A stretch of 64,000 nucleotides of DNA from Roseibacterium elongatum DSM 19469. Lineage in GTDB: Bacteria; Pseudomonadota; Alphaproteobacteria; Rhodobacterales; Rhodobacteraceae. Of this stretch, positions 1 to 64,000 are shown in pieces. The first letter of the stretch is position 1. The number at the start of each line of letters is the position of its first letter. A program made the translations under genes and the position numbers. The DNA lies in the NCBI RefSeq assembly GCF_000590925.1, contig NZ_CP004372.1, positions 1,717,001 through 1,781,000 of the forward strand. The letters run 5' to 3'. The notes beneath the pieces were generated by a model that had not been told where the DNA came from, did no database searches, and saw nothing but the letters and a program-made list of their open reading frames with translations.

Positions 1-741
1 GTGCCGCAATCGGCACTGGCGACCGTCATCCTGCCGCGCATGGCGACGCAGATGCAGGGCGCGTGGCTGGACGAGGTGATGGCTGCCGCGGCCGAGGTCT
101 TTGCCGCCGAAGGGGCCGAGGTGGTGGGGGGCCACAGCTCGATGGGGACGGAGCTGACCGTTGGCTTCACGGTGACGGGGCTGCTGAACGGCCCCACCCT
201 GACGCTGAGGGGCGCGCGGCCGGGCGATGCGCTGATCCTGACGAAACCCTTGGGAACGGGCGTGATCCTGGCCGCCGAGATGCAGGCGAAGGCACCGGGC
301 GATCAGGTCATGGCTGCGTGGCAGGCGATGGCGCGCCCGCAGGGCGACGCGTCGGCGCTGTTGGCGCCCTTGGCGCGCGCGATGACGGATGTGACGGGGT
401 TCGGCCTGGTGGGACATCTGTCGAACATCTGCACGGCGTCGGGCGTCGGGGCGCGCGTGGATCTTGCCGCGCTGCCGCTGCTGGACGGGGCCGAGGCCTT
501 GGCCGTTCATGGCCTCCGCTCGACCCTCTACCCGCAGAATCGCGCCACGCTCCGATGGATGGTCACGGCCCCCGATACAGCGCGTGCCGATCTGTGCTTT
601 GACCCGCAGACGGCGGGTGGATTGCTGGCCGCCCTGCCCGAGGCGGACGCCCAACGCGTGTTGCCGCAAATCCGCGCGCTTGGCCATGACGCCGCGATCA
701 TCGGCACAGTGACCGAAGCGGCCGGGATCACCCTGATCTGA
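1..741 (+). CDS. selD: Selenophosphate synthase, 3' part (SelD C-terminal region)
   Basis: This is the C-terminal portion of selenide, water dikinase, which makes selenophosphate from selenide and ATP for selenocysteine and selenouridine synthesis. Visible family motifs are GGHSSMG near residue 44, DVTGFGLVGH near residue 130 and DPQTAGGLL near residue 202. The frame is open to the window edge, so the GTG at base 1 is probably internal; the ATP/metal-binding N-terminus lies outside. In this group SelD is often fused to an N-terminal FAD oxidoreductase, which cannot be tested here. The gene ends 3 bp before the stop of the convergent Lrp-type regulator. Confidence 0.9.
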   Translation: MPQSALATVILPRMATQMQGAWLDEVMAAAAEVFAAEGAEVVGGHSSMGTELTVGFTVTGLLNGPTLTLRGARPGDALILTKPLGTGVILAAEMQAKAPGDQVMAAWQAMARPQGDASALLAPLARAMTDVTGFGLVGHLSNICTASGVGARVDLAALPLLDGAEALAVHGLRSTLYPQNRATLRWMVTAPDTARADLCFDPQTAGGLLAALPEADAQRVLPQIRALGHDAAIIGTVTEAAGITLI

Positions 742-744
742 GTG

Positions 745-1179
745 TCACAACGCGCGGTCCAGCTTGGTCGACAGGTGGATCAGGCTTTCCGAGCTTTTGA
801 CCCCGTCGATCTCGCCGATGCGGTCCAGGACGGCATCCAGTGCCGTGGTGGTCGGGGCCGCGACCTCCAACAGCAGGTCCACCCGCCCCGAGGTGGTGTG
901 GATGCGCTCGACCTCGGGCACCGCGCGCAGACGCGACAGGATCGCGGCCTGACTGCGCGGTTCGATGTTCAACAGCACCGAAGCGCGGATACGGCCTGCG
1001 CGCGCGGCCTCGCCCAGTTTCAGGGTATACCCCGCGATCACGCCGGAATTTTCCAGCCGTTCCAGCCGTGCCTGCAGGGTCGAGCGGGCGACCTTCATCT
1101 TGCGCGCCATCACGGCCACGGACATGCGCGCATCCCCCGCCAGCAGCCGCAAGATATCCCTATCGATTTCGTCCATCAT
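745..1179 (-). CDS. Lrp/AsnC family transcriptional regulator
   Basis: A leucine-responsive regulator of the usual size: an N-terminal helix-turn-helix (about residues 3-60, starting MDEIDRDILRLL) and a C-terminal RAM/AsnC ligand-binding domain (about 65-140). Two ATGs lie side by side at 1179 and 1176; an upstream extension to 1224 would run into the operator-like dyad, so the shorter form was chosen. It is divergent from the ornithine/lysine decarboxylase gene starting at 1303, an arrangement in which Lrp proteins usually control the neighbour. The effector (probably a basic amino acid) is inferred only. Confidence 0.88.
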   Translation of the reverse strand: MMDEIDRDILRLLAGDARMSVAVMARKMKVARSTLQARLERLENSGVIAGYTLKLGEAARAGRIRASVLLNIEPRSQAAILSRLRAVPEVERIHTTSGRVDLLLEVAAPTTTALDAVLDRIGEIDGVKSSESLIHLSTKLDRAL

Positions 1180-1202
1180 CAGAATGGCCTGTGATTTCGT
1201 CG

Positions 1203-1226
1203 TTTTGCCGAAATCATTGCGCAAAA
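1203..1226. promoter_or_regulatory. Candidate Lrp-type operator between divergent genes
   Basis: A 24-bp imperfect dyad with outer arms TTTTGC and GCAAAA lies in the AT-richer gap between the divergent Lrp gene and the decarboxylase gene. Its position suits autoregulation and control of the neighbour. Assignment to this Lrp protein is inference. Confidence 0.45.
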
Positions 1227-1302
1227 TGTTTAAAGTGACCAGTGAAACCGCCCGAGTGCTGCGTCATCCTGTCCTTGCGAGCAGGACAACAGGAGACGCG
1301 CC

Positions 1303-2442
1303 ATGACCGTCACCCGCCCCTTTCACATGACGCCAAAGGCGTATCTGGTGGCTGAACGACCCGACGATCCGGTCTTGTTTCTGTCGCCGGAGATCCTGGC
1401 CGCAACGGCGCGGCAGTTCATCGACGGGTTTCCCGGTCTCGTCACCTATGCGGTCAAGGCCAACGCCGCGGGCCCGGTGATCGAGAATCTGGCGCGCGCG
1501 GGCCTCACGGCTTTTGACGTGGCCTCGCCCGCCGAGATCGCGCTGGTGCGTTCGATCGCGCCCGAGGCGGCGCTGCATTACAACAACCCCGTCCGCTCGC
1601 GCGCCGAGATCGACGCGGCCATCGGCATGGGCGTGACCTCCTACTCGGTGGATGACGCGGGCGAGTTTGCCAAACTGGTCGAGGAGGGGGTCGCCCCCGG
1701 TGCCGAGATGACCGTGCGCTTCAAGCTGCCGGTTGCCGGTGCCGCCTATGATTTCGGCGAGAAGTTCGGCGCGACGCCCGAGGCTGCCGCCGACCTGCTG
1801 CGCGCCGTGGCCAAGGCCGGGTATCGCCCATCGCTGACCTTTCATCCCGGCACGCAATGCACCGACCCCGCGGCATGGGTCGCCTATATCGATGCGAGCG
1901 CCGGGATCGCCCGCGCGGCGGGCGTCACGCTCGACCGTCTGAATGTCGGCGGCGGCTTTCCCTCGCGCCGGATGCAGGCCGATACCCCGCCACTCGAGGC
2001 GATTTTCCGGGCGATCGACGGGGCGGTGGCCCGCGCCTTCGGCACCTCGCGCCCGGCCCTGATTTGCGAGCCGGGCCGCGCCATGGTGGCCGAGGCGGTC
2101 AGCCTTGCCCTGCGCGTCAAGGCGCTGCGCCCCGGCATGGTCTATCTCAATGACGGCATTTATGGCGCCTTGGCCGAGCAGCCCGTCATGGGCATGACGG
2201 ACCGGCTGGGTGTTGTGGCCCCCGATGGCAGACCACGCTCCGGCGCGCCCGTGCCGCGCCTGATCTGGGGGCCGACCTGTGACAGCCTCGATCGCATGCC
2301 CGGCGCAGTGCCGTTGCCCGAGGACATGGCCGAGGGCGACTATGTGCTGATCCACGGGATGGGGGCCTATTCCACGGCGACGGTGACGCGGTTCAACGGC
2401 TACGGCGCGATGCGCCTTGCCACCGTGCGCAGCCTGAGCTGA
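1303..2442 (+). CDS. Type III PLP-dependent decarboxylase (ornithine/lysine decarboxylase family)
   Basis: A 379-residue fold-III decarboxylase that would decarboxylate ornithine or lysine to putrescine or cadaverine using pyridoxal phosphate. The PLP lysine is K52 in YAVKAN, and the C-terminal catalytic cysteine is C326 in GPTCDSLD. The glycine-rich phosphate-binding stretch follows LNVGGGFPS near residue 215. An AGGAG ribosome site precedes the ATG. The adjacent divergent Lrp regulator supports amino-acid-dependent control. Sequence alone does not separate ornithine from lysine or diaminopimelate specificity, though the missing N-terminal LysA extension makes LysA unlikely. Confidence 0.85.
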   Translation: MTVTRPFHMTPKAYLVAERPDDPVLFLSPEILAATARQFIDGFPGLVTYAVKANAAGPVIENLARAGLTAFDVASPAEIALVRSIAPEAALHYNNPVRSRAEIDAAIGMGVTSYSVDDAGEFAKLVEEGVAPGAEMTVRFKLPVAGAAYDFGEKFGATPEAAADLLRAVAKAGYRPSLTFHPGTQCTDPAAWVAYIDASAGIARAAGVTLDRLNVGGGFPSRRMQADTPPLEAIFRAIDGAVARAFGTSRPALICEPGRAMVAEAVSLALRVKALRPGMVYLNDGIYGALAEQPVMGMTDRLGVVAPDGRPRSGAPVPRLIWGPTCDSLDRMPGAVPLPEDMAEGDYVLIHGMGAYSTATVTRFNGYGAMRLATVRSLS

Positions 2443-2531
2443 GCCTTCGTGCGCGGCCGCCCACTGGACAGTGCGCCACGATCCCCTAGTGTCCGATGGG
2501 ACAAGACGGCCATGGCACGGGGACATCAGAG

Positions 2532-4835
2532 ATGACGAAATTCGGCAGCAGCCAGCCAGTCACGCGGGTCGAGGATACGCGTTTTCTGACCGGACGGGGC
2601 CGCTATATCGACGACACCGCCCCCGAGGGCGCGTTGCGCGCCGTTGTGGTGCGCAGCACGCAGGCCCATGGCGAAATCACGATGCTGAATGCCTCCGAGG
2701 CGCGCGCGGCGCCGGGTGTGCGGGCCGTCTACACCGCCGAGGACCTGGCCGCGCAGGGGCTGAAGAACGCCATGCGCTTTTCCACCGTCCCGAACCAGGA
2801 TGGCAGCAAGGGCGCCGCGCCTGACCGCACGATCCTCGCCGAGGGGCGCGTGCGCTTTGTCGGTGACCCCATCGCCTTCGTCGTGGCCGAAACACTTGAT
2901 CAGGCGCGCGATGCCGCCGAGTTGATCGAGGTCGATATCGACGACTTGCCGGTCAAACTGGACCTAGCACCGGGCGGCCCCGCCATTCATTCCGAGGCCC
3001 CCGAGAATGTCGCCTATGACTGGGCCATCGGGGATGCCAACGCGACCGAGGCCGCGCTGGCGACCGCGGCCCATCGCGTGACGCTGACGACCCATGACAA
3101 CCGCATCATCGTCAACAGCCTGGAACCGCGCGGCTGCTATGCCGAGATGGACGGCGACCGCATCCACCTTGCCCTGAACGGGCAGGGGGTCTGGGGGCCC
3201 AAGCGCGACCTTGCCAAATGGTTCGGCTGGGAGGCCGGGCGCGTCCATGTCACCACGCCCGATGTGGGCGGCGGGTTCGGCATGAAGGCCATGGGCTACC
3301 CCGAGCAGTTCCTTGTGTCCCTGGCCGCGCGCGACCTGGGCCAGCCGGTGCATTGGATGGCCGAACGGACCGAGTCGATGCTGTCGGACAATGCGGGCCG
3401 CGACCTCGACGTGACCTGCGAGTTGGGGTTCGATGACGACTACAAGCTGACCGCCTACCGCGTCGACAGCATCTCGAACCTCGGGGCCTACAACTCGCAA
3501 TTCGGGCAGGGCATCCAGTCTTCGCTGTTTTCCAAGGTGTTGACCGGCACCTATGACATTCAGACCGTCTTCATGCGCAATCGCGGCGTCTACACCAACA
3601 CCACGCAAGTCGACGCCTATCGCGGCGCGGGCCGCCCCGAGGCGATCTATGCACTGGAGCGCGCGATGGACTATGCCGCGCGCGAGTTGGGCCTCGACCC
3701 GCTGGAGTTGCGGCGCCGCAATTTCATCAAGCCCGACCAGTTCCCCTACCGCTCGGCCACGGGCGAGTTGTACGACGTGGGCGATTTCCCCAAGTTGCTG
3801 GATCGCGCCGTGATCGAGGCGGACCTTGCCGGGTTCGAGGATCGCCGCGCCGGGTCCTACGGGCAGGGGCGGCTGCGGGGCCTTGGCGTGTGCTACTACA
3901 TCGAGTCGATCCTGGGCGACCCGGACGAGACCGCGACCATCGAACTGACCGAAACCGGCGCACGCGTCTATGTGGGCACCCAGTCGAACGGGCAGGGGCA
4001 CGAGACGGTCTATGCGCAACTGCTGCACGATCAGACGGGCCTGCCGCTGGAGGCGATCGAGATCGTGCAGGGCGACAGTGACCGCATCGCCACGGGCGGC
4101 GGCACGGGCGGGTCGCGCTCGGTCACGGTGCAGGGCATGGCGATGCGGTCGGCCGGAACCGCGTTGATCGGTGGGCTGACCGAGTTCCTGGCCGAGGAGA
4201 TGGACCAGCGCGAGATCAGTTTCGATGCGGAAGAGGGTGTGTTCCGCGCGCCCGGCTCGAACGTGGTCGTGACGCTGATCGAGGCCGCAGATCGGGCCCG
4301 CGCCGCCGGCAAGGCCGAACTCTGCAGCGCGACCCGCCACGAGGAACTGCCGGGCCGGTCCTACCCCAACGGGTGCCACGTGGCCGAGGTCGAGATCGAC
4401 CGCGAAACCGGGGACACGCGCGTCGTGCGCTACACGGTCGTGGATGATTTCGGCAACCTGATGAACCCGCGCCTGGCCGAGGGGCAGGTCCATGGCGGCG
4501 TGGCGCAAGGCATCGGGCAAGCCATCACCGAGCGCGTCGTGTTCGACGAGGACGGGCAGCTATTGACCGCGACCTTCATGGATTACGGCATGCCGCGCGC
4601 CGACGACACGCCGTTTGTGGCCTTTTACACCCAACCGGTCCCCTCGATCATGAACCCGCTCGGCATGAAGGGCTGCGGCGAGGCCGGCACGGTCGGTGCG
4701 CTGGCGGCGGTGGCGAATGCGGTGCAGGATGCCCTCTGGCCGCTCGGCATCCGGCAGGTGGACATGCCCTTCACGCCCGCACGCGTCTGGGCGATGTTGC
4801 AGGATCAGACCGATGGGAAGATCGCGGCCGAGTAG
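2532..4835 (+). CDS. Xanthine dehydrogenase/CO dehydrogenase family large subunit (form II CoxL-like)
   Basis: A 767-residue molybdopterin-binding large subunit of the xanthine oxidase family. It has the N-terminal a/b hammerhead domain (about 15-125) and two molybdenum-cofactor domains. The active-site loop reads AYRGAGR (about residues 362-368), the form II signature, instead of the AYRCSFR of true aerobic CO dehydrogenase, so the substrate is unknown. The ATG at 2532 was preferred because upstream residues are not family-like. No small iron-sulfur or FAD-binding medium subunit gene is adjacent, which is odd for a heterotrimeric enzyme. The 3' end overlaps the next gene by 23 bp. Confidence 0.85.
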   Translation: MTKFGSSQPVTRVEDTRFLTGRGRYIDDTAPEGALRAVVVRSTQAHGEITMLNASEARAAPGVRAVYTAEDLAAQGLKNAMRFSTVPNQDGSKGAAPDRTILAEGRVRFVGDPIAFVVAETLDQARDAAELIEVDIDDLPVKLDLAPGGPAIHSEAPENVAYDWAIGDANATEAALATAAHRVTLTTHDNRIIVNSLEPRGCYAEMDGDRIHLALNGQGVWGPKRDLAKWFGWEAGRVHVTTPDVGGGFGMKAMGYPEQFLVSLAARDLGQPVHWMAERTESMLSDNAGRDLDVTCELGFDDDYKLTAYRVDSISNLGAYNSQFGQGIQSSLFSKVLTGTYDIQTVFMRNRGVYTNTTQVDAYRGAGRPEAIYALERAMDYAARELGLDPLELRRRNFIKPDQFPYRSATGELYDVGDFPKLLDRAVIEADLAGFEDRRAGSYGQGRLRGLGVCYYIESILGDPDETATIELTETGARVYVGTQSNGQGHETVYAQLLHDQTGLPLEAIEIVQGDSDRIATGGGTGGSRSVTVQGMAMRSAGTALIGGLTEFLAEEMDQREISFDAEEGVFRAPGSNVVVTLIEAADRARAAGKAELCSATRHEELPGRSYPNGCHVAEVEIDRETGDTRVVRYTVVDDFGNLMNPRLAEGQVHGGVAQGIGQAITERVVFDEDGQLLTATFMDYGMPRADDTPFVAFYTQPVPSIMNPLGMKGCGEAGTVGALAAVANAVQDALWPLGIRQVDMPFTPARVWAMLQDQTDGKIAAE

Positions 4836-6111
4836 GGGCATATGGGCCCGGCTTGTCGGGTTCCGCAGCGCCCCGCCGCGCCTGCCACAGGTGCGCCCGC
4901 CACAGACCCATGTGGTGCTGCTGGATGGCACGATGTCTTCGCTGCGACGAGGGTACGAGACGAATATCGGCCTGACCTACCGGCTGCTGCTGGGCCTGCC
5001 CTCCGATGCCCCGGTCACGGTCTATTACGAACCGGGGATCCAGTGGCGCGGCCTGCGACGCGCGCATGAGGTCATCGCCGGGATCGGGATCAACCGGCAG
5101 ATCCGCCGCGCCTACCTGTTTCTGGCGCGCAATTACCGGCCCGGCGACCGTATCATCCTGATGGGGTTTTCGCGCGGGGCCTATGCGGTGCGTTCCTTGG
5201 CGGGGCTGATCGACACGATGGGCCTGCTGCGGCCCGCGCAGGTCGATGAGGACACGCTGGACCGGGTCTATGACTGCTACCGCCACGCCCCCCAAAGCGC
5301 CGAGGCGCGTGCCCTGAGGGCCGCGCGCTGCCATGAGCGCGTGACCGTGGATTTCCTGGGGGTCTACGACACGGTGCGCGCCCTCGGCATCCGCTGGCCG
5401 ATCCTGTGGCGGCTCTTGCCCATGCCGCATCCGTTCCATTCCCACATCCTGGGGCCATCGGTCCGGGCGGCGCGGCAGGCCCTCGCCCTGGACGAGACGC
5501 GGGATGTCTATGCGCCCGTCATGTGGACCTGCCCGCCGGACGACGCGGCGCCGCGCCATGTGCAGCAGATGTGGTTTCGCGGCACCCATGGCGATGTGGG
5601 CGGGCAGATCGACGGCTGGTCGCCGGCGCGCGGCCTGTCGAACATCCCGCTGGTCTGGATGCTGCAAGAGGCCGAGGCCGCGGGCCTGCCACTCCCGATG
5701 GTGTGGCGGCACCGTTACGTGACGGACGCGACCGCGCCATCGATCGGCACCTTCATGGGGGCGGGCAAATATTTCCTGTTGCGCCATCGCCGCCATGTCG
5801 GGCTGGACCCGTCGGAATACCTGCACCCCAGCGCGCGTCCGGCGGCGGTGGCGCGTGGTCTGACCTGCCCGACGCGCCATCCCCCGCGCCGACCGTTCCA
5901 GCCTGAGCGGGGGCGTTGCCGCGTGGCTCGGCCTGCGGCCTGCGCCCACGACGGCGGTGGCCGCGCTGGCGCGCGGCGGTCGCGCCGACATCAGGAGACG
6001 GATCATGATTTGCGCCGGATCGCGCGCAGGGTCGCCTCGGCGCTGCGCGGGTCCTCGGGCCAGGGATGCTTGGGGTATTGCGCGCGCATATCCTTGCGCA
6101 CATCGGCATAG
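4813..6111 (+). CDS. DUF2235 alpha/beta-hydrolase domain protein
   Basis: The protein carries the DUF2235 domain (about residues 30-345), the same fold as the catalytic domain of Tle1-type phospholipases. The nucleophile motif is GFSRGAY with Ser120, and FRGTHGDVGG follows near residue 256. No type VI secretion genes are near, so an effector role is not supported. Family-like sequence stops around base 5850. The remaining Arg-rich tail runs 109 bp antisense into the 3' end of hrpB. A stop at 5904-5906 in the next frame would end the gene in a more protein-like way, so a frameshift near 5850 is possible. Start: the only in-frame ATG near the conserved region. Confidence 0.7.
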   Translation: MGRSRPSRGIWARLVGFRSAPPRLPQVRPPQTHVVLLDGTMSSLRRGYETNIGLTYRLLLGLPSDAPVTVYYEPGIQWRGLRRAHEVIAGIGINRQIRRAYLFLARNYRPGDRIILMGFSRGAYAVRSLAGLIDTMGLLRPAQVDEDTLDRVYDCYRHAPQSAEARALRAARCHERVTVDFLGVYDTVRALGIRWPILWRLLPMPHPFHSHILGPSVRAARQALALDETRDVYAPVMWTCPPDDAAPRHVQQMWFRGTHGDVGGQIDGWSPARGLSNIPLVWMLQEAEAAGLPLPMVWRHRYVTDATAPSIGTFMGAGKYFLLRHRRHVGLDPSEYLHPSARPAAVARGLTCPTRHPPRRPFQPERGRCRVARPAACAHDGGGRAGARRSRRHQETDHDLRRIARRVASALRGSSGQGCLGYCARISLRTSA

Positions 6112-8418
6112 GAGCCGTCCCAGAACCCCGGCAGATCGGTCGTCACCTGCACCGGGCGTTGCGCCGGCGACAGCAGCACCAGGCGCACCGGCAGGCGGTC
6201 ATGTCCGACGGTCGGATGCGTCGTGACGCCGAACACCTCTTGCAGGCGCACGGCCACCTCGGGCACCGCGCCGGAATAGTCGATGGACAGGGCGCGCCCC
6301 AGCGGCGTCGTCCAGGCCCGCGGGGCGAGGCGATCGACCTCGGCCATCCGGTCCCAGCCGATCCAGTCCATAAGGGCCTCGGCCGGGTCGAACCGGGCCA
6401 GCCCCTCGGCATCACGGATGCCGGCGAGATAGGGCGCGGCCCAATCTGACAGATGCGCCAGAAGTGTTGCATCGGACATGTCCGCGACGCCCGAGAAACG
6501 CACCCGCGCCCGCAACAGCCGTGCGCGGGTCGACCACCCCAACGCATCCAGCCCCAGGTCGCGGATGCCATCGAGCAGGGCCGCGGTAACCGCCTCGAGG
6601 GGGGGCGTCTTTCCACGCACGGTCCTCCAGAACAAGGGCGCCGAACCTCTCTTGGCGCCGCGCCTCGACCCGGCGGTGGCGTCGCGACCAGCGACAGGTC
6701 TCGACCCAGCGGATGGTGTCGCCATGACTGGCGCGCAATTCGGCCTCGGACAGCACGGCGGCCTGCCGAATCCGTGCCTCGCGCGGGTCGCCGTCGAGGT
6801 CGGTCGCGACGATCAGGCGTTGACCGGCCAGGCTGTCGCCCTCGGGCAGAACGGCGCCCTTGCCGCCCGACAGGACGTAGCGCGGGGCACCGCCCTTGCG
6901 CCGCAGGCCGACCCGATCAGGATAGGCCAGCGCGGCCTGCGCGCCAAGCGACAGGGGTGGACCATCCTCGAACCGCGCGAGGCGCTTGGCCTCCTGCCGG
7001 ATGCGGGCGACGGCCCCGCGATCGGCCCCCATCGCCGCAGGGTCATCAAGGGCGCGCAGCCTCAGCGCCAGATCGGCGCCCCGCCCCCGCAGGGGGTCAC
7101 GCTCGGCCAGAAGCGCGGCCAGGCGCGCCGCACCGGGGCCGCCAAGGCGGACCAGATGCCCGAGGCGCGGATGCAGCGGCAGGCGCACCAGCGCGCGGCC
7201 ATGCGCGGTGATGCGGCCCGCCGCGTCCAGCGCCCCCAACCCCTGCAACAGGGCGCGGGCCTCGGCCATGGCGCCCTCGGGCGGGGGCGTCAGAAAGGCA
7301 AGCCCGTCATCCGCGCCCCAGGCGGCCAGTTCCAGGGCAAGGCCCGCCAGATCGGTGGCCTCGATCTCGGCCGGGGGAAAGGCCGGCAGCGCGCCCTCCT
7401 GCCCCTTGGTCCAAAGGCGATAGCAGACCCCCTCGGCCACGCGGCCCGCACGCCCGCGGCGCTGCTCGGCCTCGGCGCGGCTGACGGGTTCGGTCACCAG
7501 CCGCGACATGCCGCTGCCGGGATCGAACCGCGCCCGCCGCGACCGGCCACCATCGACGACGATGCGCACATCCTCGATGGTCAGCGAGGTTTCGGCGATG
7601 GACGTGGCCAGCACGAGCTTGCGCCCCCGTGCCTCGGGGCGGATGGCGGCGCGCTGCTCGGCAAAAGGCATCGGGCCGTATAGCGGGCGCAGATGCACGT
7701 CGGACGGCAAACGACCCTCAAGCAGCGCCGCGACGCGCCGGATCTCGCCCTCACCGGGCAGGAAGGCAAGGCAACCGCCGGGCGCCTCGGCCATGGCCTG
7801 TTGGATCAGTTGCGCCATCTCGCCCTCCCACCGGGTGTCGCGGGGCAGCGGGCGGTCGAGCCAGCGGGTTGTCACCGGAAAGGCCCGCCCCTGCGAGGTG
7901 ACGAGGGGGGCATCGTCCAGCATCGCCGCGACCGGCCCGGCATCGAGCGTCGCCGACATCACCAGCAGGCGCAGATCGGGCCGCAGGGCGCCGCGCACTT
8001 CCCACGCCAAGGCAAGACCCAGATCGGCATTGAGCGAGCGTTCGTGGAATTCGTCGAACACAAGCGCACCGACCCCGGCAAGGTCCGGATCGTCCTGGAT
8101 CATGCGGGTCAGGATGCCCTCGGTCACCACCTCGATCCGTGTTTCCTTGGACACGCGCGCCTCGCCCCGGATGCGGTAGCCGACCGTGCCCCCCACGGTC
8201 TCGCCAAGCGTGTCGGCCATGCGTTCGGCGGCGGCGCGCGCCGCAAGTCGGCGGGGTTCCAGCATCAACAGCCGGCCTTTGAAACTGCCGGCCTGCAACA
8301 GCGCCAGCGGCACGCGCGTGGTCTTGCCCGCGCCGGGCGGGGCCTGCAGAACAGCGCATCCTTGGGCCTCCAGGGCCGCGATCAGCTCTGGCAGGATCGT
8401 GTCGATGGGCAGGGTCAC
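6003..8418 (-). CDS. hrpB: ATP-dependent helicase HrpB (one frameshift in this sequence)
   Basis: A DEAH-box helicase of the HrpB family, a bacterial RNA/DNA helicase of unsettled role. Walker A is APPGAGKTT (residues 26-34) and the Walker B box is DEFH. Helicase C and HrpB-specific C-terminal domains follow. The frame breaks at a run of seven G on the + strand, 6599-6605. Upstream of the break the protein reads to [14 protein letters not shown] and resumes as [16 protein letters not shown] in the next frame. Removing one G restores a family-length protein of about 804 residues. It starts 7 bp after the stop of the upstream DUF3108 gene. Confidence 0.88.
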
Positions 8419-8425
8419 CGCGGCG

Positions 8426-9187
8426 TCAGTTCCGTCGCACGATGCGGACCGTGCCGTAGATCGTGGGCGAAGCGACCTCGGTCAGATGCCAAAGATCGCC
8501 CACGGGCTCGAATGTCGCGGTGAAGTTGAAATGCGGGTGCCGTGCCAGATCGTCGGCGGGAAACCCCTCCAGCCGGCGATGCGTGGCGTTGCAGGTGATG
8601 ACATCGCCGCTGCGCCGCGGGCTGCCGACGGTGACCGAGGCCAGACGCGCACCGTCATAGATCGACGCGCTCCAGTTGCAGAGCTGGTTTTCCGGGCGGG
8701 CCCGAGCCAGACGGTACATCGCGGTCAGTGGATCGACCGATCCTTGTGCGCGGGATGGCGGAACCGGGGTCGCCGTACCGGCCTGCTGGCTGCGGACGAC
8801 AGGCGTGCCGCCGCGCCAGATCATGTCCACCGCACTTTGGCGCTGGCCGGTATCGACGGTTTCGCGGTAGCTGAGCGCACTCAGCCGCGGCGATCCGAAC
8901 ACGCCCTCGGCGTTCAGGCGGAAATTCACCCGGGCAAAGGCGGCGGCCAAGCCGGTCGCGCGAATGTTCGCGCCGACGGCGTAGGCATTGCCGCTCTCGC
9001 GATGGGCGACCGCGATCCGGGCCACGGTAAGCGGCCCGTAGATGACATCGAAGGCGAAATTGTCCTGGGCCTTCGCCTGCGGCGCCATCGCAATGACCAG
9101 GCCCGCCAGACCCGCCAGAACGCAGCGACGCACACGCCTGACCGGGCTGGACAGAAAGGGGCGGATGCGGGCAAACAACGGTGGCAC
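8426..9187 (-). CDS. DUF3108 domain-containing exported protein
   Basis: A protein of about 253 residues with a basic N-terminus (RRVRR), a hydrophobic stretch and a signal-peptidase-like site after AMAPQAKAQ, followed by a DUF3108 domain. It is probably periplasmic; the function of the family is unknown. I chose the GTG at 9187 because AGGGAG lies about 10 bases upstream. An ATG further out at 9241 would put 18 unlikely residues before the signal peptide and abut the divergent meaB start at 9245. Confidence 0.75.
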
Positions 9188-9244
9188 GGTCGGAATACTC
9201 CCTTCCAGACTGGGCGCATGATAACAGGGAAAGACAGGCAATCC

Positions 9245-10227
9245 ATGACCGAAATCGCAGAGTTGACCCGGCGCATCCTGTCAGGTGACCGCCGTGCGCT
9301 GGCCCGTGCGGTCACCTTGGTGGAAAGCACGCGCGACGATCACCGCGCAAAAGCGACGGCGTTGATGGAGGGGTTGCGCGGGTCGGGGCGGCAGGCCTTG
9401 CGCATCGGTCTATCCGGCACGCCGGGGGTGGGCAAATCCACCTTCATCGAGGCCTTCGGGATGATGCTGACCGAGGCCGGGTTGCGTGTGGCGGTTCTGG
9501 CGGTCGATCCCAGTTCGGCCCGGTCAGGGGGCTCGATCCTGGGGGACAAGACGCGGATGGAGCGCCTCAGCCGCGAGAAAGGCGCGTTCATCCGGCCCTC
9601 GCCCTCGTCGTCGCAACTGGGCGGCGTGGCGCGGCGCACCCGCGAGGCCGTGGCCCTGTGCGAGGCGGCGGGGTTCGACGTGGTGCTGATCGAAACGGTC
9701 GGTGTCGGCCAATCCGAGACCATGGTGGCCGAGATGTGCGACCTGTTCGTCCTGCTGTTGGCGCCGGCGGGCGGCGACGAGTTGCAGGGCGTCAAGCGCG
9801 GCATCATGGAAATGGCTGACCTGATCCTGATCAACAAGGCCGATGGCGACCTCAAGGCGACGGCCACGCGCACGGTGTCGGACTATTCCGGGGCCCTCAG
9901 GCTGCTGCGCAAACGCCCGCAGGACCCCGAGGGGTTTCCCAAGGCCCTGCCGGTCTCGGCCGTCGAGGGCAGCGGGTTGCGGCCGCGTGGGAAGATATGC
10001 AAACCCTTGCCGAGGCGCGCAAGACAAGCGGCTGGTGGGACCGGCGGCGTGCCGAACAGGCGGCCCATTGGTTCGAGGAAGAGGTCCGCTGGGGCCTGTT
10101 GCGCAAGCTGCACACCGATCCCGAGATCCGCGCGGCCATGGCCGATCGTGCGCAAGACGTGGCCGAGGGGCGGCTTACGCCGGACGCTGCGGCCGGGCAA
10201 ATGCTTGCCCGGCTGTCTTCGGCCTGA
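9245..10227 (+). CDS. meaB: Methylmalonyl-CoA mutase-associated GTPase MeaB (one frameshift in this sequence)
   Basis: A G3E-family GTPase that protects and reloads adenosylcobalamin-dependent methylmalonyl-CoA mutase. The P-loop is GTPGVGKS (residues 58-65), followed by [18 protein letters not shown] and INKAD. The frame is lost after VSAVEGSGL; one missing G at about 9981-9982 restores it, giving [14 protein letters not shown] and a 327-residue protein of normal length. The C-terminal part has its own open frame ending at 10227. No mutase gene lies in the window. The gene is divergent from the DUF3108 gene. Confidence 0.88.
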
Positions 10228-10246
10228 CCTCGCTCAGGTTTTCCGA

Positions 10247-10675
10247 TCAGCGCTGTACCGACTGAAGGAAATAGGTCAGGGCCAGGATACGCCCCTGCAC
10301 CACCTCCTCCGCCGTCGCGGCGTTGGGCAGGATCATGGCCTGCGCCTCGGTCGACAGCAAGGTGCCCCAAACCGGCATCTCGCTACCGTGCCCGCGCACC
10401 ATCTGGCGCCCGTCGATCGAGGCCATCACGGCGTCAAAGGGAAAGACTCCGTCGTTTGCCGCCGCCAGCATGGACAGATCACTTGGCGCAACCGCAAACA
10501 GCTCTGCAACCGAGCCATCGCCATGCCCCATCGTACCATGGCATACGGCGCAGTTCTCCTGAAACAGGTTGAACCCGTAGCCGGTGTATCCGGCGCCCGT
10601 GCCTTGGGCAAAGGCGGCCGTGGCACTGACCGCCAGACACACCGCGCCAACCGCAAAATATGAACTTAAGGACAT
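10247..10675 (-). CDS. Periplasmic c-type cytochrome
   Basis: A 142-residue protein with a signal peptide (cleavage near AAFAQ, about residue 23) and one haem-attachment motif CAVCH. A distal methionine in GSEMPVWG is the likely sixth haem ligand. It belongs to the class I cytochrome c fold and acts in the periplasm, probably in electron transfer; the partner is unknown. The ATG at 10675 has GGGAGG upstream, which decides it over longer forms. It converges on meaB with a 19-bp gap. Confidence 0.85.
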
Positions 10676-10735
10676 ATTGCCCTCCCATCTCCTCCCACAT
10701 TCGCGCCGGGGCATGATAGGAGAGCAGTCCAACTA

Positions 10736-10747
10736 TTGCAATTGCAA
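10736..10747. promoter_or_regulatory. Perfect palindrome TTGCAATTGCAA upstream of cytochrome gene
   Basis: A 12-bp perfect palindrome sits 61 bp upstream of the cytochrome c start codon, in the gap after the hlyU stop. It is AT-rich in a GC-rich context and could be an operator; no regulator is assigned. Confidence 0.3.
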
Positions 10748-10773
10748 CAGGTAAGTGGTTTTGGGCGAGCGGA

Positions 10774-11043
10774 TTACCCGAAAAGCCGGTCACCCTGTTC
10801 GTCGATCACCTGCTTTGCCTTGAGGATCGCATAGGGCGCGACCTCGTCCGCGCTCTGGAACCGGTCGGCCCGGATCAGGTGATGCACCTTGGTGTCGCCA
10901 TCGAGATCCTTCTCGATCCGGGCCCCCAGCAAATAGCCGCCATCGGCCTGTTGTGGCGCCGGATAGATGCGAAAGCCCTTGTAGAGTTCGGGCTCGACCT
11001 CGGGCGTGCCCTTGCCGCCGAAGAGTTTCGAGAACAGGGACAT
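10774..11043 (-). CDS. HlyU family protein
   Basis: An 89-residue protein matching the HlyU family (LYKGFRIYPAPQ, GYLLGARIEKDLDG, HHLIRADRF). It is named after a Vibrio haemolysin activator, but these alphaproteobacterial members are not shown to regulate transcription. The N-terminal MSLFSKLFGGK is typical. It is followed in the same direction by the cytochrome gene after 98 bp. Confidence 0.8.
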   Translation of the reverse strand: MSLFSKLFGGKGTPEVEPELYKGFRIYPAPQQADGGYLLGARIEKDLDGDTKVHHLIRADRFQSADEVAPYAILKAKQVIDEQGDRLFG

Positions 11044-11110
11044 GGCGATTCCTCCGTTTGCCTGTGCCCCCGACAGGTAGGGGCTTATCCGGGCCGCGCA
11101 ACCGGAGCGA

Positions 11111-11344
11111 TCATCCGGCCCGCTGTCGTCCCCATGTCAGTTTGGCCATCAACACCAGCCACGGCGTCGCGTGCAGCAGAAGGTCGAAGATGTCCAGCGG
11201 TCGGGTGAGTTCCCCGGCGGCCAGCATCTTGAGTTTCTCCCAGATATGCGGCTCGGGGAAAAAGGGCGACAGGCCGAGTGTCAGGCAAAGGACGATCAGG
11301 ATGGAATAAGGGATGTCAGCGAGGAAGGAGCGGATGGCGGACAT
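11111..11344 (-). CDS. Small conserved membrane protein
   Basis: A 77-residue protein with an N-terminal membrane segment (about residues 10-28, PYSILIVLCLTLGLSPF) and a second hydrophobic stretch near 55-68 (LLLHATPWLVLMAKL). I recall similar small proteins in Rhodobacterales, some loosely labelled as transporter components. No function can be assigned. It precedes hlyU by 67 bp on the same strand. Confidence 0.6.
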   Translation of the reverse strand: MSAIRSFLADIPYSILIVLCLTLGLSPFFPEPHIWEKLKMLAAGELTRPLDIFDLLLHATPWLVLMAKLTWGRQRAG

Positions 11345-11481
11345 GCGATTCTATACTTTGCCAATTTTTGTCGAGTATGCGTAAATGTTCCTGCTAACGG
11401 ACTGTGACTAGCAAGAGAACGGCCATCCGAAAAGATCGGCCTTTTGCCGATAAAAAGATTTGACTGAAGAAAGACGATACG

Positions 11482-11868
11482 ATGCCTACAAAAACCCTGC
11501 TCGCTGCCGCTGCCATCAGCATTCTTGCGTCCAATTCGCCGGCGGAAACCTTTGACTGCAGGCTTGATCCCAATTCGAGTGCGTCGCTCATGCCACACCA
11601 GGTCGTTATCAATCTGAATCGACCGGGTCGTGCAACCGTTTCACATGGCTGGCAGGATGGCCCACTAACCCACGATGTCACGGTTTCGACCTCGGGAAAT
11701 CGGATCGACTTCTCATTCAGAGCAAACGCGTCCATACGGAATACATCAGCACCAATTCATTTCAGGGGCACGCTTCGCCCCGGTCAAAGTCAGCTGTCTT
11801 TGTCATGGCAAGCCGGTGGCGGATGGTCAGGCAATTCACGCGGAGTTTTCGCGTGTAGCCAAAGATAA
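11482..11868 (+). CDS. Hypothetical secreted protein
   Basis: A 128-residue protein with a likely signal peptide (MPTKTLLAAAAISILASNSPA). The mature part has two cysteines, one near each end (FDCRLD and FACSQR), that could form a disulfide, and looks beta-rich. A weak GAAGAAAG site precedes the ATG. It is the only gene-like frame in an AT-richer stretch between the small membrane gene and rpoD, and its codon use is less GC-biased than that of its neighbours, which may reflect transfer. The family is not recognised. Confidence 0.6.
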   Translation: MPTKTLLAAAAISILASNSPAETFDCRLDPNSSASLMPHQVVINLNRPGRATVSHGWQDGPLTHDVTVSTSGNRIDFSFRANASIRNTSAPIHFRGTLRPGQSQLSLSWQAGGGWSGNSRGVFACSQR

Positions 11869-12421
11869 ACCGACACATCGGTGATTGGTCATCGTGCGCC
11901 CGGACGCCAAAGACCTGAAATCCGTGGTGTCGTCGAATCCGGCGCGACGGCGGGCCGAGGTACGTGATCCGGCGTCATGACACTTTCTCGAGGATTGGCG
12001 CGCATCAACCGGCCGCCCACGCGACCGGACGTGCTCGGATTTGGCTGGGCTGAAACACTTCGAGTCGATAGTTAGTCCACCGCCCGGTTCTATTTGGGCA
12101 CAATCTGGATGCGCCATTTGCAGGAGATATGGCGTGTTCAAAAGGATCTTTGCAGTCTGATATTGCGAGAATGCCATCGCGGATATCAATCACAGGGCCT
12201 CGCCGTCCGGGGGAGTGGCTCAGCGTCGCGTCGCAAACACCCCTCGGCCAAAGATGCCGTAGTCGGCCCTTACAGACAGGGCCGCGTGCAATGCGAATAA
12301 AGGTTTCTGCGGGATGGACGCCGAAGCTGGCGCAAGAGCAGGATTTTGCGGGCCAACACCTGCGACCGTCGGTCCGCGGCAAGAGACGTCAAGGCCGCCG
12401 GCCAAGTCTTGCCACAACCAC
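11869..12421. other. Gene-poor, AT-richer gap
   Basis: About 550 bp without a convincing gene, RNA gene or repeat. Short open frames on both strands lack ribosome sites and family resemblance. It lies downstream of rpoD (minus strand) and could hold a decayed gene. Confidence 0.5.
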
Positions 12422-14410
<1,989 letters not shown>

Positions 14411-14500
14411 GGGCAAATATCCTTGTTCGGCTTGAGCGCGCCGCGCCCGGATTCGGGAACCATGCGGCGTGACCCTTGCGTTCGCAACCAATCATTTAGC

Positions 14501-14517
14501 GCGAATCACTGATTCGC
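14501..14517. promoter_or_regulatory. 17-bp palindrome with two GANTC sites upstream of rpoD
   Basis: GCGAATCA and TGATTCGC flank a single C, a perfect dyad in the dnaG-rpoD gap. Each arm contains a GANTC site, the target of the cell-cycle methylase CcrM; a third GANTC lies at about 14450. It may be an operator or a methylation-sensitive element. No T-run follows, so it is not an ordinary terminator. Confidence 0.4.
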
Positions 14518-14526
14518 ATAGGGCGG

Positions 14527-16457
14527 TCACGGCCTTTTCTTCGCGCGACCGGCGCTGTTTAGCAACTCATGGAAGGCGGCGCGGGCCTCCTGTGTGTCGC
14601 CGAATTGCTCGGCGGGGCCGTCATCGCGGGGCGAGAGGGCGGCGTGCTTGCTGCGGACGGCCTGATTCAGGCGAAAGGACAGTGTCGCGTCTTCTCCGTC
14701 CGTGGTCTGGCCGAGATCCTCGAGCGCCTCGGCCATTTCCTCTTCGATCGCGTGGGCCGCGGCGTGTTTCGCGAATTCCTCGCCAAGGCAGATCGCCGCC
14801 TGTTCCACATCTCCGGCACCGATGAGAAACGGTGTTACGCGCAGATGGCCCGTGGCCTCGAGGCTTTCAAGGGTCGGGCCAAGGCCAGCGGCCATTATTT
14901 CACTGCGCAGGGCATCGGGCGTGCGCGACTCGGTGGCCAGCAGGTGATTTGCCAGGCGGGCCTGTTCGGCGTCGCGGGGCGCAAGGCGCTCGAGACGGTC
15001 CTCGTACTGGTCGATCAGGTCGGGAAACCGCACCAGCGTCGTCAGGATCAGCGCGACGCGCAGCGCCTCGCCATCCAGCGTCGTGGCCAGTGCGCGCGTA
15101 TGGGCCAGGGGGCTGGCGGCCTCGGCAAAGCCGCGCGGCCGCCAGCCACCCCTTTGACCCATCGGGCTGCGGGCCGGTCGAAACAGCGCGCGCCGCTTGT
15201 CGGCCAGCGCCTCGGCGTAATGGCGTTTCAACGAGGTGTCGGGAATGCGGCCCACCGCCTGGCGCAGCCGCCGGTCCAGCGCCGCGCGCCGTTCGGGGGT
15301 ATCGAAGCTCTGCCCATCGGTCTCGCGCCGCCACAGCAGGTCGACCAGCGGATCTGCGCCGTCCAGCGCGTCCTGCATGGCCTTTGGCCCACGTGTCTTG
15401 ATCAGGTCGTCGGGGTCCAGCCCCTCGGGCATCAGGCAGAACCGCAGGCTGCGTTCGGGCGACAGGTGCGGCAGCGCAAGATCGATCAGCCGCATCGCGG
15501 CGCGCAGGCCCGCCTTGTCGCCATCCAGCGCGATGACGGGTTCCGGCGCGATGCGCCACAGCAGTTGCAACTGGTCCTCGGTGATGGCGGTGCCAAGGGG
15601 GGCGACGGCCCCCTCGAACCCGGCCTGAACCAGCGCGATCACGTCCATGTAGCCCTCGGCCACGATCAGCGGATGGCCCTTGCCCGCCGCCTCGCGGGCG
15701 GGGGCGTGGTTGTAGAGGGCGCGGCCCTTGTCGAAGAGCGGGGTCTCGCGGCTGTTGAGGTATTTGGCACGCGCGTTGGGGTCCATCGCGCGCCCGCCAA
15801 AGCCGATGCAGCGCCCGCGCGTGTCGCGGATGGGAAAGGTGATGCGGTCGCGAAACGCGTCATAGGGTGCGCCGCCATCGTCGGGGCGCGTCGCGATCCC
15901 GGACTCGATCACATGCTCGGCAGGCAGCCCCTTGCCCGTCAGGGCGGTAAAGGCCCCCTGCCGCTGCGCCGGGGCAAAGCCGATCTCGAAACGGCCAGCG
16001 TGGCCTGGCTCAGGCCGCGCCGGTCCAGATAGGCGCGCGCCTCGGCCGCGGCCGCGGTCTTGAGTTGCAGGCGGAAATGGGCCACCGCCGCCTCGGTCGC
16101 ATTGGCAAGCTGGGTGGCGTGATCGGCCTTTTCCTGCGCGCGCGGGTCGCGGGCGGGCATCTGCATGCCCGCTTCGCGGGCCAGGATCTCGACCGCCTCC
16201 ATGAAGCCGACATTCTCGGTCTCTTTCACGAAGCCGATGGCGTCGCCCTTGGCATGGCAGCCAAAGCAGTAATAGAACCCCTTGCGGTCATCGACGTGAA
16301 AGCTGGCCGTCTTTTCCTGGTGAAAGGGGCAGGGCGCCCACATGTCGCCCTTGGCCTGGTTCGATTTGCGATTGTCCCAGATGACCTTGCGCCCGACCAC
16401 CTGCGCCAGCGAGGTGCGCGATCGTAGCTCGTCAAGGAATCCGGGGGGCAGGCTCAT
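14527..16457 (-). CDS. dnaG: DNA primase DnaG (one frameshift in this sequence)
   Basis: Primase that makes RNA primers for replication. The CHC2 zinc ribbon is at C43, H46, C64 and C67, and the TOPRIM motif AEGYMDVIAL lies further on. The frame breaks near 15993-15994: one missing G on the + strand restores ATLARFEIGFAPAQRQ and a 643-residue protein of normal length. As dnaG is essential, a sequence error is far more likely than a pseudogene. The ATG at 16457 fits the family N-terminus MSLPPGFLDELR. It lies upstream of rpoD as in many bacteria. Confidence 0.93.
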
Positions 16458-16646
16458 GTTCCATATATCGGGGCGCCACATGCCCGAGTCCAGTCGCGCG
16501 ACGCAGACGGCGACCGGGATGCCGGATAATCCACAAGTCTTTTGCGATGGCTACGGCCGGGCCGGGCTTGACCTTCGTCAAGGCACCGCAGGCGGGTTCG
16601 GTGCGACACCTCGCACGACGAACCGCTTTTCAGATTGCGAGGGGTC

Positions 16647-17105
16647 ATGCGCCGTTTTCAGCCGAAATCACTTGCCATCCTTGTCGCCCTCGTCGGCCTG
16701 TCCACCGCGGCAAATGCGGCCAGCGGGGTGGGGGCGACGGGATACACCGTCGAGCGCACCACGCCCGAGGGCGGCTTGCGTGTTCTGCACGATGGGGTGC
16801 CGGTCTGGCGTCTGCCGCCCGATCCGGGCCGGTTCCAACTCTATGTCAGCGGGGCGTCCGATCACACCGGCGATACGATCCCGGAGTTGATCGTCGTCGA
16901 ACGCACCAGCCGCAGCTTTGGCACGGTTTACGTCCTGTCGCTCTTTCCCGACCGGGTCGAAGAGATCCTGACCGAAAGCGCGTTTCACACGGCGCTGCGC
17001 GGCTTCGAGCATCTTGCCCCCGGCGCCCCCTTGTCCGAGGCGATGCAGATGCTGGACGGCCCGGACGGGATCGATTTTGTGCCGGAGCCGCCGCTGCGCG
17101 ACTAA
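16647..17105 (+). CDS. Hypothetical secreted protein
   Basis: A 152-residue protein with a signal peptide (positively charged start, hydrophobic core, cleavage near ANAAS, about residue 27). The mature part has no recognised domain. A GAGGGG site precedes the ATG at 16647; a TTG 12 bases upstream is less likely. It converges on soxG and overlaps its 3' end by 4 bp. Function unknown. Confidence 0.65.
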   Translation: MRRFQPKSLAILVALVGLSTAANAASGVGATGYTVERTTPEGGLRVLHDGVPVWRLPPDPGRFQLYVSGASDHTGDTIPELIVVERTSRSFGTVYVLSLFPDRVEEILTESAFHTALRGFEHLAPGAPLSEAMQMLDGPDGIDFVPEPPLRD

Positions 17106-17656
17106 AGCGCGGCGCGGGCCGCCACCGTGCGCATGGCGCGCGTGATCTCGTGCACCGCCGTGCCGGCCATCGAGCGGAACACGAGGATCTCGAAGCGATC
17201 CGGGGCCGCGCGCAGGATCAACGCCTGCATGTGGCCCAGCCCGCTGCGGATCACGCGCCCCTGCGGCAAGGCCGCGTCCGACAGGTCGACGGGAACAAGG
17301 CGGGCCAGCACGGCACGCGCGTCGCCCCCCTCGAGGATCATGTGGGCCCAACTGTCGGACTGATCGACAAGGGCGGCATGGGCGGCGAGGCTTTGGTCCG
17401 GCACACCGAAGAGAAAGCATTGGTCCAGCCCGCTCCAGACGGCGCGAAGGTCACCGGCTTGCGCGAGTGTGCCGGGGGACGGGAAACGCACACCATGGGC
17501 GGCCAGCATCGCGTCGGACAGCTTCGGCACCTGGCCAGAAAAGGGCAGGATGGCCCAGATCCGGGCCTGAGCGGCCTCGGACAGGGTGACATTTCCGGCC
17601 GTTTCCGGCAGCAGGCCCGCCGCCGCGGACCGGGGGGGCAGGGGGATGTCAGCCAC
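17102..17656 (-). CDS. soxG: Sarcosine oxidase gamma subunit
   Basis: The gamma subunit of heterotetrameric sarcosine oxidase, which oxidises sarcosine to glycine with transfer of the one-carbon unit to tetrahydrofolate. It is 184 residues from a GTG start at 17656 (VADIPLPPRS), which overlaps the soxA stop by 8 bp as expected for translational coupling; a longer ATG form to 17701 would lie inside soxA. Gamma belongs to the GcvT-like fold and contacts the alpha subunit. It is the last gene of soxBDAG. Confidence 0.85.
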   Translation of the reverse strand: MADIPLPPRSAAAGLLPETAGNVTLSEAAQARIWAILPFSGQVPKLSDAMLAAHGVRFPSPGTLAQAGDLRAVWSGLDQCFLFGVPDQSLAAHAALVDQSDSWAHMILEGGDARAVLARLVPVDLSDAALPQGRVIRSGLGHMQALILRAAPDRFEILVFRSMAGTAVHEITRAMRTVAARAAL

Positions 17657-20585
17657 GGGCGCGCCCTCCGTCAGGGTCGAACATGACCGGATCGCAGACA
17701 TCGCAGGTCACGTCCACGCCGCGCAGGTGATCGACGACGCGCACCCGCTCTCCGTGCCGGGCGCGGCCGTTGCGCAGAAAGCCGAGCGCGATATACCCCT
17801 CCAGTGTCGGCGAATAGCAGGCCGAGGTGATGTAGCCCTGATCATTCGCCGCCTTCGGTTCGGCCCCGCGCGGAAACAGATGCGCGCCGGCCGGCAGATC
17901 CTTGGCCGGGTGGATGGGGCGCAGGCCGATCAATTGCTCGCGCGTCTCGCCCGACAGGCCGGGGCGTTCTGAGGCGACCTTGCCGATGCAGTCCTTCTTG
18001 GCCGAGACCATGCGCCCGAACCCGATATCGTCGGCGGTGACGCGGCCATGGATTTCGGCATGGGTGATGAACCCTTTTTCGATACGCAGCACGTTCAGCG
18101 CCTCCATTCCGTAGGCGCCGCCCCCCACCTGCTCGGCGCGGGCGACCAGGGTGTCGAACAGCGCGGCGCCGTAGCGGGCAGGCACGGCGACCTCGTAGGC
18201 ATGTTCGCCGGAAAACGAGATGCGGAACAGCCGTCCTGTCACGCCCAACACCCCGACCTCGCCACAGGCCATGAAGGGGAAGCGTGCGTCATCGATGGGC
18301 TGGTCCAGCACCCCGTTCAGCACCTCGCGCGATTTTGGCCCCGCCACGGCGAATTGCGCCCATTGCTCGGTCACGCTGATGAAGCGCACATCCAGGTCGG
18401 GGCGCAGGCCTTGGTGCACGAATTCCAGATGCTGCATCACCTGTCCGGCGGCGGCGGTCGTGGTGGTCATGAGGTAGTGGGTTTCCCCCAGTCGTGCGGT
18501 GGTGCCGTCATCCATCACATGCCCATCCTCGCGCAGCATCAACCCGTAGCGCGTGCGCCCGACCTTGAGCGTCGAGAAGGCGTTGCAATAGACGAGGTCG
18601 AGGAACGCGCCCGCATCCGGCCCCTGGATGTCGATCTTGCCGAGGGTCGAGACATCGACCACGCCCACGGCCTCCCGCACCATCGTGACCTCGCGGTCGC
18701 AGGACTGGCGCCAGTGGCTTTCGCCCTCGCGCGGGAAATAGCTGGGCCGATACCACAGCCCTGCCTCGATCATCGGCGCGCCGCGCGCGCATGTCGCCGC
18801 GTGCGAGGTCGTCAGGCGTTCCGGCGCGAACCCCTTGCCGGTCGCGCCCGCACCCATCGCCCCGATGGAAACCGGGACAAAGGGCGGGCGATAGGTTGTG
18901 GTCCCCGTTTCGGGAATGCCGCGCCCGGTGGTATCGGCCAGAACGGCGAGCGCGGAAATGTTGGAATTCTTCCCCTGGTCCGGGGCCATGCCCTGCGTCG
19001 TGTAGCGTTTCATATGCTCGACCGAAGCAAAGTTTTCCTTTGCGGCCTGCCGAACGTCCTTGGTCGTCACGTCATTCGCGAAATCGAGCCAGGCGCGGCC
19101 TTTGCCCTCGACACACCAAAGGGCCTGCCCCCCGCCGGTCACGTCCGATGCCTGCGGGATGTCGACGGTCTGTGGCGTGATGCCGAGCGCGTCCAGGGCC
19201 CGCAGCGCGGCGTCGTGCCCCTGCTGCAGGCAGGATGCGGTCGAAAACGCCCCGTTGCAGGCCCCTGCCGGGATCAGCCCCGGCACGGCGTTGGGGGCGG
19301 GCAGAAATGCGCTCAGCCCCGCATCCCACACGGGCCGTGCCCCAAGGTGACAGGTCAGATGAACAGACGGGGTCCACCCGCCCGAAAGGCCAAGGCAATC
19401 GGTGACGATCTGGTGCGTCTTGCCACCTGCCTCGCGCACCGTGATTTCGCGCAAGGCCAGCCGCCCCTTGCTGCCCACGACCTGCGCGCCATCGATCAGG
19501 TGGTAATCGCCCTTGGCCGCGACGCCCGCGCGGCTGTCAATCACGGCGGCGACGCGCACCCCGGCCTCTTGCAACTCGACCGCGACATCATGGGCGGCGT
19601 CGTTGGTGGCAAACAGCGTCACGTTCCGGCCCGCCGCGACCCCATAGCGGTTGAGGTAGCTGCGAACCGCGCTGGCCATCATGATGCCGGGGCGATCGTT
19701 GTCGGGAAAGGCGATGGGCCGTTCCAATGCGCCCGCCGCAAGCACGGCCTGTTTCGCGCGGATGCGCCAGAAGCATTCGCGTGGCAGGTCGGCTGCGCCG
19801 GGCAGGTGCAGGCCGACGCGTTCCAGGGCGCCAAAGGTCAGCCCGTCATAAACCCCGGTCACGGTGGTGCGCGCCATGATGCGCACGCGGCCAGACGCCT
19901 TAAGCGATCTGACGACACCGTCGACCCAAAGCTGCGCAGCCTCACCGTCGATCTCTTGCGTCTCGGACAGCAGCCGCCCGCCGACCTCGCTGCTTTCTTC
20001 TGCAAGAATGACATCCGCCCCGGCCTGCGCGGCGGTCAGTGCCGCCATCAACCCCGCCGGCCCGCCCCCGATCACCAGCAGATCGCAATACGCATAGGCG
20101 CGTTCGTTGTCGCTGGGGGCGGGCGTGCGCGTCACCCGGCCCAGACCGGCGGCGCGGCGGATCACAGGTTCGTACACCCGTTCCCAGAACCCGCGCGGCC
20201 ACATGAACGTCTTGTAGTAGAACCCGGCGCTCAGGACCGGCGAGAGGACATCGTTCACCGCCAGCAGGTCACGCTCCAGCGGGCCGAGGTGGTTCTGGCT
20301 GTGGGCGACCAGCCCTTCGTGGATCTCCTGCATTGTGGCGCGGACATTCGGGACCATGGCCGCCCCTTCGCCGATTTCCATCAGGGCGTTGGGTTCTTCG
20401 GACCCGGCGGTCAGGATGCCGCGCGGGCGGTGATACTTGAACGAGCGCCCCACCAGCCGCCTGCCGCGCGCCAGCAGGGCCGAGGCGAGCGTGTCGCCCG
20501 GAAAGCCCGACAGCGTCGTGCCGTTGAAGCTGAACTTGACCGTGCGCGACCGGTCGATGCGACCGCGCCCCTCAACCCGCATCAT
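17649..20585 (-). CDS. soxA: Sarcosine oxidase alpha subunit
   Basis: The 978-residue alpha subunit. The N-terminus holds a 2Fe-2S-ferredoxin-like fold (KFSFNGTTLSGFPGDTLASALLARG). Next comes an NAD-binding flavoprotein-type domain with VIGGGPAGLMAA near residue 170. The C-terminal half is a GcvT-like tetrahydrofolate domain that takes up the methylene group. The start overlaps the soxD end by 14 bp. Length and gene order match heterotetrameric TSOX enzymes. Confidence 0.93.
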   Translation of the reverse strand: MMRVEGRGRIDRSRTVKFSFNGTTLSGFPGDTLASALLARGRRLVGRSFKYHRPRGILTAGSEEPNALMEIGEGAAMVPNVRATMQEIHEGLVAHSQNHLGPLERDLLAVNDVLSPVLSAGFYYKTFMWPRGFWERVYEPVIRRAAGLGRVTRTPAPSDNERAYAYCDLLVIGGGPAGLMAALTAAQAGADVILAEESSEVGGRLLSETQEIDGEAAQLWVDGVVRSLKASGRVRIMARTTVTGVYDGLTFGALERVGLHLPGAADLPRECFWRIRAKQAVLAAGALERPIAFPDNDRPGIMMASAVRSYLNRYGVAAGRNVTLFATNDAAHDVAVELQEAGVRVAAVIDSRAGVAAKGDYHLIDGAQVVGSKGRLALREITVREAGGKTHQIVTDCLGLSGGWTPSVHLTCHLGARPVWDAGLSAFLPAPNAVPGLIPAGACNGAFSTASCLQQGHDAALRALDALGITPQTVDIPQASDVTGGGQALWCVEGKGRAWLDFANDVTTKDVRQAAKENFASVEHMKRYTTQGMAPDQGKNSNISALAVLADTTGRGIPETGTTTYRPPFVPVSIGAMGAGATGKGFAPERLTTSHAATCARGAPMIEAGLWYRPSYFPREGESHWRQSCDREVTMVREAVGVVDVSTLGKIDIQGPDAGAFLDLVYCNAFSTLKVGRTRYGLMLREDGHVMDDGTTARLGETHYLMTTTTAAAGQVMQHLEFVHQGLRPDLDVRFISVTEQWAQFAVAGPKSREVLNGVLDQPIDDARFPFMACGEVGVLGVTGRLFRISFSGEHAYEVAVPARYGAALFDTLVARAEQVGGGAYGMEALNVLRIEKGFITHAEIHGRVTADDIGFGRMVSAKKDCIGKVASERPGLSGETREQLIGLRPIHPAKDLPAGAHLFPRGAEPKAANDQGYITSACYSPTLEGYIALGFLRNGRARHGERVRVVDHLRGVDVTCDVCDPVMFDPDGGRARG

Positions 20586-20841
20586 CGGCCTCCCGCGACA
20601 GGTGCGCCCCCAAGACCTGATGCGTGACCGTATCGCGCGTCACCAGCAGCCATGCGCCACAGCCCTGGCCGTGAAACCACAGGTCGCGCGTGCGGCCCGC
20701 CGGGTTCTCGCGGTTGTGCAGGTAGTCGTCCCACAGGGGCTGCGCCGACCCTGCGGCAGGGCGGGCCAGATAGGTCTCGTGCCCCTTATAGGTAAACTCG
20801 CGGATGTCGCGCTCCCCGCAAAGGGGGCAAGGAATGTGCAT
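20572..20841 (-). CDS. soxD: Sarcosine oxidase delta subunit
   Basis: An 89-residue delta subunit. It starts MHIPCPLCGERDIREF, with a CPLCG zinc site, and has the family block GRTRDLWFHGQGCGAWLLV. It binds zinc and stabilises the alpha-gamma side of the complex. It starts 9 bp after soxB and overlaps soxA by 14 bp. Confidence 0.92.
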   Translation of the reverse strand: MHIPCPLCGERDIREFTYKGHETYLARPAAGSAQPLWDDYLHNRENPAGRTRDLWFHGQGCGAWLLVTRDTVTHQVLGAHLSREADDAG

Positions 20842-20850
20842 CTGGTCCCC

Positions 20851-22104
20851 CTAGTGCAGGTTGTGCTGGCTGCCGGTGCCTTCCTCGTCCATCAACCCGT
20901 GGCCGGTGGCAAAGCGGTCGAGGCGAAAGCGCGCGGCGGGGGCGTGGGGCCTGTCCTGCGCGATCAGGTGGGCAAAGGAATAGCCCGATCCCGGCACCGC
21001 CTTGAACCCGCCGTAGCACCAGCCGCAATTGAGGTAGAGCCCTTCGATCCCCGTCTTGTCGATGATGGGTGAGCCGTCGGGCGACATGTCCATGATCCCT
21101 CCCCAACTGCGCAACAGCTTGGCCTTGCCGATCATCGGCATCAGGGTCATGCCTGCCTCCATCACATGTTCGGCCATGGGCAGGTTGCCGCGCGCCGCGT
21201 AGGAGGCGTAGAAATCCAGATCGCCGCCGAAAACCAGCCCGCCCTTGTCGGATTGGCTGATGTAGAAATGGCCCATCCCGTAGGTTACGACATGGTCGAT
21301 CGCGGGTTTCAGCCCCTCGGTGACGAAGGCCTGAAGGATGTGGGACTCGATCGGCAGGCGCAGCCCCGCCATCGCCGCCACCTGGCTGGAGCGGCCCGCC
21401 ACCACGATGCCCACCTTTTTTACCCGGATCGCGCCGCGCGTCGTCTGCACCCCGCGCACGCGGCCAGCCTCGATGTCGATGCCGGTGACCTCGCAATTCT
21501 GGATCAGGTCGACGCCGCGCCGATCCGCGCCGCGCGCATAGCCCCAGGCCACGGCGTCATGGCGCGCGGTGCCGCCGCGTTTGTGCCAAAGCCCGCCATA
21601 GATCGGAAAGCGTGTCTGGTCGAAATTGAGATAGGGCAGGATCTGCCGCACGCCCTCGCGATCCAGCAGGATCGCGTCGTCGCCCTGATTGATCATGGCA
21701 TTGCCGCGCCGTGCATAGGCGTCGCGCTGACCGTCGGAATGGAACAGGTTGATGATGCCGCGCTGCGAATGCATCACGTTGTAATTCAATTCGCCAGACA
21801 GCTTTTCCCACAACTTCAGGGAATGCGAGTAGAACTCGGAATTGCCCGGCAGCATGTAGTTGGCGCGCACGATGGTCGTGTTGCGCCCGACATTGCCGCC
21901 GCCCAGATACCCTTTTTCCAGAACCGCGACATTGGTCAGGCCGTGTTCCTTGGCAAGGTAGAAGGCCGTGGCCAACCCGTGCCCACCGCCCCCGATCAGG
22001 ACGATGTCATAGTCGGGCCTGGGATCGGGCGAGCGCCAGGCAGGATGCCAGCCCCGGTTGCCCGTCAGCCCCTGTGCCAGCACCTGCCAGCCGGAATACC
22101 GCAT
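20851..22104 (-). CDS. soxB: Sarcosine oxidase beta subunit
   Basis: The 417-residue flavin subunit that carries the sarcosine dehydrogenation site. A DAO-type FAD-binding motif, VLIGGGGHGLATA, lies near residue 36, and the protein aligns end to end with SoxB (HSQRGIINLFHSD, GGIMDMSPDGSPIID, NCGWCYGGFKA). It is the first gene of soxBDAG. The TadE/G-like cluster lies 124 bp upstream on the same strand, and no clear terminator was seen between them. Confidence 0.93.
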   Translation of the reverse strand: MRYSGWQVLAQGLTGNRGWHPAWRSPDPRPDYDIVLIGGGGHGLATAFYLAKEHGLTNVAVLEKGYLGGGNVGRNTTIVRANYMLPGNSEFYSHSLKLWEKLSGELNYNVMHSQRGIINLFHSDGQRDAYARRGNAMINQGDDAILLDREGVRQILPYLNFDQTRFPIYGGLWHKRGGTARHDAVAWGYARGADRRGVDLIQNCEVTGIDIEAGRVRGVQTTRGAIRVKKVGIVVAGRSSQVAAMAGLRLPIESHILQAFVTEGLKPAIDHVVTYGMGHFYISQSDKGGLVFGGDLDFYASYAARGNLPMAEHVMEAGMTLMPMIGKAKLLRSWGGIMDMSPDGSPIIDKTGIEGLYLNCGWCYGGFKAVPGSGYSFAHLIAQDRPHAPAARFRLDRFATGHGLMDEEGTGSQHNLH

Positions 22105-22228
22105 GCCTCGCCCCCAATTCGGCTCGATGGGGGCGCGCGCGACGCCCCCGATCCACTATTGGGCGATCACGCCGAAAACAAAAGCCTGCATGCGACATGC
22201 GCCCGGTGCGCGGCGACCGGGACTGCGG

Positions 22229-22783
22229 TCACGAGTTGGGGGGCGTGTCGTCGTCGTCGAAGGGAACCTGGCCGGCATAGCGCGGCCGCACCAGCGTCTG
22301 ATTCTCGAAGTCGATGGCCGTCAGCCCCAAGTCGAAGGGCGGGTCATAAGCCACGGTGGTTTCGACCAGAACGATACGCTCGCCATTGCCCATTTCGGGC
22401 AGCAGATGCTCGACTTGGGACAGGCTGGCATTGAACAGCCGGGCCGCCCCGTTGACGCCATAGGACCAATCCACCCGGTACGTCCCGCTCACCATGCCGA
22501 TCTGCGTCACCCGCATCTCGACCGGGGGCACGTCGCGGACGACATAGCCCATGATATTGGTCATGCCCGCGATATCGTAGGCATAGACGGTCGAGGTCTG
22601 CCGCGAGATCATGTCGGCGATCATGTAGGTCGCCTTGATCGACGTGTTGTAGACGCGGAACGCATCGAAAAAGACGAAGCTGCCGATAAAGGCCCAGATC
22701 AGCATGGGCAGAACCAGCACGGTCTCAAAGGCCACGGCGGCCCCGGTATCATTCCAGAAACGGCGAAGGAGGCGAGAGGGCAT
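22229..22783 (-). CDS. TadE/TadG-like pilus assembly protein
   Basis: A 184-residue protein with a short basic cytoplasmic tail, a conserved TadE-type segment (WNDTGAAVAFETVLVLPMLIW, about residues 10-30) that includes the single membrane helix, and a periplasmic C-terminal part ending in an acidic tail. The TadE family contains minor pseudopilins of tight-adherence pili. The start at 22783 has AAGGAGG upstream. It follows the second TadE-like gene by 11 bp. No other tad genes lie in the window. Confidence 0.75.
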   Translation of the reverse strand: MPSRLLRRFWNDTGAAVAFETVLVLPMLIWAFIGSFVFFDAFRVYNTSIKATYMIADMISRQTSTVYAYDIAGMTNIMGYVVRDVPPVEMRVTQIGMVSGTYRVDWSYGVNGAARLFNASLSQVEHLLPEMGNGERIVLVETTVAYDPPFDLGLTAIDFENQTLVRPRYAGQVPFDDDDTPPNS

Positions 22784-22794
22784 GGCGGTCTCCT

Positions 22795-23352
22795 TCAATC
22801 CGGCTCGTTGACGAAGACCGAGGCGGCGGTCATGTGCAGCCCGCCCGAGTCGTCGCGTGTCAGGTTCAGCCCGTAGCCCGAAAACGGCACGATGCGGTCC
22901 ACGATCATGCACACGCGCACCAGCATGATGTCGTTGTCCACACCGACCGTGAACTGGTTCTGCGGGCTTGCCGTTTCGTCGGACCGGTGGACGCAGAGGT
23001 CATTGTCGTCGGGCGTGTCATAGCTCGCACGGTCGATGACCTGCAGATCCACGGTCAGATACTCGGTGCAGTCGGGCAGCAGGCTGGTGTTCGCGCAGAT
23101 CGTGTCGCGGATATCATCCGAGGACACGGTCAGCCCCTTGGCCAGGCGCAGCACGCGCACGGCCTGATCCAGCGTCCGTTCCAGCATGACCTGCCGCGTC
23201 ATGATCATCGACGTCTCGAAGGACGCGATGAACAGCATCATGATGGCCGGAAAGATGATCACGAACTCCATCGTCGCCGTCGCCGTCTCGTCCCGCAGGA
23301 AACGGACCAGCCGGGAGGGCAGGATGCCTGTCGCTGTCGGTTTTCGCGTCAT
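22795..23352 (-). CDS. TadE-like pilus assembly protein
   Basis: A 185-residue protein with the TadE motif FLRDETATATMEFVIIFPAI followed by a single membrane segment (about 28-48). Several cysteines in the periplasmic part (ICANTSLLPDC, LCVHR, VRVCMIV) suggest disulfides. The start overlaps the stop of the upstream VWA gene by 4 bp, so the three genes are probably translated together. It is likely a minor pseudopilin or an envelope-anchored partner of its neighbours. Confidence 0.78.
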   Translation of the reverse strand: MTRKPTATGILPSRLVRFLRDETATATMEFVIIFPAIMMLFIASFETSMIMTRQVMLERTLDQAVRVLRLAKGLTVSSDDIRDTICANTSLLPDCTEYLTVDLQVIDRASYDTPDDNDLCVHRSDETASPQNQFTVGVDNDIMLVRVCMIVDRIVPFSGYGLNLTRDDSGGLHMTAASVFVNEPD

Positions 23353-24971
23353 TGCACCAGCCTGAGTTGGTTGATGCTGCGCGCGATCGAGGCGAAGGCA
23401 TCCGAGATCTCGATCCCGTCCACGTCATAATAATGGGCATCCGAGCTGGCACAGTCGCGCATGACACGCTGGCCGCCGTCCGGGGCTTCGAACCCGATCG
23501 AGAAGATCAGGATACCGGCGTTCTGCGCGGCGGTGCAGACCGAGCGCAGGTTGGCATCCGCGGCACTGCGGCCCGCATACTGGTAGTCGGCGTCGTAGCG
23601 CACGCCGTTATAGACCGACCAGTTGCCCGAATAATGCGCCGGCACCTTGAGGTAGCGATCGGCGATGTAGCGCGCCGTGTAGTTGGCCCAGAGATAGGTC
23701 CAGGACAGGGCGACCGACTCGTCGCCGTCATAGGGCTCGTCCGACCACCAGCCCGAATAGTCGTCCGGGTCGTAGCGCGACACCCAGTATTGATCGCGCG
23801 ACGCGACATAGACGGAATAGCGGTCGTGATCTGCGTGATAGAAGATCGGGGAATTGCCGCTTTTGTAGGGGCTGCGCAGATCGTACTGGTTCGTGTTCTC
23901 GCCATCGGTCATCAGCACGACGACCTTGATCGTCTCGTCATCGGTATAGTCGGCGGGCCGGTCCTCGAAATCCGCGTCCACCTCGTCAGCGGCAATCAGC
24001 GCGTTCAAGGCGGGGCGCGCGGCGGGGTCCAGCAGGCCCACGGCCCAGTTCATGCCAAGGTCGATCGCGGTCCAGCCATCGGCGTTCAGGCTGTTGATGT
24101 GGTTGTGCAACGTGGTTTCGTCATGCTCCCAGGGCAGGATCGCCCCGTAATTGTTCGTCGGGCAATAGGGATCGTCAAAATCGTCATACTGGTTGTGATC
24201 GTCATGGTCCCAATGCGCGATCCGTTGCAGCGCCTGATCGGGGAAGATCTCTGTCCGGGCGAACTCGGCCTCGCTGAAGCGGACGCAGTTCGACTGGCTG
24301 TGCTCGTTCGTCAGGGTGAACACCGAGGCGATCGTGTCGCCGGCATTGACCATGCCGTTATAGGGCACGATGGAAATCGACACGAGGTTGCCCTGGTTGC
24401 TTTCGTTGGCCTCCAGAACGGTCGTGACGAATTCGCGCGCCGCATTGCGCATGTTCTGGATGCGGCTGTGCGACCGCATCGAGCCCGAGATGTCGAGCAC
24501 CATGGAAATCTCGACATTGCGGATCCGCTCTTCGGCGGCGCCCGTGGCCGGCGAGGTCAGGACCCGCACACCGAACATGTGCATGAACAGCGAGTTGATC
24601 TCCATCTCGGCATAGGCATCGACCCGGCGGTAGTTGAAGCCTTCGTCCAATTCGACATTCAGGCGATAGTTCTGCAGTCCCGAGACCTCGAAATAATTCT
24701 CGACCACCCCGATGGGGTTAAGCGGCTGTGTCACGGACGCCGCGGCCAGAACCGCGCGGTCGAGCGTGTATTGCAACTGCGCGCGCTGTGTCTCGTAGCG
24801 GATGATGTCGATCGCAATGCCCCCGACGCCGACCATCAGAACAAAGATCATCAGGGCGAAGGACGTGATCGTTCCGTCCTCGTCCCCCATGAACCGGGTC
24901 AGCAGACGGCCCCTGCGGGCCTTGGCCTGGTGGCGGGCGCGGCGCCCGGCCGGCGTTGTTCGGTCACCCAT
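23349..24971 (-). CDS. TadG-like protein with von Willebrand A domain
   Basis: A 540-residue protein. A basic N-terminus leads to a TadG-type membrane helix (about 34-56, GTITSFALMIFVLMVG). A von Willebrand A domain follows, with MIDAS residues D160, S162 and S164 in DISGS, T301 and D356 in MTDGEN. Two unusual inserts are rich in Asp, His, Tyr and Trp (about 253-275 and 378-420). It is probably anchored in the inner membrane with the VWA domain in the periplasm or on the surface, binding metal and protein partners. The ATG at 24971 fits the GDEDGTIT motif spacing. It heads the three-gene cluster. Confidence 0.82.
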   Translation of the reverse strand: MGDRTTPAGRRARHQAKARRGRLLTRFMGDEDGTITSFALMIFVLMVGVGGIAIDIIRYETQRAQLQYTLDRAVLAAASVTQPLNPIGVVENYFEVSGLQNYRLNVELDEGFNYRRVDAYAEMEINSLFMHMFGVRVLTSPATGAAEERIRNVEISMVLDISGSMRSHSRIQNMRNAAREFVTTVLEANESNQGNLVSISIVPYNGMVNAGDTIASVFTLTNEHSQSNCVRFSEAEFARTEIFPDQALQRIAHWDHDDHNQYDDFDDPYCPTNNYGAILPWEHDETTLHNHINSLNADGWTAIDLGMNWAVGLLDPAARPALNALIAADEVDADFEDRPADYTDDETIKVVVLMTDGENTNQYDLRSPYKSGNSPIFYHADHDRYSVYVASRDQYWVSRYDPDDYSGWWSDEPYDGDESVALSWTYLWANYTARYIADRYLKVPAHYSGNWSVYNGVRYDADYQYAGRSAADANLRSVCTAAQNAGILIFSIGFEAPDGGQRVMRDCASSDAHYYDVDGIEISDAFASIARSINQLRLVQ

Positions 24972-25247
24972 GGTGTGTTCTCCCAAGAACCGTCGTGAAC
25001 GTCCGTCAAGAGACATTGCGGCGCCGCACCTTGTCCTCGCCAAGCAAGGCGGAATTGGGGCGAGACCGCGCAAGAAACGCGACGTTTCCAAAAGCTGACC
25101 AATCGGTTGCCGGGCGATTTCGGCGGTATTTCGCATTTTGGGGTTGTGCTGGCGGGGACGATCATGTCGACCTTCCGGGATGTGCACGGGGCCCGGTCGC
25201 CCGGATCGCGCCCCCCGGTTCGTCACGCTGCAAGGGGAGGTTGCGCC

Positions 25248-26681
25248 ATGTCCACGCCCACCGGAGAGCCGAGTTTCCGCCAGTCCGTCGATCTGATGTT
25301 CAACCGCGCGGCGGCCCTGCTGGACCTGCCACCGGGGCTGGAGGAAAAGATCCGCGTCTGCAACGCCACCTACACGGTGCGCTTCGGCGTCAAGCTGCGC
25401 GGCGAAATTCGCACATTTACCGGCTATCGCTCGGTCCATTCCGAGCATATGGAGCCGGTCAAGGGCGGCATCCGCTATGCCCCCACCGTCCATCAGGACG
25501 AGGTCGAGGCGCTGGCGGCGCTGATGACCTACAAATGCGCCCTGGTCACGGCCCCTTTCGGCGGATCGAAGGGCGGTCTGTGCATCGATCCGCGTCAATA
25601 CGAACCCGACGAGTTGGAAAAGATCACGCGCCGCTTCGCTTACGAGCTAATCAAGCGCGACATGATCAACCCGGCGCAGAACGTGCCCGCCCCCGACATG
25701 GGCACGGGCGAGCGCGAGATGGCGATCATCGCCGACCAGTATCAGCGCATGAACACGACCGACATCAACGCGCGGGCCTGCGTGACGGGCAAGCCGCCCC
25801 ATGCCGGGGGCATCCAGGGCCGGGTCGAGGCTACGGGCCGCGGTGTGCAATACGCCCTGCGCGAGTTCTTCCGCCACCCCGAGGACGTGAAGCAGGCCGG
25901 GCTGTCCGGGTCTCTCGACGGCAAGCGCGTGATCGTGCAGGGCCTGGGCAATGTGGGCTATCACGCCGCCCTGTTTCTGAGCACCGAGGACGGGTGCAAG
26001 ATCACCCATGTGGTCGAGCGCGACGGCGCGCTGGAAAATCCGGCCGGCCTTGACGTGCAGGCCGTGCATGACTGGATCCTGGGCCATGGCGGCGTCAGGA
26101 ATTGCCCCTTCGGCACCTACCACGAGGATGGCGTCAAGGTGCTCGAGGCCGAGTGCGATATCCTGATCCCGGCGGCGCTGGAGGGGGTGATCAACATGCA
26201 CAACGCCGCCGACATCCAGGCGCCGCTGATCATCGAGGCCGCCAACGGCCCGATCACCGCCGGGGCCGACGAGGTGCTGCGCCACAAGGGAGCGGTGATC
26301 ATCCCCGATCTTTACGCCAATGCGGGCGGCGTGACCGTGTCCTATTTCGAGTGGGTCAAGAACCTCAGCCATATCCGCTTTGGCCGGATGCAGCGCCGCC
26401 AGGAAGAGGCGCGCCACCAGCTGATCGTGGACGAGTTGCAGCGCCTGGACGAGCATCTGGGCGGGGCGTGGTCCATGACGCCGGATTTCAAGCAGAAATA
26501 CCTGCGCGGAGCTGACGAGTTGGAACTGGTGCGCTCGGGCCTCGATGACACGATGCGCGCGGCCTATGGCTCCATGCGCGAGGTGTGGTGGGGCCGCGAC
26601 GATGTTACCGATCTGCGCACTGCGGGCTTCATCGTGGGGATCGAGAGGGTGGCCGCCAGCTATCAGGCCAAGGGGATCTGA
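25248..26681 (+). CDS. NAD-type glutamate dehydrogenase (Glu/Leu/Phe/Val dehydrogenase)
   Basis: A 477-residue enzyme that interconverts glutamate and 2-oxoglutarate with ammonia. It shows PVKGGIRYAP, the catalytic region KCALVTAPFGGSKGG, the Rossmann motif VQGLGNVG (near residue 222) and YANAGGVTVSYFEWVKN. The length is that of the hexameric small GDH class. A strong GGGGAGG site precedes the ATG. The gene is divergent from the TadG-like cluster and ends directly against the stop of the next, convergent gene. Confidence 0.92.
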   Translation: MSTPTGEPSFRQSVDLMFNRAAALLDLPPGLEEKIRVCNATYTVRFGVKLRGEIRTFTGYRSVHSEHMEPVKGGIRYAPTVHQDEVEALAALMTYKCALVTAPFGGSKGGLCIDPRQYEPDELEKITRRFAYELIKRDMINPAQNVPAPDMGTGEREMAIIADQYQRMNTTDINARACVTGKPPHAGGIQGRVEATGRGVQYALREFFRHPEDVKQAGLSGSLDGKRVIVQGLGNVGYHAALFLSTEDGCKITHVVERDGALENPAGLDVQAVHDWILGHGGVRNCPFGTYHEDGVKVLEAECDILIPAALEGVINMHNAADIQAPLIIEAANGPITAGADEVLRHKGAVIIPDLYANAGGVTVSYFEWVKNLSHIRFGRMQRRQEEARHQLIVDELQRLDEHLGGAWSMTPDFKQKYLRGADELELVRSGLDDTMRAAYGSMREVWWGRDDVTDLRTAGFIVGIERVAASYQAKGI

Positions 26682-27182
26682 TCAATCGCCCTGTTGCGCG
26701 CGCTGCACCAGCAGCACGTTCATCAGATCGGCGGTCGATTTCGCCTGGCTGCCGGCCGTGACCCCGCCAACGGCCAGACGCCGCCCCGAGCGGACCCACA
26801 GACCGGGCGCATAGACCCGCGACATGGGCGATTTCAGGCGCACCACGAACCCGTTCGCGGGTTTGAAGGCGGTCAGCCCGCGTTCGACCCGGACGACATT
26901 GTCGAGGCGGCACAGAATGCGCCCCTCCGGCCCCGCCTCGCGCAGGTCCTCGCGCGTCAGTTCCAGCGTCACCGCGCTGGCCTGCCACATGCGCCAGGCC
27001 AGCCATAGCGCGCCGAGCCCGAAGACCACCAGAAAGACCAGGAACCCCAGCTCCTGCGGCGGATGCTGGGCCGCCAGGTTCAGCACAAGCGCGCCAAGCG
27101 CCCCCAACATGCCCACGGCCAGGCCGCGCCGCAGCGGTTGGGGCGTGATCTCGGCAAGGATGTCGTCGCGCTCCTGCGCCAT
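26682..27182 (-). CDS. Hypothetical membrane protein
   Basis: A 166-residue protein with two predicted membrane helices (about residues 20-40 and 46-66, a hairpin) and a soluble C-terminal region resembling a small PH-like beta domain. No family was recognised with certainty. The ATG at 27182 fits the start of coding-like sequence; longer forms lie in the divergent spacer. Its stop abuts the glutamate dehydrogenase stop. Confidence 0.65.
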   Translation of the reverse strand: MAQERDDILAEITPQPLRRGLAVGMLGALGALVLNLAAQHPPQELGFLVFLVVFGLGALWLAWRMWQASAVTLELTREDLREAGPEGRILCRLDNVVRVERGLTAFKPANGFVVRLKSPMSRVYAPGLWVRSGRRLAVGGVTAGSQAKSTADLMNVLLVQRAQQGD

Positions 27183-27279
27183 GGGCAGCCCTCGGGTTTC
27201 GTCCGTTCCACATACCGTCCTGTCCGCGCGACGCAAGCCCATGCTGGCATCCGGTCCGTGGCGGCGATAGAAGGCGGCC

Positions 27280-28062
27280 ATGCTGACGGTGTACCCATAT
27301 GGCGCGGACGAGGCGCAGCCGCCCATCCTGATCGTGCATGGTCTGTTCGGCTCGGGCCGGAACTGGGGCGTCATCGCCAAGCGGTTGTCCGATACCCGCC
27401 GGGTCCTGTGCGTGGACATGCGCAATCACGGCGACAGCCCGTGGAAGGCCAGCCATACCTATCCCGATCTTGCTGGGGACCTGGCCGAGGTGATCGCCGC
27501 GCATGGCGGCCTGGCGGACGTGGTGGGCCATTCGATGGGGGGCAAGGCGGCCATGGTGCTGGCGCTGAGCACGCCGCGCGCCGTGCGCCGGCTGGTGGTC
27601 GCCGATATCGCGCCGGTGGCCTATACGCATACGCAGCAGCACTTGATCGATGCGATGCGGCGTCTGGACCTGTCGGCGATCGCGACGCGGCGCGACGCGG
27701 ATGCCCAACTGGCGCGGCATGTGCCCGAGGCGGGGGTGCGGGCCTTTCTGCTGCAATCGCTCGACGTCAAGGGGCGGCGCTGGCGCCTGAACCTCGACGT
27801 GCTGGAACGCGATATGACGGCGATCCTGTCCTTTCCGAAGGTCCAGGGCGCGTTCGACGGCCCCAGCCTGTTCCTGAGCGGGGCCAGGTCCGATTACGTG
27901 AAGCGCGAAGATCGCCCCACCATCAAGGCGCTGTTTCCGCAGGCGCGCTTTGCCAAGCTGCCCGGCGCGGGGCATTGGCTGCACGCCGACAAACCGCGCG
28001 AGTTCGAGGCCGCCCTGCGCGCCTTTCTCACTCCGGGCGGGGCACCGTCATCCGCCGGATAA
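27280..28062 (+). CDS. Alpha/beta-fold hydrolase (YbfF-like esterase)
   Basis: A 260-residue hydrolase with HGLFGSGRNW (oxyanion region), the nucleophile elbow GHSMGG with Ser85, and the C-terminal GAGHWLHAD with the catalytic histidine. It resembles the YbfF acyl-esterase group; the substrate is unknown. Its 3' end overlaps the convergent cytochrome b561 gene by 35 bp. Confidence 0.85.
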   Translation: MLTVYPYGADEAQPPILIVHGLFGSGRNWGVIAKRLSDTRRVLCVDMRNHGDSPWKASHTYPDLAGDLAEVIAAHGGLADVVGHSMGGKAAMVLALSTPRAVRRLVVADIAPVAYTHTQQHLIDAMRRLDLSAIATRRDADAQLARHVPEAGVRAFLLQSLDVKGRRWRLNLDVLERDMTAILSFPKVQGAFDGPSLFLSGARSDYVKREDRPTIKALFPQARFAKLPGAGHWLHADKPREFEAALRAFLTPGGAPSSAG

Positions 28063-28522
28063 GCCCGGTTTTCCAGACCCATTGATGCAGGGCCACCGCC
28101 CCGACATGGGCGATGATCAGGATCAGAAGGACGGTTTTCAGCACCTCGTGCGCGGTGCTGGCCCCCGCCATCTGGCCACCCCAGGCCGCGGCCCCCGTGA
28201 CCGGCAGCAAGAACAGCAGGCCGTAAAAGGCGAGATGCGTGCCATGGCCCAGTTTCTGGAACAGGGGCGGTTCGCCCTCGGGCGGTGGGGGCGTGCCGTG
28301 TTCCTTGCGCAACAGCAGCCGCGCCGTCGCCAGAAGCAGGATCGCCATACCCCCGGCGGCATGCAGCGCCACCGGCAGGGTCACGGCGTAATCCCCTGTC
28401 TCCACGGCGCGATCATAGGCCGTCGCGACACCGCCATGCAGCAGGTATTGCAGCGCCACCAACAGGACCGTGCCCCAATGCAGCAGGATCTGCGTGCGCG
28501 AGTAACCGGCAGCGTCGGACAT
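28028..28522 (-). CDS. Cytochrome b561 family protein
   Basis: A 164-residue inner-membrane di-haem cytochrome b of the CybB type with four membrane helices. Histidine ligand candidates lie in ILLHWGTV, VALHAAGG, HGTHLAFYG and IAHVGAVALHQW. It would move electrons from quinol to periplasmic acceptors or superoxide; the partner is unknown. It converges on the hydrolase gene and overlaps it by 35 bp. Confidence 0.85.
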   Translation of the reverse strand: MSDAAGYSRTQILLHWGTVLLVALQYLLHGGVATAYDRAVETGDYAVTLPVALHAAGGMAILLLATARLLLRKEHGTPPPPEGEPPLFQKLGHGTHLAFYGLLFLLPVTGAAAWGGQMAGASTAHEVLKTVLLILIIAHVGAVALHQWVWKTGLIRRMTVPRPE

Positions 28523-28585
28523 GGACAGGCTCCTGTTTCAGGCGGGTCCTGTCCAGCCTATCATACGCAAGGCAAACGGGGAATT

Positions 28586-28765
28586 TCAGAGTTCGCGGAT
28601 CTTGTTGGCCGAAACCCAGGCGGCGGGAAGGCCGGCCACGGCGCCGATGGCGGCGGCGATGACGATGGGCTGCCAGCCGTCCATGCCGGCGGCGAGGACG
28701 GCGGTGATGCCAATGCCCGCAAGCGCGGTCGAGGCCAAGGTATAAATCAGCAAGAACAGGCGCAT
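28586..28765 (-). CDS. Small two-helix membrane protein
   Basis: A 59-residue protein of two hydrophobic segments (about 3-24 and 30-50) with a short basic tail. Comparable small proteins occur across Rhodobacterales, sometimes mislabelled CTP synthetase; nothing here supports an enzymatic role. A perfect FNR-type box lies 67 bp upstream of the start. Confidence 0.6.
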   Translation of the reverse strand: MRLFLLIYTLASTALAGIGITAVLAAGMDGWQPIVIAAAIGAVAGLPAAWVSANKIREL

Positions 28766-28831
28766 GAATAGCCCTCCGAACGGGTGAAACGTATCCTTGC
28801 CCCTGTCAATCATATACGCGGTCACACTGCC

Positions 28832-28845
28832 TTGATCCCGATCAA
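28832..28845. promoter_or_regulatory. FNR/FnrL-type box TTGAT-N4-ATCAA
   Basis: A perfect match to the FNR consensus, extended to CTTGAT...ATCAAG. It is centred near 28838.5, upstream of the minus-strand small membrane gene, with a TATGAT-like -10 at 28809-28814 on that strand. Confidence 0.65.
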
Positions 28846-28925
28846 GCGCCCGGACTCACGACGTCACACCCTGTACACACCCCGTGCATACATGGACCCG
28901 CCCGCCCGGCGGTCGCCGCGCCGCC

Positions 28926-28939
28926 TTGACGGGGGTCAA
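28926..28939. promoter_or_regulatory. FNR-family box TTGAC-N4-GTCAA
   Basis: A symmetric FNR/CRP-family half-site pair, extended to CTTGAC...GTCAAG. Its centre is about 41.5 bases upstream of the start expected from a TAGACT -10 at 28962-28967, the class II activator position for the gene at 29017. Confidence 0.6.
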
Positions 28940-29016
28940 GACCTAGGGGCCCCGATGATGCTAGACTACCCCCGTCGGGGCACCACGGGGGGTGGTGCGT
29001 CCGGAAAGGGGGGAAG

Positions 29017-29292
29017 ATGATCACGCTGGATGACATGGAAGACATGTGCAGCCTGACCCGTGAAGAGATCGCGGCGGTGGCCGAGCATGACCACATCACC
29101 GAAGCCGCCGCCGTCGCCGAGGTCGAGCGGCTGATGCACGAACATGGCGGGCCGCAGAAGGTTCAACTGAAGATCTGCGAAGATATCCGCGCGGCGCTGC
29201 ACGCCGATGACGTGGCCCATGCCAAGGCGTTGTTCGCGGTACTGAGGGGCTACATGACAGCGCATCCCGAGGCGGTGCGCGGCTCGGGCTGA
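29017..29292 (+). CDS. Small conserved acidic protein
   Basis: A 91-residue, mostly helical acidic protein (LTREEIAAVAEHDHITEAAA). No transmembrane or signal sequence is seen. The ATG is preceded by a purine-rich AAAGGGGGGAAG. The FNR-type box and -10 upstream suggest expression under low oxygen. A family name was not recognised, though it resembles short hypothetical proteins of Rhodobacterales. Confidence 0.65.
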   Translation: MITLDDMEDMCSLTREEIAAVAEHDHITEAAAVAEVERLMHEHGGPQKVQLKICEDIRAALHADDVAHAKALFAVLRGYMTAHPEAVRGSG

Positions 29293-29322
29293 GCGTGCGG
29301 AGCCGGATGCGGGGCTTGCGTC

Positions 29323-29380
29323 GATTCCGCTATTGACCGCGAATCGGGCGGTACGAATCTTGACGCTAGGTCAACGAATC
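29323..29380. promoter_or_regulatory. Cluster of four GANTC sites upstream of secreted protein gene
   Basis: GATTC at 29323 and GAATC at 29341, 29355 and 29376 fall within 58 bp; the last two flank a TTGAC-N5-GTCAA dyad (29360-29374). GANTC is the CcrM methylation site; the cluster suggests methylation- or dyad-dependent control of the gene at 29420. Confidence 0.4.
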
Positions 29381-29419
29381 GGGACCCTGATCCCCTATTG
29401 CAACCAAAGGGGGGTTATC

Positions 29420-29767
29420 ATGCTCTGTTCAAAAAACGTCCTTGCTACGACCATCGTCGCCGCCGGTCTTGCGGTCGCGACACAGGCGAGCGCTCACGAG
29501 GTCTTCAGTGAAACGATGACGCTGCCGGTCATCGCGGCGGGCGGCTCGCAGGAGGTGACGATCACCTGCCCGGCGCATCACTATGTCGTCGCGGGCGGGT
29601 TCGAGAACAACGACCAGCTCAACCCGGCCGGTCCGCTGGTGGTGACGGCCAGCTACCCGGCCTCGACCCGCAGCTGGCGCATCGAGGTGACCAACCGCTC
29701 GGGCCGCCCGACGGCGATCAACGAGGCGTCGATCACCATGTACGCGACCTGCGACCACCATTGGTGA
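29420..29767 (+). CDS. Hypothetical secreted protein
   Basis: A 115-residue protein with a clear signal peptide (cleavage near TQASA-H, about residue 25). The mature domain has two cysteines (ITCPAHH and YATCDHHW) that may form a disulfide, and His pairs near both that could bind metal. The ATG at 29420 follows a strong AAAGGGGGG site. A rho-independent terminator follows. Function unknown. Confidence 0.7.
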   Translation: MLCSKNVLATTIVAAGLAVATQASAHEVFSETMTLPVIAAGGSQEVTITCPAHHYVVAGGFENNDQLNPAGPLVVTASYPASTRSWRIEVTNRSGRPTAINEASITMYATCDHHW

Positions 29768-29778
29768 GGCATGACCCG

Positions 29779-29813
29779 CCCCGGCCGTCCCGATCAGGGG
29801 CGGCCGGGGTTTT
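29779..29813 (+). terminator. Rho-independent terminator
   Basis: CCCCGGCCG and CGGCCGGGG form a GC-rich stem with a 13-base loop, followed by TTTT, 12 bp after the stop of the secreted-protein gene. Confidence 0.8.
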
Positions 29814-29893
29814 CAAGCGTTGCTCAGGCGCCGGGCCGACCCAAAGCTTTTGTAGATCGTGTTGCGATCAATGCCCCACCCGGGCCGGGGGGC

Positions 29894-29911
29894 GGCGGGA
29901 CAAGTCCCGCC
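29894..29911. repeat. Palindromic element GGCGGGAC-AA-GTCCCGCC
   Basis: An 18-bp near-perfect inverted repeat abutting the lepA stop codon. From memory, elements of this form recur in intergenic regions of Rhodobacterales; only one copy was noticed here. It could also act as a hairpin at the lepA 3' end. Confidence 0.5.
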
Positions 29912-31711
29912 CTACCCATCCATCTTCAGCGCGTTGATGAAGGCCGATTGCGGGATCTCGACCTTGCCGAACTGGCGCATCTTCTTCTTGCCGGCCTTCT
30001 GCTTTTCCAACAGCTTCTTTTTCCGCGTGGCGTCGCCGCCATAGCATTTGGCGGTCACGTCCTTGCGCAGGGCGGCCAGCGTTTCGCGCGCGATCACGCG
30101 GCCGCCGATGGCCGCCTGGATCGGAATCTTGAACATGTGGCGGGGGATCAGCTCTTTGAGCTTTTCGCACATGGCGCGGCCGCGCATCTCGGCCCGGTCG
30201 CGATGCACCATGATCGACAGCGCATCGACGGGTTCGTCATTCACAAGGATCTGCATCTTGACGAGGAAATCCTCGCGGTAGCCGATCATCTGATAGTCGA
30301 AGCTGGCATAGCCCTTGGTCACCGATTTCAGCCGGTCGTAGAAATCGAACACCACCTCGTTCAGCGGCAGGTCATAGACCACCATCGCGCGGCTGCCGGC
30401 ATAGGTCAGATCCAGCTGGATGCCGCGGCGATCCTGGCAGAGTTTCAGCACATCGCCCAGATAGTCGTCGGGCACGAGGATGGTCGCCTTGATCCGCGGC
30501 TCTTCAATATGGTCCACATGGGTCAGGTCGGGCATGTCGGCGGGGTTGTGCAACTCCTGCATGGTGCCGTCCTTCATGTGGACGTGATAGATCACCGAGG
30601 GCGCGGTGGTGATCAGGTCGATATCGTATTCGCGTTCCAGACGGTCGCGGATGACCTCGAGATGCAACAGCCCGAGGAACCCGCAGCGAAACCCGAAGCC
30701 GAGCGCGGCCGAGGTCTCCATCTCGGAGGAGAAGGAGGCGTCGTTCAGCGCCAGTTTCTCGATCGCGTCGCGCAAATCCTCGAAATCGTTGCTGTCCACC
30801 GGGAAAAGGCCGCAGAACACCACGGGCTGCGAGGGCTTGAAGCCCGGCAGCGCGGTGTCGCATTGCCGTTTTTCATGGGTGATCGTGTCGCCCACGCGGG
30901 TGTCGCGCACCTGTTTGATCGAGGCGGTCAGAAACCCCATCTCGCCCGGCCCAAGCTCGGCGATGTCCTGCATCTTGGGGCGGAAGACGCCCAGCCTGTC
31001 GATCTGGTAGGTGCCGCCCGTCTTCATCATGCGGACGCGGTCGCCTTTCTTGATGACGCCGTCGATCACGCGGATCAGGACGACGACGCCGAGATACGGG
31101 TCGTAGTAGCTGTCGACCAGCATCGCCTTGAGCGGCGCGTCGCGGTCGCCCGTGGGGGCGGGCAGGCGGGCCACGATGGCCTCGAGCACGTCGGGAATGC
31201 CGAGGCCGGTCTTGGCGCTGATCTCGATCGCGTCATGGGCCTCGATCCCGATGACATCCTCGATCTGTTCCTTCACGCGGTCGGGTTCTGCGGCGGGCAG
31301 GTCGATCTTGTTGAGGACGGGGACGATCTCGTGATCGGCGTCGATGGCCTGATAGACATTGGCCAGTGTCTGCGCCTCGACCCCCTGGGTGGCATCGACG
31401 ACCAGCAGCGATCCCTCGACCGCCTGCATCGAGCGGCTGACCTCATAGGCGAAATCCACGTGGCCGGGCGTGTCGATCAGGTTGAGGATATAGGTATGCC
31501 CGTCCTGCGCGGGGTATTCGATGCGGACGGTGTTGGCCTTGATGGTGATGCCGCGCTCGCGCTCGATATCCATCGCGTCGAGCAGCTGTTCCTTCATGTC
31601 GCGCTCGGCCACGGTGCCGGTCAGCTGGATCAGACGGTCGGCGAGTGTGGACTTGCCGTGGTCGATATGGGCGACGATCGAGAAGTTGCGAATACGGGAG
31701 AGGTCGGTCAT
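29912..31711 (-). CDS. lepA: Elongation factor 4 (LepA)
   Basis: A 599-residue translational GTPase that acts on stalled ribosomes. G1 is AHIDHGKST, followed by the DTPGHVDF and NKIDLP motifs, domain II, and the LepA-specific C-terminal domain ending [17 protein letters not shown]. The ATG at 31711 ([12 protein letters not shown]) gives the standard family length; an ATG four codons earlier is possible. It is a single transcription unit here, ending at the palindromic element. Confidence 0.96.
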
Positions 31712-31950
31712 GGCGGCCTGCATGGGATTGGGTCAAGAGGGGATGTAGCTTAAGGCATGTCGAGAGGGAAGGGCGCGGCGCGCCTGTCTTTGCGGTGAAC
31801 GTCGCGCGCGGACTGCCCCGTTCGGCCGTGGTGCGGTGGAGCGCCATTGCCGCGCCGGGCCACTTTGGTCGATGCGACGCGAAAACGCTTGTCTGGAGGG
31901 TCGATTTGTGCGCATTTTGCGCGCCGGGGGCACCAGCAGGCGTGTGGTGC

Positions 31951-32673
31951 ATGAAAGAAAGCAATCGTCCCAAACCGTTTACTGTCGAAGCGGATCCTTC
32001 TCAAATCGTGACAACTGTCCGGGATGTGGCGCTGCGCCGTGTCTGGACCACGACCCAGCGGGTGCGGTATTTGCCACGTCCGGTGACCGCCGCGGTGAAC
32101 CGCGCCGCGCGGGCCAGTCGGGGCATGGTCGTGACCGGTGGCCGTTTTGTCGCGACCCCGTTCGAGGCGGGCAAAACCTACCGCCGGATGCGCGATATCT
32201 GGATCCACCGCGCGGATCTTGCGACAAGCGCCACCTTTCGTGACATCGAAGACGCCCTGGCCCGGACAGGGCATTACCGGCACAAGCGTTACGAGATTAC
32301 CGAGGTGTCGCAGATCCCGGCCTTGATTGAGGCCTGTTACCTCGATCTGCTCGAAAGCATGTCGCGTGAGGGCTATCGCGCCGATAAAAGGTCGGCCTTC
32401 GGGACCGGCGGCCTGGGTCGGGCCATTGTCTGGCACGATGGCAGTCTGGTTCACGAGAACGGGGCGACGCATCGCCTGGCCGCGGCACGGATCGTCGGTC
32501 TCCGGCATGGATTTCCCTTGCGCATCGTCGGGGTTCACGAGGACTGGCTGCGGGTGAATGGTGTCTGCGGGCGCCCGACCGCCGAGGCCGTGCGGCGTGC
32601 CGTGGGGCTGTGCAAGCCGGTGCTGCGCGTCGACCCGGATATTGGCACCGAGGCGGTACGCGCCGCGCAGTGA
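31951..32673 (+). CDS. Hypothetical protein, possible ParB/Srx-like domain
   Basis: A 240-residue cytosolic protein. The N-terminal third is basic. The C-terminal part contains RYEITEVSQIPALIE and later NGATHRLAAARIVGL (near residue 175), which recalls the GxHR(L)xAA segment of ParB/sulfiredoxin-fold proteins. This match is by eye only, and no nuclease or partition partner is near. It lies divergent from lepA with a 239-bp gap. Confidence 0.55.
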   Translation: MKESNRPKPFTVEADPSQIVTTVRDVALRRVWTTTQRVRYLPRPVTAAVNRAARASRGMVVTGGRFVATPFEAGKTYRRMRDIWIHRADLATSATFRDIEDALARTGHYRHKRYEITEVSQIPALIEACYLDLLESMSREGYRADKRSAFGTGGLGRAIVWHDGSLVHENGATHRLAAARIVGLRHGFPLRIVGVHEDWLRVNGVCGRPTAEAVRRAVGLCKPVLRVDPDIGTEAVRAAQ

Positions 32674-32872
32674 CGTGCCGGCGCCTCGCCCCGGACGCAG
32701 GGGCCGCCCCACCCAGGCCGCTTCACGGCAACCGCCCGCATGCAAGCGTTCCGGGCAGCGATAAGCTGCAAAGCATGGCGCGACTGCCGATCATCAGATG
32801 ACAGGTCACGACCGCGTCTAGGCGGCGGATCTTGGCCCAAGGTGTGGCGAATTCGCCCTGTGCCTAGTCCGG

Positions 32873-33643
32873 CTACGCCTTTTCCCAGATCACGACATCC
32901 TGGCGACGTGCATAACCGCGGTCGATATATGCGAGCGGGTCGAACCCGCCCAATTCCCTGCGCTTCGCTTCGAGCCATTCCTCGGCAATGAAAGCCCGCC
33001 CATAGTTGGCTTCGTCCACGATGCCGGGGCGATACGAGCCAAAGGTGAAGCCGTCCTTTTCGAACTGCACCCGCATCTCTGCGAACGTGGCCGGTTGCAG
33101 GCCGCCCAACTCACCTTCGACCGCCCGCTCGTAGACGAAACGACCGGCGATTGAAAATGCGAGTAGACCGCCAGCTGCCGTCTTGTCGTGCAGCAGCTTG
33201 AACAAAGCGTCTGCCGAGGCCGCATCCAAATGAGTGAAGAGAGACCCGACCCAGATCAGATCGAACGTGCCGTCGATGTCTGTGCGGCTGATATCCGCGA
33301 AAGACGGGACCGGGCGTGCGCCGAATGTTTCGGCACAAAAGGCAATCGCATCGGTGTCGATATCGCACGCGACGATGGCGGCGTTCGGATATTCAGCGCG
33401 GAGATGGCGCATGACCCTTCCGTAACCGCTGGGTAGATCGAGGATGCGGTCGAAGTCTCGGTCGGGCGCAACCGCCTTGATGCAATCGAGGGCCGTGCGA
33501 CCCATCCAATAGTACAGACCTTCTTGCCCTGCGGGCAGCATGTTGTCCTTGGGGTGCAACGTCGTGATGAGCCGTTCCTGTCCATCGCTTGCTTCCGCGA
33601 AAGCCTGGGGCGAGGAAAAGCTGGTTCCATCAAGTCGCTGCAT
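32873..33643 (-). CDS. Class I SAM-dependent methyltransferase
   Basis: A 256-residue methyltransferase. The SAM-binding motif I is ILDLPSGYGRVMRHL (near residue 85), the acidic motif II is IVACDIDTDAIAF, and FDLIWVGSLFTHL follows. The target is unknown. The ATG at 33643 has AAGGGA upstream; a GTG seven codons earlier is an alternative. Codon use is somewhat less GC-rich than that of its neighbours. It stands between a hypothetical gene and an Lrp regulator. Confidence 0.75.
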   Translation of the reverse strand: MQRLDGTSFSSPQAFAEASDGQERLITTLHPKDNMLPAGQEGLYYWMGRTALDCIKAVAPDRDFDRILDLPSGYGRVMRHLRAEYPNAAIVACDIDTDAIAFCAETFGARPVPSFADISRTDIDGTFDLIWVGSLFTHLDAASADALFKLLHDKTAAGGLLAFSIAGRFVYERAVEGELGGLQPATFAEMRVQFEKDGFTFGSYRPGIVDEANYGRAFIAEEWLEAKRRELGGFDPLAYIDRGYARRQDVVIWEKA

Positions 33644-33769
33644 TTGCGTTTCCCTTGCATTCACTCGGCGCCGGTCGGAAAACCGTCGGCGTCATGATGG
33701 ACCTCTACCCGGCACCGTCAGGCAAGTCACGCGGCAAACCCGGCGTCGCCGCGGCCCCTCGCGTGTGGC

Positions 33770-34225
33770 TCATCCCCTCGGCAACACCTCGCGGCTGACC
33801 ATCGTGCGCAGCGAGAAGCTGGAGCGCGTGGCGCGGATGCCTGGGACGTGGACGAGGTGATCCTCGAGGAAGCGATCGAAGGCCTTGAGGTCGGGGGCCA
33901 CCACCTTGAGCAGGATATCGCGGGTGCCGGTCATCAGGTGGCATTCCACGACCTCGTCGAAACGGCGGATCGCGGTTTCGAAATTGCGCAAGGTTTCGTG
34001 GCTCTGGCGTTCCAGCTCGACGAAGATGAAGACGGTCAGCGGCAGGCCCAGTTTCGCGGCGTCGACGCGGGCGGTGTAGCCGGTGATGATGCCGTCTTCC
34101 TCGAGCCTTTGGACGCGGCGGGCGCAGGGGGTGGGGGTCAGGCCCACGCGGTCGGCCAGGTCGGTGATCGACAGGCGCGCGTTCTGCTGCAGTTGGGCGA
34201 TGATCTGGCTGTCAATCTTGTCCAT
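33770..34225 (-). CDS. Lrp/AsnC family transcriptional regulator
   Basis: A 151-residue Lrp-type regulator with an N-terminal winged helix-turn-helix (IIAQLQQNARLSITDLADRV) and a C-terminal RAM domain. It is divergent from an amino-acid dehydrogenase gene, the usual arrangement for local regulators of amino-acid catabolism. A 17-bp palindrome lies 6 bp upstream of its start. Confidence 0.9.
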   Translation of the reverse strand: MDKIDSQIIAQLQQNARLSITDLADRVGLTPTPCARRVQRLEEDGIITGYTARVDAAKLGLPLTVFIFVELERQSHETLRNFETAIRRFDEVVECHLMTGTRDILLKVVAPDLKAFDRFLEDHLVHVPGIRATRSSFSLRTMVSREVLPRG

Positions 34226-34230
34226 TGGCG

Positions 34231-34247
34231 TATTCCCCTAAGGAATA
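34231..34247. promoter_or_regulatory. Candidate Lrp operator, TATTCC-N5-GGAATA
   Basis: A perfect dyad between the divergent Lrp and dehydrogenase genes. It overlaps the likely promoter region of both; a CATAAT -10-like element follows at 34252. Direct binding by the adjacent Lrp protein is inferred. Confidence 0.55.
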
Positions 34248-34371
34248 TCCCCATAATAGTGGAAATGCGCGCGCGAGGCCAGTTTTCTGGGGTCAGTTTG
34301 GTGAAACACGCTGCCGGTTGTCGCCTAGGCTGGATGCAGGAAGGGACGAAAAGTCCAACAGGAGGTTTCCC

Positions 34372-35424
34372 ATGCACACGACCCGGATCGACACCGACAC
34401 CCACGAGACCGTTTTGCGCGTCGAGGACGCGGAGGCGGGGCTGACCGGCTTCATTGCCATTCATTCCACCGCGCGCGGCCCGGCGGCGGGCGGCTTGCGG
34501 ATGCGGCCCTACGGGTCCGAGGACGAGGCGCTGGAGGATGTGCTGCGCCTGAGCCGCGGCATGACGCTGAAGAATGCGGCGGCCGATCTGCCGCTGGGTG
34601 GCGGCAAGGCGGTGATCCTGGGCGACCCGGCGCAGAAGACCGAAGCGCAATTGCGCGCCTTTGCGCGGGCCATCGATGGGCTGGCGGGGCGGTACTGGAC
34701 GGCCGAGGATATGGGCATGTCGCCCGCCGACATGGCGGTGATCCGCGGCGAGACGCGCTATGTCGCGGGGCTGGACGAGGGGGCGCATGCCTCGGGCGAT
34801 CCGTCGCCGGTGACGGCGCGCGGCGTCTTCTACGCGATGCGCGTGGCCGCCGCACAGCGTTGGGGCAGCCCCGTGTTGCAGGGGCGTCGCGTGGCGATCC
34901 AGGGTCTGGGGCATGTCGGCTGGCACCTGGCCAAGCTGCTGCGGGCCGCGGGGGCCGATCTGATCGTGTCCGACATGGATGCCGAGCGGGCCGCCTGGGC
35001 CGCGACGAGTTTCGGCGCCGAGGTGGTGGCGCCCGAGGCCATCCTGTCCGTGCCCTGCGATATCCTGGCGCCCTGTGCCGTCGGCGGTGTGCTGACGCAG
35101 GACAGTGTTGCGGGCGTCCAGGCCGAAATCGTCTGTGGCGCGGCGAACAACCAGTTGGCCGATGACGCGGCCGGCGATGCGCTGCGGGCGCGCGGTATCC
35201 TCTATGTGCCGGATTACGTCGCCAACGCGGGCGGCATCGTGAATGTGGCCACGGAAATCCTGGGGCTGGCCGACCGCCGCCGTTTCGTCAGCGACAAGCT
35301 GGCCGCGCTGCGCGTGATGACCGCGCGCATCCTCGCCCGTTCCGAGGCCGAGGCCGTCAGCCCGCATCGCGTGGCCGATGACGTGGTGGCCGAGCGACTG
35401 CTGCGACACGACAGCGCCGCCTGA
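34372..35424 (+). CDS. Glu/Leu/Phe/Val dehydrogenase (leucine dehydrogenase-like)
   Basis: A 350-residue NAD-dependent amino-acid dehydrogenase, shorter than GDH and closest to the leucine/valine dehydrogenase type. It has AAGGLRMRPY, the catalytic LPLGGGKAVILG and a Rossmann motif IQGLGHVGWHLA (near residue 180). A canonical AGGAGG site precedes the ATG at 34372. Branched-chain amino-acid deamination is likely given the divergent Lrp gene, but specificity is inferred. Confidence 0.87.
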   Translation: MHTTRIDTDTHETVLRVEDAEAGLTGFIAIHSTARGPAAGGLRMRPYGSEDEALEDVLRLSRGMTLKNAAADLPLGGGKAVILGDPAQKTEAQLRAFARAIDGLAGRYWTAEDMGMSPADMAVIRGETRYVAGLDEGAHASGDPSPVTARGVFYAMRVAAAQRWGSPVLQGRRVAIQGLGHVGWHLAKLLRAAGADLIVSDMDAERAAWAATSFGAEVVAPEAILSVPCDILAPCAVGGVLTQDSVAGVQAEIVCGAANNQLADDAAGDALRARGILYVPDYVANAGGIVNVATEILGLADRRRFVSDKLAALRVMTARILARSEAEAVSPHRVADDVVAERLLRHDSAA

Positions 35425-35487
35425 CGGGATCGGACGGGCACGCGGCGAGAGGTCGCGCGGGCATCCGGGCGCCGATAAGGTATATGT

Positions 35488-35518
35488 GTGACATAGCAAA
35501 TAATTGCTTATGTTTCAC
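35488..35518. promoter_or_regulatory. AT-rich extended dyad upstream of DsrE-like gene
   Basis: An imperfect dyad with GTGA and TCAC ends and a perfect inner palindrome AGCAA-ATAA-TTGCT (35495-35508). It is the most AT-rich spot in the gap and ends just before the ribosome site of the next gene, suggesting an operator. Confidence 0.45.
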
Positions 35519-35529
35519 AGGAGACCCCC

Positions 35530-35970
35530 ATGCGTTTCGTTTCGATGCTCGTTGCCGCCGGCCTGACCCTCGGTGCCGCCGCCCCCATGGCGCTGGCCCA
35601 GGACGCCGCCCCGCTGGTGACGGTCGTGACCGCCGAGAACCCGCAGACCCAGCTGATGTCGATGGTTCTGACCGGCCAGGCCGCCCAGCAGGGCCACCCG
35701 GTGCGCGTGCTGCTGTGCGGCCCCGGCGGCGACCTCGCGCTGGCCGATGCGCCCGAAAGCGCCACCGCCCCGCAGCCTCCGCGCGGCGCCAGCCCGCAGG
35801 GCCTGTTGATGAACCTGATCGAGGCTGGCGCCACGGTCGAGGTCTGCGCCATCTACCTGCCGGGCCTGGGCGCGGATGAAAGCGTGCTGATCGACGGCGT
35901 GGGCGTGGCCCAGCCCCCGGCCATGGCCGGGGCCATGGCGGCCGAGGGCACCATCGTCTGGTCGTTCTGA
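35530..35970 (+). CDS. Exported DsrE-like family protein
   Basis: A 146-residue protein with a signal peptide (cleavage after PMALA, about residue 23). The mature part reads like a DsrE/F-type fold (VTVVTAENPQTQLMSMVLTG, VRVLLCGPGGDLAL), with cysteines in VLLCGPGG and VEVCAIYLPG. DsrE proteins handle sulfur groups or small ligands; a periplasmic role is inferred. AGGAGA precedes the ATG. Confidence 0.7.
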   Translation: MRFVSMLVAAGLTLGAAAPMALAQDAAPLVTVVTAENPQTQLMSMVLTGQAAQQGHPVRVLLCGPGGDLALADAPESATAPQPPRGASPQGLLMNLIEAGATVEVCAIYLPGLGADESVLIDGVGVAQPPAMAGAMAAEGTIVWSF

Positions 35971-36095
35971 TCCGATCGCGAAATGGCCGGGGCTGATGTG
36001 ATCGGCCCCGCCATGGACAGAATCACGCCTTTGGCGCATTCTGTCCCCAACGGGCGCAAGACCCGTGGACCCATACCAACCCGAGGCACAGTGAC

Positions 36096-36398
36096 ATGAC
36101 ACGCATTCTGATCGCGTCCGTGACGATCTGCGCGGCCCTTGCGGCCCCGGCCTTTGCCAACCCTATCGAACGCGCCTGCCTGAGTTCCGACCGGCCTTCG
36201 GCCTCGCGCGTGCTGTGCGCCTGTATCGGCGAGGCGGCGGACCGGACCCTGACGCGCGCCGACATGCGCCTGGGCGCGCGGTTTTTCCGCGACCCGGAAG
36301 AGGCGCAACGCGTGCAGCTTTCCGATACCCCGCGGGACGAAGCGATCTGGCAGCGCTGGCGCAATTTCGGCGAGATGGCCGAGGCCATGTGCCGCTAG
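36096..36398 (+). CDS. Hypothetical secreted protein
   Basis: A 100-residue protein with a signal peptide (cleavage near AFANP, about residue 22) and four cysteines in the mature part, including VLCACIGEAADR. Similar small exported proteins occur in Rhodobacterales, sometimes carrying misleading transporter names. Function unknown. Confidence 0.68.
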   Translation: MTRILIASVTICAALAAPAFANPIERACLSSDRPSASRVLCACIGEAADRTLTRADMRLGARFFRDPEEAQRVQLSDTPRDEAIWQRWRNFGEMAEAMCR

Positions 36399-36408
36399 GC
36401 AGCGTCGG

Positions 36409-36852
36409 CTAGCCGGACGCCCCGCGCAGGCGGGCCGCCCAGAGATGGGCAGCCTGTTCGATCAGGTCGAGCGCCCCCTCGAAATCGCGGGTGAAATACG
36501 GATCGGGCACGTCGCCCCCGCCGAGCGGATCCAGATACATCGCCAGCGCGGCGCGCGCGCCCTCGGGCGCCATGCGCGCGAGATCGGCATGGTTTTCCGA
36601 ATCCATTGCAAGGATCAGGTCGAACCGGTGGAAATCGGCCCGGCTGACCTGCCGTGCGCGCAGGCCGGACAGATCATAGCCCCGCGTCAGGGCCGCGGCC
36701 TGTGCAGGGCCGTAGGGCGGCTTGCCGATATGCCAGTCGCCGGTGCCGGCGCTGTCGATGTGGTGGTCGGGCAGGCGGGCGCGCAAAACGCCCTCGGCGG
36801 TGGGCGAGCGGCAGATATTGCCAAGGCAGACGCACAGGATACGGTCGGTCAT
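36409..36852 (-). CDS. Low-molecular-weight protein-tyrosine phosphatase
   Basis: A 147-residue phosphatase with the signature CLGNICRSP at residues 8-16 and the general-acid DPY motif near residue 118. It removes phosphate from tyrosines; in exopolysaccharide systems such enzymes act on tyrosine autokinases, but none is adjacent. The ATG at 36852 puts the P-loop at the usual distance. It is divergent from the sirtuin gene. Confidence 0.92.
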   Translation of the reverse strand: MTDRILCVCLGNICRSPTAEGVLRARLPDHHIDSAGTGDWHIGKPPYGPAQAAALTRGYDLSGLRARQVSRADFHRFDLILAMDSENHADLARMAPEGARAALAMYLDPLGGGDVPDPYFTRDFEGALDLIEQAAHLWAARLRGASG

Positions 36853-36887
36853 GCAGGAAGAAGTGCCAGCGAATGCGGAGGGGCGCA

Positions 36888-37580
36888 ATGGAGCGGATCG
36901 TCATTCTGACCGGGGCGGGCGTGTCGGCCGAAAGCGGGCTGGGCACGTTTCGCGACAAGGACGGGCTATGGACCCGCTATGACCTGTCGGAGGTCGCCAC
37001 GCCCGAGGGCTACGCCCGCAACCCGCGTCTCGTGCTGGATTTCTACAATGCGCGAAGGGCAAATGCGCTGGAGGCCAGCCCGAACGCCGCGCATGCGGCG
37101 CTGGCGCGCTTGCAGGCGGGCTTTCCGGGCGAGGTGCTATTGGTCACGCAGAATATCGACAATCTGCACGAGCGCGGCGGCAGCGGCGCGGTGGTGCATA
37201 TGCACGGGGAAATCACCCGCGCGCTGTGTGCCGCTTGCGGGCATCGCTGGGACGCGCCGCGCGTGATGGACCCGGCCGATACCTGCCCCGCCTGCGGCAC
37301 CCCCGCCACGCGCCCCGATATCGTGTGGTTCGGGGAGATGCCCTATCACATGGAGCGCATCCTGCCCGCGCTGGGCGCGGCGGATCTGTTCGTGGCGATC
37401 GGAACCTCGGGCGAGGTCTATCCGGCGGCCGGCTTTGTCGAGATCGCGCAGGAGGCGGGCGCCGAGACGCTGGAGATCAACCTCGATCCCGCGCCTGCGC
37501 CGGGGCGGTTCGACCGCATGATCGCGGGCAAGGCGACCGAGGCGGTGCCGGCCTGGGTGGCCGAGGTCCTGGGGGCATAA
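36888..37580 (+). CDS. cobB: NAD-dependent protein deacylase (sirtuin)
   Basis: A 230-residue class III sirtuin that removes acyl groups from lysine with NAD. It shows GAGVSAESGLGTFRDKDGLW, the TQNIDNLH motif, catalytic His in HMHGEI, and a zinc ribbon CAACGH...CPACG. The Tyr/Arg pair of CobB-type desuccinylases may be present (FYNARR), so deacetylation and desuccinylation are both possible. GGAGGGG precedes the ATG. Confidence 0.92.
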   Translation: MERIVILTGAGVSAESGLGTFRDKDGLWTRYDLSEVATPEGYARNPRLVLDFYNARRANALEASPNAAHAALARLQAGFPGEVLLVTQNIDNLHERGGSGAVVHMHGEITRALCAACGHRWDAPRVMDPADTCPACGTPATRPDIVWFGEMPYHMERILPALGAADLFVAIGTSGEVYPAAGFVEIAQEAGAETLEINLDPAPAPGRFDRMIAGKATEAVPAWVAEVLGA

Positions 37581-37706
37581 CGGCGGCGCGCCTGTCGATG
37601 GATGGAACAGTCTGGCGCGCCGTCGCCGGCCCCACCCTTGCCGGCGCGGGGCACGGGGCCGGGGCGGTGACCAAGGAACAGGCCGCCGCGCCCGGATGGG
37701 GCGATG

Positions 37707-38219
37707 TCAGCCGTCGCTGTCCATCATCATGTGACCGCCCGCGTTCTCGGGCGCGCCATGCATCATGCCGCCGGTGCCCATCTGGGCCGGCATCCGCTCG
37801 TTGTCGACAGGGATGGTCACGGTCATGTCGCCGGCATTCTCGAAGGTCAGGGTGACCTCGATCTCGTTGCCGGTTTCCAGCGGCTCGCGCAGGCCGAGGA
37901 ACATGACATGCAGACCCCCGCGTTGCAGTTGGATGCTTTCGCCTGCGGGCACGGCAAAGCCTTCCTCGACCTCGACCATGCGCATCACGTCGCCATCCAT
38001 GATGTGGGTGTGCAACTCGACCCGCTCGGACACGTCCGAGGCGGCGGCGATCAGGCGGTCATCCACCTCGCCCTCGTTGGTGATGGTCATGAAGGCCGCG
38101 CCGGAAATCGCCATGGCGCTGGCAGCGCGGGCATAGGGGTCTTCGACGGCCATCTGGGCCGAGGCGAGCGCGGGGATGAGCGCGCAGGCGCCCGCGAGGA
38201 TCAGGGATTTGAAGGACAT
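37707..38219 (-). CDS. Copper chaperone PCu(A)C
   Basis: A 170-residue periplasmic copper chaperone that delivers Cu(I) to the CuA/CuB sites of cytochrome oxidase. A signal peptide (ends near LASA) is followed by the DUF461 domain; the copper ligands fall in HTHIMDGDVMRM and GGLHVMF. A Met/His-rich C-terminal tail (GGMMHGAPENAGGHMMM) adds further copper sites. The gene downstream of an exported CxxC protein suggests a shared unit. Confidence 0.88.
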   Translation of the reverse strand: MSFKSLILAGACALIPALASAQMAVEDPYARAASAMAISGAAFMTITNEGEVDDRLIAAASDVSERVELHTHIMDGDVMRMVEVEEGFAVPAGESIQLQRGGLHVMFLGLREPLETGNEIEVTLTFENAGDMTVTIPVDNERMPAQMGTGGMMHGAPENAGGHMMMDSDG

Positions 38220-38269
38220 GTCTGTCTCCGTCTGTCCGAAAAGGTCTGGCTTTGGTTGGAGGGGTGGGA

Positions 38270-38635
38270 TCAGGCCGCGCGGGGCGGGCTGCGCCCCTGT
38301 CCCCCCAGACGCCAGAGCGTCGGAGCGAGGGCGGAGAAGGTCGTGTCGGAGAGCGCGGAGGCGGGGCCGGTGACAGGCGGGGCCACGAGTGTCCCCGGGG
38401 CAAGCGCCAGCGCGCCGATCACGCAATCGGGGCAGGGGTGTTCGGTCAGTTCGACCGGATCGCCCCGGTCGTCGAACAAGGGCAGGCCATCGACCGCAAG
38501 AACGATTTGCGCGCCGCCATAGCCGCACAGCACGCCATCGGCCGCCATCGCGCCACGGGCCATGGCGGTCGCAAGGCCCGTGATAGACATGAGCATCGCG
38601 AGCGCGAAGCCGAGGATGAAGTGGGTCGTTCTCAT
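38270..38635 (-). CDS. DUF2946-like exported protein
   Basis: A 121-residue protein with an N-terminal hydrophobic signal/anchor (about 5-25). A conserved HPCPDCVIGAL motif has a CxxC that may bind copper. It is encoded 50 bp upstream of the copper chaperone on the same strand, which points to a role in metal handling. The DUF2946 assignment is by motif only. Confidence 0.65.
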   Translation of the reverse strand: MRTTHFILGFALAMLMSITGLATAMARGAMAADGVLCGYGGAQIVLAVDGLPLFDDRGDPVELTEHPCPDCVIGALALAPGTLVAPPVTGPASALSDTTFSALAPTLWRLGGQGRSPPRAA

Positions 38636-38712
38636 CCCCCTCAGTCTAATGACGCCCCCGCGCGCCCGCGCTGCGGCAAAATGGCTGCGGATGGGGCCGG
38701 GTCATACGCAAA

Positions 38713-38740
38713 CGCCCCGCAGGCCGGGGCCAACGGGGCG
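38713..38740 (-). terminator. Terminator of rpmB
   Basis: CGCCCCG and CGGGGCG form a stem downstream of the rpmB stop on the minus strand, followed by TTTG in that direction. Confidence 0.6.
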
Positions 38741-38765
38741 TGCGAAACTTCGCTGGATCGCTGGA

Positions 38766-39056
38766 TCAGGCCTGTGCGGCCTGCGCCTTTTCGATCTCGC
38801 GCTTGATCTTGACGGCCTTGGGCGACAGGTCGGCCTCTTTCGCGCGGGACAGGAAGGCATCGAGGCCCCCGCGATGGTCGACCGTGCGCAGCGCGGCGTT
38901 CGAAACGCGCAGGCGGAAGCGGCGGTCGAGAATGTCCGAGCCGAGGGTCACTTCGCTCAGGTTCGGCAGGAAACGGCGCTTGGTCTTGTTGTTGGCGTGG
39001 CTGACATTGTTGCCAGTCATCGGGCCCTTGCCGGTCAGTTCGCAGACACGCGACAT
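38766..39056 (-). CDS. rpmB: 50S ribosomal protein L28
   Basis: A 96-residue L28 of the large subunit. It starts [24 protein letters not shown], with KRRFLPNL and [14 protein letters not shown] following, and has the alphaproteobacterial C-terminal extension. It is encoded alone and ends at a hairpin terminator. Confidence 0.97.
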
Positions 39057-39227
39057 GGTCTTCGTCCTCGTTCTGGGCAGCGGGCCGGTGGACCGGGCCA
39101 TCGGGGCCAAGTGCCGGAGCTGCGGAAACCAAAAGGGCGCGGAGAGGGCCTCCACGCCCGATAAATCTGCGCAGGCTTTAAGCGCGCCACCCTGGGGTGT
39201 CAAGCCGGGAATCGGCCGCGATCGGGG

Positions 39228-39899
39228 TCAATGCGTCGGAAAGAGATGGATCTCGAGCACCGTGTTGCGCGGGTCGGCCCGAAGGGCGTGCATCACCGCG
39301 TCGGCCACGTCCTCGGGCCTGAGTTTATCGGGCTTGGCCTGGTCGAAAAAGGGCGTGTCCACCATGCCGGGCGCAATGACGGTGCAGCGCCCGCCCCAGT
39401 CGCGCATCTCCTCGGCCAGGTTGCCGGCAAAGCCATGCACGAACCATTTCGACGCCCCGTAGATCGAGCCCTTGATATGGCGGCGCCCGGCGGCCGAGCC
39501 GGTCAGCACGAGGCTGCCCTTGTTCGGCTTGAGGTGGGGAATCGCGGCCTTGGCCGTGTAGAGCAGCCCCATGATATTGAGATCGACGAGGCCGCGCCAT
39601 TCCTCGGGGTCGCCGGCCTCGGTGCCCGGTGTGCCAAGGCCGCGGCCGGCATTGGCGAAGGCCGCGTCGAGGCCGCCGAAATGATCGACAGCCCGCTGCA
39701 GGGCCGCGGCCTGATCGTCGTAGGAGGTCGCGTCGCCGGGCAGGGCGAGGGCCTGCTCGCCGATCTCGGCCGCCAGCGCGTCGAGCTTGTCGGCGGAGCG
39801 GGCGAAAAGCGCGACGTTCCAGCCGGCCTTGGCGGCGGCATGGGCGGTGGCGGCGCCGATGCCCGTGGAGGCGCCGGTGATGAAGAGGGTCTTGGTCAT
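39228..39899 (-). CDS. Short-chain dehydrogenase/reductase
   Basis: A 223-residue classical SDR. The cofactor motif is TGASTGIG (residues 8-15), NAG is present (ANAGRG), and the catalytic Ser-Tyr-Lys set is SAA...YGASK. It is closest to the YdfG-type NADP serine/3-hydroxy acid dehydrogenases; the substrate is unknown. The ATG at 39899 has GGAGATC upstream. Confidence 0.87.
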   Translation of the reverse strand: MTKTLFITGASTGIGAATAHAAAKAGWNVALFARSADKLDALAAEIGEQALALPGDATSYDDQAAALQRAVDHFGGLDAAFANAGRGLGTPGTEAGDPEEWRGLVDLNIMGLLYTAKAAIPHLKPNKGSLVLTGSAAGRRHIKGSIYGASKWFVHGFAGNLAEEMRDWGGRCTVIAPGMVDTPFFDQAKPDKLRPEDVADAVMHALRADPRNTVLEIHLFPTH

Positions 39900-40000
39900 G
39901 GGAGATCTCCTTGGTGGTTGCGGGGTCAACATGGGCCGCAGGGCCGGGTTCCATCGCCCGGGATTGTGCGTCGCGGTGCAGGCGCTAGAGTGACGCCACC

Positions 40001-40645
40001 ATGCGCGAGACCGACCTCTACCCCCCGATCAAGGCCTTTCTCGAGGATGCCGGCTATGATGTGAAGGGCGAGATCGGCCCGGCCGACGTGATGGCGGTGA
40101 AGGACGGCGCCGAGCCGGTGATCGTGGAGTTGAAAACGGGCTTTTCGCTGGCGCTGTTTCACCAGGGGATCGCGCGTTTGGCGGTCAGCGAGGCGGTGTA
40201 TCTTGCCGTGCCGCGCGGCCGGGGGCGGGCCTTTGGCAAGGCGCTGGCCGACAACGTGAAACTGGCGCGGCGCCTGGGCCTGGGCCTGTTGACGGTGCGG
40301 CTGGAGACGGGGCTGGTCGAGGTGCATTGCGATCCGGGGCCCTATGCACCGCGCCGCAACGCGCGGCGGCGCGATGCGATGCTGTCGGAATTCGCGCGCC
40401 GCCGGGGCGACCCGAGTGCGGGCGGCACGCAAGGGGTGCGGATGACGGCCTATCGGCAGGACGCGCTGGCCTGCGCGCGGCATCTGGCGGGTCAAGGCCC
40501 GTGCAAGGGGGCGGCGGTGAAAGCCGCGACAGGGGTCGTGCGCGCCACGACGATCATGCGGGACAATCACTATGGCTGGTTCGTCAAGGTCGAGACGGGG
40601 ATCTATGCGCTGAGCGCGGCGGGGCAGGCGGCGCTGTCGGGCTGA
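40001..40645 (+). CDS. DUF2161 PD-(D/E)XK-like protein
   Basis: A 214-residue protein of the DUF2161 family, related to restriction-type phosphodiesterases. It starts MRETDLYPPIKAFLE, and the nuclease-like core PADVMAVK...IVELKTGF lies near residues 27-47. The C-terminal part resembles a winged helix (VRMTAYRQDALACARHLA). Its biological role is unknown. It is followed by strong hairpins and a recurring intergenic motif. Confidence 0.82.
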   Translation: MRETDLYPPIKAFLEDAGYDVKGEIGPADVMAVKDGAEPVIVELKTGFSLALFHQGIARLAVSEAVYLAVPRGRGRAFGKALADNVKLARRLGLGLLTVRLETGLVEVHCDPGPYAPRRNARRRDAMLSEFARRRGDPSAGGTQGVRMTAYRQDALACARHLAGQGPCKGAAVKAATGVVRATTIMRDNHYGWFVKVETGIYALSAAGQAALSG

Positions 40646-40678
40646 GGGATTGCGCCGCCTTTGGCGTCGCCCGGGGAA

Positions 40679-40711
40679 GCGAGGCAAGGGGCATCGAGCC
40701 CCTTGCCTCGC
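40679..40711. terminator. Strong 14-bp hairpin after the DUF2161 gene
   Basis: A perfect 14-bp inverted repeat with loop ATCGA, followed at 40714-40728 by a smaller hairpin (ACGTGC/GCACGT). There is no T-run, so its termination efficiency is uncertain. It directly precedes the recurring motif at 40729. Confidence 0.5.
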
Positions 40712-40728
40712 TGACGTGCTGCGCACGT

Positions 40729-40760
40729 GGCATATTTGAAGGATAAAGATGGGGGCGGGG
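40729..40760 (+). repeat. Recurring intergenic motif, copy 1
   Basis: The motif GGCATATTT...GGATAAAGAT followed by G-rich sequence ends 9 bp before the yjbQ start. A second copy is at 48554-48585. Its position just upstream of start codons suggests a regulatory or leader role. Confidence 0.55.
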
Positions 40761-40769
40761 AGGCATGCC

Positions 40770-41196
40770 ATGCAGACGGAATTCGAGATCGAGACGCGCG
40801 GGGCCGGGATGGTCGCGTTCACGGGGCGATGTGGCGCGGTGGATTGCAGGGCAGGGCGACGGGGTGCTGACGCTGATGGTGCGCCACACCTCGGCCAGTC
40901 TGGTGATCCAGGAAAACGCCGATCCGGATGTGCAGGCGGACCTGATGGGGTTTTTCGACCGGTTGGTCCCGCCGGCCGACGACCCGTCGATGCGGTGGCT
41001 GGCCCATGTGCTGGAGGGGCCGGACGACATGCCGGCCCATATCAAGGCGGCGTTGTTGCCGGTGTCGTTGCAGGTTCCGGTGCTGGGCGGGCGGATGCGT
41101 TTGGGGACATGGCAGGGCATCTACCTGGTCGAGCATCGGGCGCGGCCCCATCGGCGGCGCGTGGCGGCGCATTTCCTGCCCGACCGGGCGGGGTGA
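40770..41196 (+). CDS. yjbQ: YjbQ/UPF0047 family protein (one frameshift in this sequence)
   Basis: A YjbQ-family protein, linked to thiamin phosphate synthase-like activity. The N-terminus MQTEFEIETRGAGMV is in one frame and continues as GDVARWIAGQGDG in the next. The break lies at the G4 run 40823-40826, and removing one G restores a 141-residue protein. The metal-site region HTSASLVIQENAD and the terminal GTWQGIYLVEHR are intact. GGGGAGG precedes the ATG. Confidence 0.87.
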
Positions 41197-41362
41197 GTCC
41201 GTTTCGCCACCCTTGATCCCCCTTGATCTTGTGGCGGGAATTGACCTCTACCCAAGCCCTGACCGCTGACCTATAGTGCCTGTGGATAAGTGGGCATCAG
41301 ACCCAAGGTATGAGGCAGGCGCGGCGAGATCCCCGCGCGATGGGACAGGAAAGGGGACGGCC

Positions 41363-41830
41363 ATGCGCTGCCCGTTTTGCGGAAATGTAGACACCCAGGT
41401 GAAGGATTCGCGCCCGGCCGAGGATCACGTGGCGATCCGGCGGCGGCGCTTTTGCCCGGCCTGTGGGGGGCGGTTCACCACCTATGAACGCGTGCAGCTG
41501 CGCGATCTGGTCGTCGTCAAGTCGAACGGCAAACGTGAGGATTTCGAGCGCGACAAGCTGGAGCGCTCGGTGCGGATCGCGTTGCAGAAGCGCCCCGTCG
41601 AGCCCGAGCGGATCGACCAGATGATTTCGGGCATCGTGCGCCGTCTGGAAAGCATGGGCGAGACGGATATCCCGTCGAAAACCATCGGCGAGATCGTCAT
41701 GGAGCGCCTGGCCGCGATCGACACTGTCGCCTATGTGCGGTTTGCCAGCGTCTACAAGAATTTTCAGGCCACGGACGATTTCGAGGATTTCCTGGCCGAG
41801 TTGCGACCGCCGGTGCAGCCCGGCAGCTGA
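41363..41830 (+). CDS. nrdR: Transcriptional repressor NrdR
   Basis: A 155-residue regulator of ribonucleotide reductase genes. The zinc ribbon is at C3, C6, C31 and C34, and the ATP-cone follows ([16 protein letters not shown]). It is the first gene of the nrdR-ribD-ribE-ribBA-ribH-nusB cluster common in alphaproteobacteria and ends 3 bp before ribD. Confidence 0.95.
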
Positions 41831-41833
41831 CCC

Positions 41834-42948
41834 ATGGACCATGACGAGCAGGACGCGCGCTGGATGCGTCTGGCGCTGGCGCTGGGGGCGTCGGGGGCAG
41901 GGGCGGTGCTGGCCCAACCCGGCGGTGGGCTGTGTGATCGTCAAGGCGGGGCGCGTCATCGGGCGCGGCTGGACGCAGCCAGGGGGGCCGGCCCCATGCC
42001 GAGGTGGTGGCGCTGGCGCAGGCCGGGTCGCACGCCCATGGGGCGACGGCCTATGTCAGCCTCGAGCCGTGCAATCATCATGGACAGACACCGCCCTGTT
42101 CCGAGGCGCTGATCGCGGCCGCGCTTGCGCGGGTCGTCGTCGCCACGCGTGACCCCGACCCGCGCACCGATGGCGGCGGCGTGGCGCGGCTGCGCACCGC
42201 CGGAATCGCCGTGCAGACCGGGGTGTGCGAGGCCGAGGCCCTGCGCGATCACGCGGGGTTTCTGACCCGTGTCCGGCTGGGGCGGCCCGCCGTGACGCTG
42301 AAGCTGGCGGCGACATTGGACGGGCGGATCGCCACGGCCACCGGGGAAAGCCGCTGGATCACGGGCCCGCAGGCGCGGCGCTGGGTGCATGGCGCCCGGG
42401 CGCGGCATGATGCGGTGCTGGTCGGGGCGGGAACGGCGCGGGCCGATGACCCGTCGCTGACCGTGCGGGGCCTGGGGATGGTGCATCAGCCGGTGCGCGT
42501 GGTGCTGTCACGGCGATTGGACCTGCCGCTCGACAGCACCCTTGGCCGGACGGCGCGGCAGGTGCCGGTCTGGATCTGCCATGGCCCCGATGCCCCGGCC
42601 AGGGCCCGCGACCGCTGGGACGCGGCGGGCGCGACACTGATCGAGGTGGCGGCCGGGCCGGGGGGGCAGCTTGACGGTGCGGCGGCGCTGGCGGCCCTTG
42701 GGGCCAGGGGGCTGACGCGGGTGTTCTGCGAAGGCGGCGGGGCCTTGGCCGCGACGTTGCTGGCGGCGGATCTGGTGGACGACCTGGCCATGTTGGCGGC
42801 CGGTCTGGCGCTTGGGGCCGAGGGCACGCCTTCGATCGGCGCGATGGGGATCGCGGCCCTGTCGGACGCGCCGCGCTTCGCCTTGCGCGATACGCAGGTG
42901 CTGGATGGGGACGTGCTGTCGCTCTGGTCGCGATCGGCCGAGGCGTAG
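41834..42948 (+). CDS. ribD: Riboflavin bifunctional deaminase/reductase RibD (two frameshifts in this sequence)
   Basis: RibD carries out the second deamination and the reduction steps of riboflavin synthesis. Its start (MDHDEQDARWMRLALALG) is in one frame and WPNPAVGCVIVKAGRVIG in another, while HAEVVALAQAG and the zinc site EPCNHHGQTPPC lie in a third. The breaks fall in the G5 run 41892-41896 and the G6 run 41982-41987; one fewer G in each gives a 370-residue protein with both domains intact. The reductase domain reads TLDGRIATATGESRWITG. It follows nrdR by 3 bp. Confidence 0.92.
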
Positions 42949-42967
42949 CCGGCCCGCCCGGCGCGGG

Positions 42968-45058
42968 TCAGCCCCGGCCGCGCCACAGATGGCTGTAATC
43001 CGAAAGCCAAGCCTGCAGCCTTGCCAGCGCCCGGAGCCGCACGGGGCGCGCGCCGGTCTGGCCTCGGGACAGACGGTCCACCGCGATTTCGACGGGGCAG
43101 GGCCGGTCTGTCACCGGGTCGTGATAGCGCGGATAGGCGATCAGGGCGGCATGGACCAGCGCCGGCAGCGATACCCGCGCCGACCGGCGCGCGGGCACGT
43201 CGCCAAGGTCGGTCGTCAGGCCCCACCCGGCATAGAAGGGCGCGCCCAGGGTGGTCACGGGAACACCACGGATCAGTGCCTCGAACCCCATGTTCGAGGT
43301 CATGGTCACGACGCGATCGGCCGCGTTCAGCCAGGCGTCGGCATCTGCCCTGTGCGCGACGTGATCGGCCAGCGCGGCGAGGCGGTCCTCGGGGATCTGG
43401 CCGGGGCGCAATCCGGCCTCGACATCCGGGTGCGGCTTGTACACGATCCATTCCGAAGGGTGCAGCCGCCGCGCGGTGCGCAGCAGTTCCTCGTTGGTGC
43501 AGATTTCTCCGGCACCCAGCCGGATCGACGCATCATCCTCGACCTGGCCGGGCACGAGGATCATGGCGCGGCCCGTGGGGGGGCGGGTGACCGCGGTCGC
43601 GCCATCGAGATTGTATTTCGTCAGACGCAGTTTGCGCAGCCGGCCCAGCAGACGCTCGGCACGGCGCAGCGCCTCGGGCCGGGCGAGGGCGGCCTGGGCG
43701 ATCAGCTGTTCCAGCCGGCTGTCCCGCGTCGGGTCGTAGTAGATGCCCAGATCGTCGAGGACCAAGGACAATGGCGGAACAAGGGCCGCGCCCAACCCGC
43801 GCGAGCGCAGAAACCCGTCCTCGACCCTGTGCAGGGGGCGGTCGGCCTGTGCGCAGGCCGCGCGGAGGGGGCGGGTCTCGTGACCGGACCAGACCATGAC
43901 GGGGCGGCCATCGGCGGCGGCGCGCGCGGGCTCGTCGATGAAATCCAGCGTGCCGCCCGAGGTCTGGAACATGGCCCTGAGATGCCGACGTTTCCACCGC
44001 CGCATGCCGACGGCGACATGGCCGGTGCGATCCTCGCGCCAGGCGCGGGTCATCGCCTCGAGCGCGCCGAGCGCCGTTTCGATGTCGCACAGGCGGTCGT
44101 CATAGGGATCGTACCAGGTCGGGTAGAGGATGAGCGCGGCGGCCACCAGTTGCGCGCGGCTGAGCGTCCGGTTGCGGCGCGCCGGTATCGGCCGCCGGTC
44201 GTCGGTCAGGCCCCAGCCGGCGTAGAACGGCACGCCGAAGGTCACCGGGCGATGGCCGGCCATGATGGCCTCGAACCCCAGTTGCGAGCTCACGGTGTAG
44301 ACCGCACGCGCGCCCTCGAACAGGCGCTGGGGCGAGATCGGACGATCCTCGATCACGACGCCCTCGGGCAGGGTGGCCGGATCGAAATGGCCGTGGCGGT
44401 GGCCGCTGCGCGTCTCAGGGTGGGTCTTGATGACGATCTGCGCGTCGGGGTGATCCTGCCGTGCCCAGGTCAGCATCTCGGCGAAACTGTCGGCATTGGC
44501 CGCCCCCAACCGGACCGAGGCATCGCCGCGCGTCTGGTCGATGACCAGCACGTAGCCGGGCGGGGGCGGGGCAAGATCGGGATCGGTGGCGGAATATTTC
44601 GTCAGGTGGGCGTCGGCGATCCGCGCCATGACTTCGCGCGCGCGGTCCATCAGGGCGGTGTTGTCCAAGGGATGACGCGCCAGAATATCCTCGAGATCCG
44701 AGGGGCGCGACGCATCGAAATGCATGCCCTGGCCGTCGATCACCAGCCCCAGTGGGGCGTCGCCCGAGCGGCCGGGATGCAGCGAGCGCAGAAACGCGTC
44801 CTCGATCCGCACCAGGGTGGCATCGCTGGCAGTGGCGGCTTTCTCGCCGCGGGGGGCATAGCGCGAATGACCCCAGACAAGCACGCAATCCTCCGGCCCC
44901 GGTTTGCCCAGGCGCAGGTCGTATCCGGCTAGGGTCAGGATGCGCCGGACGCGCGCGTTGGTGAGAAACCCGGCGTTGAAATGGTAGGCCCGCTGCCGCG
45001 CACCGGTTCCCGCGTGGTTGGAAGCGGATCGCGGGCGCATGTCGGCAGCCCCGGGCAC
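42968..45058 (-). CDS. kpsC: Capsular polysaccharide biosynthesis protein KpsC
   Basis: A 696-residue protein with two tandem Kdo-transferase halves. Each half has a VRIEDAFLRS/HRVEDGFLRS motif, a KTHPE/KPHPD motif, and an FYAGWGLT motif (about residues 278-285 and 620). KpsC builds the beta-Kdo linker joining capsule to lipid. The start is a GTG at 45058 directly after the wza-like stop, or an ATG at 45040. It is the last gene of the three-gene capsule operon, facing the ribD end with a 19-bp gap. Confidence 0.88.
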   Translation of the reverse strand: MPGAADMRPRSASNHAGTGARQRAYHFNAGFLTNARVRRILTLAGYDLRLGKPGPEDCVLVWGHSRYAPRGEKAATASDATLVRIEDAFLRSLHPGRSGDAPLGLVIDGQGMHFDASRPSDLEDILARHPLDNTALMDRAREVMARIADAHLTKYSATDPDLAPPPPGYVLVIDQTRGDASVRLGAANADSFAEMLTWARQDHPDAQIVIKTHPETRSGHRHGHFDPATLPEGVVIEDRPISPQRLFEGARAVYTVSSQLGFEAIMAGHRPVTFGVPFYAGWGLTDDRRPIPARRNRTLSRAQLVAAALILYPTWYDPYDDRLCDIETALGALEAMTRAWREDRTGHVAVGMRRWKRRHLRAMFQTSGGTLDFIDEPARAAADGRPVMVWSGHETRPLRAACAQADRPLHRVEDGFLRSRGLGAALVPPLSLVLDDLGIYYDPTRDSRLEQLIAQAALARPEALRRAERLLGRLRKLRLTKYNLDGATAVTRPPTGRAMILVPGQVEDDASIRLGAGEICTNEELLRTARRLHPSEWIVYKPHPDVEAGLRPGQIPEDRLAALADHVAHRADADAWLNAADRVVTMTSNMGFEALIRGVPVTTLGAPFYAGWGLTTDLGDVPARRSARVSLPALVHAALIAYPRYHDPVTDRPCPVEIAVDRLSRGQTGARPVRLRALARLQAWLSDYSHLWRGRG

Positions 45059-45062
45059 CAGT

Positions 45063-46220
45063 CTACTGACCGAGGGACGAAAGCGTGTCGGCCGTGCCCA
45101 CGGCGCTGGTCAGAGTGCCCGTCAGAGCGCTGATGGCGCTGTTCCACTGGGTGATCGGGGCCGAGGTCACATAGACCGTGTCGTCGTCGCGGATGACGAA
45201 ATCGCGTGCCTCGAACATGCCGGTCGGCGCCGTCAGGTCAAGAACATAGACGAAGCGCTGCGTGCCGATCAGGTCCGAGCGGCCGAGCACGGCATTGGCC
45301 ATTTCCTCGGGTTCGTTCCTGAGAACGAAGACGCCGGTTGGGTCGGCCTGGGCCGTGTTCAGACCGCCGACCGAGGCGATGGCCTCGATCGCGGAAATTG
45401 TCTGGCTTTCGAAGGGCACGATCGTCTGCGACGCGGTGGCCCCGAGCGCGGTAAAGCTGCGCCCGTCTTCCTCGACCAGAATGCGGTCGCCGTCGCGCAG
45501 GGCGATGTCGACCTCGGGCTCGCGGAAGATGTCCTGATACCAGACCGTCCCGGAATGGCTGCCGCGGATCACCGTGACCTGCGTGATCTCGGGGTTGGGG
45601 GTGACGCCCCCCGCCGCGGCCAGAACGCCGGACAGACGCCGTGTCGAGCGTTCGATCGGGTAGACCCCTTCGCCGCCGACCTGCCCCGACAGGATCACGG
45701 TGGCCCCGTCGCCGACCTCGCGTTCGATGATGACCTGGGGGTCGGGGGTTTGTTCGTCGAGGTTGCGGGTGATGATTTCGCGCAGCTGTTCCGGCGTGTT
45801 CCCGGCCGCGCGGATGCGCCCGGCATAGGGGATGAAGATGAACCCGGCGCCATCGACCTGCACCCCCGAGACGACCGAGGCGTTCGCCCCCTCGCCCGCC
45901 AGCAGGCCGTCGGTGACGTTTTCGTAGATGGTCAGGCGCAGGATGTCGCCGGGGCGGATGATCTCGGTATTGGCGTTGCCCGCATTCAGCAGCGCCGCGG
46001 GAAAGCTCATGGCCGGCACGGCCGAGGTGACGGCGGTCACGCGGCTGTTGACCTCGACCACGAAGGCGTCGCCCTCGCGCTGGACCGAGGCGGCGTAGAT
46101 CTGATTGCGTGTCGGGCCCGCCGAGGGCAGAAAACCGTTCAGCATCCCGCATGACGAGACAGCCGATACAACGGCAAAAAGCACGACCGGGCGGGCCGCT
46201 TTCAACGCCTGCGATGTCAC
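45063..46220 (-). CDS. Polysaccharide export outer-membrane lipoprotein (Wza/KpsD-like)
   Basis: A 385-residue lipoprotein with a signal ending VSSC (Cys24 lipidation site). A Poly_export domain (RPGDILRLTIYEN, about 90-190) is followed by two SLBB-like domains (about 193-300). It should form the outer-membrane channel for capsule export. It starts 93 bp after kpsS and ends 4 bp before kpsC. The ABC transporter genes (kpsMT, kpsE) are not in the window. Confidence 0.88.
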   Translation of the reverse strand: MTSQALKAARPVVLFAVVSAVSSCGMLNGFLPSAGPTRNQIYAASVQREGDAFVVEVNSRVTAVTSAVPAMSFPAALLNAGNANTEIIRPGDILRLTIYENVTDGLLAGEGANASVVSGVQVDGAGFIFIPYAGRIRAAGNTPEQLREIITRNLDEQTPDPQVIIEREVGDGATVILSGQVGGEGVYPIERSTRRLSGVLAAAGGVTPNPEITQVTVIRGSHSGTVWYQDIFREPEVDIALRDGDRILVEEDGRSFTALGATASQTIVPFESQTISAIEAIASVGGLNTAQADPTGVFVLRNEPEEMANAVLGRSDLIGTQRFVYVLDLTAPTGMFEARDFVIRDDDTVYVTSAPITQWNSAISALTGTLTSAVGTADTLSSLGQ

Positions 46221-46313
46221 GGAGTGGGCTCCTTACGCTCTGAAACTGCCTCGGGTCGTCTTTTTATTGCCGCTGAAGGTAGCGAATTCCGCGCCCATAA
46301 GGAAGCCCTCGTG

Positions 46314-47603
46314 TCATTTCACGAGGTTGAGGTGTTGCCGCGGTGCCGGACGCCCGGCCTCGAGCGCGTCATAGGGGTCTTCGGCGCTGAGCATCATGTC
46401 CACGACCTGGCGCAGCAATTGCCGCCGCCCGCGCGCCGAGTAGAAGCTGCCGGTGACCTGCGAGGTTTCCAGCAGGTAGTGGCGGTAGTCGCGATAGGCC
46501 CGGCTGTCGGGGCGCTGCGGCATCTGGAAGAAGTCGCTGAGCGGCTGGTCGGACACGAATTCCGGCTTGAGATACACGGCCTGGCCGAATGCCTTGAGCG
46601 GCAGGCCGCGCCACAACGCCTGTTGCGCGGCCGTCGAGTTGACGGTGACCGCGCTGCGCGCGTCGTTGAGCAACGGCGCAAGCTTGCCGCCGCGCACGTA
46701 ATGGACGCGGTGCGCCACACCATGGTGCCGCGCGATGCGCCGGATGTCGGCGCGAATGGGCGCGCGGCCATCCTCCAGCGGGTGGGCCTTGAATACCAGA
46801 TGGTGGTGGGTGGGTGCCCCATTGGCAAAGCCCGTGATCAGCACCTCGAGAAAGTCGGTCATGCTGTCGAAGGGGCCGTGATCGCGAAAACTGGCATCAT
46901 GTTCCAGCTGCAGCAAGGCCAGATGAAAGGGAAAGCCGCCGGTCTTGACGCGCAACGTGGCCCGCACACGATCCATCCAGTGCCAGGGCATCATGGCCAG
47001 CCGCCTGAGATAAAGGCGAAACTCCTGCCGGACACTCAGCGCGCGATGCGGCCGAAAGGCGGCGTAGCGGGCATTCCCGACCATGACGAACCAATGGTAG
47101 AGCGCGCCGTAAAAGACGTGATGGCGCATGTCACCCCAGCGCGCGGGGGCGTCCGGCAGGTCGAGGTCCAGCCCAGTGAGGGCGTGACGCATGGCCGCGA
47201 CATCGGTGGTCATGACGCGCGAATGCCCGTTCGCGCCGCCGCGTTCATAGGTCACCCAATAGGGGCGCAGGTAGCCTTCCTCGAAGACATGGACGGTGAG
47301 GCCGCGGGCGCGGGCGGCGGCGATGGCGGTGGCGTGGATCGGGCGGGTGTCGCCATAGAGCACCAGATCGGTGATCGCCTTGGCGTCGAGCAGCTGCGCG
47401 ACCGTCTCGGGCCAGGTCTCGATCGGGTCGGTCTGGGCGATGTAGCTTGCGCGATCGGACCAGAACACCTCGTCCCCGCGGTTGAACCCCACACGCCAGA
47501 CCCGTGCGCCCGCATCGGTCAGCAGGCGTGACAGGCGCGCGAAGAAAGGGCCATGCGGACCCTGAAGAAAAAGGAAACGGCGCTGTGTCGGTCGCGGGGT
47601 CAA
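46314..47603 (-). CDS. kpsS: Capsule biosynthesis protein KpsS
   Basis: A protein of about 429 residues of the KpsS/LipB family that adds the first Kdo to phosphatidylglycerol. It begins with FLFLQGPHGPFF and contains VHVFEEGYLRPYW, VFKAHPLEDGR and VNSTAAQQALWRGLPLKAFG. No ATG fits the N-terminus; a TTG at 47603 with AAAAGG about 8 bases upstream is the best start. The same frame stays open antisense for about 3 kb further upstream, which is not coding. It is the first gene of the operon. Confidence 0.82.
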   Translation of the reverse strand: MTPRPTQRRFLFLQGPHGPFFARLSRLLTDAGARVWRVGFNRGDEVFWSDRASYIAQTDPIETWPETVAQLLDAKAITDLVLYGDTRPIHATAIAAARARGLTVHVFEEGYLRPYWVTYERGGANGHSRVMTTDVAAMRHALTGLDLDLPDAPARWGDMRHHVFYGALYHWFVMVGNARYAAFRPHRALSVRQEFRLYLRRLAMMPWHWMDRVRATLRVKTGGFPFHLALLQLEHDASFRDHGPFDSMTDFLEVLITGFANGAPTHHHLVFKAHPLEDGRAPIRADIRRIARHHGVAHRVHYVRGGKLAPLLNDARSAVTVNSTAAQQALWRGLPLKAFGQAVYLKPEFVSDQPLSDFFQMPQRPDSRAYRDYRHYLLETSQVTGSFYSARGRRQLLRQVVDMMLSAEDPYDALEAGRPAPRQHLNLVK

Positions 47604-47810
47604 CGAAGATACCTTTTCAAACAGCCGGGAACCCGCCGGATGACGGGAGACCCATAGCCTGCCTGGCAGATCTGAACAATTCCTTGCGGCGGGGGCGGGG
47701 CGGGAATGCGGCCCGGCTGTGGCCGGCGGCCCACGGTGCAAACCCACTTGCCCCCAAGGTGGTGGTGGCGCTAGGTCGGGCGGACTCGTTTGCTTAGGGA
47801 GCGGCCCCCA

Positions 47811-48401
47811 ATGTTTACTGGATTGATCACCGATATCGGCACCCTGCGCGGTGTGGATCACCGCGGCGACCTGCATGCCCGGATCGGCACCGGCTATGAC
47901 ATGGCCACGGTCGAGATCGGCGCCTCGATCGCCTGCGATGGCGTCTGCCTGACAGTGACGGCCAAGGGAGACGACTGGTTCGAGGTGGATATCTCGGCCG
48001 AGACGGTCTCGAAGACGACCCTGGGCGACTGGGCCGAGGGCAAGCGGGTGAACCTGGAGCGGTCTTTGCGTGTGGGCGATGAGTTGGGCGGTCATATCGT
48101 GTCGGGCCATGTCGATGGCGTGGCCGAGATCGTGGCAACGGAAGACGAGGGCGAGTCGACGCGCTTCACCTTCCGCGCGCCCGAGTCTCTGGCACGCTTC
48201 ATCGCGCCGAAAGGGTCGGTCGCGCTGAACGGGACCTCCCTGACGGTGAACGAGGTCGAGGGGGCCACGTTCGGGGTTAACATCATCCCCCACACCAAGG
48301 AGATGACGACCTGGGGCGATGCCGGGGCGGGCGATTGGGTGAACCTGGAGATCGACACGCTGGCCCGCTACGTCGCGCGGTTGCAGGACTGGCCGGGCTG
48401 A
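47811..48401 (+). CDS. ribE: Riboflavin synthase (alpha subunit)
   Basis: A 196-residue enzyme that converts two lumazines to riboflavin and a pyrimidine. It has the two lumazine-binding repeats (MFTGLITDIG, ASIACDGVCLTV; then LGGHIVSGHVDG, VALNGTSLTVNEV). AGGGAG precedes the ATG. It is separated from ribD by the minus-strand capsule operon. No FMN riboswitch was recognised in the 207-bp leader. Confidence 0.95.
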   Translation: MFTGLITDIGTLRGVDHRGDLHARIGTGYDMATVEIGASIACDGVCLTVTAKGDDWFEVDISAETVSKTTLGDWAEGKRVNLERSLRVGDELGGHIVSGHVDGVAEIVATEDEGESTRFTFRAPESLARFIAPKGSVALNGTSLTVNEVEGATFGVNIIPHTKEMTTWGDAGAGDWVNLEIDTLARYVARLQDWPG

Positions 48402-48553
48402 GGGCCGGGCCGCGCGCCGAGAGGGGGGAGCGCCCGCCGCACGCGCCCTGCGGGCACATTTGGCGGGCGCTGGCCGGGCTGTCGCCGGCGGCCCGGATCG
48501 GCTCGCGGCGGTCCAGTCGTTGCGTGCGAGGTCGGCTGCGGGCGCCTCCGGCG

Positions 48554-48585
48554 GGCATATTTTGCGGGATAAAGATCGGGGCGGG
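48554..48585 (+). repeat. Recurring intergenic motif, copy 2
   Basis: GGCATATTTT...GGATAAAGAT and trailing GGGGCGGG, directly before the start codon at 48586. It matches copy 1 at 40729-40760 closely. It lies at the end of a GC-rich, gene-free leader downstream of ribE. Confidence 0.55.
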
Positions 48586-48819
48586 ATGGCGCGGGACGTG
48601 GTGATGCGGTCGATCGAGGATGGCTCGGCGCAACGCTGTGTTGACCTGATCCGGCTGGGATCGGGCGGTTGGGCGTTCGTCGAATGCCGCCGCGATCCCG
48701 AAGATGACCATGGCTGGCGGCGGGTGACCGCGCCCCTGGGCGGGTTCGCATCGGAGGGCGAGGCCCTTGTCGCGGCGCGGCGCGCGGTGGCATGGTTGGC
48801 CCAGGAGGATCGCGCATGA
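48586..48819 (+). CDS. Small hypothetical protein
   Basis: A 77-residue soluble protein (MARDVVMRSIEDGSAQRCVD). It sits inside the riboflavin cluster between ribE and ribBA and overlaps the next gene by 4 bp (ATGA), so the two are probably translated together. No domain recognised. Confidence 0.6.
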   Translation: MARDVVMRSIEDGSAQRCVDLIRLGSGGWAFVECRRDPEDDHGWRRVTAPLGGFASEGEALVAARRAVAWLAQEDRA

Positions 48820-49382
48820 GTGGCATCGGACATAATGGCGGGCCGTCGTTTGAGGCAGGTCACGGGTTTCGCAAACTGGCCTGGAGCAAGGCGCGCAAGG
48901 CGCTGTTGCCGGCCCTGCCGCTGGAGGTGGTGCGGGTGCGCGTGGCGCGGGCCGAGCGTCTCGGCCTGCCCTATCGCACCTATGCCACGATCCGCGCGAC
49001 GGCGGGGCGGGATATCGTGGCCTTTCTGTTTTCGGGCAACGCGCTGGGCCTGACCGCGCGCCGCATCGCGATCCCGACGGTCGAGGCGGACCGGCTGGAG
49101 GGCCTGTCCGGGGCGGCGGTGCGGCTGGGCGCGGTTTACCGGGCGCCGGAGGCGGTGCTGGCGGCGAACGCAGCACGGCTGGAGGCCACCGCCGAGGCGC
49201 CCGCGATGAGCGTGTCGTGGGGCGCTGCACGCGCGCGATTGCGCGGCCTTCTCCACGCGCATCGTCTGCCGCTGGATGGTGTGGTGCTGGTGGCGGCCAC
49301 GGGGATCGAGGCCGAATGGTGCGCCACGGCGGGCCTGGCCGGCACGATCCCGGCAGAGCGGTTCTTTGACCGGCAGACCTGA
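48816..49382 (+). CDS. Hypothetical protein with MSGIGHNGGP N-terminus
   Basis: A 188-residue protein starting MSGIGHNGGPS, a leader seen in many alphaproteobacterial hypotheticals. The rest is alanine-rich and alpha-helical with a basic region (AWSKARKALLPALPLEVVRVRVAR). It overlaps the preceding gene by 4 bp and lies 108 bp upstream of ribBA. The role is unknown; its location hints at a link to flavin metabolism only by context. Confidence 0.6.
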   Translation: MSGIGHNGGPSFEAGHGFRKLAWSKARKALLPALPLEVVRVRVARAERLGLPYRTYATIRATAGRDIVAFLFSGNALGLTARRIAIPTVEADRLEGLSGAAVRLGAVYRAPEAVLAANAARLEATAEAPAMSVSWGAARARLRGLLHAHRLPLDGVVLVAATGIEAEWCATAGLAGTIPAERFFDRQT

Positions 49383-49490
49383 GCCGGCAGCCCCGCGCGC
49401 CCGCGCCCCCGCGTCGCGGGCCGGCGCGTCTGGCAAAGTCCGGCGGCATGGTCTATCTGCCAGCACAAACCGACGCGTGAAGGGGCGACC

Positions 49491-50622
49491 ATGACGCAAG
49501 CATACGAAACCCCCGGCCCGGTCGAGCGGGACTGGTCCGACGCCATCTCCTCGATCGAGGAGATCATCGAGGATGCCCAGAACGGGCACATGTTCATTCT
49601 TGTCGATCACGAGGACCGCGAGAACGAGGGTGATCTGGTGATCCCCGCGCAATGGGCGACGCCTGATGCGATCAACTTCATGGCGATGCATGGGCGCGGG
49701 CTGATCTGTCTCTCGATGACCGGCGATCGGATCGAGCAGCTGGGCCTGCAACTGATGTCGACGAACAACTCGTCGCGCCACGAGACGGCCTTTACCATCT
49801 CGATCGAGGCGCGCGAGGGGGTGACCACGGGCATCTCGGCTGCCGACCGGGCCAAGACGGTGCAGGTGGCCATCGACGCGTCCAAGGGCGCCGCCGATAT
49901 CGCGACGCCGGGCCATGTGTTCCCGCTGCGGGCGCGGGATGGCGGCGTGCTGGTGCGCGCGGGCCATACCGAGGCGGCGGTCGATATCTCGCGCTTGGCG
50001 GGGCTGAACCCCTCGGGGGTGATCTGCGAGATCATGAACGAGGACGGGTCGATGGCGCGTCTGCCCGACCTGATCGCATTCGCGCAGCGCCACAACCTGA
50101 AGATCGGGACGATCTCGGACCTGATCGCGTATCGCCGGCGACACGACAACCTGGTCAAGGTGCGCGCCGAGGAGGTCATCGAAAGCGAGTTCGGTGGCCA
50201 ATGGCGCATGCGCATCTACACCGACGAGACGCAGGGCGCCGAGCATATCGTGCTGATCGAAGGGCGATATCACGACGGAGGAGCCGGTGCTGGTACGGAT
50301 GCACGCGCTGGACCCGGTGATGGATATCGTGGGCGCCGGACCCAAGGGGCGGGCCGGTGAATTCGCCGACGCCATGCGGTTGATCGCCAGCGAGGGGCGC
50401 GGGGTCGTGGTGCTGCTGCGGGACCTGACCATGAAACTGGCGGTCGCGGGCGAGGCCTCGCCCCAGACATTGCGGCAATACGGTCTGGGGGCGCAGATCC
50501 TGTCGTCGCTGGGCCTGTCGGAGATGATCCTGCTGACCAACTCGCCGAAACCCAAGGTCGTGGGGCTGGATGCCTACGGGCTGAGCATCCTCGACACGCG
50601 CAAGATATCGGAGGTGGACTGA
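49491..50622 (+). CDS. ribBA: RibB with a GTP cyclohydrolase II-like C-terminal domain (one frameshift in this sequence)
   Basis: The N-terminal domain (about 1-210) is 3,4-dihydroxy-2-butanone-4-phosphate synthase: DHEDRENEGDLVIPA, GRGLICLSM, and HTEAAVDISRLAG. The C-terminal domain is RibA-like, but the zinc cysteines and HSEC-type motif of GTP cyclohydrolase II are absent, as in RibBX-type hybrids. The frame breaks at the G3 run 50262-50264; one fewer G gives GDITTEEPVLVRMHAL and a 376-residue protein. The stop overlaps the ribH start by one base. Confidence 0.9.
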
Positions 50623-51170
50623 TGGCCGGAGCCTCGCACTACGTCCTTGACCTGCCGGAGTTCGACAAGCCGGTGAAACTCGCCATCGTGGTGGCCCCCT
50701 ATTACAAGGAGATCGCCGATTGGCTGATCGCCGGGGCCTGCGCCGAGATCGAGAAGGTCGGCGGCAGCTGCGAGGTGATCGAGGTGCCCGGCGCGCTGGA
50801 GGTGCCCACCGCCATCCGCATCGCCTATCGCCAGTCGAATTTCGACGGGTTCGTGGCGTTGGGCTGTGTCATCCGGGGCGAGACGACCCACTATGATACT
50901 GTCTGCAATGACAGCTCGCGGGCCATCCAGTTGCTGGGGCTGGAAGGGGCCTGCATCGGAAACGGCATCCTGACCGTGGAGAATTACGACCAGGCCGCGG
51001 TACGCGCCAATCCCGAGGATCAGAACAAGGGCGGCGGCGCGGCGGCGGCGGCGCTCCACCTGATCGCGTTGACGCGCCGGTTCGGACGGCCTAAGGGCGG
51101 CGTCGGATTCAAACCCCGCGCCGAGACGATCGAGATCGCGGGGGGCAGCGAAGGGCCCGGCACCGCATGA
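50622..51170 (+). CDS. ribH: 6,7-dimethyl-8-ribityllumazine synthase
   Basis: A 182-residue lumazine synthase, the penultimate riboflavin step. It has FDKPVKLAIVVAPYYKEI, the phosphate-binding VPGALEVPTAI, and GCVIRGETTHYDTVCNDSSRA. The C-terminal extension is longer than usual (about 25 residues). It overlaps ribBA by 1 bp and nusB by 4 bp, so the three are tightly coupled. Confidence 0.95.
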   Translation: MAGASHYVLDLPEFDKPVKLAIVVAPYYKEIADWLIAGACAEIEKVGGSCEVIEVPGALEVPTAIRIAYRQSNFDGFVALGCVIRGETTHYDTVCNDSSRAIQLLGLEGACIGNGILTVENYDQAAVRANPEDQNKGGGAAAAALHLIALTRRFGRPKGGVGFKPRAETIEIAGGSEGPGTA

Positions 51171-51676
51171 GCGACGAGCAGAAAACCGACGACGCACGGC
51201 GTCAGATGCCCAAACCCGGCCGGGAGGCACAGCGCCAGATGCGCTCGGCCGCGCGGCTCTATGCGGTGCAGGCGCTGTTCCAGATGGAGATGTCGGGCCA
51301 GACCCTTGACGACGTGCGGCGCGAATTCGAAACGCACCGCTTCGGCGCGGTCTATGAAGGCGACGAGATGGCCGAGGGCGACCCCTATCTCTTTGCCAAG
51401 ATCCTGGAGGGGGCGGTGACGCGCCAGGCCCGGATCGACCAGATGACGGATCGTGCGCTGGTGGCGAAATGGCCGATCGACCGCATCGACCCGACCCTGC
51501 GGGCCCTGTTCCGGGCCGCCGGGGCCGAGTTGATCAACGGCGCGACCCCGCCCAAAGTGGCCATCACCGAATATGTCGATGTCGCCCGCGCCTTTTTCCC
51601 CGAGGGGCGCGAAGTGAAATTCGTGAACGCCGTTCTGGATCATGTCGCGCGCGAGGCGCAGCCCGAGGCGTTCTGA
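51167..51676 (+). CDS. nusB: Transcription antitermination factor NusB
   Basis: A 169-residue NusB, a component of the rRNA antitermination complex. The N-terminal helices read RSAARLYAVQALFQMEMSG, and the C-terminal signature is ATPPKVAITEYVDVARAFF. It ends the rib cluster, as in many bacteria. Confidence 0.95.
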   Translation: MSDEQKTDDARRQMPKPGREAQRQMRSAARLYAVQALFQMEMSGQTLDDVRREFETHRFGAVYEGDEMAEGDPYLFAKILEGAVTRQARIDQMTDRALVAKWPIDRIDPTLRALFRAAGAELINGATPPKVAITEYVDVARAFFPEGREVKFVNAVLDHVAREAQPEAF

Positions 51677-51744
51677 TCGGCCAACCCGCCTTGGCGAGAG
51701 CATGGCATCTTGCATGGCTGCGAACCGGCCATTAGGCCACGGCC

Positions 51745-52101
51745 ATGCAGGTCTTCGAGAATATCATCAGCGACCGCGGGTCGAAATATGCCGTCTCGGG
51801 CGGGCCATGCAGCACGGCCGAGGACGCCGCTGCCTTTCTCAAGGCGCTGAAACGCAAAAAGAAGTTTGCCAAGGCGACCCATAGCAGCTGGGGCGTGTTG
51901 ACGGCCGACGGGCCGCTGAAGAACGATGATGGCGAGGCCGGGGCCGGCATGGTCATCCTGCGCATGCTGGAACGGGCGGCGCGGCAGGATCATATCGTCG
52001 TCGTGACGCGCTGGTACGGCGGAAAGCATCTGGGCGGCGACCGCTTTCGCCATGTGCAGGAGGCCGTGCGCCTGTATCTGTCCAAGGTGCCGGAAATCTG
52101 A
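51745..52101 (+). CDS. IMPACT/YigZ family protein (single domain)
   Basis: A 118-residue protein with the IMPACT-family core (RSKYAVSGG-type N-terminus, later VTRWYGGKHLGGDRFRHV). Typical YigZ is about 200 residues; this one lacks the C-terminal domain, as in other alphaproteobacterial members. Related proteins interact with translation factors; the role here is unknown. Confidence 0.8.
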   Translation: MQVFENIISDRGSKYAVSGGPCSTAEDAAAFLKALKRKKKFAKATHSSWGVLTADGPLKNDDGEAGAGMVILRMLERAARQDHIVVVTRWYGGKHLGGDRFRHVQEAVRLYLSKVPEI

Positions 52102-52188
52102 GGAACGGGCGGTCCCGGTGCTTGTGGCGTGGGGCCGCCATCCCATCTATGCGTGGGGGCCGCGCCGGGACGCGGTGGCATCGCGACG

Positions 52189-53136
52189 TTGAGCGCATCC
52201 TTGGACATCGTGGTTCTTTTGGCCGGTCTGGGCCTGCTGCTGGGTGGCGGCGAAATCCTTGTGCGGGGTGGCCTTGCGCTGGCGCACAGGTTGGGCATGA
52301 CCCCGGCGATGATCGGGGCGGTCGTTCTGGGCTTTGGCACCTCGACGCCGGAACTGGTGACATCGCTGCAGGCGGCCTTTGCCGGGGCACCGGGCATCGC
52401 GCTGGGCAATGTGGTCGGGTCGAACATCGCCAACATCCTGCTGATCCTGGGGGTGGCGGCGCTGATCGCGCCGATGGTCGCGCGCGGGGCCGTATCGCAG
52501 CGCGATGTGGTCGCGATGCTGCTGGCGACGCTGGCGGGCCTGGCCGTGCTGGCATCGGGGCAGGCGGGGCGTGGTACGGGGGTGGTCCTGTTGTTGGGTC
52601 TGGCCGCTTACCTCTGGGTGAGCTTGAGGTCTGGCGCACGGGTGGATGTGCCCGCCGACATCGCCGTTCCGGTCGCCCGGCCACCGGTATGGACGGGGGC
52701 TGCACTGGCCATCGGCGGGATCGCCGCGACGATTCTCGGGGCGCATCTGTTGGTGGGCGCGGCGACGCGCATGGCAACCGACCTGGGCGTGCCCGAGGCG
52801 GTGATCGGCCTGACCCTTGTGGCGGTGGGCACCTCGTTGCCGGAACTGGCGACAAGCGTGGTGGCGGCGTTCCGCGGTCAGGGTGCGATGAGCCTTGGCA
52901 ATATCCTGGGGTCGAACGTGTTCAACATCGCCGGTATCCTTGGTGTGACGGCGGTGGCCTCGCCGCTTGTCGTGCCGGCTTCGATCGGGGTGGTCGATGC
53001 CGTCACGCTGGCCGGATCGGCGTTGCTTCTGGCGGCCTTTCTGTGGGTCGGACGCATCGGGCGCGTCGCGGCGATGATCCTGCTGACGGGGTATCTGGCC
53101 TATGTCGGGTGGCTGGCCCGCGCGTTTTTGCCGTAG
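52189..53136 (+). CDS. Calcium/sodium antiporter (CaCA family)
   Basis: A 315-residue inner-membrane exchanger with about ten helices and two inverted alpha repeats: GFGTSTPELVTSLQAAFAG (first) and AVGTSLPELATSVVAAFRG (second), each followed by G-S-N motifs (VGSNIANI, LGSNVFNI). It would exchange Na+ or K+ for Ca2+. The start is uncertain: a TTG at 52189 places the first helix correctly, but no strong ribosome site was seen. Confidence 0.85.
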   Translation: MSASLDIVVLLAGLGLLLGGGEILVRGGLALAHRLGMTPAMIGAVVLGFGTSTPELVTSLQAAFAGAPGIALGNVVGSNIANILLILGVAALIAPMVARGAVSQRDVVAMLLATLAGLAVLASGQAGRGTGVVLLLGLAAYLWVSLRSGARVDVPADIAVPVARPPVWTGAALAIGGIAATILGAHLLVGAATRMATDLGVPEAVIGLTLVAVGTSLPELATSVVAAFRGQGAMSLGNILGSNVFNIAGILGVTAVASPLVVPASIGVVDAVTLAGSALLLAAFLWVGRIGRVAAMILLTGYLAYVGWLARAFLP

Positions 53137-53214
53137 GGCGCCCGGAATGCCGCACGGGGTTGTTCTCGGGCGGATCGGTGTTACCTTGAAAGCAACTCAA
53201 GCAGAGAGGTCACG

Positions 53215-53538
53215 ATGCCAGACCATATCAAGTTCATCCTGCGCCACGCATTCGTCGGCTTTCTGCTGGCGCTGGCCTTTGTCGGCGGTCTTTTGTACCT
53301 GAACGTCGCAAATCTGTGGCATCTCGTGACCCACACGGCCGAAGGGCCGATCGCGACGGTGATGTTGATCGTGTTCTGTACGATCACCTTTGGTTCGGCC
53401 CAGATCGGCTACAAGATCATGATGATGGGCGAAGAGAACGACGACGATGATCGCAGCGGCGGCAAGCGCGATGCGATCCCGACGCTTGACGCCATCGCTG
53501 TGCCGATCCCGGTCGAAAGCAAGCGCCCCCGCGCCTGA
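53215..53538 (+). CDS. Small membrane protein
   Basis: A 107-residue protein with two membrane helices (about 12-30 and 45-65) and a charged C-terminal tail (MMGEENDDDDRSGGKRD). AGAGG precedes the ATG. The family is not recognised. A strong bidirectional terminator follows. Confidence 0.65.
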   Translation: MPDHIKFILRHAFVGFLLALAFVGGLLYLNVANLWHLVTHTAEGPIATVMLIVFCTITFGSAQIGYKIMMMGEENDDDDRSGGKRDAIPTLDAIAVPIPVESKRPRA

Positions 53539-53551
53539 AACGCACCGTAAA

Positions 53552-53596
53552 ACACAAAAAAAACGCCGACCAACACGGTCGGCGTTTTTTTTGTGT
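53552..53596. terminator. Bidirectional terminator with perfect 20-bp stem
   Basis: The two 20-bp arms are perfectly complementary around a 5-base loop (53572-53576): ACAC, A8, CGCCGACC on the left and the mirror on the right, so each strand ends in T8. It serves both the small membrane gene (+) and the 6S-like RNA (-). Confidence 0.9.
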
Positions 53597-53606
53597 CTTG
53601 CGAAAG

Positions 53607-53770
53607 GTGACGGGCCCGCAGCGACCGTAGAGGCGTGAATTCCCGAGAGCCTGTATAGACAGGTGGGCGCCAGGTAACCGAACCACGGCCCGGACAGAGC
53701 CAGCCCCCTCGGAAATGCTTAAGGCCACCGGAATGTTGCCACAGATACGGGAAGAGCAGCACCCGTCACG
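53607..53770 (-). ncRNA. ssrS: Probable 6S RNA
   Basis: A gene-free stretch transcribed right to left. Its ends are exactly complementary (GTGACGGG at the 5' end, CCCGTCAC at 53607-53614), giving a closing stem. Internal pairing includes TTCCCG/CGGGAA and GGTGG/CCACC, and a small CCTGT/ACAGG hairpin sits on the 3' side, so the whole folds as a long interrupted rod of about 163 nt, as 6S RNA does. 6S RNA binds the sigma-70 holoenzyme and mimics an open promoter. A promoter-like sequence precedes it and a strong terminator follows. No tmRNA, SRP or RNase P motifs were seen. Confidence 0.62.
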
Positions 53771-53776
53771 CAGGGA

Positions 53777-53803
53777 CATATGACGCCGGACGGCCTGCGG
53801 CAA
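53777..53803 (-). promoter_or_regulatory. Candidate promoter of the 6S-like RNA
   Basis: On the minus strand TTGCCG is followed after 17 bases by TATGTC, ending about 6 bases before the predicted 5' end near 53770. It lies just outside the mmcB coding region. Confidence 0.5.
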
Positions 53804-53860
53804 GGGGTGGCGCGATCACATGGGCTTGTGCATGTTCGCGGGATGTTCCAGTCTTGGCCC

Positions 53861-54322
53861 ATGACCGACACATCCCTTACCCCAACGATCGACGCCTTGA
53901 TGCCGGGCCAGGTGCTTGCACGGGGGGTGTGCCGTCACCTGTCGGCGCATGGCTTTGCCACGCTCGAGGAATTCACCCCCGATCGCGGCAAGCGTCTGGA
54001 TGTCATGGCCTTGGGGCCAAAGGGCGAGCTTTGGGTGATCGAGTGCAAGTCCAGCCGCGCCGACTTCACCTCGGACAGCAAATGGACCGGCTATCTCGAT
54101 TGGGGAGATCGATATTTCTGGGCCGTGGACGAGGCGTTTCCGACCGATCTGCTGCCGCCCGATACCGGGCTGATCATCGCCGATGGCTATGATGCCGAGA
54201 TCCTGCGCATGGGACCCGAGGCGAAACTGGCCGGTGCCCGGCGCAAGGCGGTGACGCAGCGTTTTGCGCGGATCGCCGCGCAGCGGCTTCAGATGTTGCG
54301 CGATCCGGGCGCGGTGCTCTGA
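53861..54322 (+). CDS. mmcB: MmcB family DNA repair protein
   Basis: A 153-residue PD-(D/E)XK-fold protein. The core is RGKRLDVMALGPKGELWVIECKSSRADF (nuclease motif E-x-K), with a conserved WTGYLDWGDRYFWAVDE. MmcB is tied to mitomycin/mismatch-independent DNA damage response with ImuABC/DnaE2 in Caulobacter. The ATG at 53861 (MTDTSLTPTIDALMPGQ) was preferred, since upstream ATGs fall in the ncRNA promoter region. Its 3' end overlaps the convergent antiporter gene by 34 bp. Confidence 0.82.
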   Translation: MTDTSLTPTIDALMPGQVLARGVCRHLSAHGFATLEEFTPDRGKRLDVMALGPKGELWVIECKSSRADFTSDSKWTGYLDWGDRYFWAVDEAFPTDLLPPDTGLIIADGYDAEILRMGPEAKLAGARRKAVTQRFARIAAQRLQMLRDPGAVL

Positions 54323-55485
54323 TCCGTGCCGGCGCGTTTCAGGGCCAGCAGGGTCAGGGGTGGCCCCAGGATTTCGAAGATCACCGTCGTGCCCACCGTC
54401 AGGGTCACGATCGTGTCATGCCACTGGGGAAAGGCATCGCCGGCCACCAGGGCCATGCCGACGGCGACACCCGCCTGCGGCAGCAGCGCCGGGCCGATCC
54501 AGCGCCGTTGGGGCGCGGGCAATCCGGCCAGATATCCCCCAAGCCAGCCCCCGACGATGCGGGCCGCCACCCGCAGCACGACATAGGCCAGCCCCAGCAG
54601 GCCGATTTCGGCAAGGCTGCCGATCTCCAGCACCGCGCCGGCCATCACGAAAAACAGCAGCATGAACGGCCATTGAAGGTGCTCGATTTCGTGAAAGGCG
54701 CGGTCGTGATGCCGCGCGAAGTTCGCGATGATGGCCCCCGCGACCAGACCGGCCAGCAAGACCGACACGTCCAGCCACGAGGCCAGACCAGCCGTCAGGA
54801 AAACAAGGCCCAGGGCCTCGGTCTGCAAGGGCTCGCCCGGGGACAGGCGCCCGGTCAGCACGGCGCCGGGCAGCCCGACCACCAGGCCGACGGCGATCGC
54901 CCCGCCGAGACCCCGCGCGGCGTGCCCCAAGGCCGCCGATCCGGCCCCCGTCCCGGCCAGGGTGGCGGCACCCACCAGGGCCACGCTGAACACGATCAGG
55001 CCCCAGGCGTCGTCTACCGCGACGATGCCGCGGATACGCTCGCTGAACGCGCTGGTCGACGCGGCCTGCCTGAGGATGTCGCTGGTCGCAGCGGGGGCGG
55101 TGGCGGTTGCGATTGCAGCGAGGATCAGCGCCAGCGCGGGGTCGAGGCCAACCAGGATCAGACCCGGTGTCACGACGCATAGAGTGACGAGGACCACCGC
55201 CCAGGACACCATCAGGATGCTGCGCCCGTGTTCGGCAAGCTTTCGAGCGGTTAGCGCATTGCCGAGCAGAAACGCGACAAGCGTTAGGGCCGCCACCGAC
55301 AGCGGTTCGAAAAGCGCGGTCGTCTGCTCGGGGATCAGGCCAAGGCCCGACTGCCCCGCCGCGACCCCGATCAGCAACAGCAGCGTGACGCGGGGCAGGG
55401 CGGTGCGCCGCCCCAGCGCATCGGCGGCCAACCCGGCCAGAAACAGGCCCCCAAGCGTCAGAAACAGGCGCGCGATCTCATCCAT
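54289..55485 (-). CDS. Cation:proton antiporter (CPA2 type)
   Basis: A 398-residue membrane protein with about twelve helices of the Na+/H+ exchanger fold (GVAAGQSGLGLIPEQ near residue 40; TATAPAATSDILRQ near 128). It resembles the membrane domain of KefB/YbaL antiporters but has no RCK/TrkA-N domain. Ion specificity is unknown. Confidence 0.85.
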   Translation of the reverse strand: MDEIARLFLTLGGLFLAGLAADALGRRTALPRVTLLLLIGVAAGQSGLGLIPEQTTALFEPLSVAALTLVAFLLGNALTARKLAEHGRSILMVSWAVVLVTLCVVTPGLILVGLDPALALILAAIATATAPAATSDILRQAASTSAFSERIRGIVAVDDAWGLIVFSVALVGAATLAGTGAGSAALGHAARGLGGAIAVGLVVGLPGAVLTGRLSPGEPLQTEALGLVFLTAGLASWLDVSVLLAGLVAGAIIANFARHHDRAFHEIEHLQWPFMLLFFVMAGAVLEIGSLAEIGLLGLAYVVLRVAARIVGGWLGGYLAGLPAPQRRWIGPALLPQAGVAVGMALVAGDAFPQWHDTIVTLTVGTTVIFEILGPPLTLLALKRAGTDQSTAPGSRNI

Positions 55486-55542
55486 GCCGGCCAGATTGGA
55501 TACAGGTGCGGTCTGATGCCTTGACCTCGGTCAGGCAGGGGT

Positions 55543-55564
55543 CCGAAAAACCCGGGTTTTTCGG
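55543..55564. terminator. 22-bp perfect palindrome, likely terminator
   Basis: Symmetric around CCCGGG with A5/T5 arms. It lies downstream of the small gene at 55599 (minus strand) and upstream of the antiporter, so it may separate the two. Confidence 0.5.
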
Positions 55565-55598
55565 AGCGGAATTCTCGAGATTTCCGCCGCCCAGCGGA

Positions 55599-55799
55599 TC
55601 AGCCCTTGGCCTTTTTGCCCATCTTGCGGGCGGCCGCGGCCGCGGCGCGCAATTCCTCGGCGATTTCCTCGGCTTCCTCGGGGTCAAAATCCAGCGGCAG
55701 GTCGATGCCCTGACCCTCGAGATAGATCCGCACCATCCCGAGTGTCGTCGGCCCGATCTGAAGATTGGCCTCGATGTCGCTTTCGCTGTTGATGCTCAT
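55599..55799 (-). CDS. Small acidic protein (DUF6324-like)
   Basis: A 66-residue protein with a beta-like middle (LQIGPTTLGMVRIYLEGQGIDLPLDF), then an acidic helix (DPEEAEEIAEELRA) and a basic C-terminus. It resembles the DUF6324 family of Rhodobacterales by eye. GGAGGCC precedes the ATG. It is divergent from the GNAT gene. Confidence 0.7.
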   Translation of the reverse strand: MSINSESDIEANLQIGPTTLGMVRIYLEGQGIDLPLDFDPEEAEEIAEELRAAAAAARKMGKKAKG

Positions 55800-55866
55800 A
55801 TCCGGCCTCCGTCACATTGACGAAAGGGCGTAGTCGCTCCGCCCCGCCAAGGCAAGGGAGGGTCGC

Positions 55867-56367
55867 ATGGCCAGCGATGGGATCGAGTTGCGCGATCTTG
55901 GGATCGGGGATGCCGGATGGCTGATCCAGCACCATGCCGAGTTGTATCACCGCGACGAGGGGTTCGACGCCAGCTTCGAGGTGCTGGTGGCCCGAATTCT
56001 CGCGGATTTCATCGAAACGCGCGATCCGTCCTGCGAACGGGCCTGGATCGCCTGGTGCGACGGCAAACGCCTTGGGTCGATCTTTTGTGTCCGGGGCGAG
56101 AGGCCCGACGAGGCGAAACTGCGTCTGTTTCTGGTGATGCCGCAGGCGCGCGGCACGGGGTTGGGCCAACGCCTGCTCGATGCCTGTATCGCCCATGCGC
56201 GGGCGCAGGGCTATCTCGCGCTGACCCTTTGGACGCATGAAAGCCATCGCTCGGCCTGTGCCCTGTACAAAAAGGCGGGGTTCGCATGCCTTGCCTTCAA
56301 GCCTGTCCGGTCCTTTGGCGTGGATCTGGTCGAGCAGGCCTGGCGGCTGGATCTGACCGCCGACTGA
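55867..56367 (+). CDS. GNAT family N-acetyltransferase
   Basis: A 166-residue acetyltransferase with the acetyl-CoA binding segment LVMPQARGTGLGQRLLDACIAHAR (motif A, Q/RxxGxG/A) and LWTHESHRSACALYKKAGF. It resembles MarR-fused GNAT domains but stands alone. The substrate is unknown. The ATG follows GGGAGGGTCGC. Confidence 0.88.
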   Translation: MASDGIELRDLGIGDAGWLIQHHAELYHRDEGFDASFEVLVARILADFIETRDPSCERAWIAWCDGKRLGSIFCVRGERPDEAKLRLFLVMPQARGTGLGQRLLDACIAHARAQGYLALTLWTHESHRSACALYKKAGFACLAFKPVRSFGVDLVEQAWRLDLTAD

Positions 56368-56392
56368 GTCCGAAAACCTGCCCAAAACCCCC

Positions 56393-56421
56393 TTGCAATG
56401 CCCGCGCGGCACGAGTATCCC
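56393..56421 (+). promoter_or_regulatory. Candidate promoter of tRNA-His
   Basis: TTGCAA and TATCCC are spaced by 17 bases and end 11 bp before the tRNA, consistent with a sigma-70 promoter. Confidence 0.5.
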
Positions 56422-56431
56422 GCCCCACAGT

Positions 56432-56508
56432 GCCGGCGTAGCTCAGTTGGTTAGAGCGCCTGATTGTGGATCAGGAGGTCCCCCGTTCGAGCCGGGGCGC
56501 TGGTACCA
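56432..56508 (+). tRNA. tRNA-His (GTG anticodon)
   Basis: A 77-nt cloverleaf including an encoded CCA: D-arm AGCTCAGTTGGTTAGAGC, anticodon stem CTGAT-TGTGGAT-CAG region with GTG, T-arm CCCCGTTCGAGCCGGGG. The base before G1 is T, not G, and the discriminator is A73 with a G1-U72 pair. This is the alphaproteobacterial tRNA-His type that lacks G-1. Confidence 0.97.
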
Positions 56509-56528
56509 CCCCCCCCCCCCACACACAC
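56509..56528 (+). repeat. C12 run followed by (AC)4
   Basis: A 12-base C homopolymer directly after the tRNA CCA end, then four AC repeats. Given the indel errors elsewhere its exact length is doubtful. Confidence 0.7.
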
Positions 56529-56543
56529 GCGATACGGGTTCGG

Positions 56544-56870
56544 TCAGCCCTCGGGCAGCGCAAACACCCGCACCTGCAGGCCGCTGTCGCGCTCGAACAC
56601 GCGGATCACATTGTCATCGCCGATGATGACGACATGCCGCCCGACCAGTTGAAAGCCGGTCACGCCCACGCCCTCGGGCACCGCATACTCCCCCGGCGCG
56701 ACGGTGAGGATGGGGGCCTCGGCCGTGTCGTTCAGGCGGATGACAAGCAGGGCCGTGATCGTTATCACCCCTGCGATCATCACCCCGGTCAGGACCGTGA
56801 CCAGCGTTTTCAGGAAACGCAGATCGCGTGGCAGGCCGGCTTGATCCTTCGGAGCTTCGTCCATGTCCAT
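56544..56870 (-). CDS. Small membrane-anchored protein (DUF6476-like)
   Basis: A 108-residue protein with one membrane helix (about 23-45, [21 protein letters not shown]) and a periplasmic beta-rich domain ([32 protein letters not shown]). It resembles a Rhodobacterales family (DUF6476) by eye. Its start codon overlaps that of rluD on the other strand by 8 bp. Confidence 0.72.
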
Positions 56871-57897
56871 GTCCGCCCGCCTTGTCACGTTTCCCATCGG
56901 GCCGAACCCGGCCCCGCGTCTTGATAAGGCACTGGCCCGCGACGTGCCAGAGGGCGCAAGCCTGAGCCGGTCGCGCCTGGCGCGGTTGATCGAGGCCGGG
57001 GCCGTGGCCGTGAACGGGGCCGTGGTCTTGGACGCGCGCGCCAAACTGGCCGAGGGCGACCTGATCGAGATCACGGTCGAAGAGGCCGCCGAGGTGGAAA
57101 CCCGCCCCGAGGCCATCGCGCTGGACATCCTGTTCGAGGATGACGACCTGATCGTGGTCAACAAGCCCGCCGGCATGGTGGTGCATCCCGCGCCGGGCAC
57201 GCCGGGGGGCACGCTGGTGAACGCGCTGCTGCATCATTTCGGCGGCAACCTGTCGGGCGTGGGGGGCGAGAAACGTCCCGGCATCGTGCATCGGATCGAC
57301 AAGGACACCAGCGGTCTGCTGGTCGTGGCGAAATCGGACCGCGCCCATCACGGCCTGGCCGAGCAGTTCGCCGCCCACAGCGCCGAGCGCGCGTATGTCG
57401 CGCTTTGCCACGGGGTGCCCGAGCCGGCCGATCCGCGCCTGCGCGGCGTGCGCGGCGTCAGCTTCGAAGAGGGTGGCGTGTTGAAGATCACCACGCATCT
57501 GGGCCGCCACAAGACCGACCGCCAAAGGCAGGCGGTCCTGTTTTCGGGCGGGCGTCATGCGGTGACGCGGGTGCGGGTCGAGGAAAGTTTTGCCGCGGCC
57601 GTGGCGCGCGTGTCCTGCCGGTTGGAGACGGGTCGGACGCACCAGATCCGCGTTCACATGGCCCATGTCGGGCACGCCCTGATCGGCGATCCCGTCTATG
57701 GCGGGCGGCGCAAAGTGTCGGAAAAGGTGTTGGGCGCGGAACCGGCGGCGGGGTTGAACGGTTTTCCACGGCAAGCCCTGCACGCGGCAACCTTGGGATT
57801 TCTTCATCCGGTCAGTGGCGAAGCGATGCGCTTTGCCGCCGATCTGCCGACCGACATGGCCGAGTTGATGGCGATGCTGCGCGAAACGGGCCTGTGA
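56863..57897 (+). CDS. rluD: RluA-family 23S rRNA pseudouridine synthase
   Basis: A 344-residue enzyme that makes pseudouridines in 23S rRNA. An N-terminal S4 RNA-binding domain (about 20-75, [19 protein letters not shown]) precedes the catalytic domain with [11 protein letters not shown] (Asp146). RluD is the best fit among the RluA family, but RluC-type specificity cannot be excluded. Two ATGs (56863, 56869) overlap the start of the divergent membrane gene, so each promoter must lie in the other gene's 5' coding region. Confidence 0.88.
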
Positions 57898-57989
57898 GAT
57901 GTGCGCAATTGCACGTGATGGCGATTGAAACATGGTTGCTGTTCGTTTTCGCAAGGCGCATAACGAGATTAGTGATCAGTCCGGTTAAC

Positions 57990-58017
57990 TTGACATAAAG
58001 TTAATCCGGTTTACATA
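57990..58017 (+). promoter_or_regulatory. Sigma-70 promoter of rpoH
   Basis: TTGACA and TACATA are spaced by 16 bases within an AT-rich leader. The -35 lies in an inverted repeat (GTTAACTT/AAGTTAAT, 57984-58005), which may be an operator. Confidence 0.65.
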
Positions 58018-58050
58018 AGTCTCAAAACGGTCGAACAGGGGGACCGAGAC

Positions 58051-58947
58051 ATGAGCAATTTTGCAAATTTGCCGGCACCGTCGCCGGAGCAGGGGCTGAA
58101 CCGCTACCTGCAGGAAATCCGCAAGTTCCCGATGCTAGAACCCGAAGAAGAATACATGTTGGCCAAGCGCTGGGTCGAGGACCAGGATACCGAGGCCGCG
58201 CACAAGATGGTTACCAGTCACCTGCGTCTGGCTGCCAAGATCGCCATGGGCTATCGCGGTTACGGGCTGCCGCAGGCCGAGGTGATCTCGGAGGCCAATG
58301 TCGGCCTGATGCAGGCGGTCAAACGGTTCGATCCCGAAAAGGGCTTTCGCCTGGCCACCTACGCGATGTGGTGGATCCGTGCCGCAATTCAGGAATACAT
58401 CCTGCGATCCTGGAGCCTTGTGAAACTGGGCACGACCAGCGCGCAGAAAAAGCTGTTCTTCAACCTGCGCAAGGCCAAGGCGCGCATCGGGGCATTGGAA
58501 GAGGGCGACATGCGCCCCGAAAACGTGGCCCGTATCGCGAATGACCTGGGCGTGACCGAGACCGAGGTCATCTCGATGAACCGGCGTCTGTCGGGCGGCG
58601 ATGCCTCGCTCAACGCGACGATCGGGTCGGAAGATGACGGCTCGGCGCAATGGCAGGACTGGCTGGAAGACGAAGGCGCGAACCAGGCCGAGGACTACGC
58701 CGAGAAGGACGAATTCACCCAGCGTATGGCCCTGATGGAAGAGGCGATGGAGGTGCTCAATGACCGCGAGCGCGATATCCTGACCCAGCGCCGCCTGCAG
58801 GATAGCCCCGTCACGCTTGAGGATCTGTCCGGCGTCTACAATGTCAGCCGCGAACGCATCCGTCAGATCGAGGTGCGCGCCTTTGAAAAGCTGCAAAAGC
58901 GCATGCGCGACCTGGCCAGGGAGCAGGGGATGATGGCCTCGGCCTGA
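58051..58947 (+). CDS. rpoH: RNA polymerase sigma-32 factor RpoH
   Basis: A 298-residue heat-shock sigma factor. Region 2 (EANVGLMQAVKRFDPEKGFRLATYAMWWIRA) and the RpoH-specific box (SLVKLGTTSAQKKLFFNLRKAK) are clear; region 4 ends with [17 protein letters not shown]. It is preceded by an AT-rich promoter with an inverted repeat. A hairpin terminator follows. Confidence 0.96.
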   Translation: MSNFANLPAPSPEQGLNRYLQEIRKFPMLEPEEEYMLAKRWVEDQDTEAAHKMVTSHLRLAAKIAMGYRGYGLPQAEVISEANVGLMQAVKRFDPEKGFRLATYAMWWIRAAIQEYILRSWSLVKLGTTSAQKKLFFNLRKAKARIGALEEGDMRPENVARIANDLGVTETEVISMNRRLSGGDASLNATIGSEDDGSAQWQDWLEDEGANQAEDYAEKDEFTQRMALMEEAMEVLNDRERDILTQRRLQDSPVTLEDLSGVYNVSRERIRQIEVRAFEKLQKRMRDLAREQGMMASA

Positions 58948-58974
58948 GGTTTTGACCCGTGATGCGGCCAAAAC

Positions 58975-59001
58975 GGGCGCCGGCTGGATCCGGCGCCCTT
59001 T
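58975..59001 (+). terminator. Terminator of rpoH
   Basis: GGGCGCCGG and CCGGCGCCC form a 9-bp stem with a 6-base loop followed by TTT. Confidence 0.8.
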
Positions 59002-59082
59002 GTCATTTGATCGGAATGGGTTGCGTGCAACATGGCGCAGGCGCTACGCCTGAAAGGCGCATAGTCGAACGGAGGGGGTGTC

Positions 59083-60045
59083 ATGCAAGACGGTCTTCGC
59101 TGGGGCGTTCTGGGCGCGGCGGCCTTTGCCCGCAAAACCATGGCGCCGGCCATTCATCGCGCCGAGCGCGCGCAGTTCAGCGCGCTTGCCACGCGCGATC
59201 GCGGCAAGGCCGCCGCGTTTCAGGCCTTTGCGCCGGGGCTGCGGCTGCATGACAGCTACGACGATCTGCTGACCGATCCCGAGATCGATGCAATCTACAT
59301 TCCCTTGCCCAACGCGATGCATGCCGAATGGTGCGAACGCGCGGTCAGGGCCGGCAAGGCGGTGCTGTGTGAAAAGCCCATCGCCCTCAGCCTGGCCGAG
59401 ATCGACGATCTGATCGCCGTGCGGGACACCACCGGCCGCTTTCTGGCCGAAGCCTGGATGCCCGCCCATCACCCGCAATGGGATCGTGTGGCGCAGATCC
59501 TGTCCGACGGTGGCATCGGCCGATTGCACAGCGTCACCGGCGTCTTCGCCTTTCCCTTGCGCGACCCCGCGAATGTGCGCAACAGCGCCGATCTGGGGGG
59601 CGGGGCGCTGCGCGATGTGGGGGTCTATCCGATCGGCACCTTTCGTCGGGCCACAGGGTTGGAGCCCGAGGTCACGGCCGCCGAGGCCGTCCTCGAACAG
59701 GGCGTGGATGCAAGCACATGGGTGCAGGCGCGGGCCGGCGATGTCCGCTTTTCCTTTTACGTGTCCATGCGGGCGGATCTGCGGCAGGAGATGGTGTTTC
59801 ACGGCAGCGACGGCTCGATCGTGGTCGAAGCGCCCTTCAATCCCGGCAGCTATGGCGAGGCGGCGCTGCACTGGCGCCGTGCGGGACAGGACGAGCTGCG
59901 TATCCGGTTCCCCGCCGTCGATCAGTACAAGCTTCAGGTCGAGGCGGTTTCAGCCAGTCTGCTGGATGGCGCGCCCTTTGCCTGCCCGCTGGAGTTCTCG
60001 CGCGGCACGCAGGCCGTCATCGACGCGGTCCTGCGCGCGATCTGA
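59083..60045 (+). CDS. Gfo/Idh/MocA family oxidoreductase
   Basis: A 320-residue NAD(P)-dependent dehydrogenase of sugars or sugar-like compounds. The N-terminal Rossmann domain begins WGVLGAAAFARK; the conserved CEKP is at 96-99, and the C-terminal alpha/beta domain contains LGGGALRDVGVYPI. Substrate unknown; its resemblance to xylose or trans-dihydrodiol dehydrogenases is general. Confidence 0.9.
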   Translation: MQDGLRWGVLGAAAFARKTMAPAIHRAERAQFSALATRDRGKAAAFQAFAPGLRLHDSYDDLLTDPEIDAIYIPLPNAMHAEWCERAVRAGKAVLCEKPIALSLAEIDDLIAVRDTTGRFLAEAWMPAHHPQWDRVAQILSDGGIGRLHSVTGVFAFPLRDPANVRNSADLGGGALRDVGVYPIGTFRRATGLEPEVTAAEAVLEQGVDASTWVQARAGDVRFSFYVSMRADLRQEMVFHGSDGSIVVEAPFNPGSYGEAALHWRRAGQDELRIRFPAVDQYKLQVEAVSASLLDGAPFACPLEFSRGTQAVIDAVLRAI

Positions 60046-60197
60046 TCGCGGCGCAGTGGCCACGCGCCCGGTGACACAGCCGCAAGGAAAGCAAAGCTGT
60101 CGCAAGAGGCCACACGGGCGCGACGCGGCGGGTGTTGCAGCGCGGCCAGAATAGGATCACCATACGCGCCGTGCCGTATGTCAGGGGAGCTGTGGTC

Positions 60198-60497
60198 GTG
60201 GCGGACGAGGACAAGATCGAAGGGCGCATTCATGGCGACCAGCCGGATGCCGACAAGGACGGCATGGGGATGCGGTTGATCTATATGCTGCTGATCGCCT
60301 TCATGCTGTCGATCTCGCAGACCGTGTTGACGGTGCTGACCGTGGTGCAATTCATCATAATGCTGGTCAATAACGGCGAAAAGAACGCGCGTCTGGCCGA
60401 TTTCGGCACCGATCTTGGCATCTGGATGGCCAAGGCCGCGCGCTACCAGTCGGCGGCCTCGGATGTGAAGCCTTGGCCGTGGACGGAACTCGACTGA
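60198..60497 (+). CDS. DUF4389 domain membrane protein
   Basis: A 99-residue protein with a membrane segment (MRLIYMLLIAFMLSISQTVL) and a cytoplasmic C-terminal region (VVQFIIMLVNNGEKNARLADFG). The GTG at 60198 follows AGGGGAG; an in-frame ATG at 60132 lacks a ribosome site. Function unknown. Confidence 0.78.
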   Translation: MADEDKIEGRIHGDQPDADKDGMGMRLIYMLLIAFMLSISQTVLTVLTVVQFIIMLVNNGEKNARLADFGTDLGIWMAKAARYQSAASDVKPWPWTELD

Positions 60498-60537
60498 CCC
60501 AGGCGGGTTGGGCCTTACCAGTCACAAGGGGTTTGCC

Positions 60538-60807
60538 ATGGCAGGCGGATGGGCGCGCGATGGCGCGGTATCGGAACAGATCGAAGCCTCGATCGAGGAC
60601 GAGTTGGCGCGGATGAAGGCGCGCGCGCAGCCGCAAGGTGAAAGCGCCATGTGCTGCGTCGAGTGCGAGGAAGAGATCCCCGAGGCGCGCCGGCGCGCGA
60701 TTCCTGGCGTCAAGCTGTGCATCGACTGCGCAAGCGCACGCGACGGACGGACGGAGGCGCGTGGCGGGATCAATCGGCGTGGCTCGAAAGACAGCCAGTT
60801 GAAATGA
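60538..60807 (+). CDS. DksA/TraR-type zinc-finger protein
   Basis: An 89-residue member of the short DksA/TraR C4 zinc-finger family (YbiI-like). The finger is at C40, C43, C61 and C64 (CVEC...CIDC). It lacks the long coiled coil of true DksA, so its effect on RNA polymerase is uncertain. It ends in a 4-bp overlap with the next gene. Confidence 0.87.
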   Translation: MAGGWARDGAVSEQIEASIEDELARMKARAQPQGESAMCCVECEEEIPEARRRAIPGVKLCIDCASARDGRTEARGGINRRGSKDSQLK

Positions 60808-61232
60808 GCGCGCCGCTGTCACAATCGCCCGTGTCGGACGCCCTGAACCTTGCCGGCCGCGTGCTGATCGCCGTGCTGTTTCTTGGCGGCACGGGTCAAA
60901 AGCTGCTGGACCCGACGCAGGTGCAGGGCATGCTGATGGGCATCGGGCTGTCGACCTGGCTGGTCTGGCCGGTGGCGGTGTTCAACTTGGTCGCGGCAGT
61001 GGCGCTGGTGCTGGGCCCATGGGTGCGGGCCTGGGCCCTTGTGCTGGCCGGCTATTGCCTGTTCACCAGTTTCTTTCATTGGCAGCTGCGCGCCGACCCG
61101 TGGCAGGTAACGATCATGGTCAAGAACTGGTCGATTGCCGGGGGGCTGTTGATCTTGGCGGCCAGCGGGCCGGGGCGATACGTGGCGTGGCAGGCGCGGC
61201 TGTGGCCATGGCGGCCAAAGCCCGACCGCTAA
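60804..61232 (+). CDS. DoxX family membrane protein
   Basis: A 142-residue inner-membrane protein with four helices (LAGRVLIAVLFLGGTGQKLL; LVWPVAVFNLVAAVALVL; WALVLAGYCLFTSFFHW; SIAGGLLILAA). DoxX proteins take part in quinone- or thiol-linked redox processes. It overlaps the DksA-like gene by 4 bp. A terminator overlaps its stop codon. Confidence 0.85.
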   Translation: MSAPLSQSPVSDALNLAGRVLIAVLFLGGTGQKLLDPTQVQGMLMGIGLSTWLVWPVAVFNLVAAVALVLGPWVRAWALVLAGYCLFTSFFHWQLRADPWQVTIMVKNWSIAGGLLILAASGPGRYVAWQARLWPWRPKPDR

Positions 61233-61245
61233 GGCCGGGCTTTGG
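61215..61245. terminator. Bidirectional terminator
   Basis: CCAAAGCCCG and CGGGCTTTGG pair perfectly with an 11-base loop spanning the doxX stop codon. It separates doxX from the convergent MBL-fold gene. Confidence 0.65.
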
Positions 61246-61264
61246 TGCTGCGTCGAGTCACGCC

Positions 61265-62134
61265 CTATCGAGGTTCGAAATAGTTCATCGGCACCTTGAG
61301 GTAGGATCGCCCGTTGCCCTCGGGCGCGGGCAGGCGCCCGCCACGGATGTTCACCTGCAAGGCGGCCAGCATCAGCTTGGGCAACGGCAGGGTCTGATCG
61401 CGCGCATCGCGGACCTTGCTATACTCCGCCTCGGAGGGGGCGTCGCGCAGGTGGATGTTCTCGGCCTTGTGCCGGGCGACGGTCGCCTCGCACTGCGCCT
61501 CGCGGCCATCGGCATAGTCATGGCCGATGAACAGGCGTGTCTCGTCGGGCAGCGACAGGATCTTCTGGATCGTTTCGTACAGGTCCCTGGACGAGCCGCC
61601 GGGGAAATCGGCGCGCGAGGTGCCGCTGTCGGGCATCATCAGCGTGTCATGCACGAAGGCCGCATCCCCGGCGACATAGGTGATCGAAGCCAGCGTGTGA
61701 CCGGGCGAAAAGATCACGCGCACGTCGATCGTGCCGACCTTGAACCTGTCGCCATCGGCCCAGAGGTGATCCCATTGCGAGCCATCGGTGGGGAAATCGG
61801 CGGGCAGGTTGTAGATCTCCTGCCACAGCTTTTGCACGCCCACGACGTTCTCGCCGATGGCGGTCTTCCCGCCAAGTTTCTCCTTCAGCCACGGCCCGGC
61901 CGAAAAATGGTCGGCATGGGGGTGGGTGTCGAGGATCCACTCGATCTCGATCCCGGTGTCCTGCACATAAGACAGGATCCTTTCGGCATTCGTGGTCTGG
62001 GTCGCGCCGGCCTTGGCGTCGTAATCGAGGACCGGGTCCACGATGGCGCCTTTCATGGTCTGGGGGTCGTGAAAGACGTATTGCCAGCTGCCCGTGGGTT
62101 CGTCCCAGAAGGGTTTGACGATCGGGTTCGGCAT
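61265..62134 (-). CDS. MBL-fold hydrolase, persulfide dioxygenase-like
   Basis: A 289-residue metallo-beta-lactamase-fold protein. The metal site is THPHADH (H71, H73, D75, H76), with later ligands in PGHT and FIGHDY. Length and sequence resemble the Blh/ETHE1-like group that oxidises glutathione persulfide, though only sequence supports this. The C-terminal region (LPLPKLMLAALQVNIRGGRLP) matches that group. Confidence 0.83.
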   Translation of the reverse strand: MPNPIVKPFWDEPTGSWQYVFHDPQTMKGAIVDPVLDYDAKAGATQTTNAERILSYVQDTGIEIEWILDTHPHADHFSAGPWLKEKLGGKTAIGENVVGVQKLWQEIYNLPADFPTDGSQWDHLWADGDRFKVGTIDVRVIFSPGHTLASITYVAGDAAFVHDTLMMPDSGTSRADFPGGSSRDLYETIQKILSLPDETRLFIGHDYADGREAQCEATVARHKAENIHLRDAPSEAEYSKVRDARDQTLPLPKLMLAALQVNIRGGRLPAPEGNGRSYLKVPMNYFEPR

Positions 62135-62236
62135 GGGATGTCCCTTTCCTTGTCTTGGTCAATCTTTTGCAAAGCTAATGCACGGGCCGTGCTTTGGTTC
62201 GCCCCATTCACGGGGTCGTGAAGGGGGCGCTTGCGG

Positions 62237-62881
62237 TCAGAGCGCGCGGGTCGAGAAATACCAATCGACCGTGTTGTAGCCTTCGCCGGCGCGCGCGGCG
62301 GCCTCTTCGGGGGTTTTGGGGGTGGGCACGATCACCTCGTCGCCGGGTTTCCAGTTTTCGGGCATGGCGCAGGCGTTTTCATCGGCGGTTTGCAGCGCGA
62401 CCAGCAGGCGGTGGATTTCATCGACAGAGCGGCCGGCGTTCATCGGGTAGTAGACCATGGCGCGCAGCACGCCTTCGGGGTCGATGATGAAGGTGGCGCG
62501 GACGGCGGCGGTATCGGACGCGCCGGGCTGGATCATGCCATAGGCCTGGGCCACGGCCATGTTCAGATCGGCGATGATCGGGAATTTGATCTCGACGCCG
62601 AACTTCTCCTTGATGTTCAGCATCCAGGCGATGTGGCTGTAATGGCTGTCGATGGACAGGCCCAAAAGCTCGGTGTTCAGCGCGGTGAACTCATCCTGTT
62701 TGCGCGCGAATGCGATGAACTCGGTGGTGCAAACGGGCGTGAAATCGGCCGGGTGCGAGAACAGGATCAGCCATTTGCCGCGGTAATCCTCGAGGCGTTT
62801 CTGGCCGTGGGTGGTCGGCGCGTCAAAGGCCGGGGCGGTTTCGTTCAGGCGGGGGCCGGTGGGCTGGATCTGATCGGTCAT
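62237..62881 (-). CDS. Peroxiredoxin (Prx6-type, 1-Cys)
   Basis: A 214-residue peroxiredoxin reducing hydrogen peroxide and organic peroxides. The peroxidatic cysteine is C51 in FTPVCTTEF. The C-terminal extension (YPMNAGRSVDEIHRLL, about 140-200) is that of the Prx6 class. A second cysteine near residue 178 is not at a canonical resolving position. It is divergent from an OxyR-like regulator with a 109-bp gap. Confidence 0.9.
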   Translation of the reverse strand: MTDQIQPTGPRLNETAPAFDAPTTHGQKRLEDYRGKWLILFSHPADFTPVCTTEFIAFARKQDEFTALNTELLGLSIDSHYSHIAWMLNIKEKFGVEIKFPIIADLNMAVAQAYGMIQPGASDTAAVRATFIIDPEGVLRAMVYYPMNAGRSVDEIHRLLVALQTADENACAMPENWKPGDEVIVPTPKTPEEAAARAGEGYNTVDWYFSTRAL

Positions 62882-62990
62882 CTCTGTCTCCGTCGGGGTT
62901 GGTGCGTTGCGATGAGGCAGAGATAGTGGCTGGCGAATGAGAGGTGAAATCAATTAAAAAGCTATCAGATATAGAAAAAGGCGATATAAC
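62882..62990. promoter_or_regulatory. Divergent peroxiredoxin/OxyR promoter region
   Basis: An AT-rich region. CTAT-N5-ATAG at 62962-62974 plus an ATAG at about 62923 resembles a degenerate OxyR/LysR site. Precise binding cannot be set from sequence. Confidence 0.45.
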
Positions 62991-63890
62991 ATGGTGACGC
63001 TGCGCCAGCTTAGGTTTCTCACCGCCGTGGCCGATCATCTGAATTTTTCCCGTGCGGCCGAGGCGTGTTTCGTGACCCAGCCGACGCTGAGCGCCGGGAT
63101 CAAGGAGATGGAGGCGCGCCTGGGCGTGCAACTGGTCGAACGGACGCGGCGTAGCGTGATGCTGACCCCCCTGGGCGAAGAGATCGCGGCCCGCGGGCGG
63201 CGCCTGCTGCTGGAGGCCGAGGAGATCGACAAGCTGGCCGAGGCGCATCTGCGCCCCGATGAGGGGGCGTTACGGCTGGGGGCGATCCCCACGATCGGGC
63301 CCTACCTGATCCCGCCCGCCCTGCCGGCGTTGCGCGGGGCGTTTCCAAAGCTCAAGATCTACTTGCGCGAGGAAATCACCGACAGCCTGATCGCCGGGTT
63401 GGGCGAGGGGCGGCTTGACGTGATCCTGATCGCGCTGCCCTTCGAGATCGGATCGCTCGATCACATGGCCTTGTTCGAAGATGGCTATCAACTGGCCACG
63501 CCGCCCGGCCCGATGGCCGCTTCGGGCCCCGAGGCGCTTGGCCTTGGCGGGCAGGTGATGCTGCTGGAAAAGGGTCACTGCCTGCAACGCCACGCGCTGC
63601 AGGCCTTTCCCGACCGGCATCTGGAACGGGACGAAAGCTTTTCTGCCACCAGCCTGACGACCCTGATCGCCATGGTGTCCGAGGGGTTGGGCATCACCCT
63701 GTTGCCGAACCTTGCCGTTGACGCGGGCGTGGCGGCGGGCGGGGCGGTGACCTTGACGCCCCTGCCCGAGGCGTGCCCGAGGCAGGTCGTTCTGGCCTGG
63801 CGCAAGACGAGCGCGCGCAAGGACGTGTTCCGCCGGATCGGGCGCATCCTGACCCAGACCCGGCACCAGATGGACCCGGGCGGCCGGTGA
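62991..63890 (+). CDS. oxyR: OxyR-like LysR regulator lacking the second redox cysteine
   Basis: A 299-residue LysR-type regulator with an N-terminal helix-turn-helix (QLRFLTAVADHLNFSRAAEAC) and OxyR-like substrate domain. The reactive cysteine is C197 in GHC, but the position of E. coli Cys208 is Phe206, followed by Pro. The only other cysteines are C26 and C262. Peroxide sensing may therefore rely on a single cysteine or on another residue. It is divergent from peroxiredoxin, its likely target. Confidence 0.87.
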   Translation: MVTLRQLRFLTAVADHLNFSRAAEACFVTQPTLSAGIKEMEARLGVQLVERTRRSVMLTPLGEEIAARGRRLLLEAEEIDKLAEAHLRPDEGALRLGAIPTIGPYLIPPALPALRGAFPKLKIYLREEITDSLIAGLGEGRLDVILIALPFEIGSLDHMALFEDGYQLATPPGPMAASGPEALGLGGQVMLLEKGHCLQRHALQAFPDRHLERDESFSATSLTTLIAMVSEGLGITLLPNLAVDAGVAAGGAVTLTPLPEACPRQVVLAWRKTSARKDVFRRIGRILTQTRHQMDPGGR

Positions 63891-64000
63891 CCCGGTCATG
63901 CGGCTGGAGGATGGGTCAGATCGCCGACGAGGTCGTTGCTTTCGCCTCGCGTCTTCTGTGCGCGACCCTGTTGTCGCGGCATGGTGGACACGGAAAAGGG

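Follow-up and report, generated by a model that had tools for sequence, protein, structure and literature searches.

Six conserved genes of the published (2014) Roseibacterium elongatum DSM 19469 chromosome are interrupted by frame breaks that are very probably consensus errors and not mutations, as judged by comparing the sequence with that of its relatives. The window, which is the whole stretch of 64,000 bases that was analysed (positions 1717001-1781000 of a 3,555,109-base single-contig genome), contains seven such breaks in a frameshift-aware alignment with the congener G003: one each in hrpB, meaB, dnaG, yjbQ, and ribBA, and two in ribD. An earlier note on this DNA had listed the same seven; all are present in the assembled sequence and recur when three more congeners (G001, G002, and G004) serve as references. 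We favour an artefact because relatives have each gene in one frame and conservation continues past the break in another frame, because single-copy core genes are hit and such breaks occur in all five places sampled with few in the congener, and because the assembly merged Illumina and 454 data according to its published description (PMC4149021).

Two of the genes lie on the minus strand. The hrpB gene (6006..8481 of the window) has its N-terminal part in the open frame 6415-8481 and its C-terminal part in the open frame 6006-6812, with a gain-type break within 6594-6600 that recurs with G001 and G004; the HrpB profile of NCBIfam matches over positions 1-615 and then 621-824, abutting at the break. 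Likewise, dnaG (14530..16550) is divided between the open frames 15942-16550 (N-terminal) and 14530-16287 (C-terminal) by a loss-type break within 15991-15998, found again with G001, G002, and G004, and its profile positions 4-150 and 151-412 meet there. On the plus strand, the frame of meaB (9155..10227) changes at a loss-type break within 9974-9987, also seen with G001, G002, and G004; the N-terminal part lies in the frame 9155-10030 and the C-terminal part, including the stop, in the frame 9916-10227, and profile positions 6-250 and 245-322 abut. The ribBA gene (plus strand, 49383..50619) is split into a RibB part (open frame 49383-50357) and a RibA part (open frame 50257-50619) by a gain-type break within 50256-50268 that recurs with the same three congeners, and its profile is covered from 1-243 and then from 239-359, again abutting.

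The remaining three breaks are all gain-type and on the plus strand. That of yjbQ lies about 24 codons into the gene, within 40821-40833, and recurs with G001; the part 3' of it (open frame 40747..41193) matches positions 31-128 of the NCBIfam YjbQ profile. In ribD, a first break at 41882..41891, preceded by 12 aligned codons, recurs with G001 and G004, and a second at 41979..41991, inside a six-G run, recurs with G001, G002, and G004. The part 3' of this second break (open frame 41938..42945) covers positions 38-341 of the RibD profile.

The signs and counts given in the earlier note, five bases gained and two lost, agree with our alignments, although these do not fix whether meaB and dnaG each lost the G that the note names. 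Its statement that every break lies at a short G/C tract applies to six of the seven sites, whose intervals contain a G/C run of at least 3, dnaG being the exception. That conserved sequence resumes in another frame is borne out by the abutting HrpB, MeaB, DnaG, and RibBA profiles and by an excess of third-position mismatches on both flanks at 7/7 window sites, an excess that is also the rule by which sites were selected and that a very recent loss would share. The fading of this third-position excess that relaxed selection would bring about in a true pseudogene was not found at the seven sites.

To call these breaks, we compared the reading frames of G003, a draft assembly in 10 contigs, with 464 kb including the window (431 frames, 387,018 aligned nt), using an aligner that permits frame changes. 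Events were retained when, on both flanks, the third positions of the reference codons held an excess of the mismatches, a filter that kept 28 of 142 raw events here and 6 of 135 in the reverse direction. A strict rule, requiring flanks of at least 20 codons and an identity of at least 0.65, gave 21 events here vs 1 in G003. The first ribD site fails the 20-codon requirement, having only 12 codons before it, and was retained since two other congeners show the same break. With a second reference set of 153 reading frames from G001, G002, and G004, 19 of 61 raw events passed the filter, 17 of them on the seven sites (hrpB, 2; meaB, 3; dnaG, 3; yjbQ, 1; ribD, 2 and 3; ribBA, 3); the other two, at 36848 and 53797, were rejected.

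Stop-to-stop frames by themselves told nothing useful (142 raw frame changes here vs 135 in the congener): where a gene is broken, its open frame continues beyond the break and looks like the reverse event. Filtering by codon-usage margin instead left 19 events here vs 3 in the congener. One site passing that filter, 40757, was dropped as it precedes the yjbQ start and lacks third-position bias. Site 36848 was dropped as a divergent gene pair, made up of a minus-strand start and a plus-strand SIR2-family gene, and site 53797 for having only 18 codons before it. Site 5858 passed the third-position filter and was not counted, as the match runs on for only 13 aligned codons after it; this possible loss-type change at the end of a gene fits gene-end variation and assembly error alike.

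The earlier note placed the errors between 6599 and 50264 of the window. Seven do lie there, and the same damage was present in every block sampled, so that its scope was understated. We examined four extra blocks of 100 kb near 0.2, 0.8, 2.5, and 3.1 Mb, each against the matching stretch of G003, and found 3, 6, 11, and 5 strict events, respectively, vs 0, 2, 1, and 0 in G003 (25 vs 3 in all). Over the five places, this amounts to 47 events on 761,058 aligned nt, of which 46 are strict and one is the first ribD site; G003 has 4 strict events on 735,543 aligned nt. Breaks are thus spread across the assembly and rare in a close relative. Within the 464-kb block, which holds 22 of the 47 events (21 strict plus the first ribD site), the window accounts for 7 of the 22 vs a background share of the block of 0.16; it is somewhat richer in breaks than its surroundings, not alone in having them. 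The extra block with the most events was G000:C1:2500001-2600000 (L169-L173), whose 11 strict events indicate that error density varies along the chromosome. Of the three G003 events in the extra blocks, two mark a single place (block B, joined stretch L179-L184, positions 96848 and 96849) that passes the strict rule on each strand, in overlapping frames; either a genuine small indel or a boundary between two genes may lie there.

The 47 events hit 41 out of the 818 aligned gene matches (~5%); extrapolated to the 3,540 annotated genes, the sampled rate would put the number affected at roughly 180. Outside the window, 35 genes were hit in the five sampled places. For 33 of these, omitting two that cross stretch ends, the intact copy in G003 was profiled against NCBIfam, and 24 of the 33 gave a match at 1e-20. 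Among these are genes for an acetyl-CoA acyltransferase, a methylmalonyl-CoA mutase family protein, crotonyl-CoA carboxylase/reductase, phosphoenolpyruvate synthase, AMP nucleosidase, exodeoxyribonuclease III, and a XerC/XerD-type recombinase. Two events each were found in the genes for RimK, CcmA, and the B12-dependent ribonucleotide reductase (NrdJ), those of the last, in the block 2500001-2600000, being 74 bases apart or less. The break in ribosomal protein L17 lies close to the C-terminus, past the matched domain.

Genes that the cell needs, and has once, are among those broken. DnaG is essential, and the DnaG zinc ribbon, DHBP synthase, and RibD_C each gave one match genome-wide, indicating that there are no spare copies. 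In relatives, dnaG is a single open frame of 585-726 aa (20/20), vs 203 aa here for the part that carries the zinc ribbon; the main ribBA frame measures 378-615 aa (12/12) vs 325 aa, and the main ribD frame 366-587 aa (12/12) vs 336 aa. When the C-terminal part of dnaG was used as a query, no intact dnaG from a second assembly appeared among the best 120 of 7,939 protein-database matches, in which the sole 100% match was the 461-aa piece of the same genome and the next best reached 85%. Among the matches listed, the closest named relatives of this dnaG belong to Roseicyclus and Roseibacterium.

The gains and the losses differ in their sequence context. We scored the interval of each break for its longest G/C run, taking as null random coding places of the same genome with one base doubled or dropped. 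Among the 27 gains, a run of at least 4 was present at 17 (null 0.179, p = 3e-7) and one of at least 5 at 8 (null 0.046). The 20 losses showed no G/C-run excess (run of at least 4 at 4/20, null 0.127, p = 0.24), and A/T runs were not in excess at the break intervals of the 47 events. Scored on the congener's own bases, the gains retained a run of at least 4 at 9/27, with 0.120 expected (p = 0.003), and the losses again showed no excess (4/20, p = 0.21). Events also cluster, with 11 neighbours within 1.5 kb vs 4.7 expected (p = 0.005), as could also arise in already dead genes. The G+C content at 200 bases was slightly higher round events (0.673 vs 0.660, p = 0.01); at 1,000 bases, a link seen with 22 events (p = 0.002) faded with 47 (p = 0.09).

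The earlier note ascribed the breaks to systematic homopolymer error in the assembly, and 454 sequencing is known to over-call homopolymer runs. Assembly error itself is strongly supported, given the single-copy core genes hit, the chromosome-wide spread, the rarity in the congener, and the merged assembly, and false pseudogene calls would follow from annotating these very probable errors, as the note had warned. The label "homopolymer error" is supported for the gains only and does not suit the losses, those in dnaG and meaB included.

According to the genome report (PMC4149021), Velvet assembled the Illumina reads into 97 contigs and Newbler assembled a 454 paired-end run of 1/8 lane; both assemblies were then broken up into artificial reads of 1,000 bases, combined with phrap, edited manually, and closed by PCR and primer walking. 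The errors would then come mainly from the Newbler consensus of the shallow 454 run, as over-calls in G/C runs with some under-calls, and this consensus may have entered at the many places where the phrap merge with the Velvet contigs took it. We consider this particular route somewhat better than an even bet. It fits the gains as well as the clustering and spread of the events, and by itself leaves the losses unexplained; with 20 of 47 events being losses that lack a link to runs, simple 454 homopolymer error fails to account for them. A simple dropout of Illumina reads predicts a link to G+C content, and the absence of a clear one at 1,000 bases argues against it. Compared with the 454/Newbler consensus indel errors familiar from other bacterial genomes, the present case is alike in its single-base gains concentrated in short G/C runs, its broken core genes, and a 454 run in the project, and unlike in its losses, which make up 20 of 47 events and lack a run link.

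The indels could instead be real in the sequenced DNA, if it came from a degenerate or mutator culture in which many genes had broken recently. Third-position bias on either side of a break is also expected after recent mutations, and this bias, being the selection rule of the survey, is compatible with them; several genes with two events (ribD and those of RimK, CcmA, and NrdJ) would also fit. Against this stand the genome's only DnaG, only ribBA, and only ribD among the genes hit; a strain with ~5% of its conserved gene matches broken (41/818), DNA primase included, should not grow, as is well established. We therefore regard such a culture as very improbable.

Even less credible is the view that the breaks are real and that slippage at G/C runs, by the ribosome or during transcription, carries expression across them. 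The gains do sit in such runs, where slippage could in principle occur, yet both signs of shift are present, the losses have no link to runs, dnaG has no G/C run, and no common motif was apparent in the printed break contexts, as judged by eye only. Relatives also carry these genes as one frame: a frame change kept among them, as in programmed frameshifting, was not seen for dnaG (20/20 single-frame) or for the main frames of ribBA and ribD (12/12 each), and the congeners have single frames at the seven sites too, which argues against programming. A narrower version, in which some of the G/C-run gains are real and are tolerated in dozens of core genes because polymerase or ribosome slippage yields sufficient full-length protein, seems just as far-fetched. 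Consensus error is thus the reading we retain, and the breaks are very probably an artefact with no new biology.

Should ~5% of conserved genes prove to be split in error, no list of missing or dead genes and no pathway call drawn from this chromosome can be relied on until it is resequenced. The proportion of aligned conserved gene matches frameshifted here (41/818) recalls the NCBI assembly flag "many frameshifted proteins". Published as "finished" at 93x coverage (PMC4149021), the genome of this environmental marine bacterium from coast sand has served comparative work on aerobic anoxygenic phototrophs (PMC6052148), and our results are a useful warning on a type-strain reference genome: a single-contig, "finished", 100%-complete label is no guarantee of correct reading frames. 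The literature searched yielded no published report of frameshifts in the R. elongatum genome, and the words "frameshift", "frame shift", and "pseudogene" are absent from the available text of PMC4149021 and PMC6052148. The chromosome length is given in PMC4149021 as 3,555,109 bp in Table 3, with which the genome analysed here agrees, vs 3,555,102 in the abstract. Table 2 of the same report gives DSM 19309T as the source material, and its platforms entry includes MiSeq and leaves out 454, despite the 454 library used.
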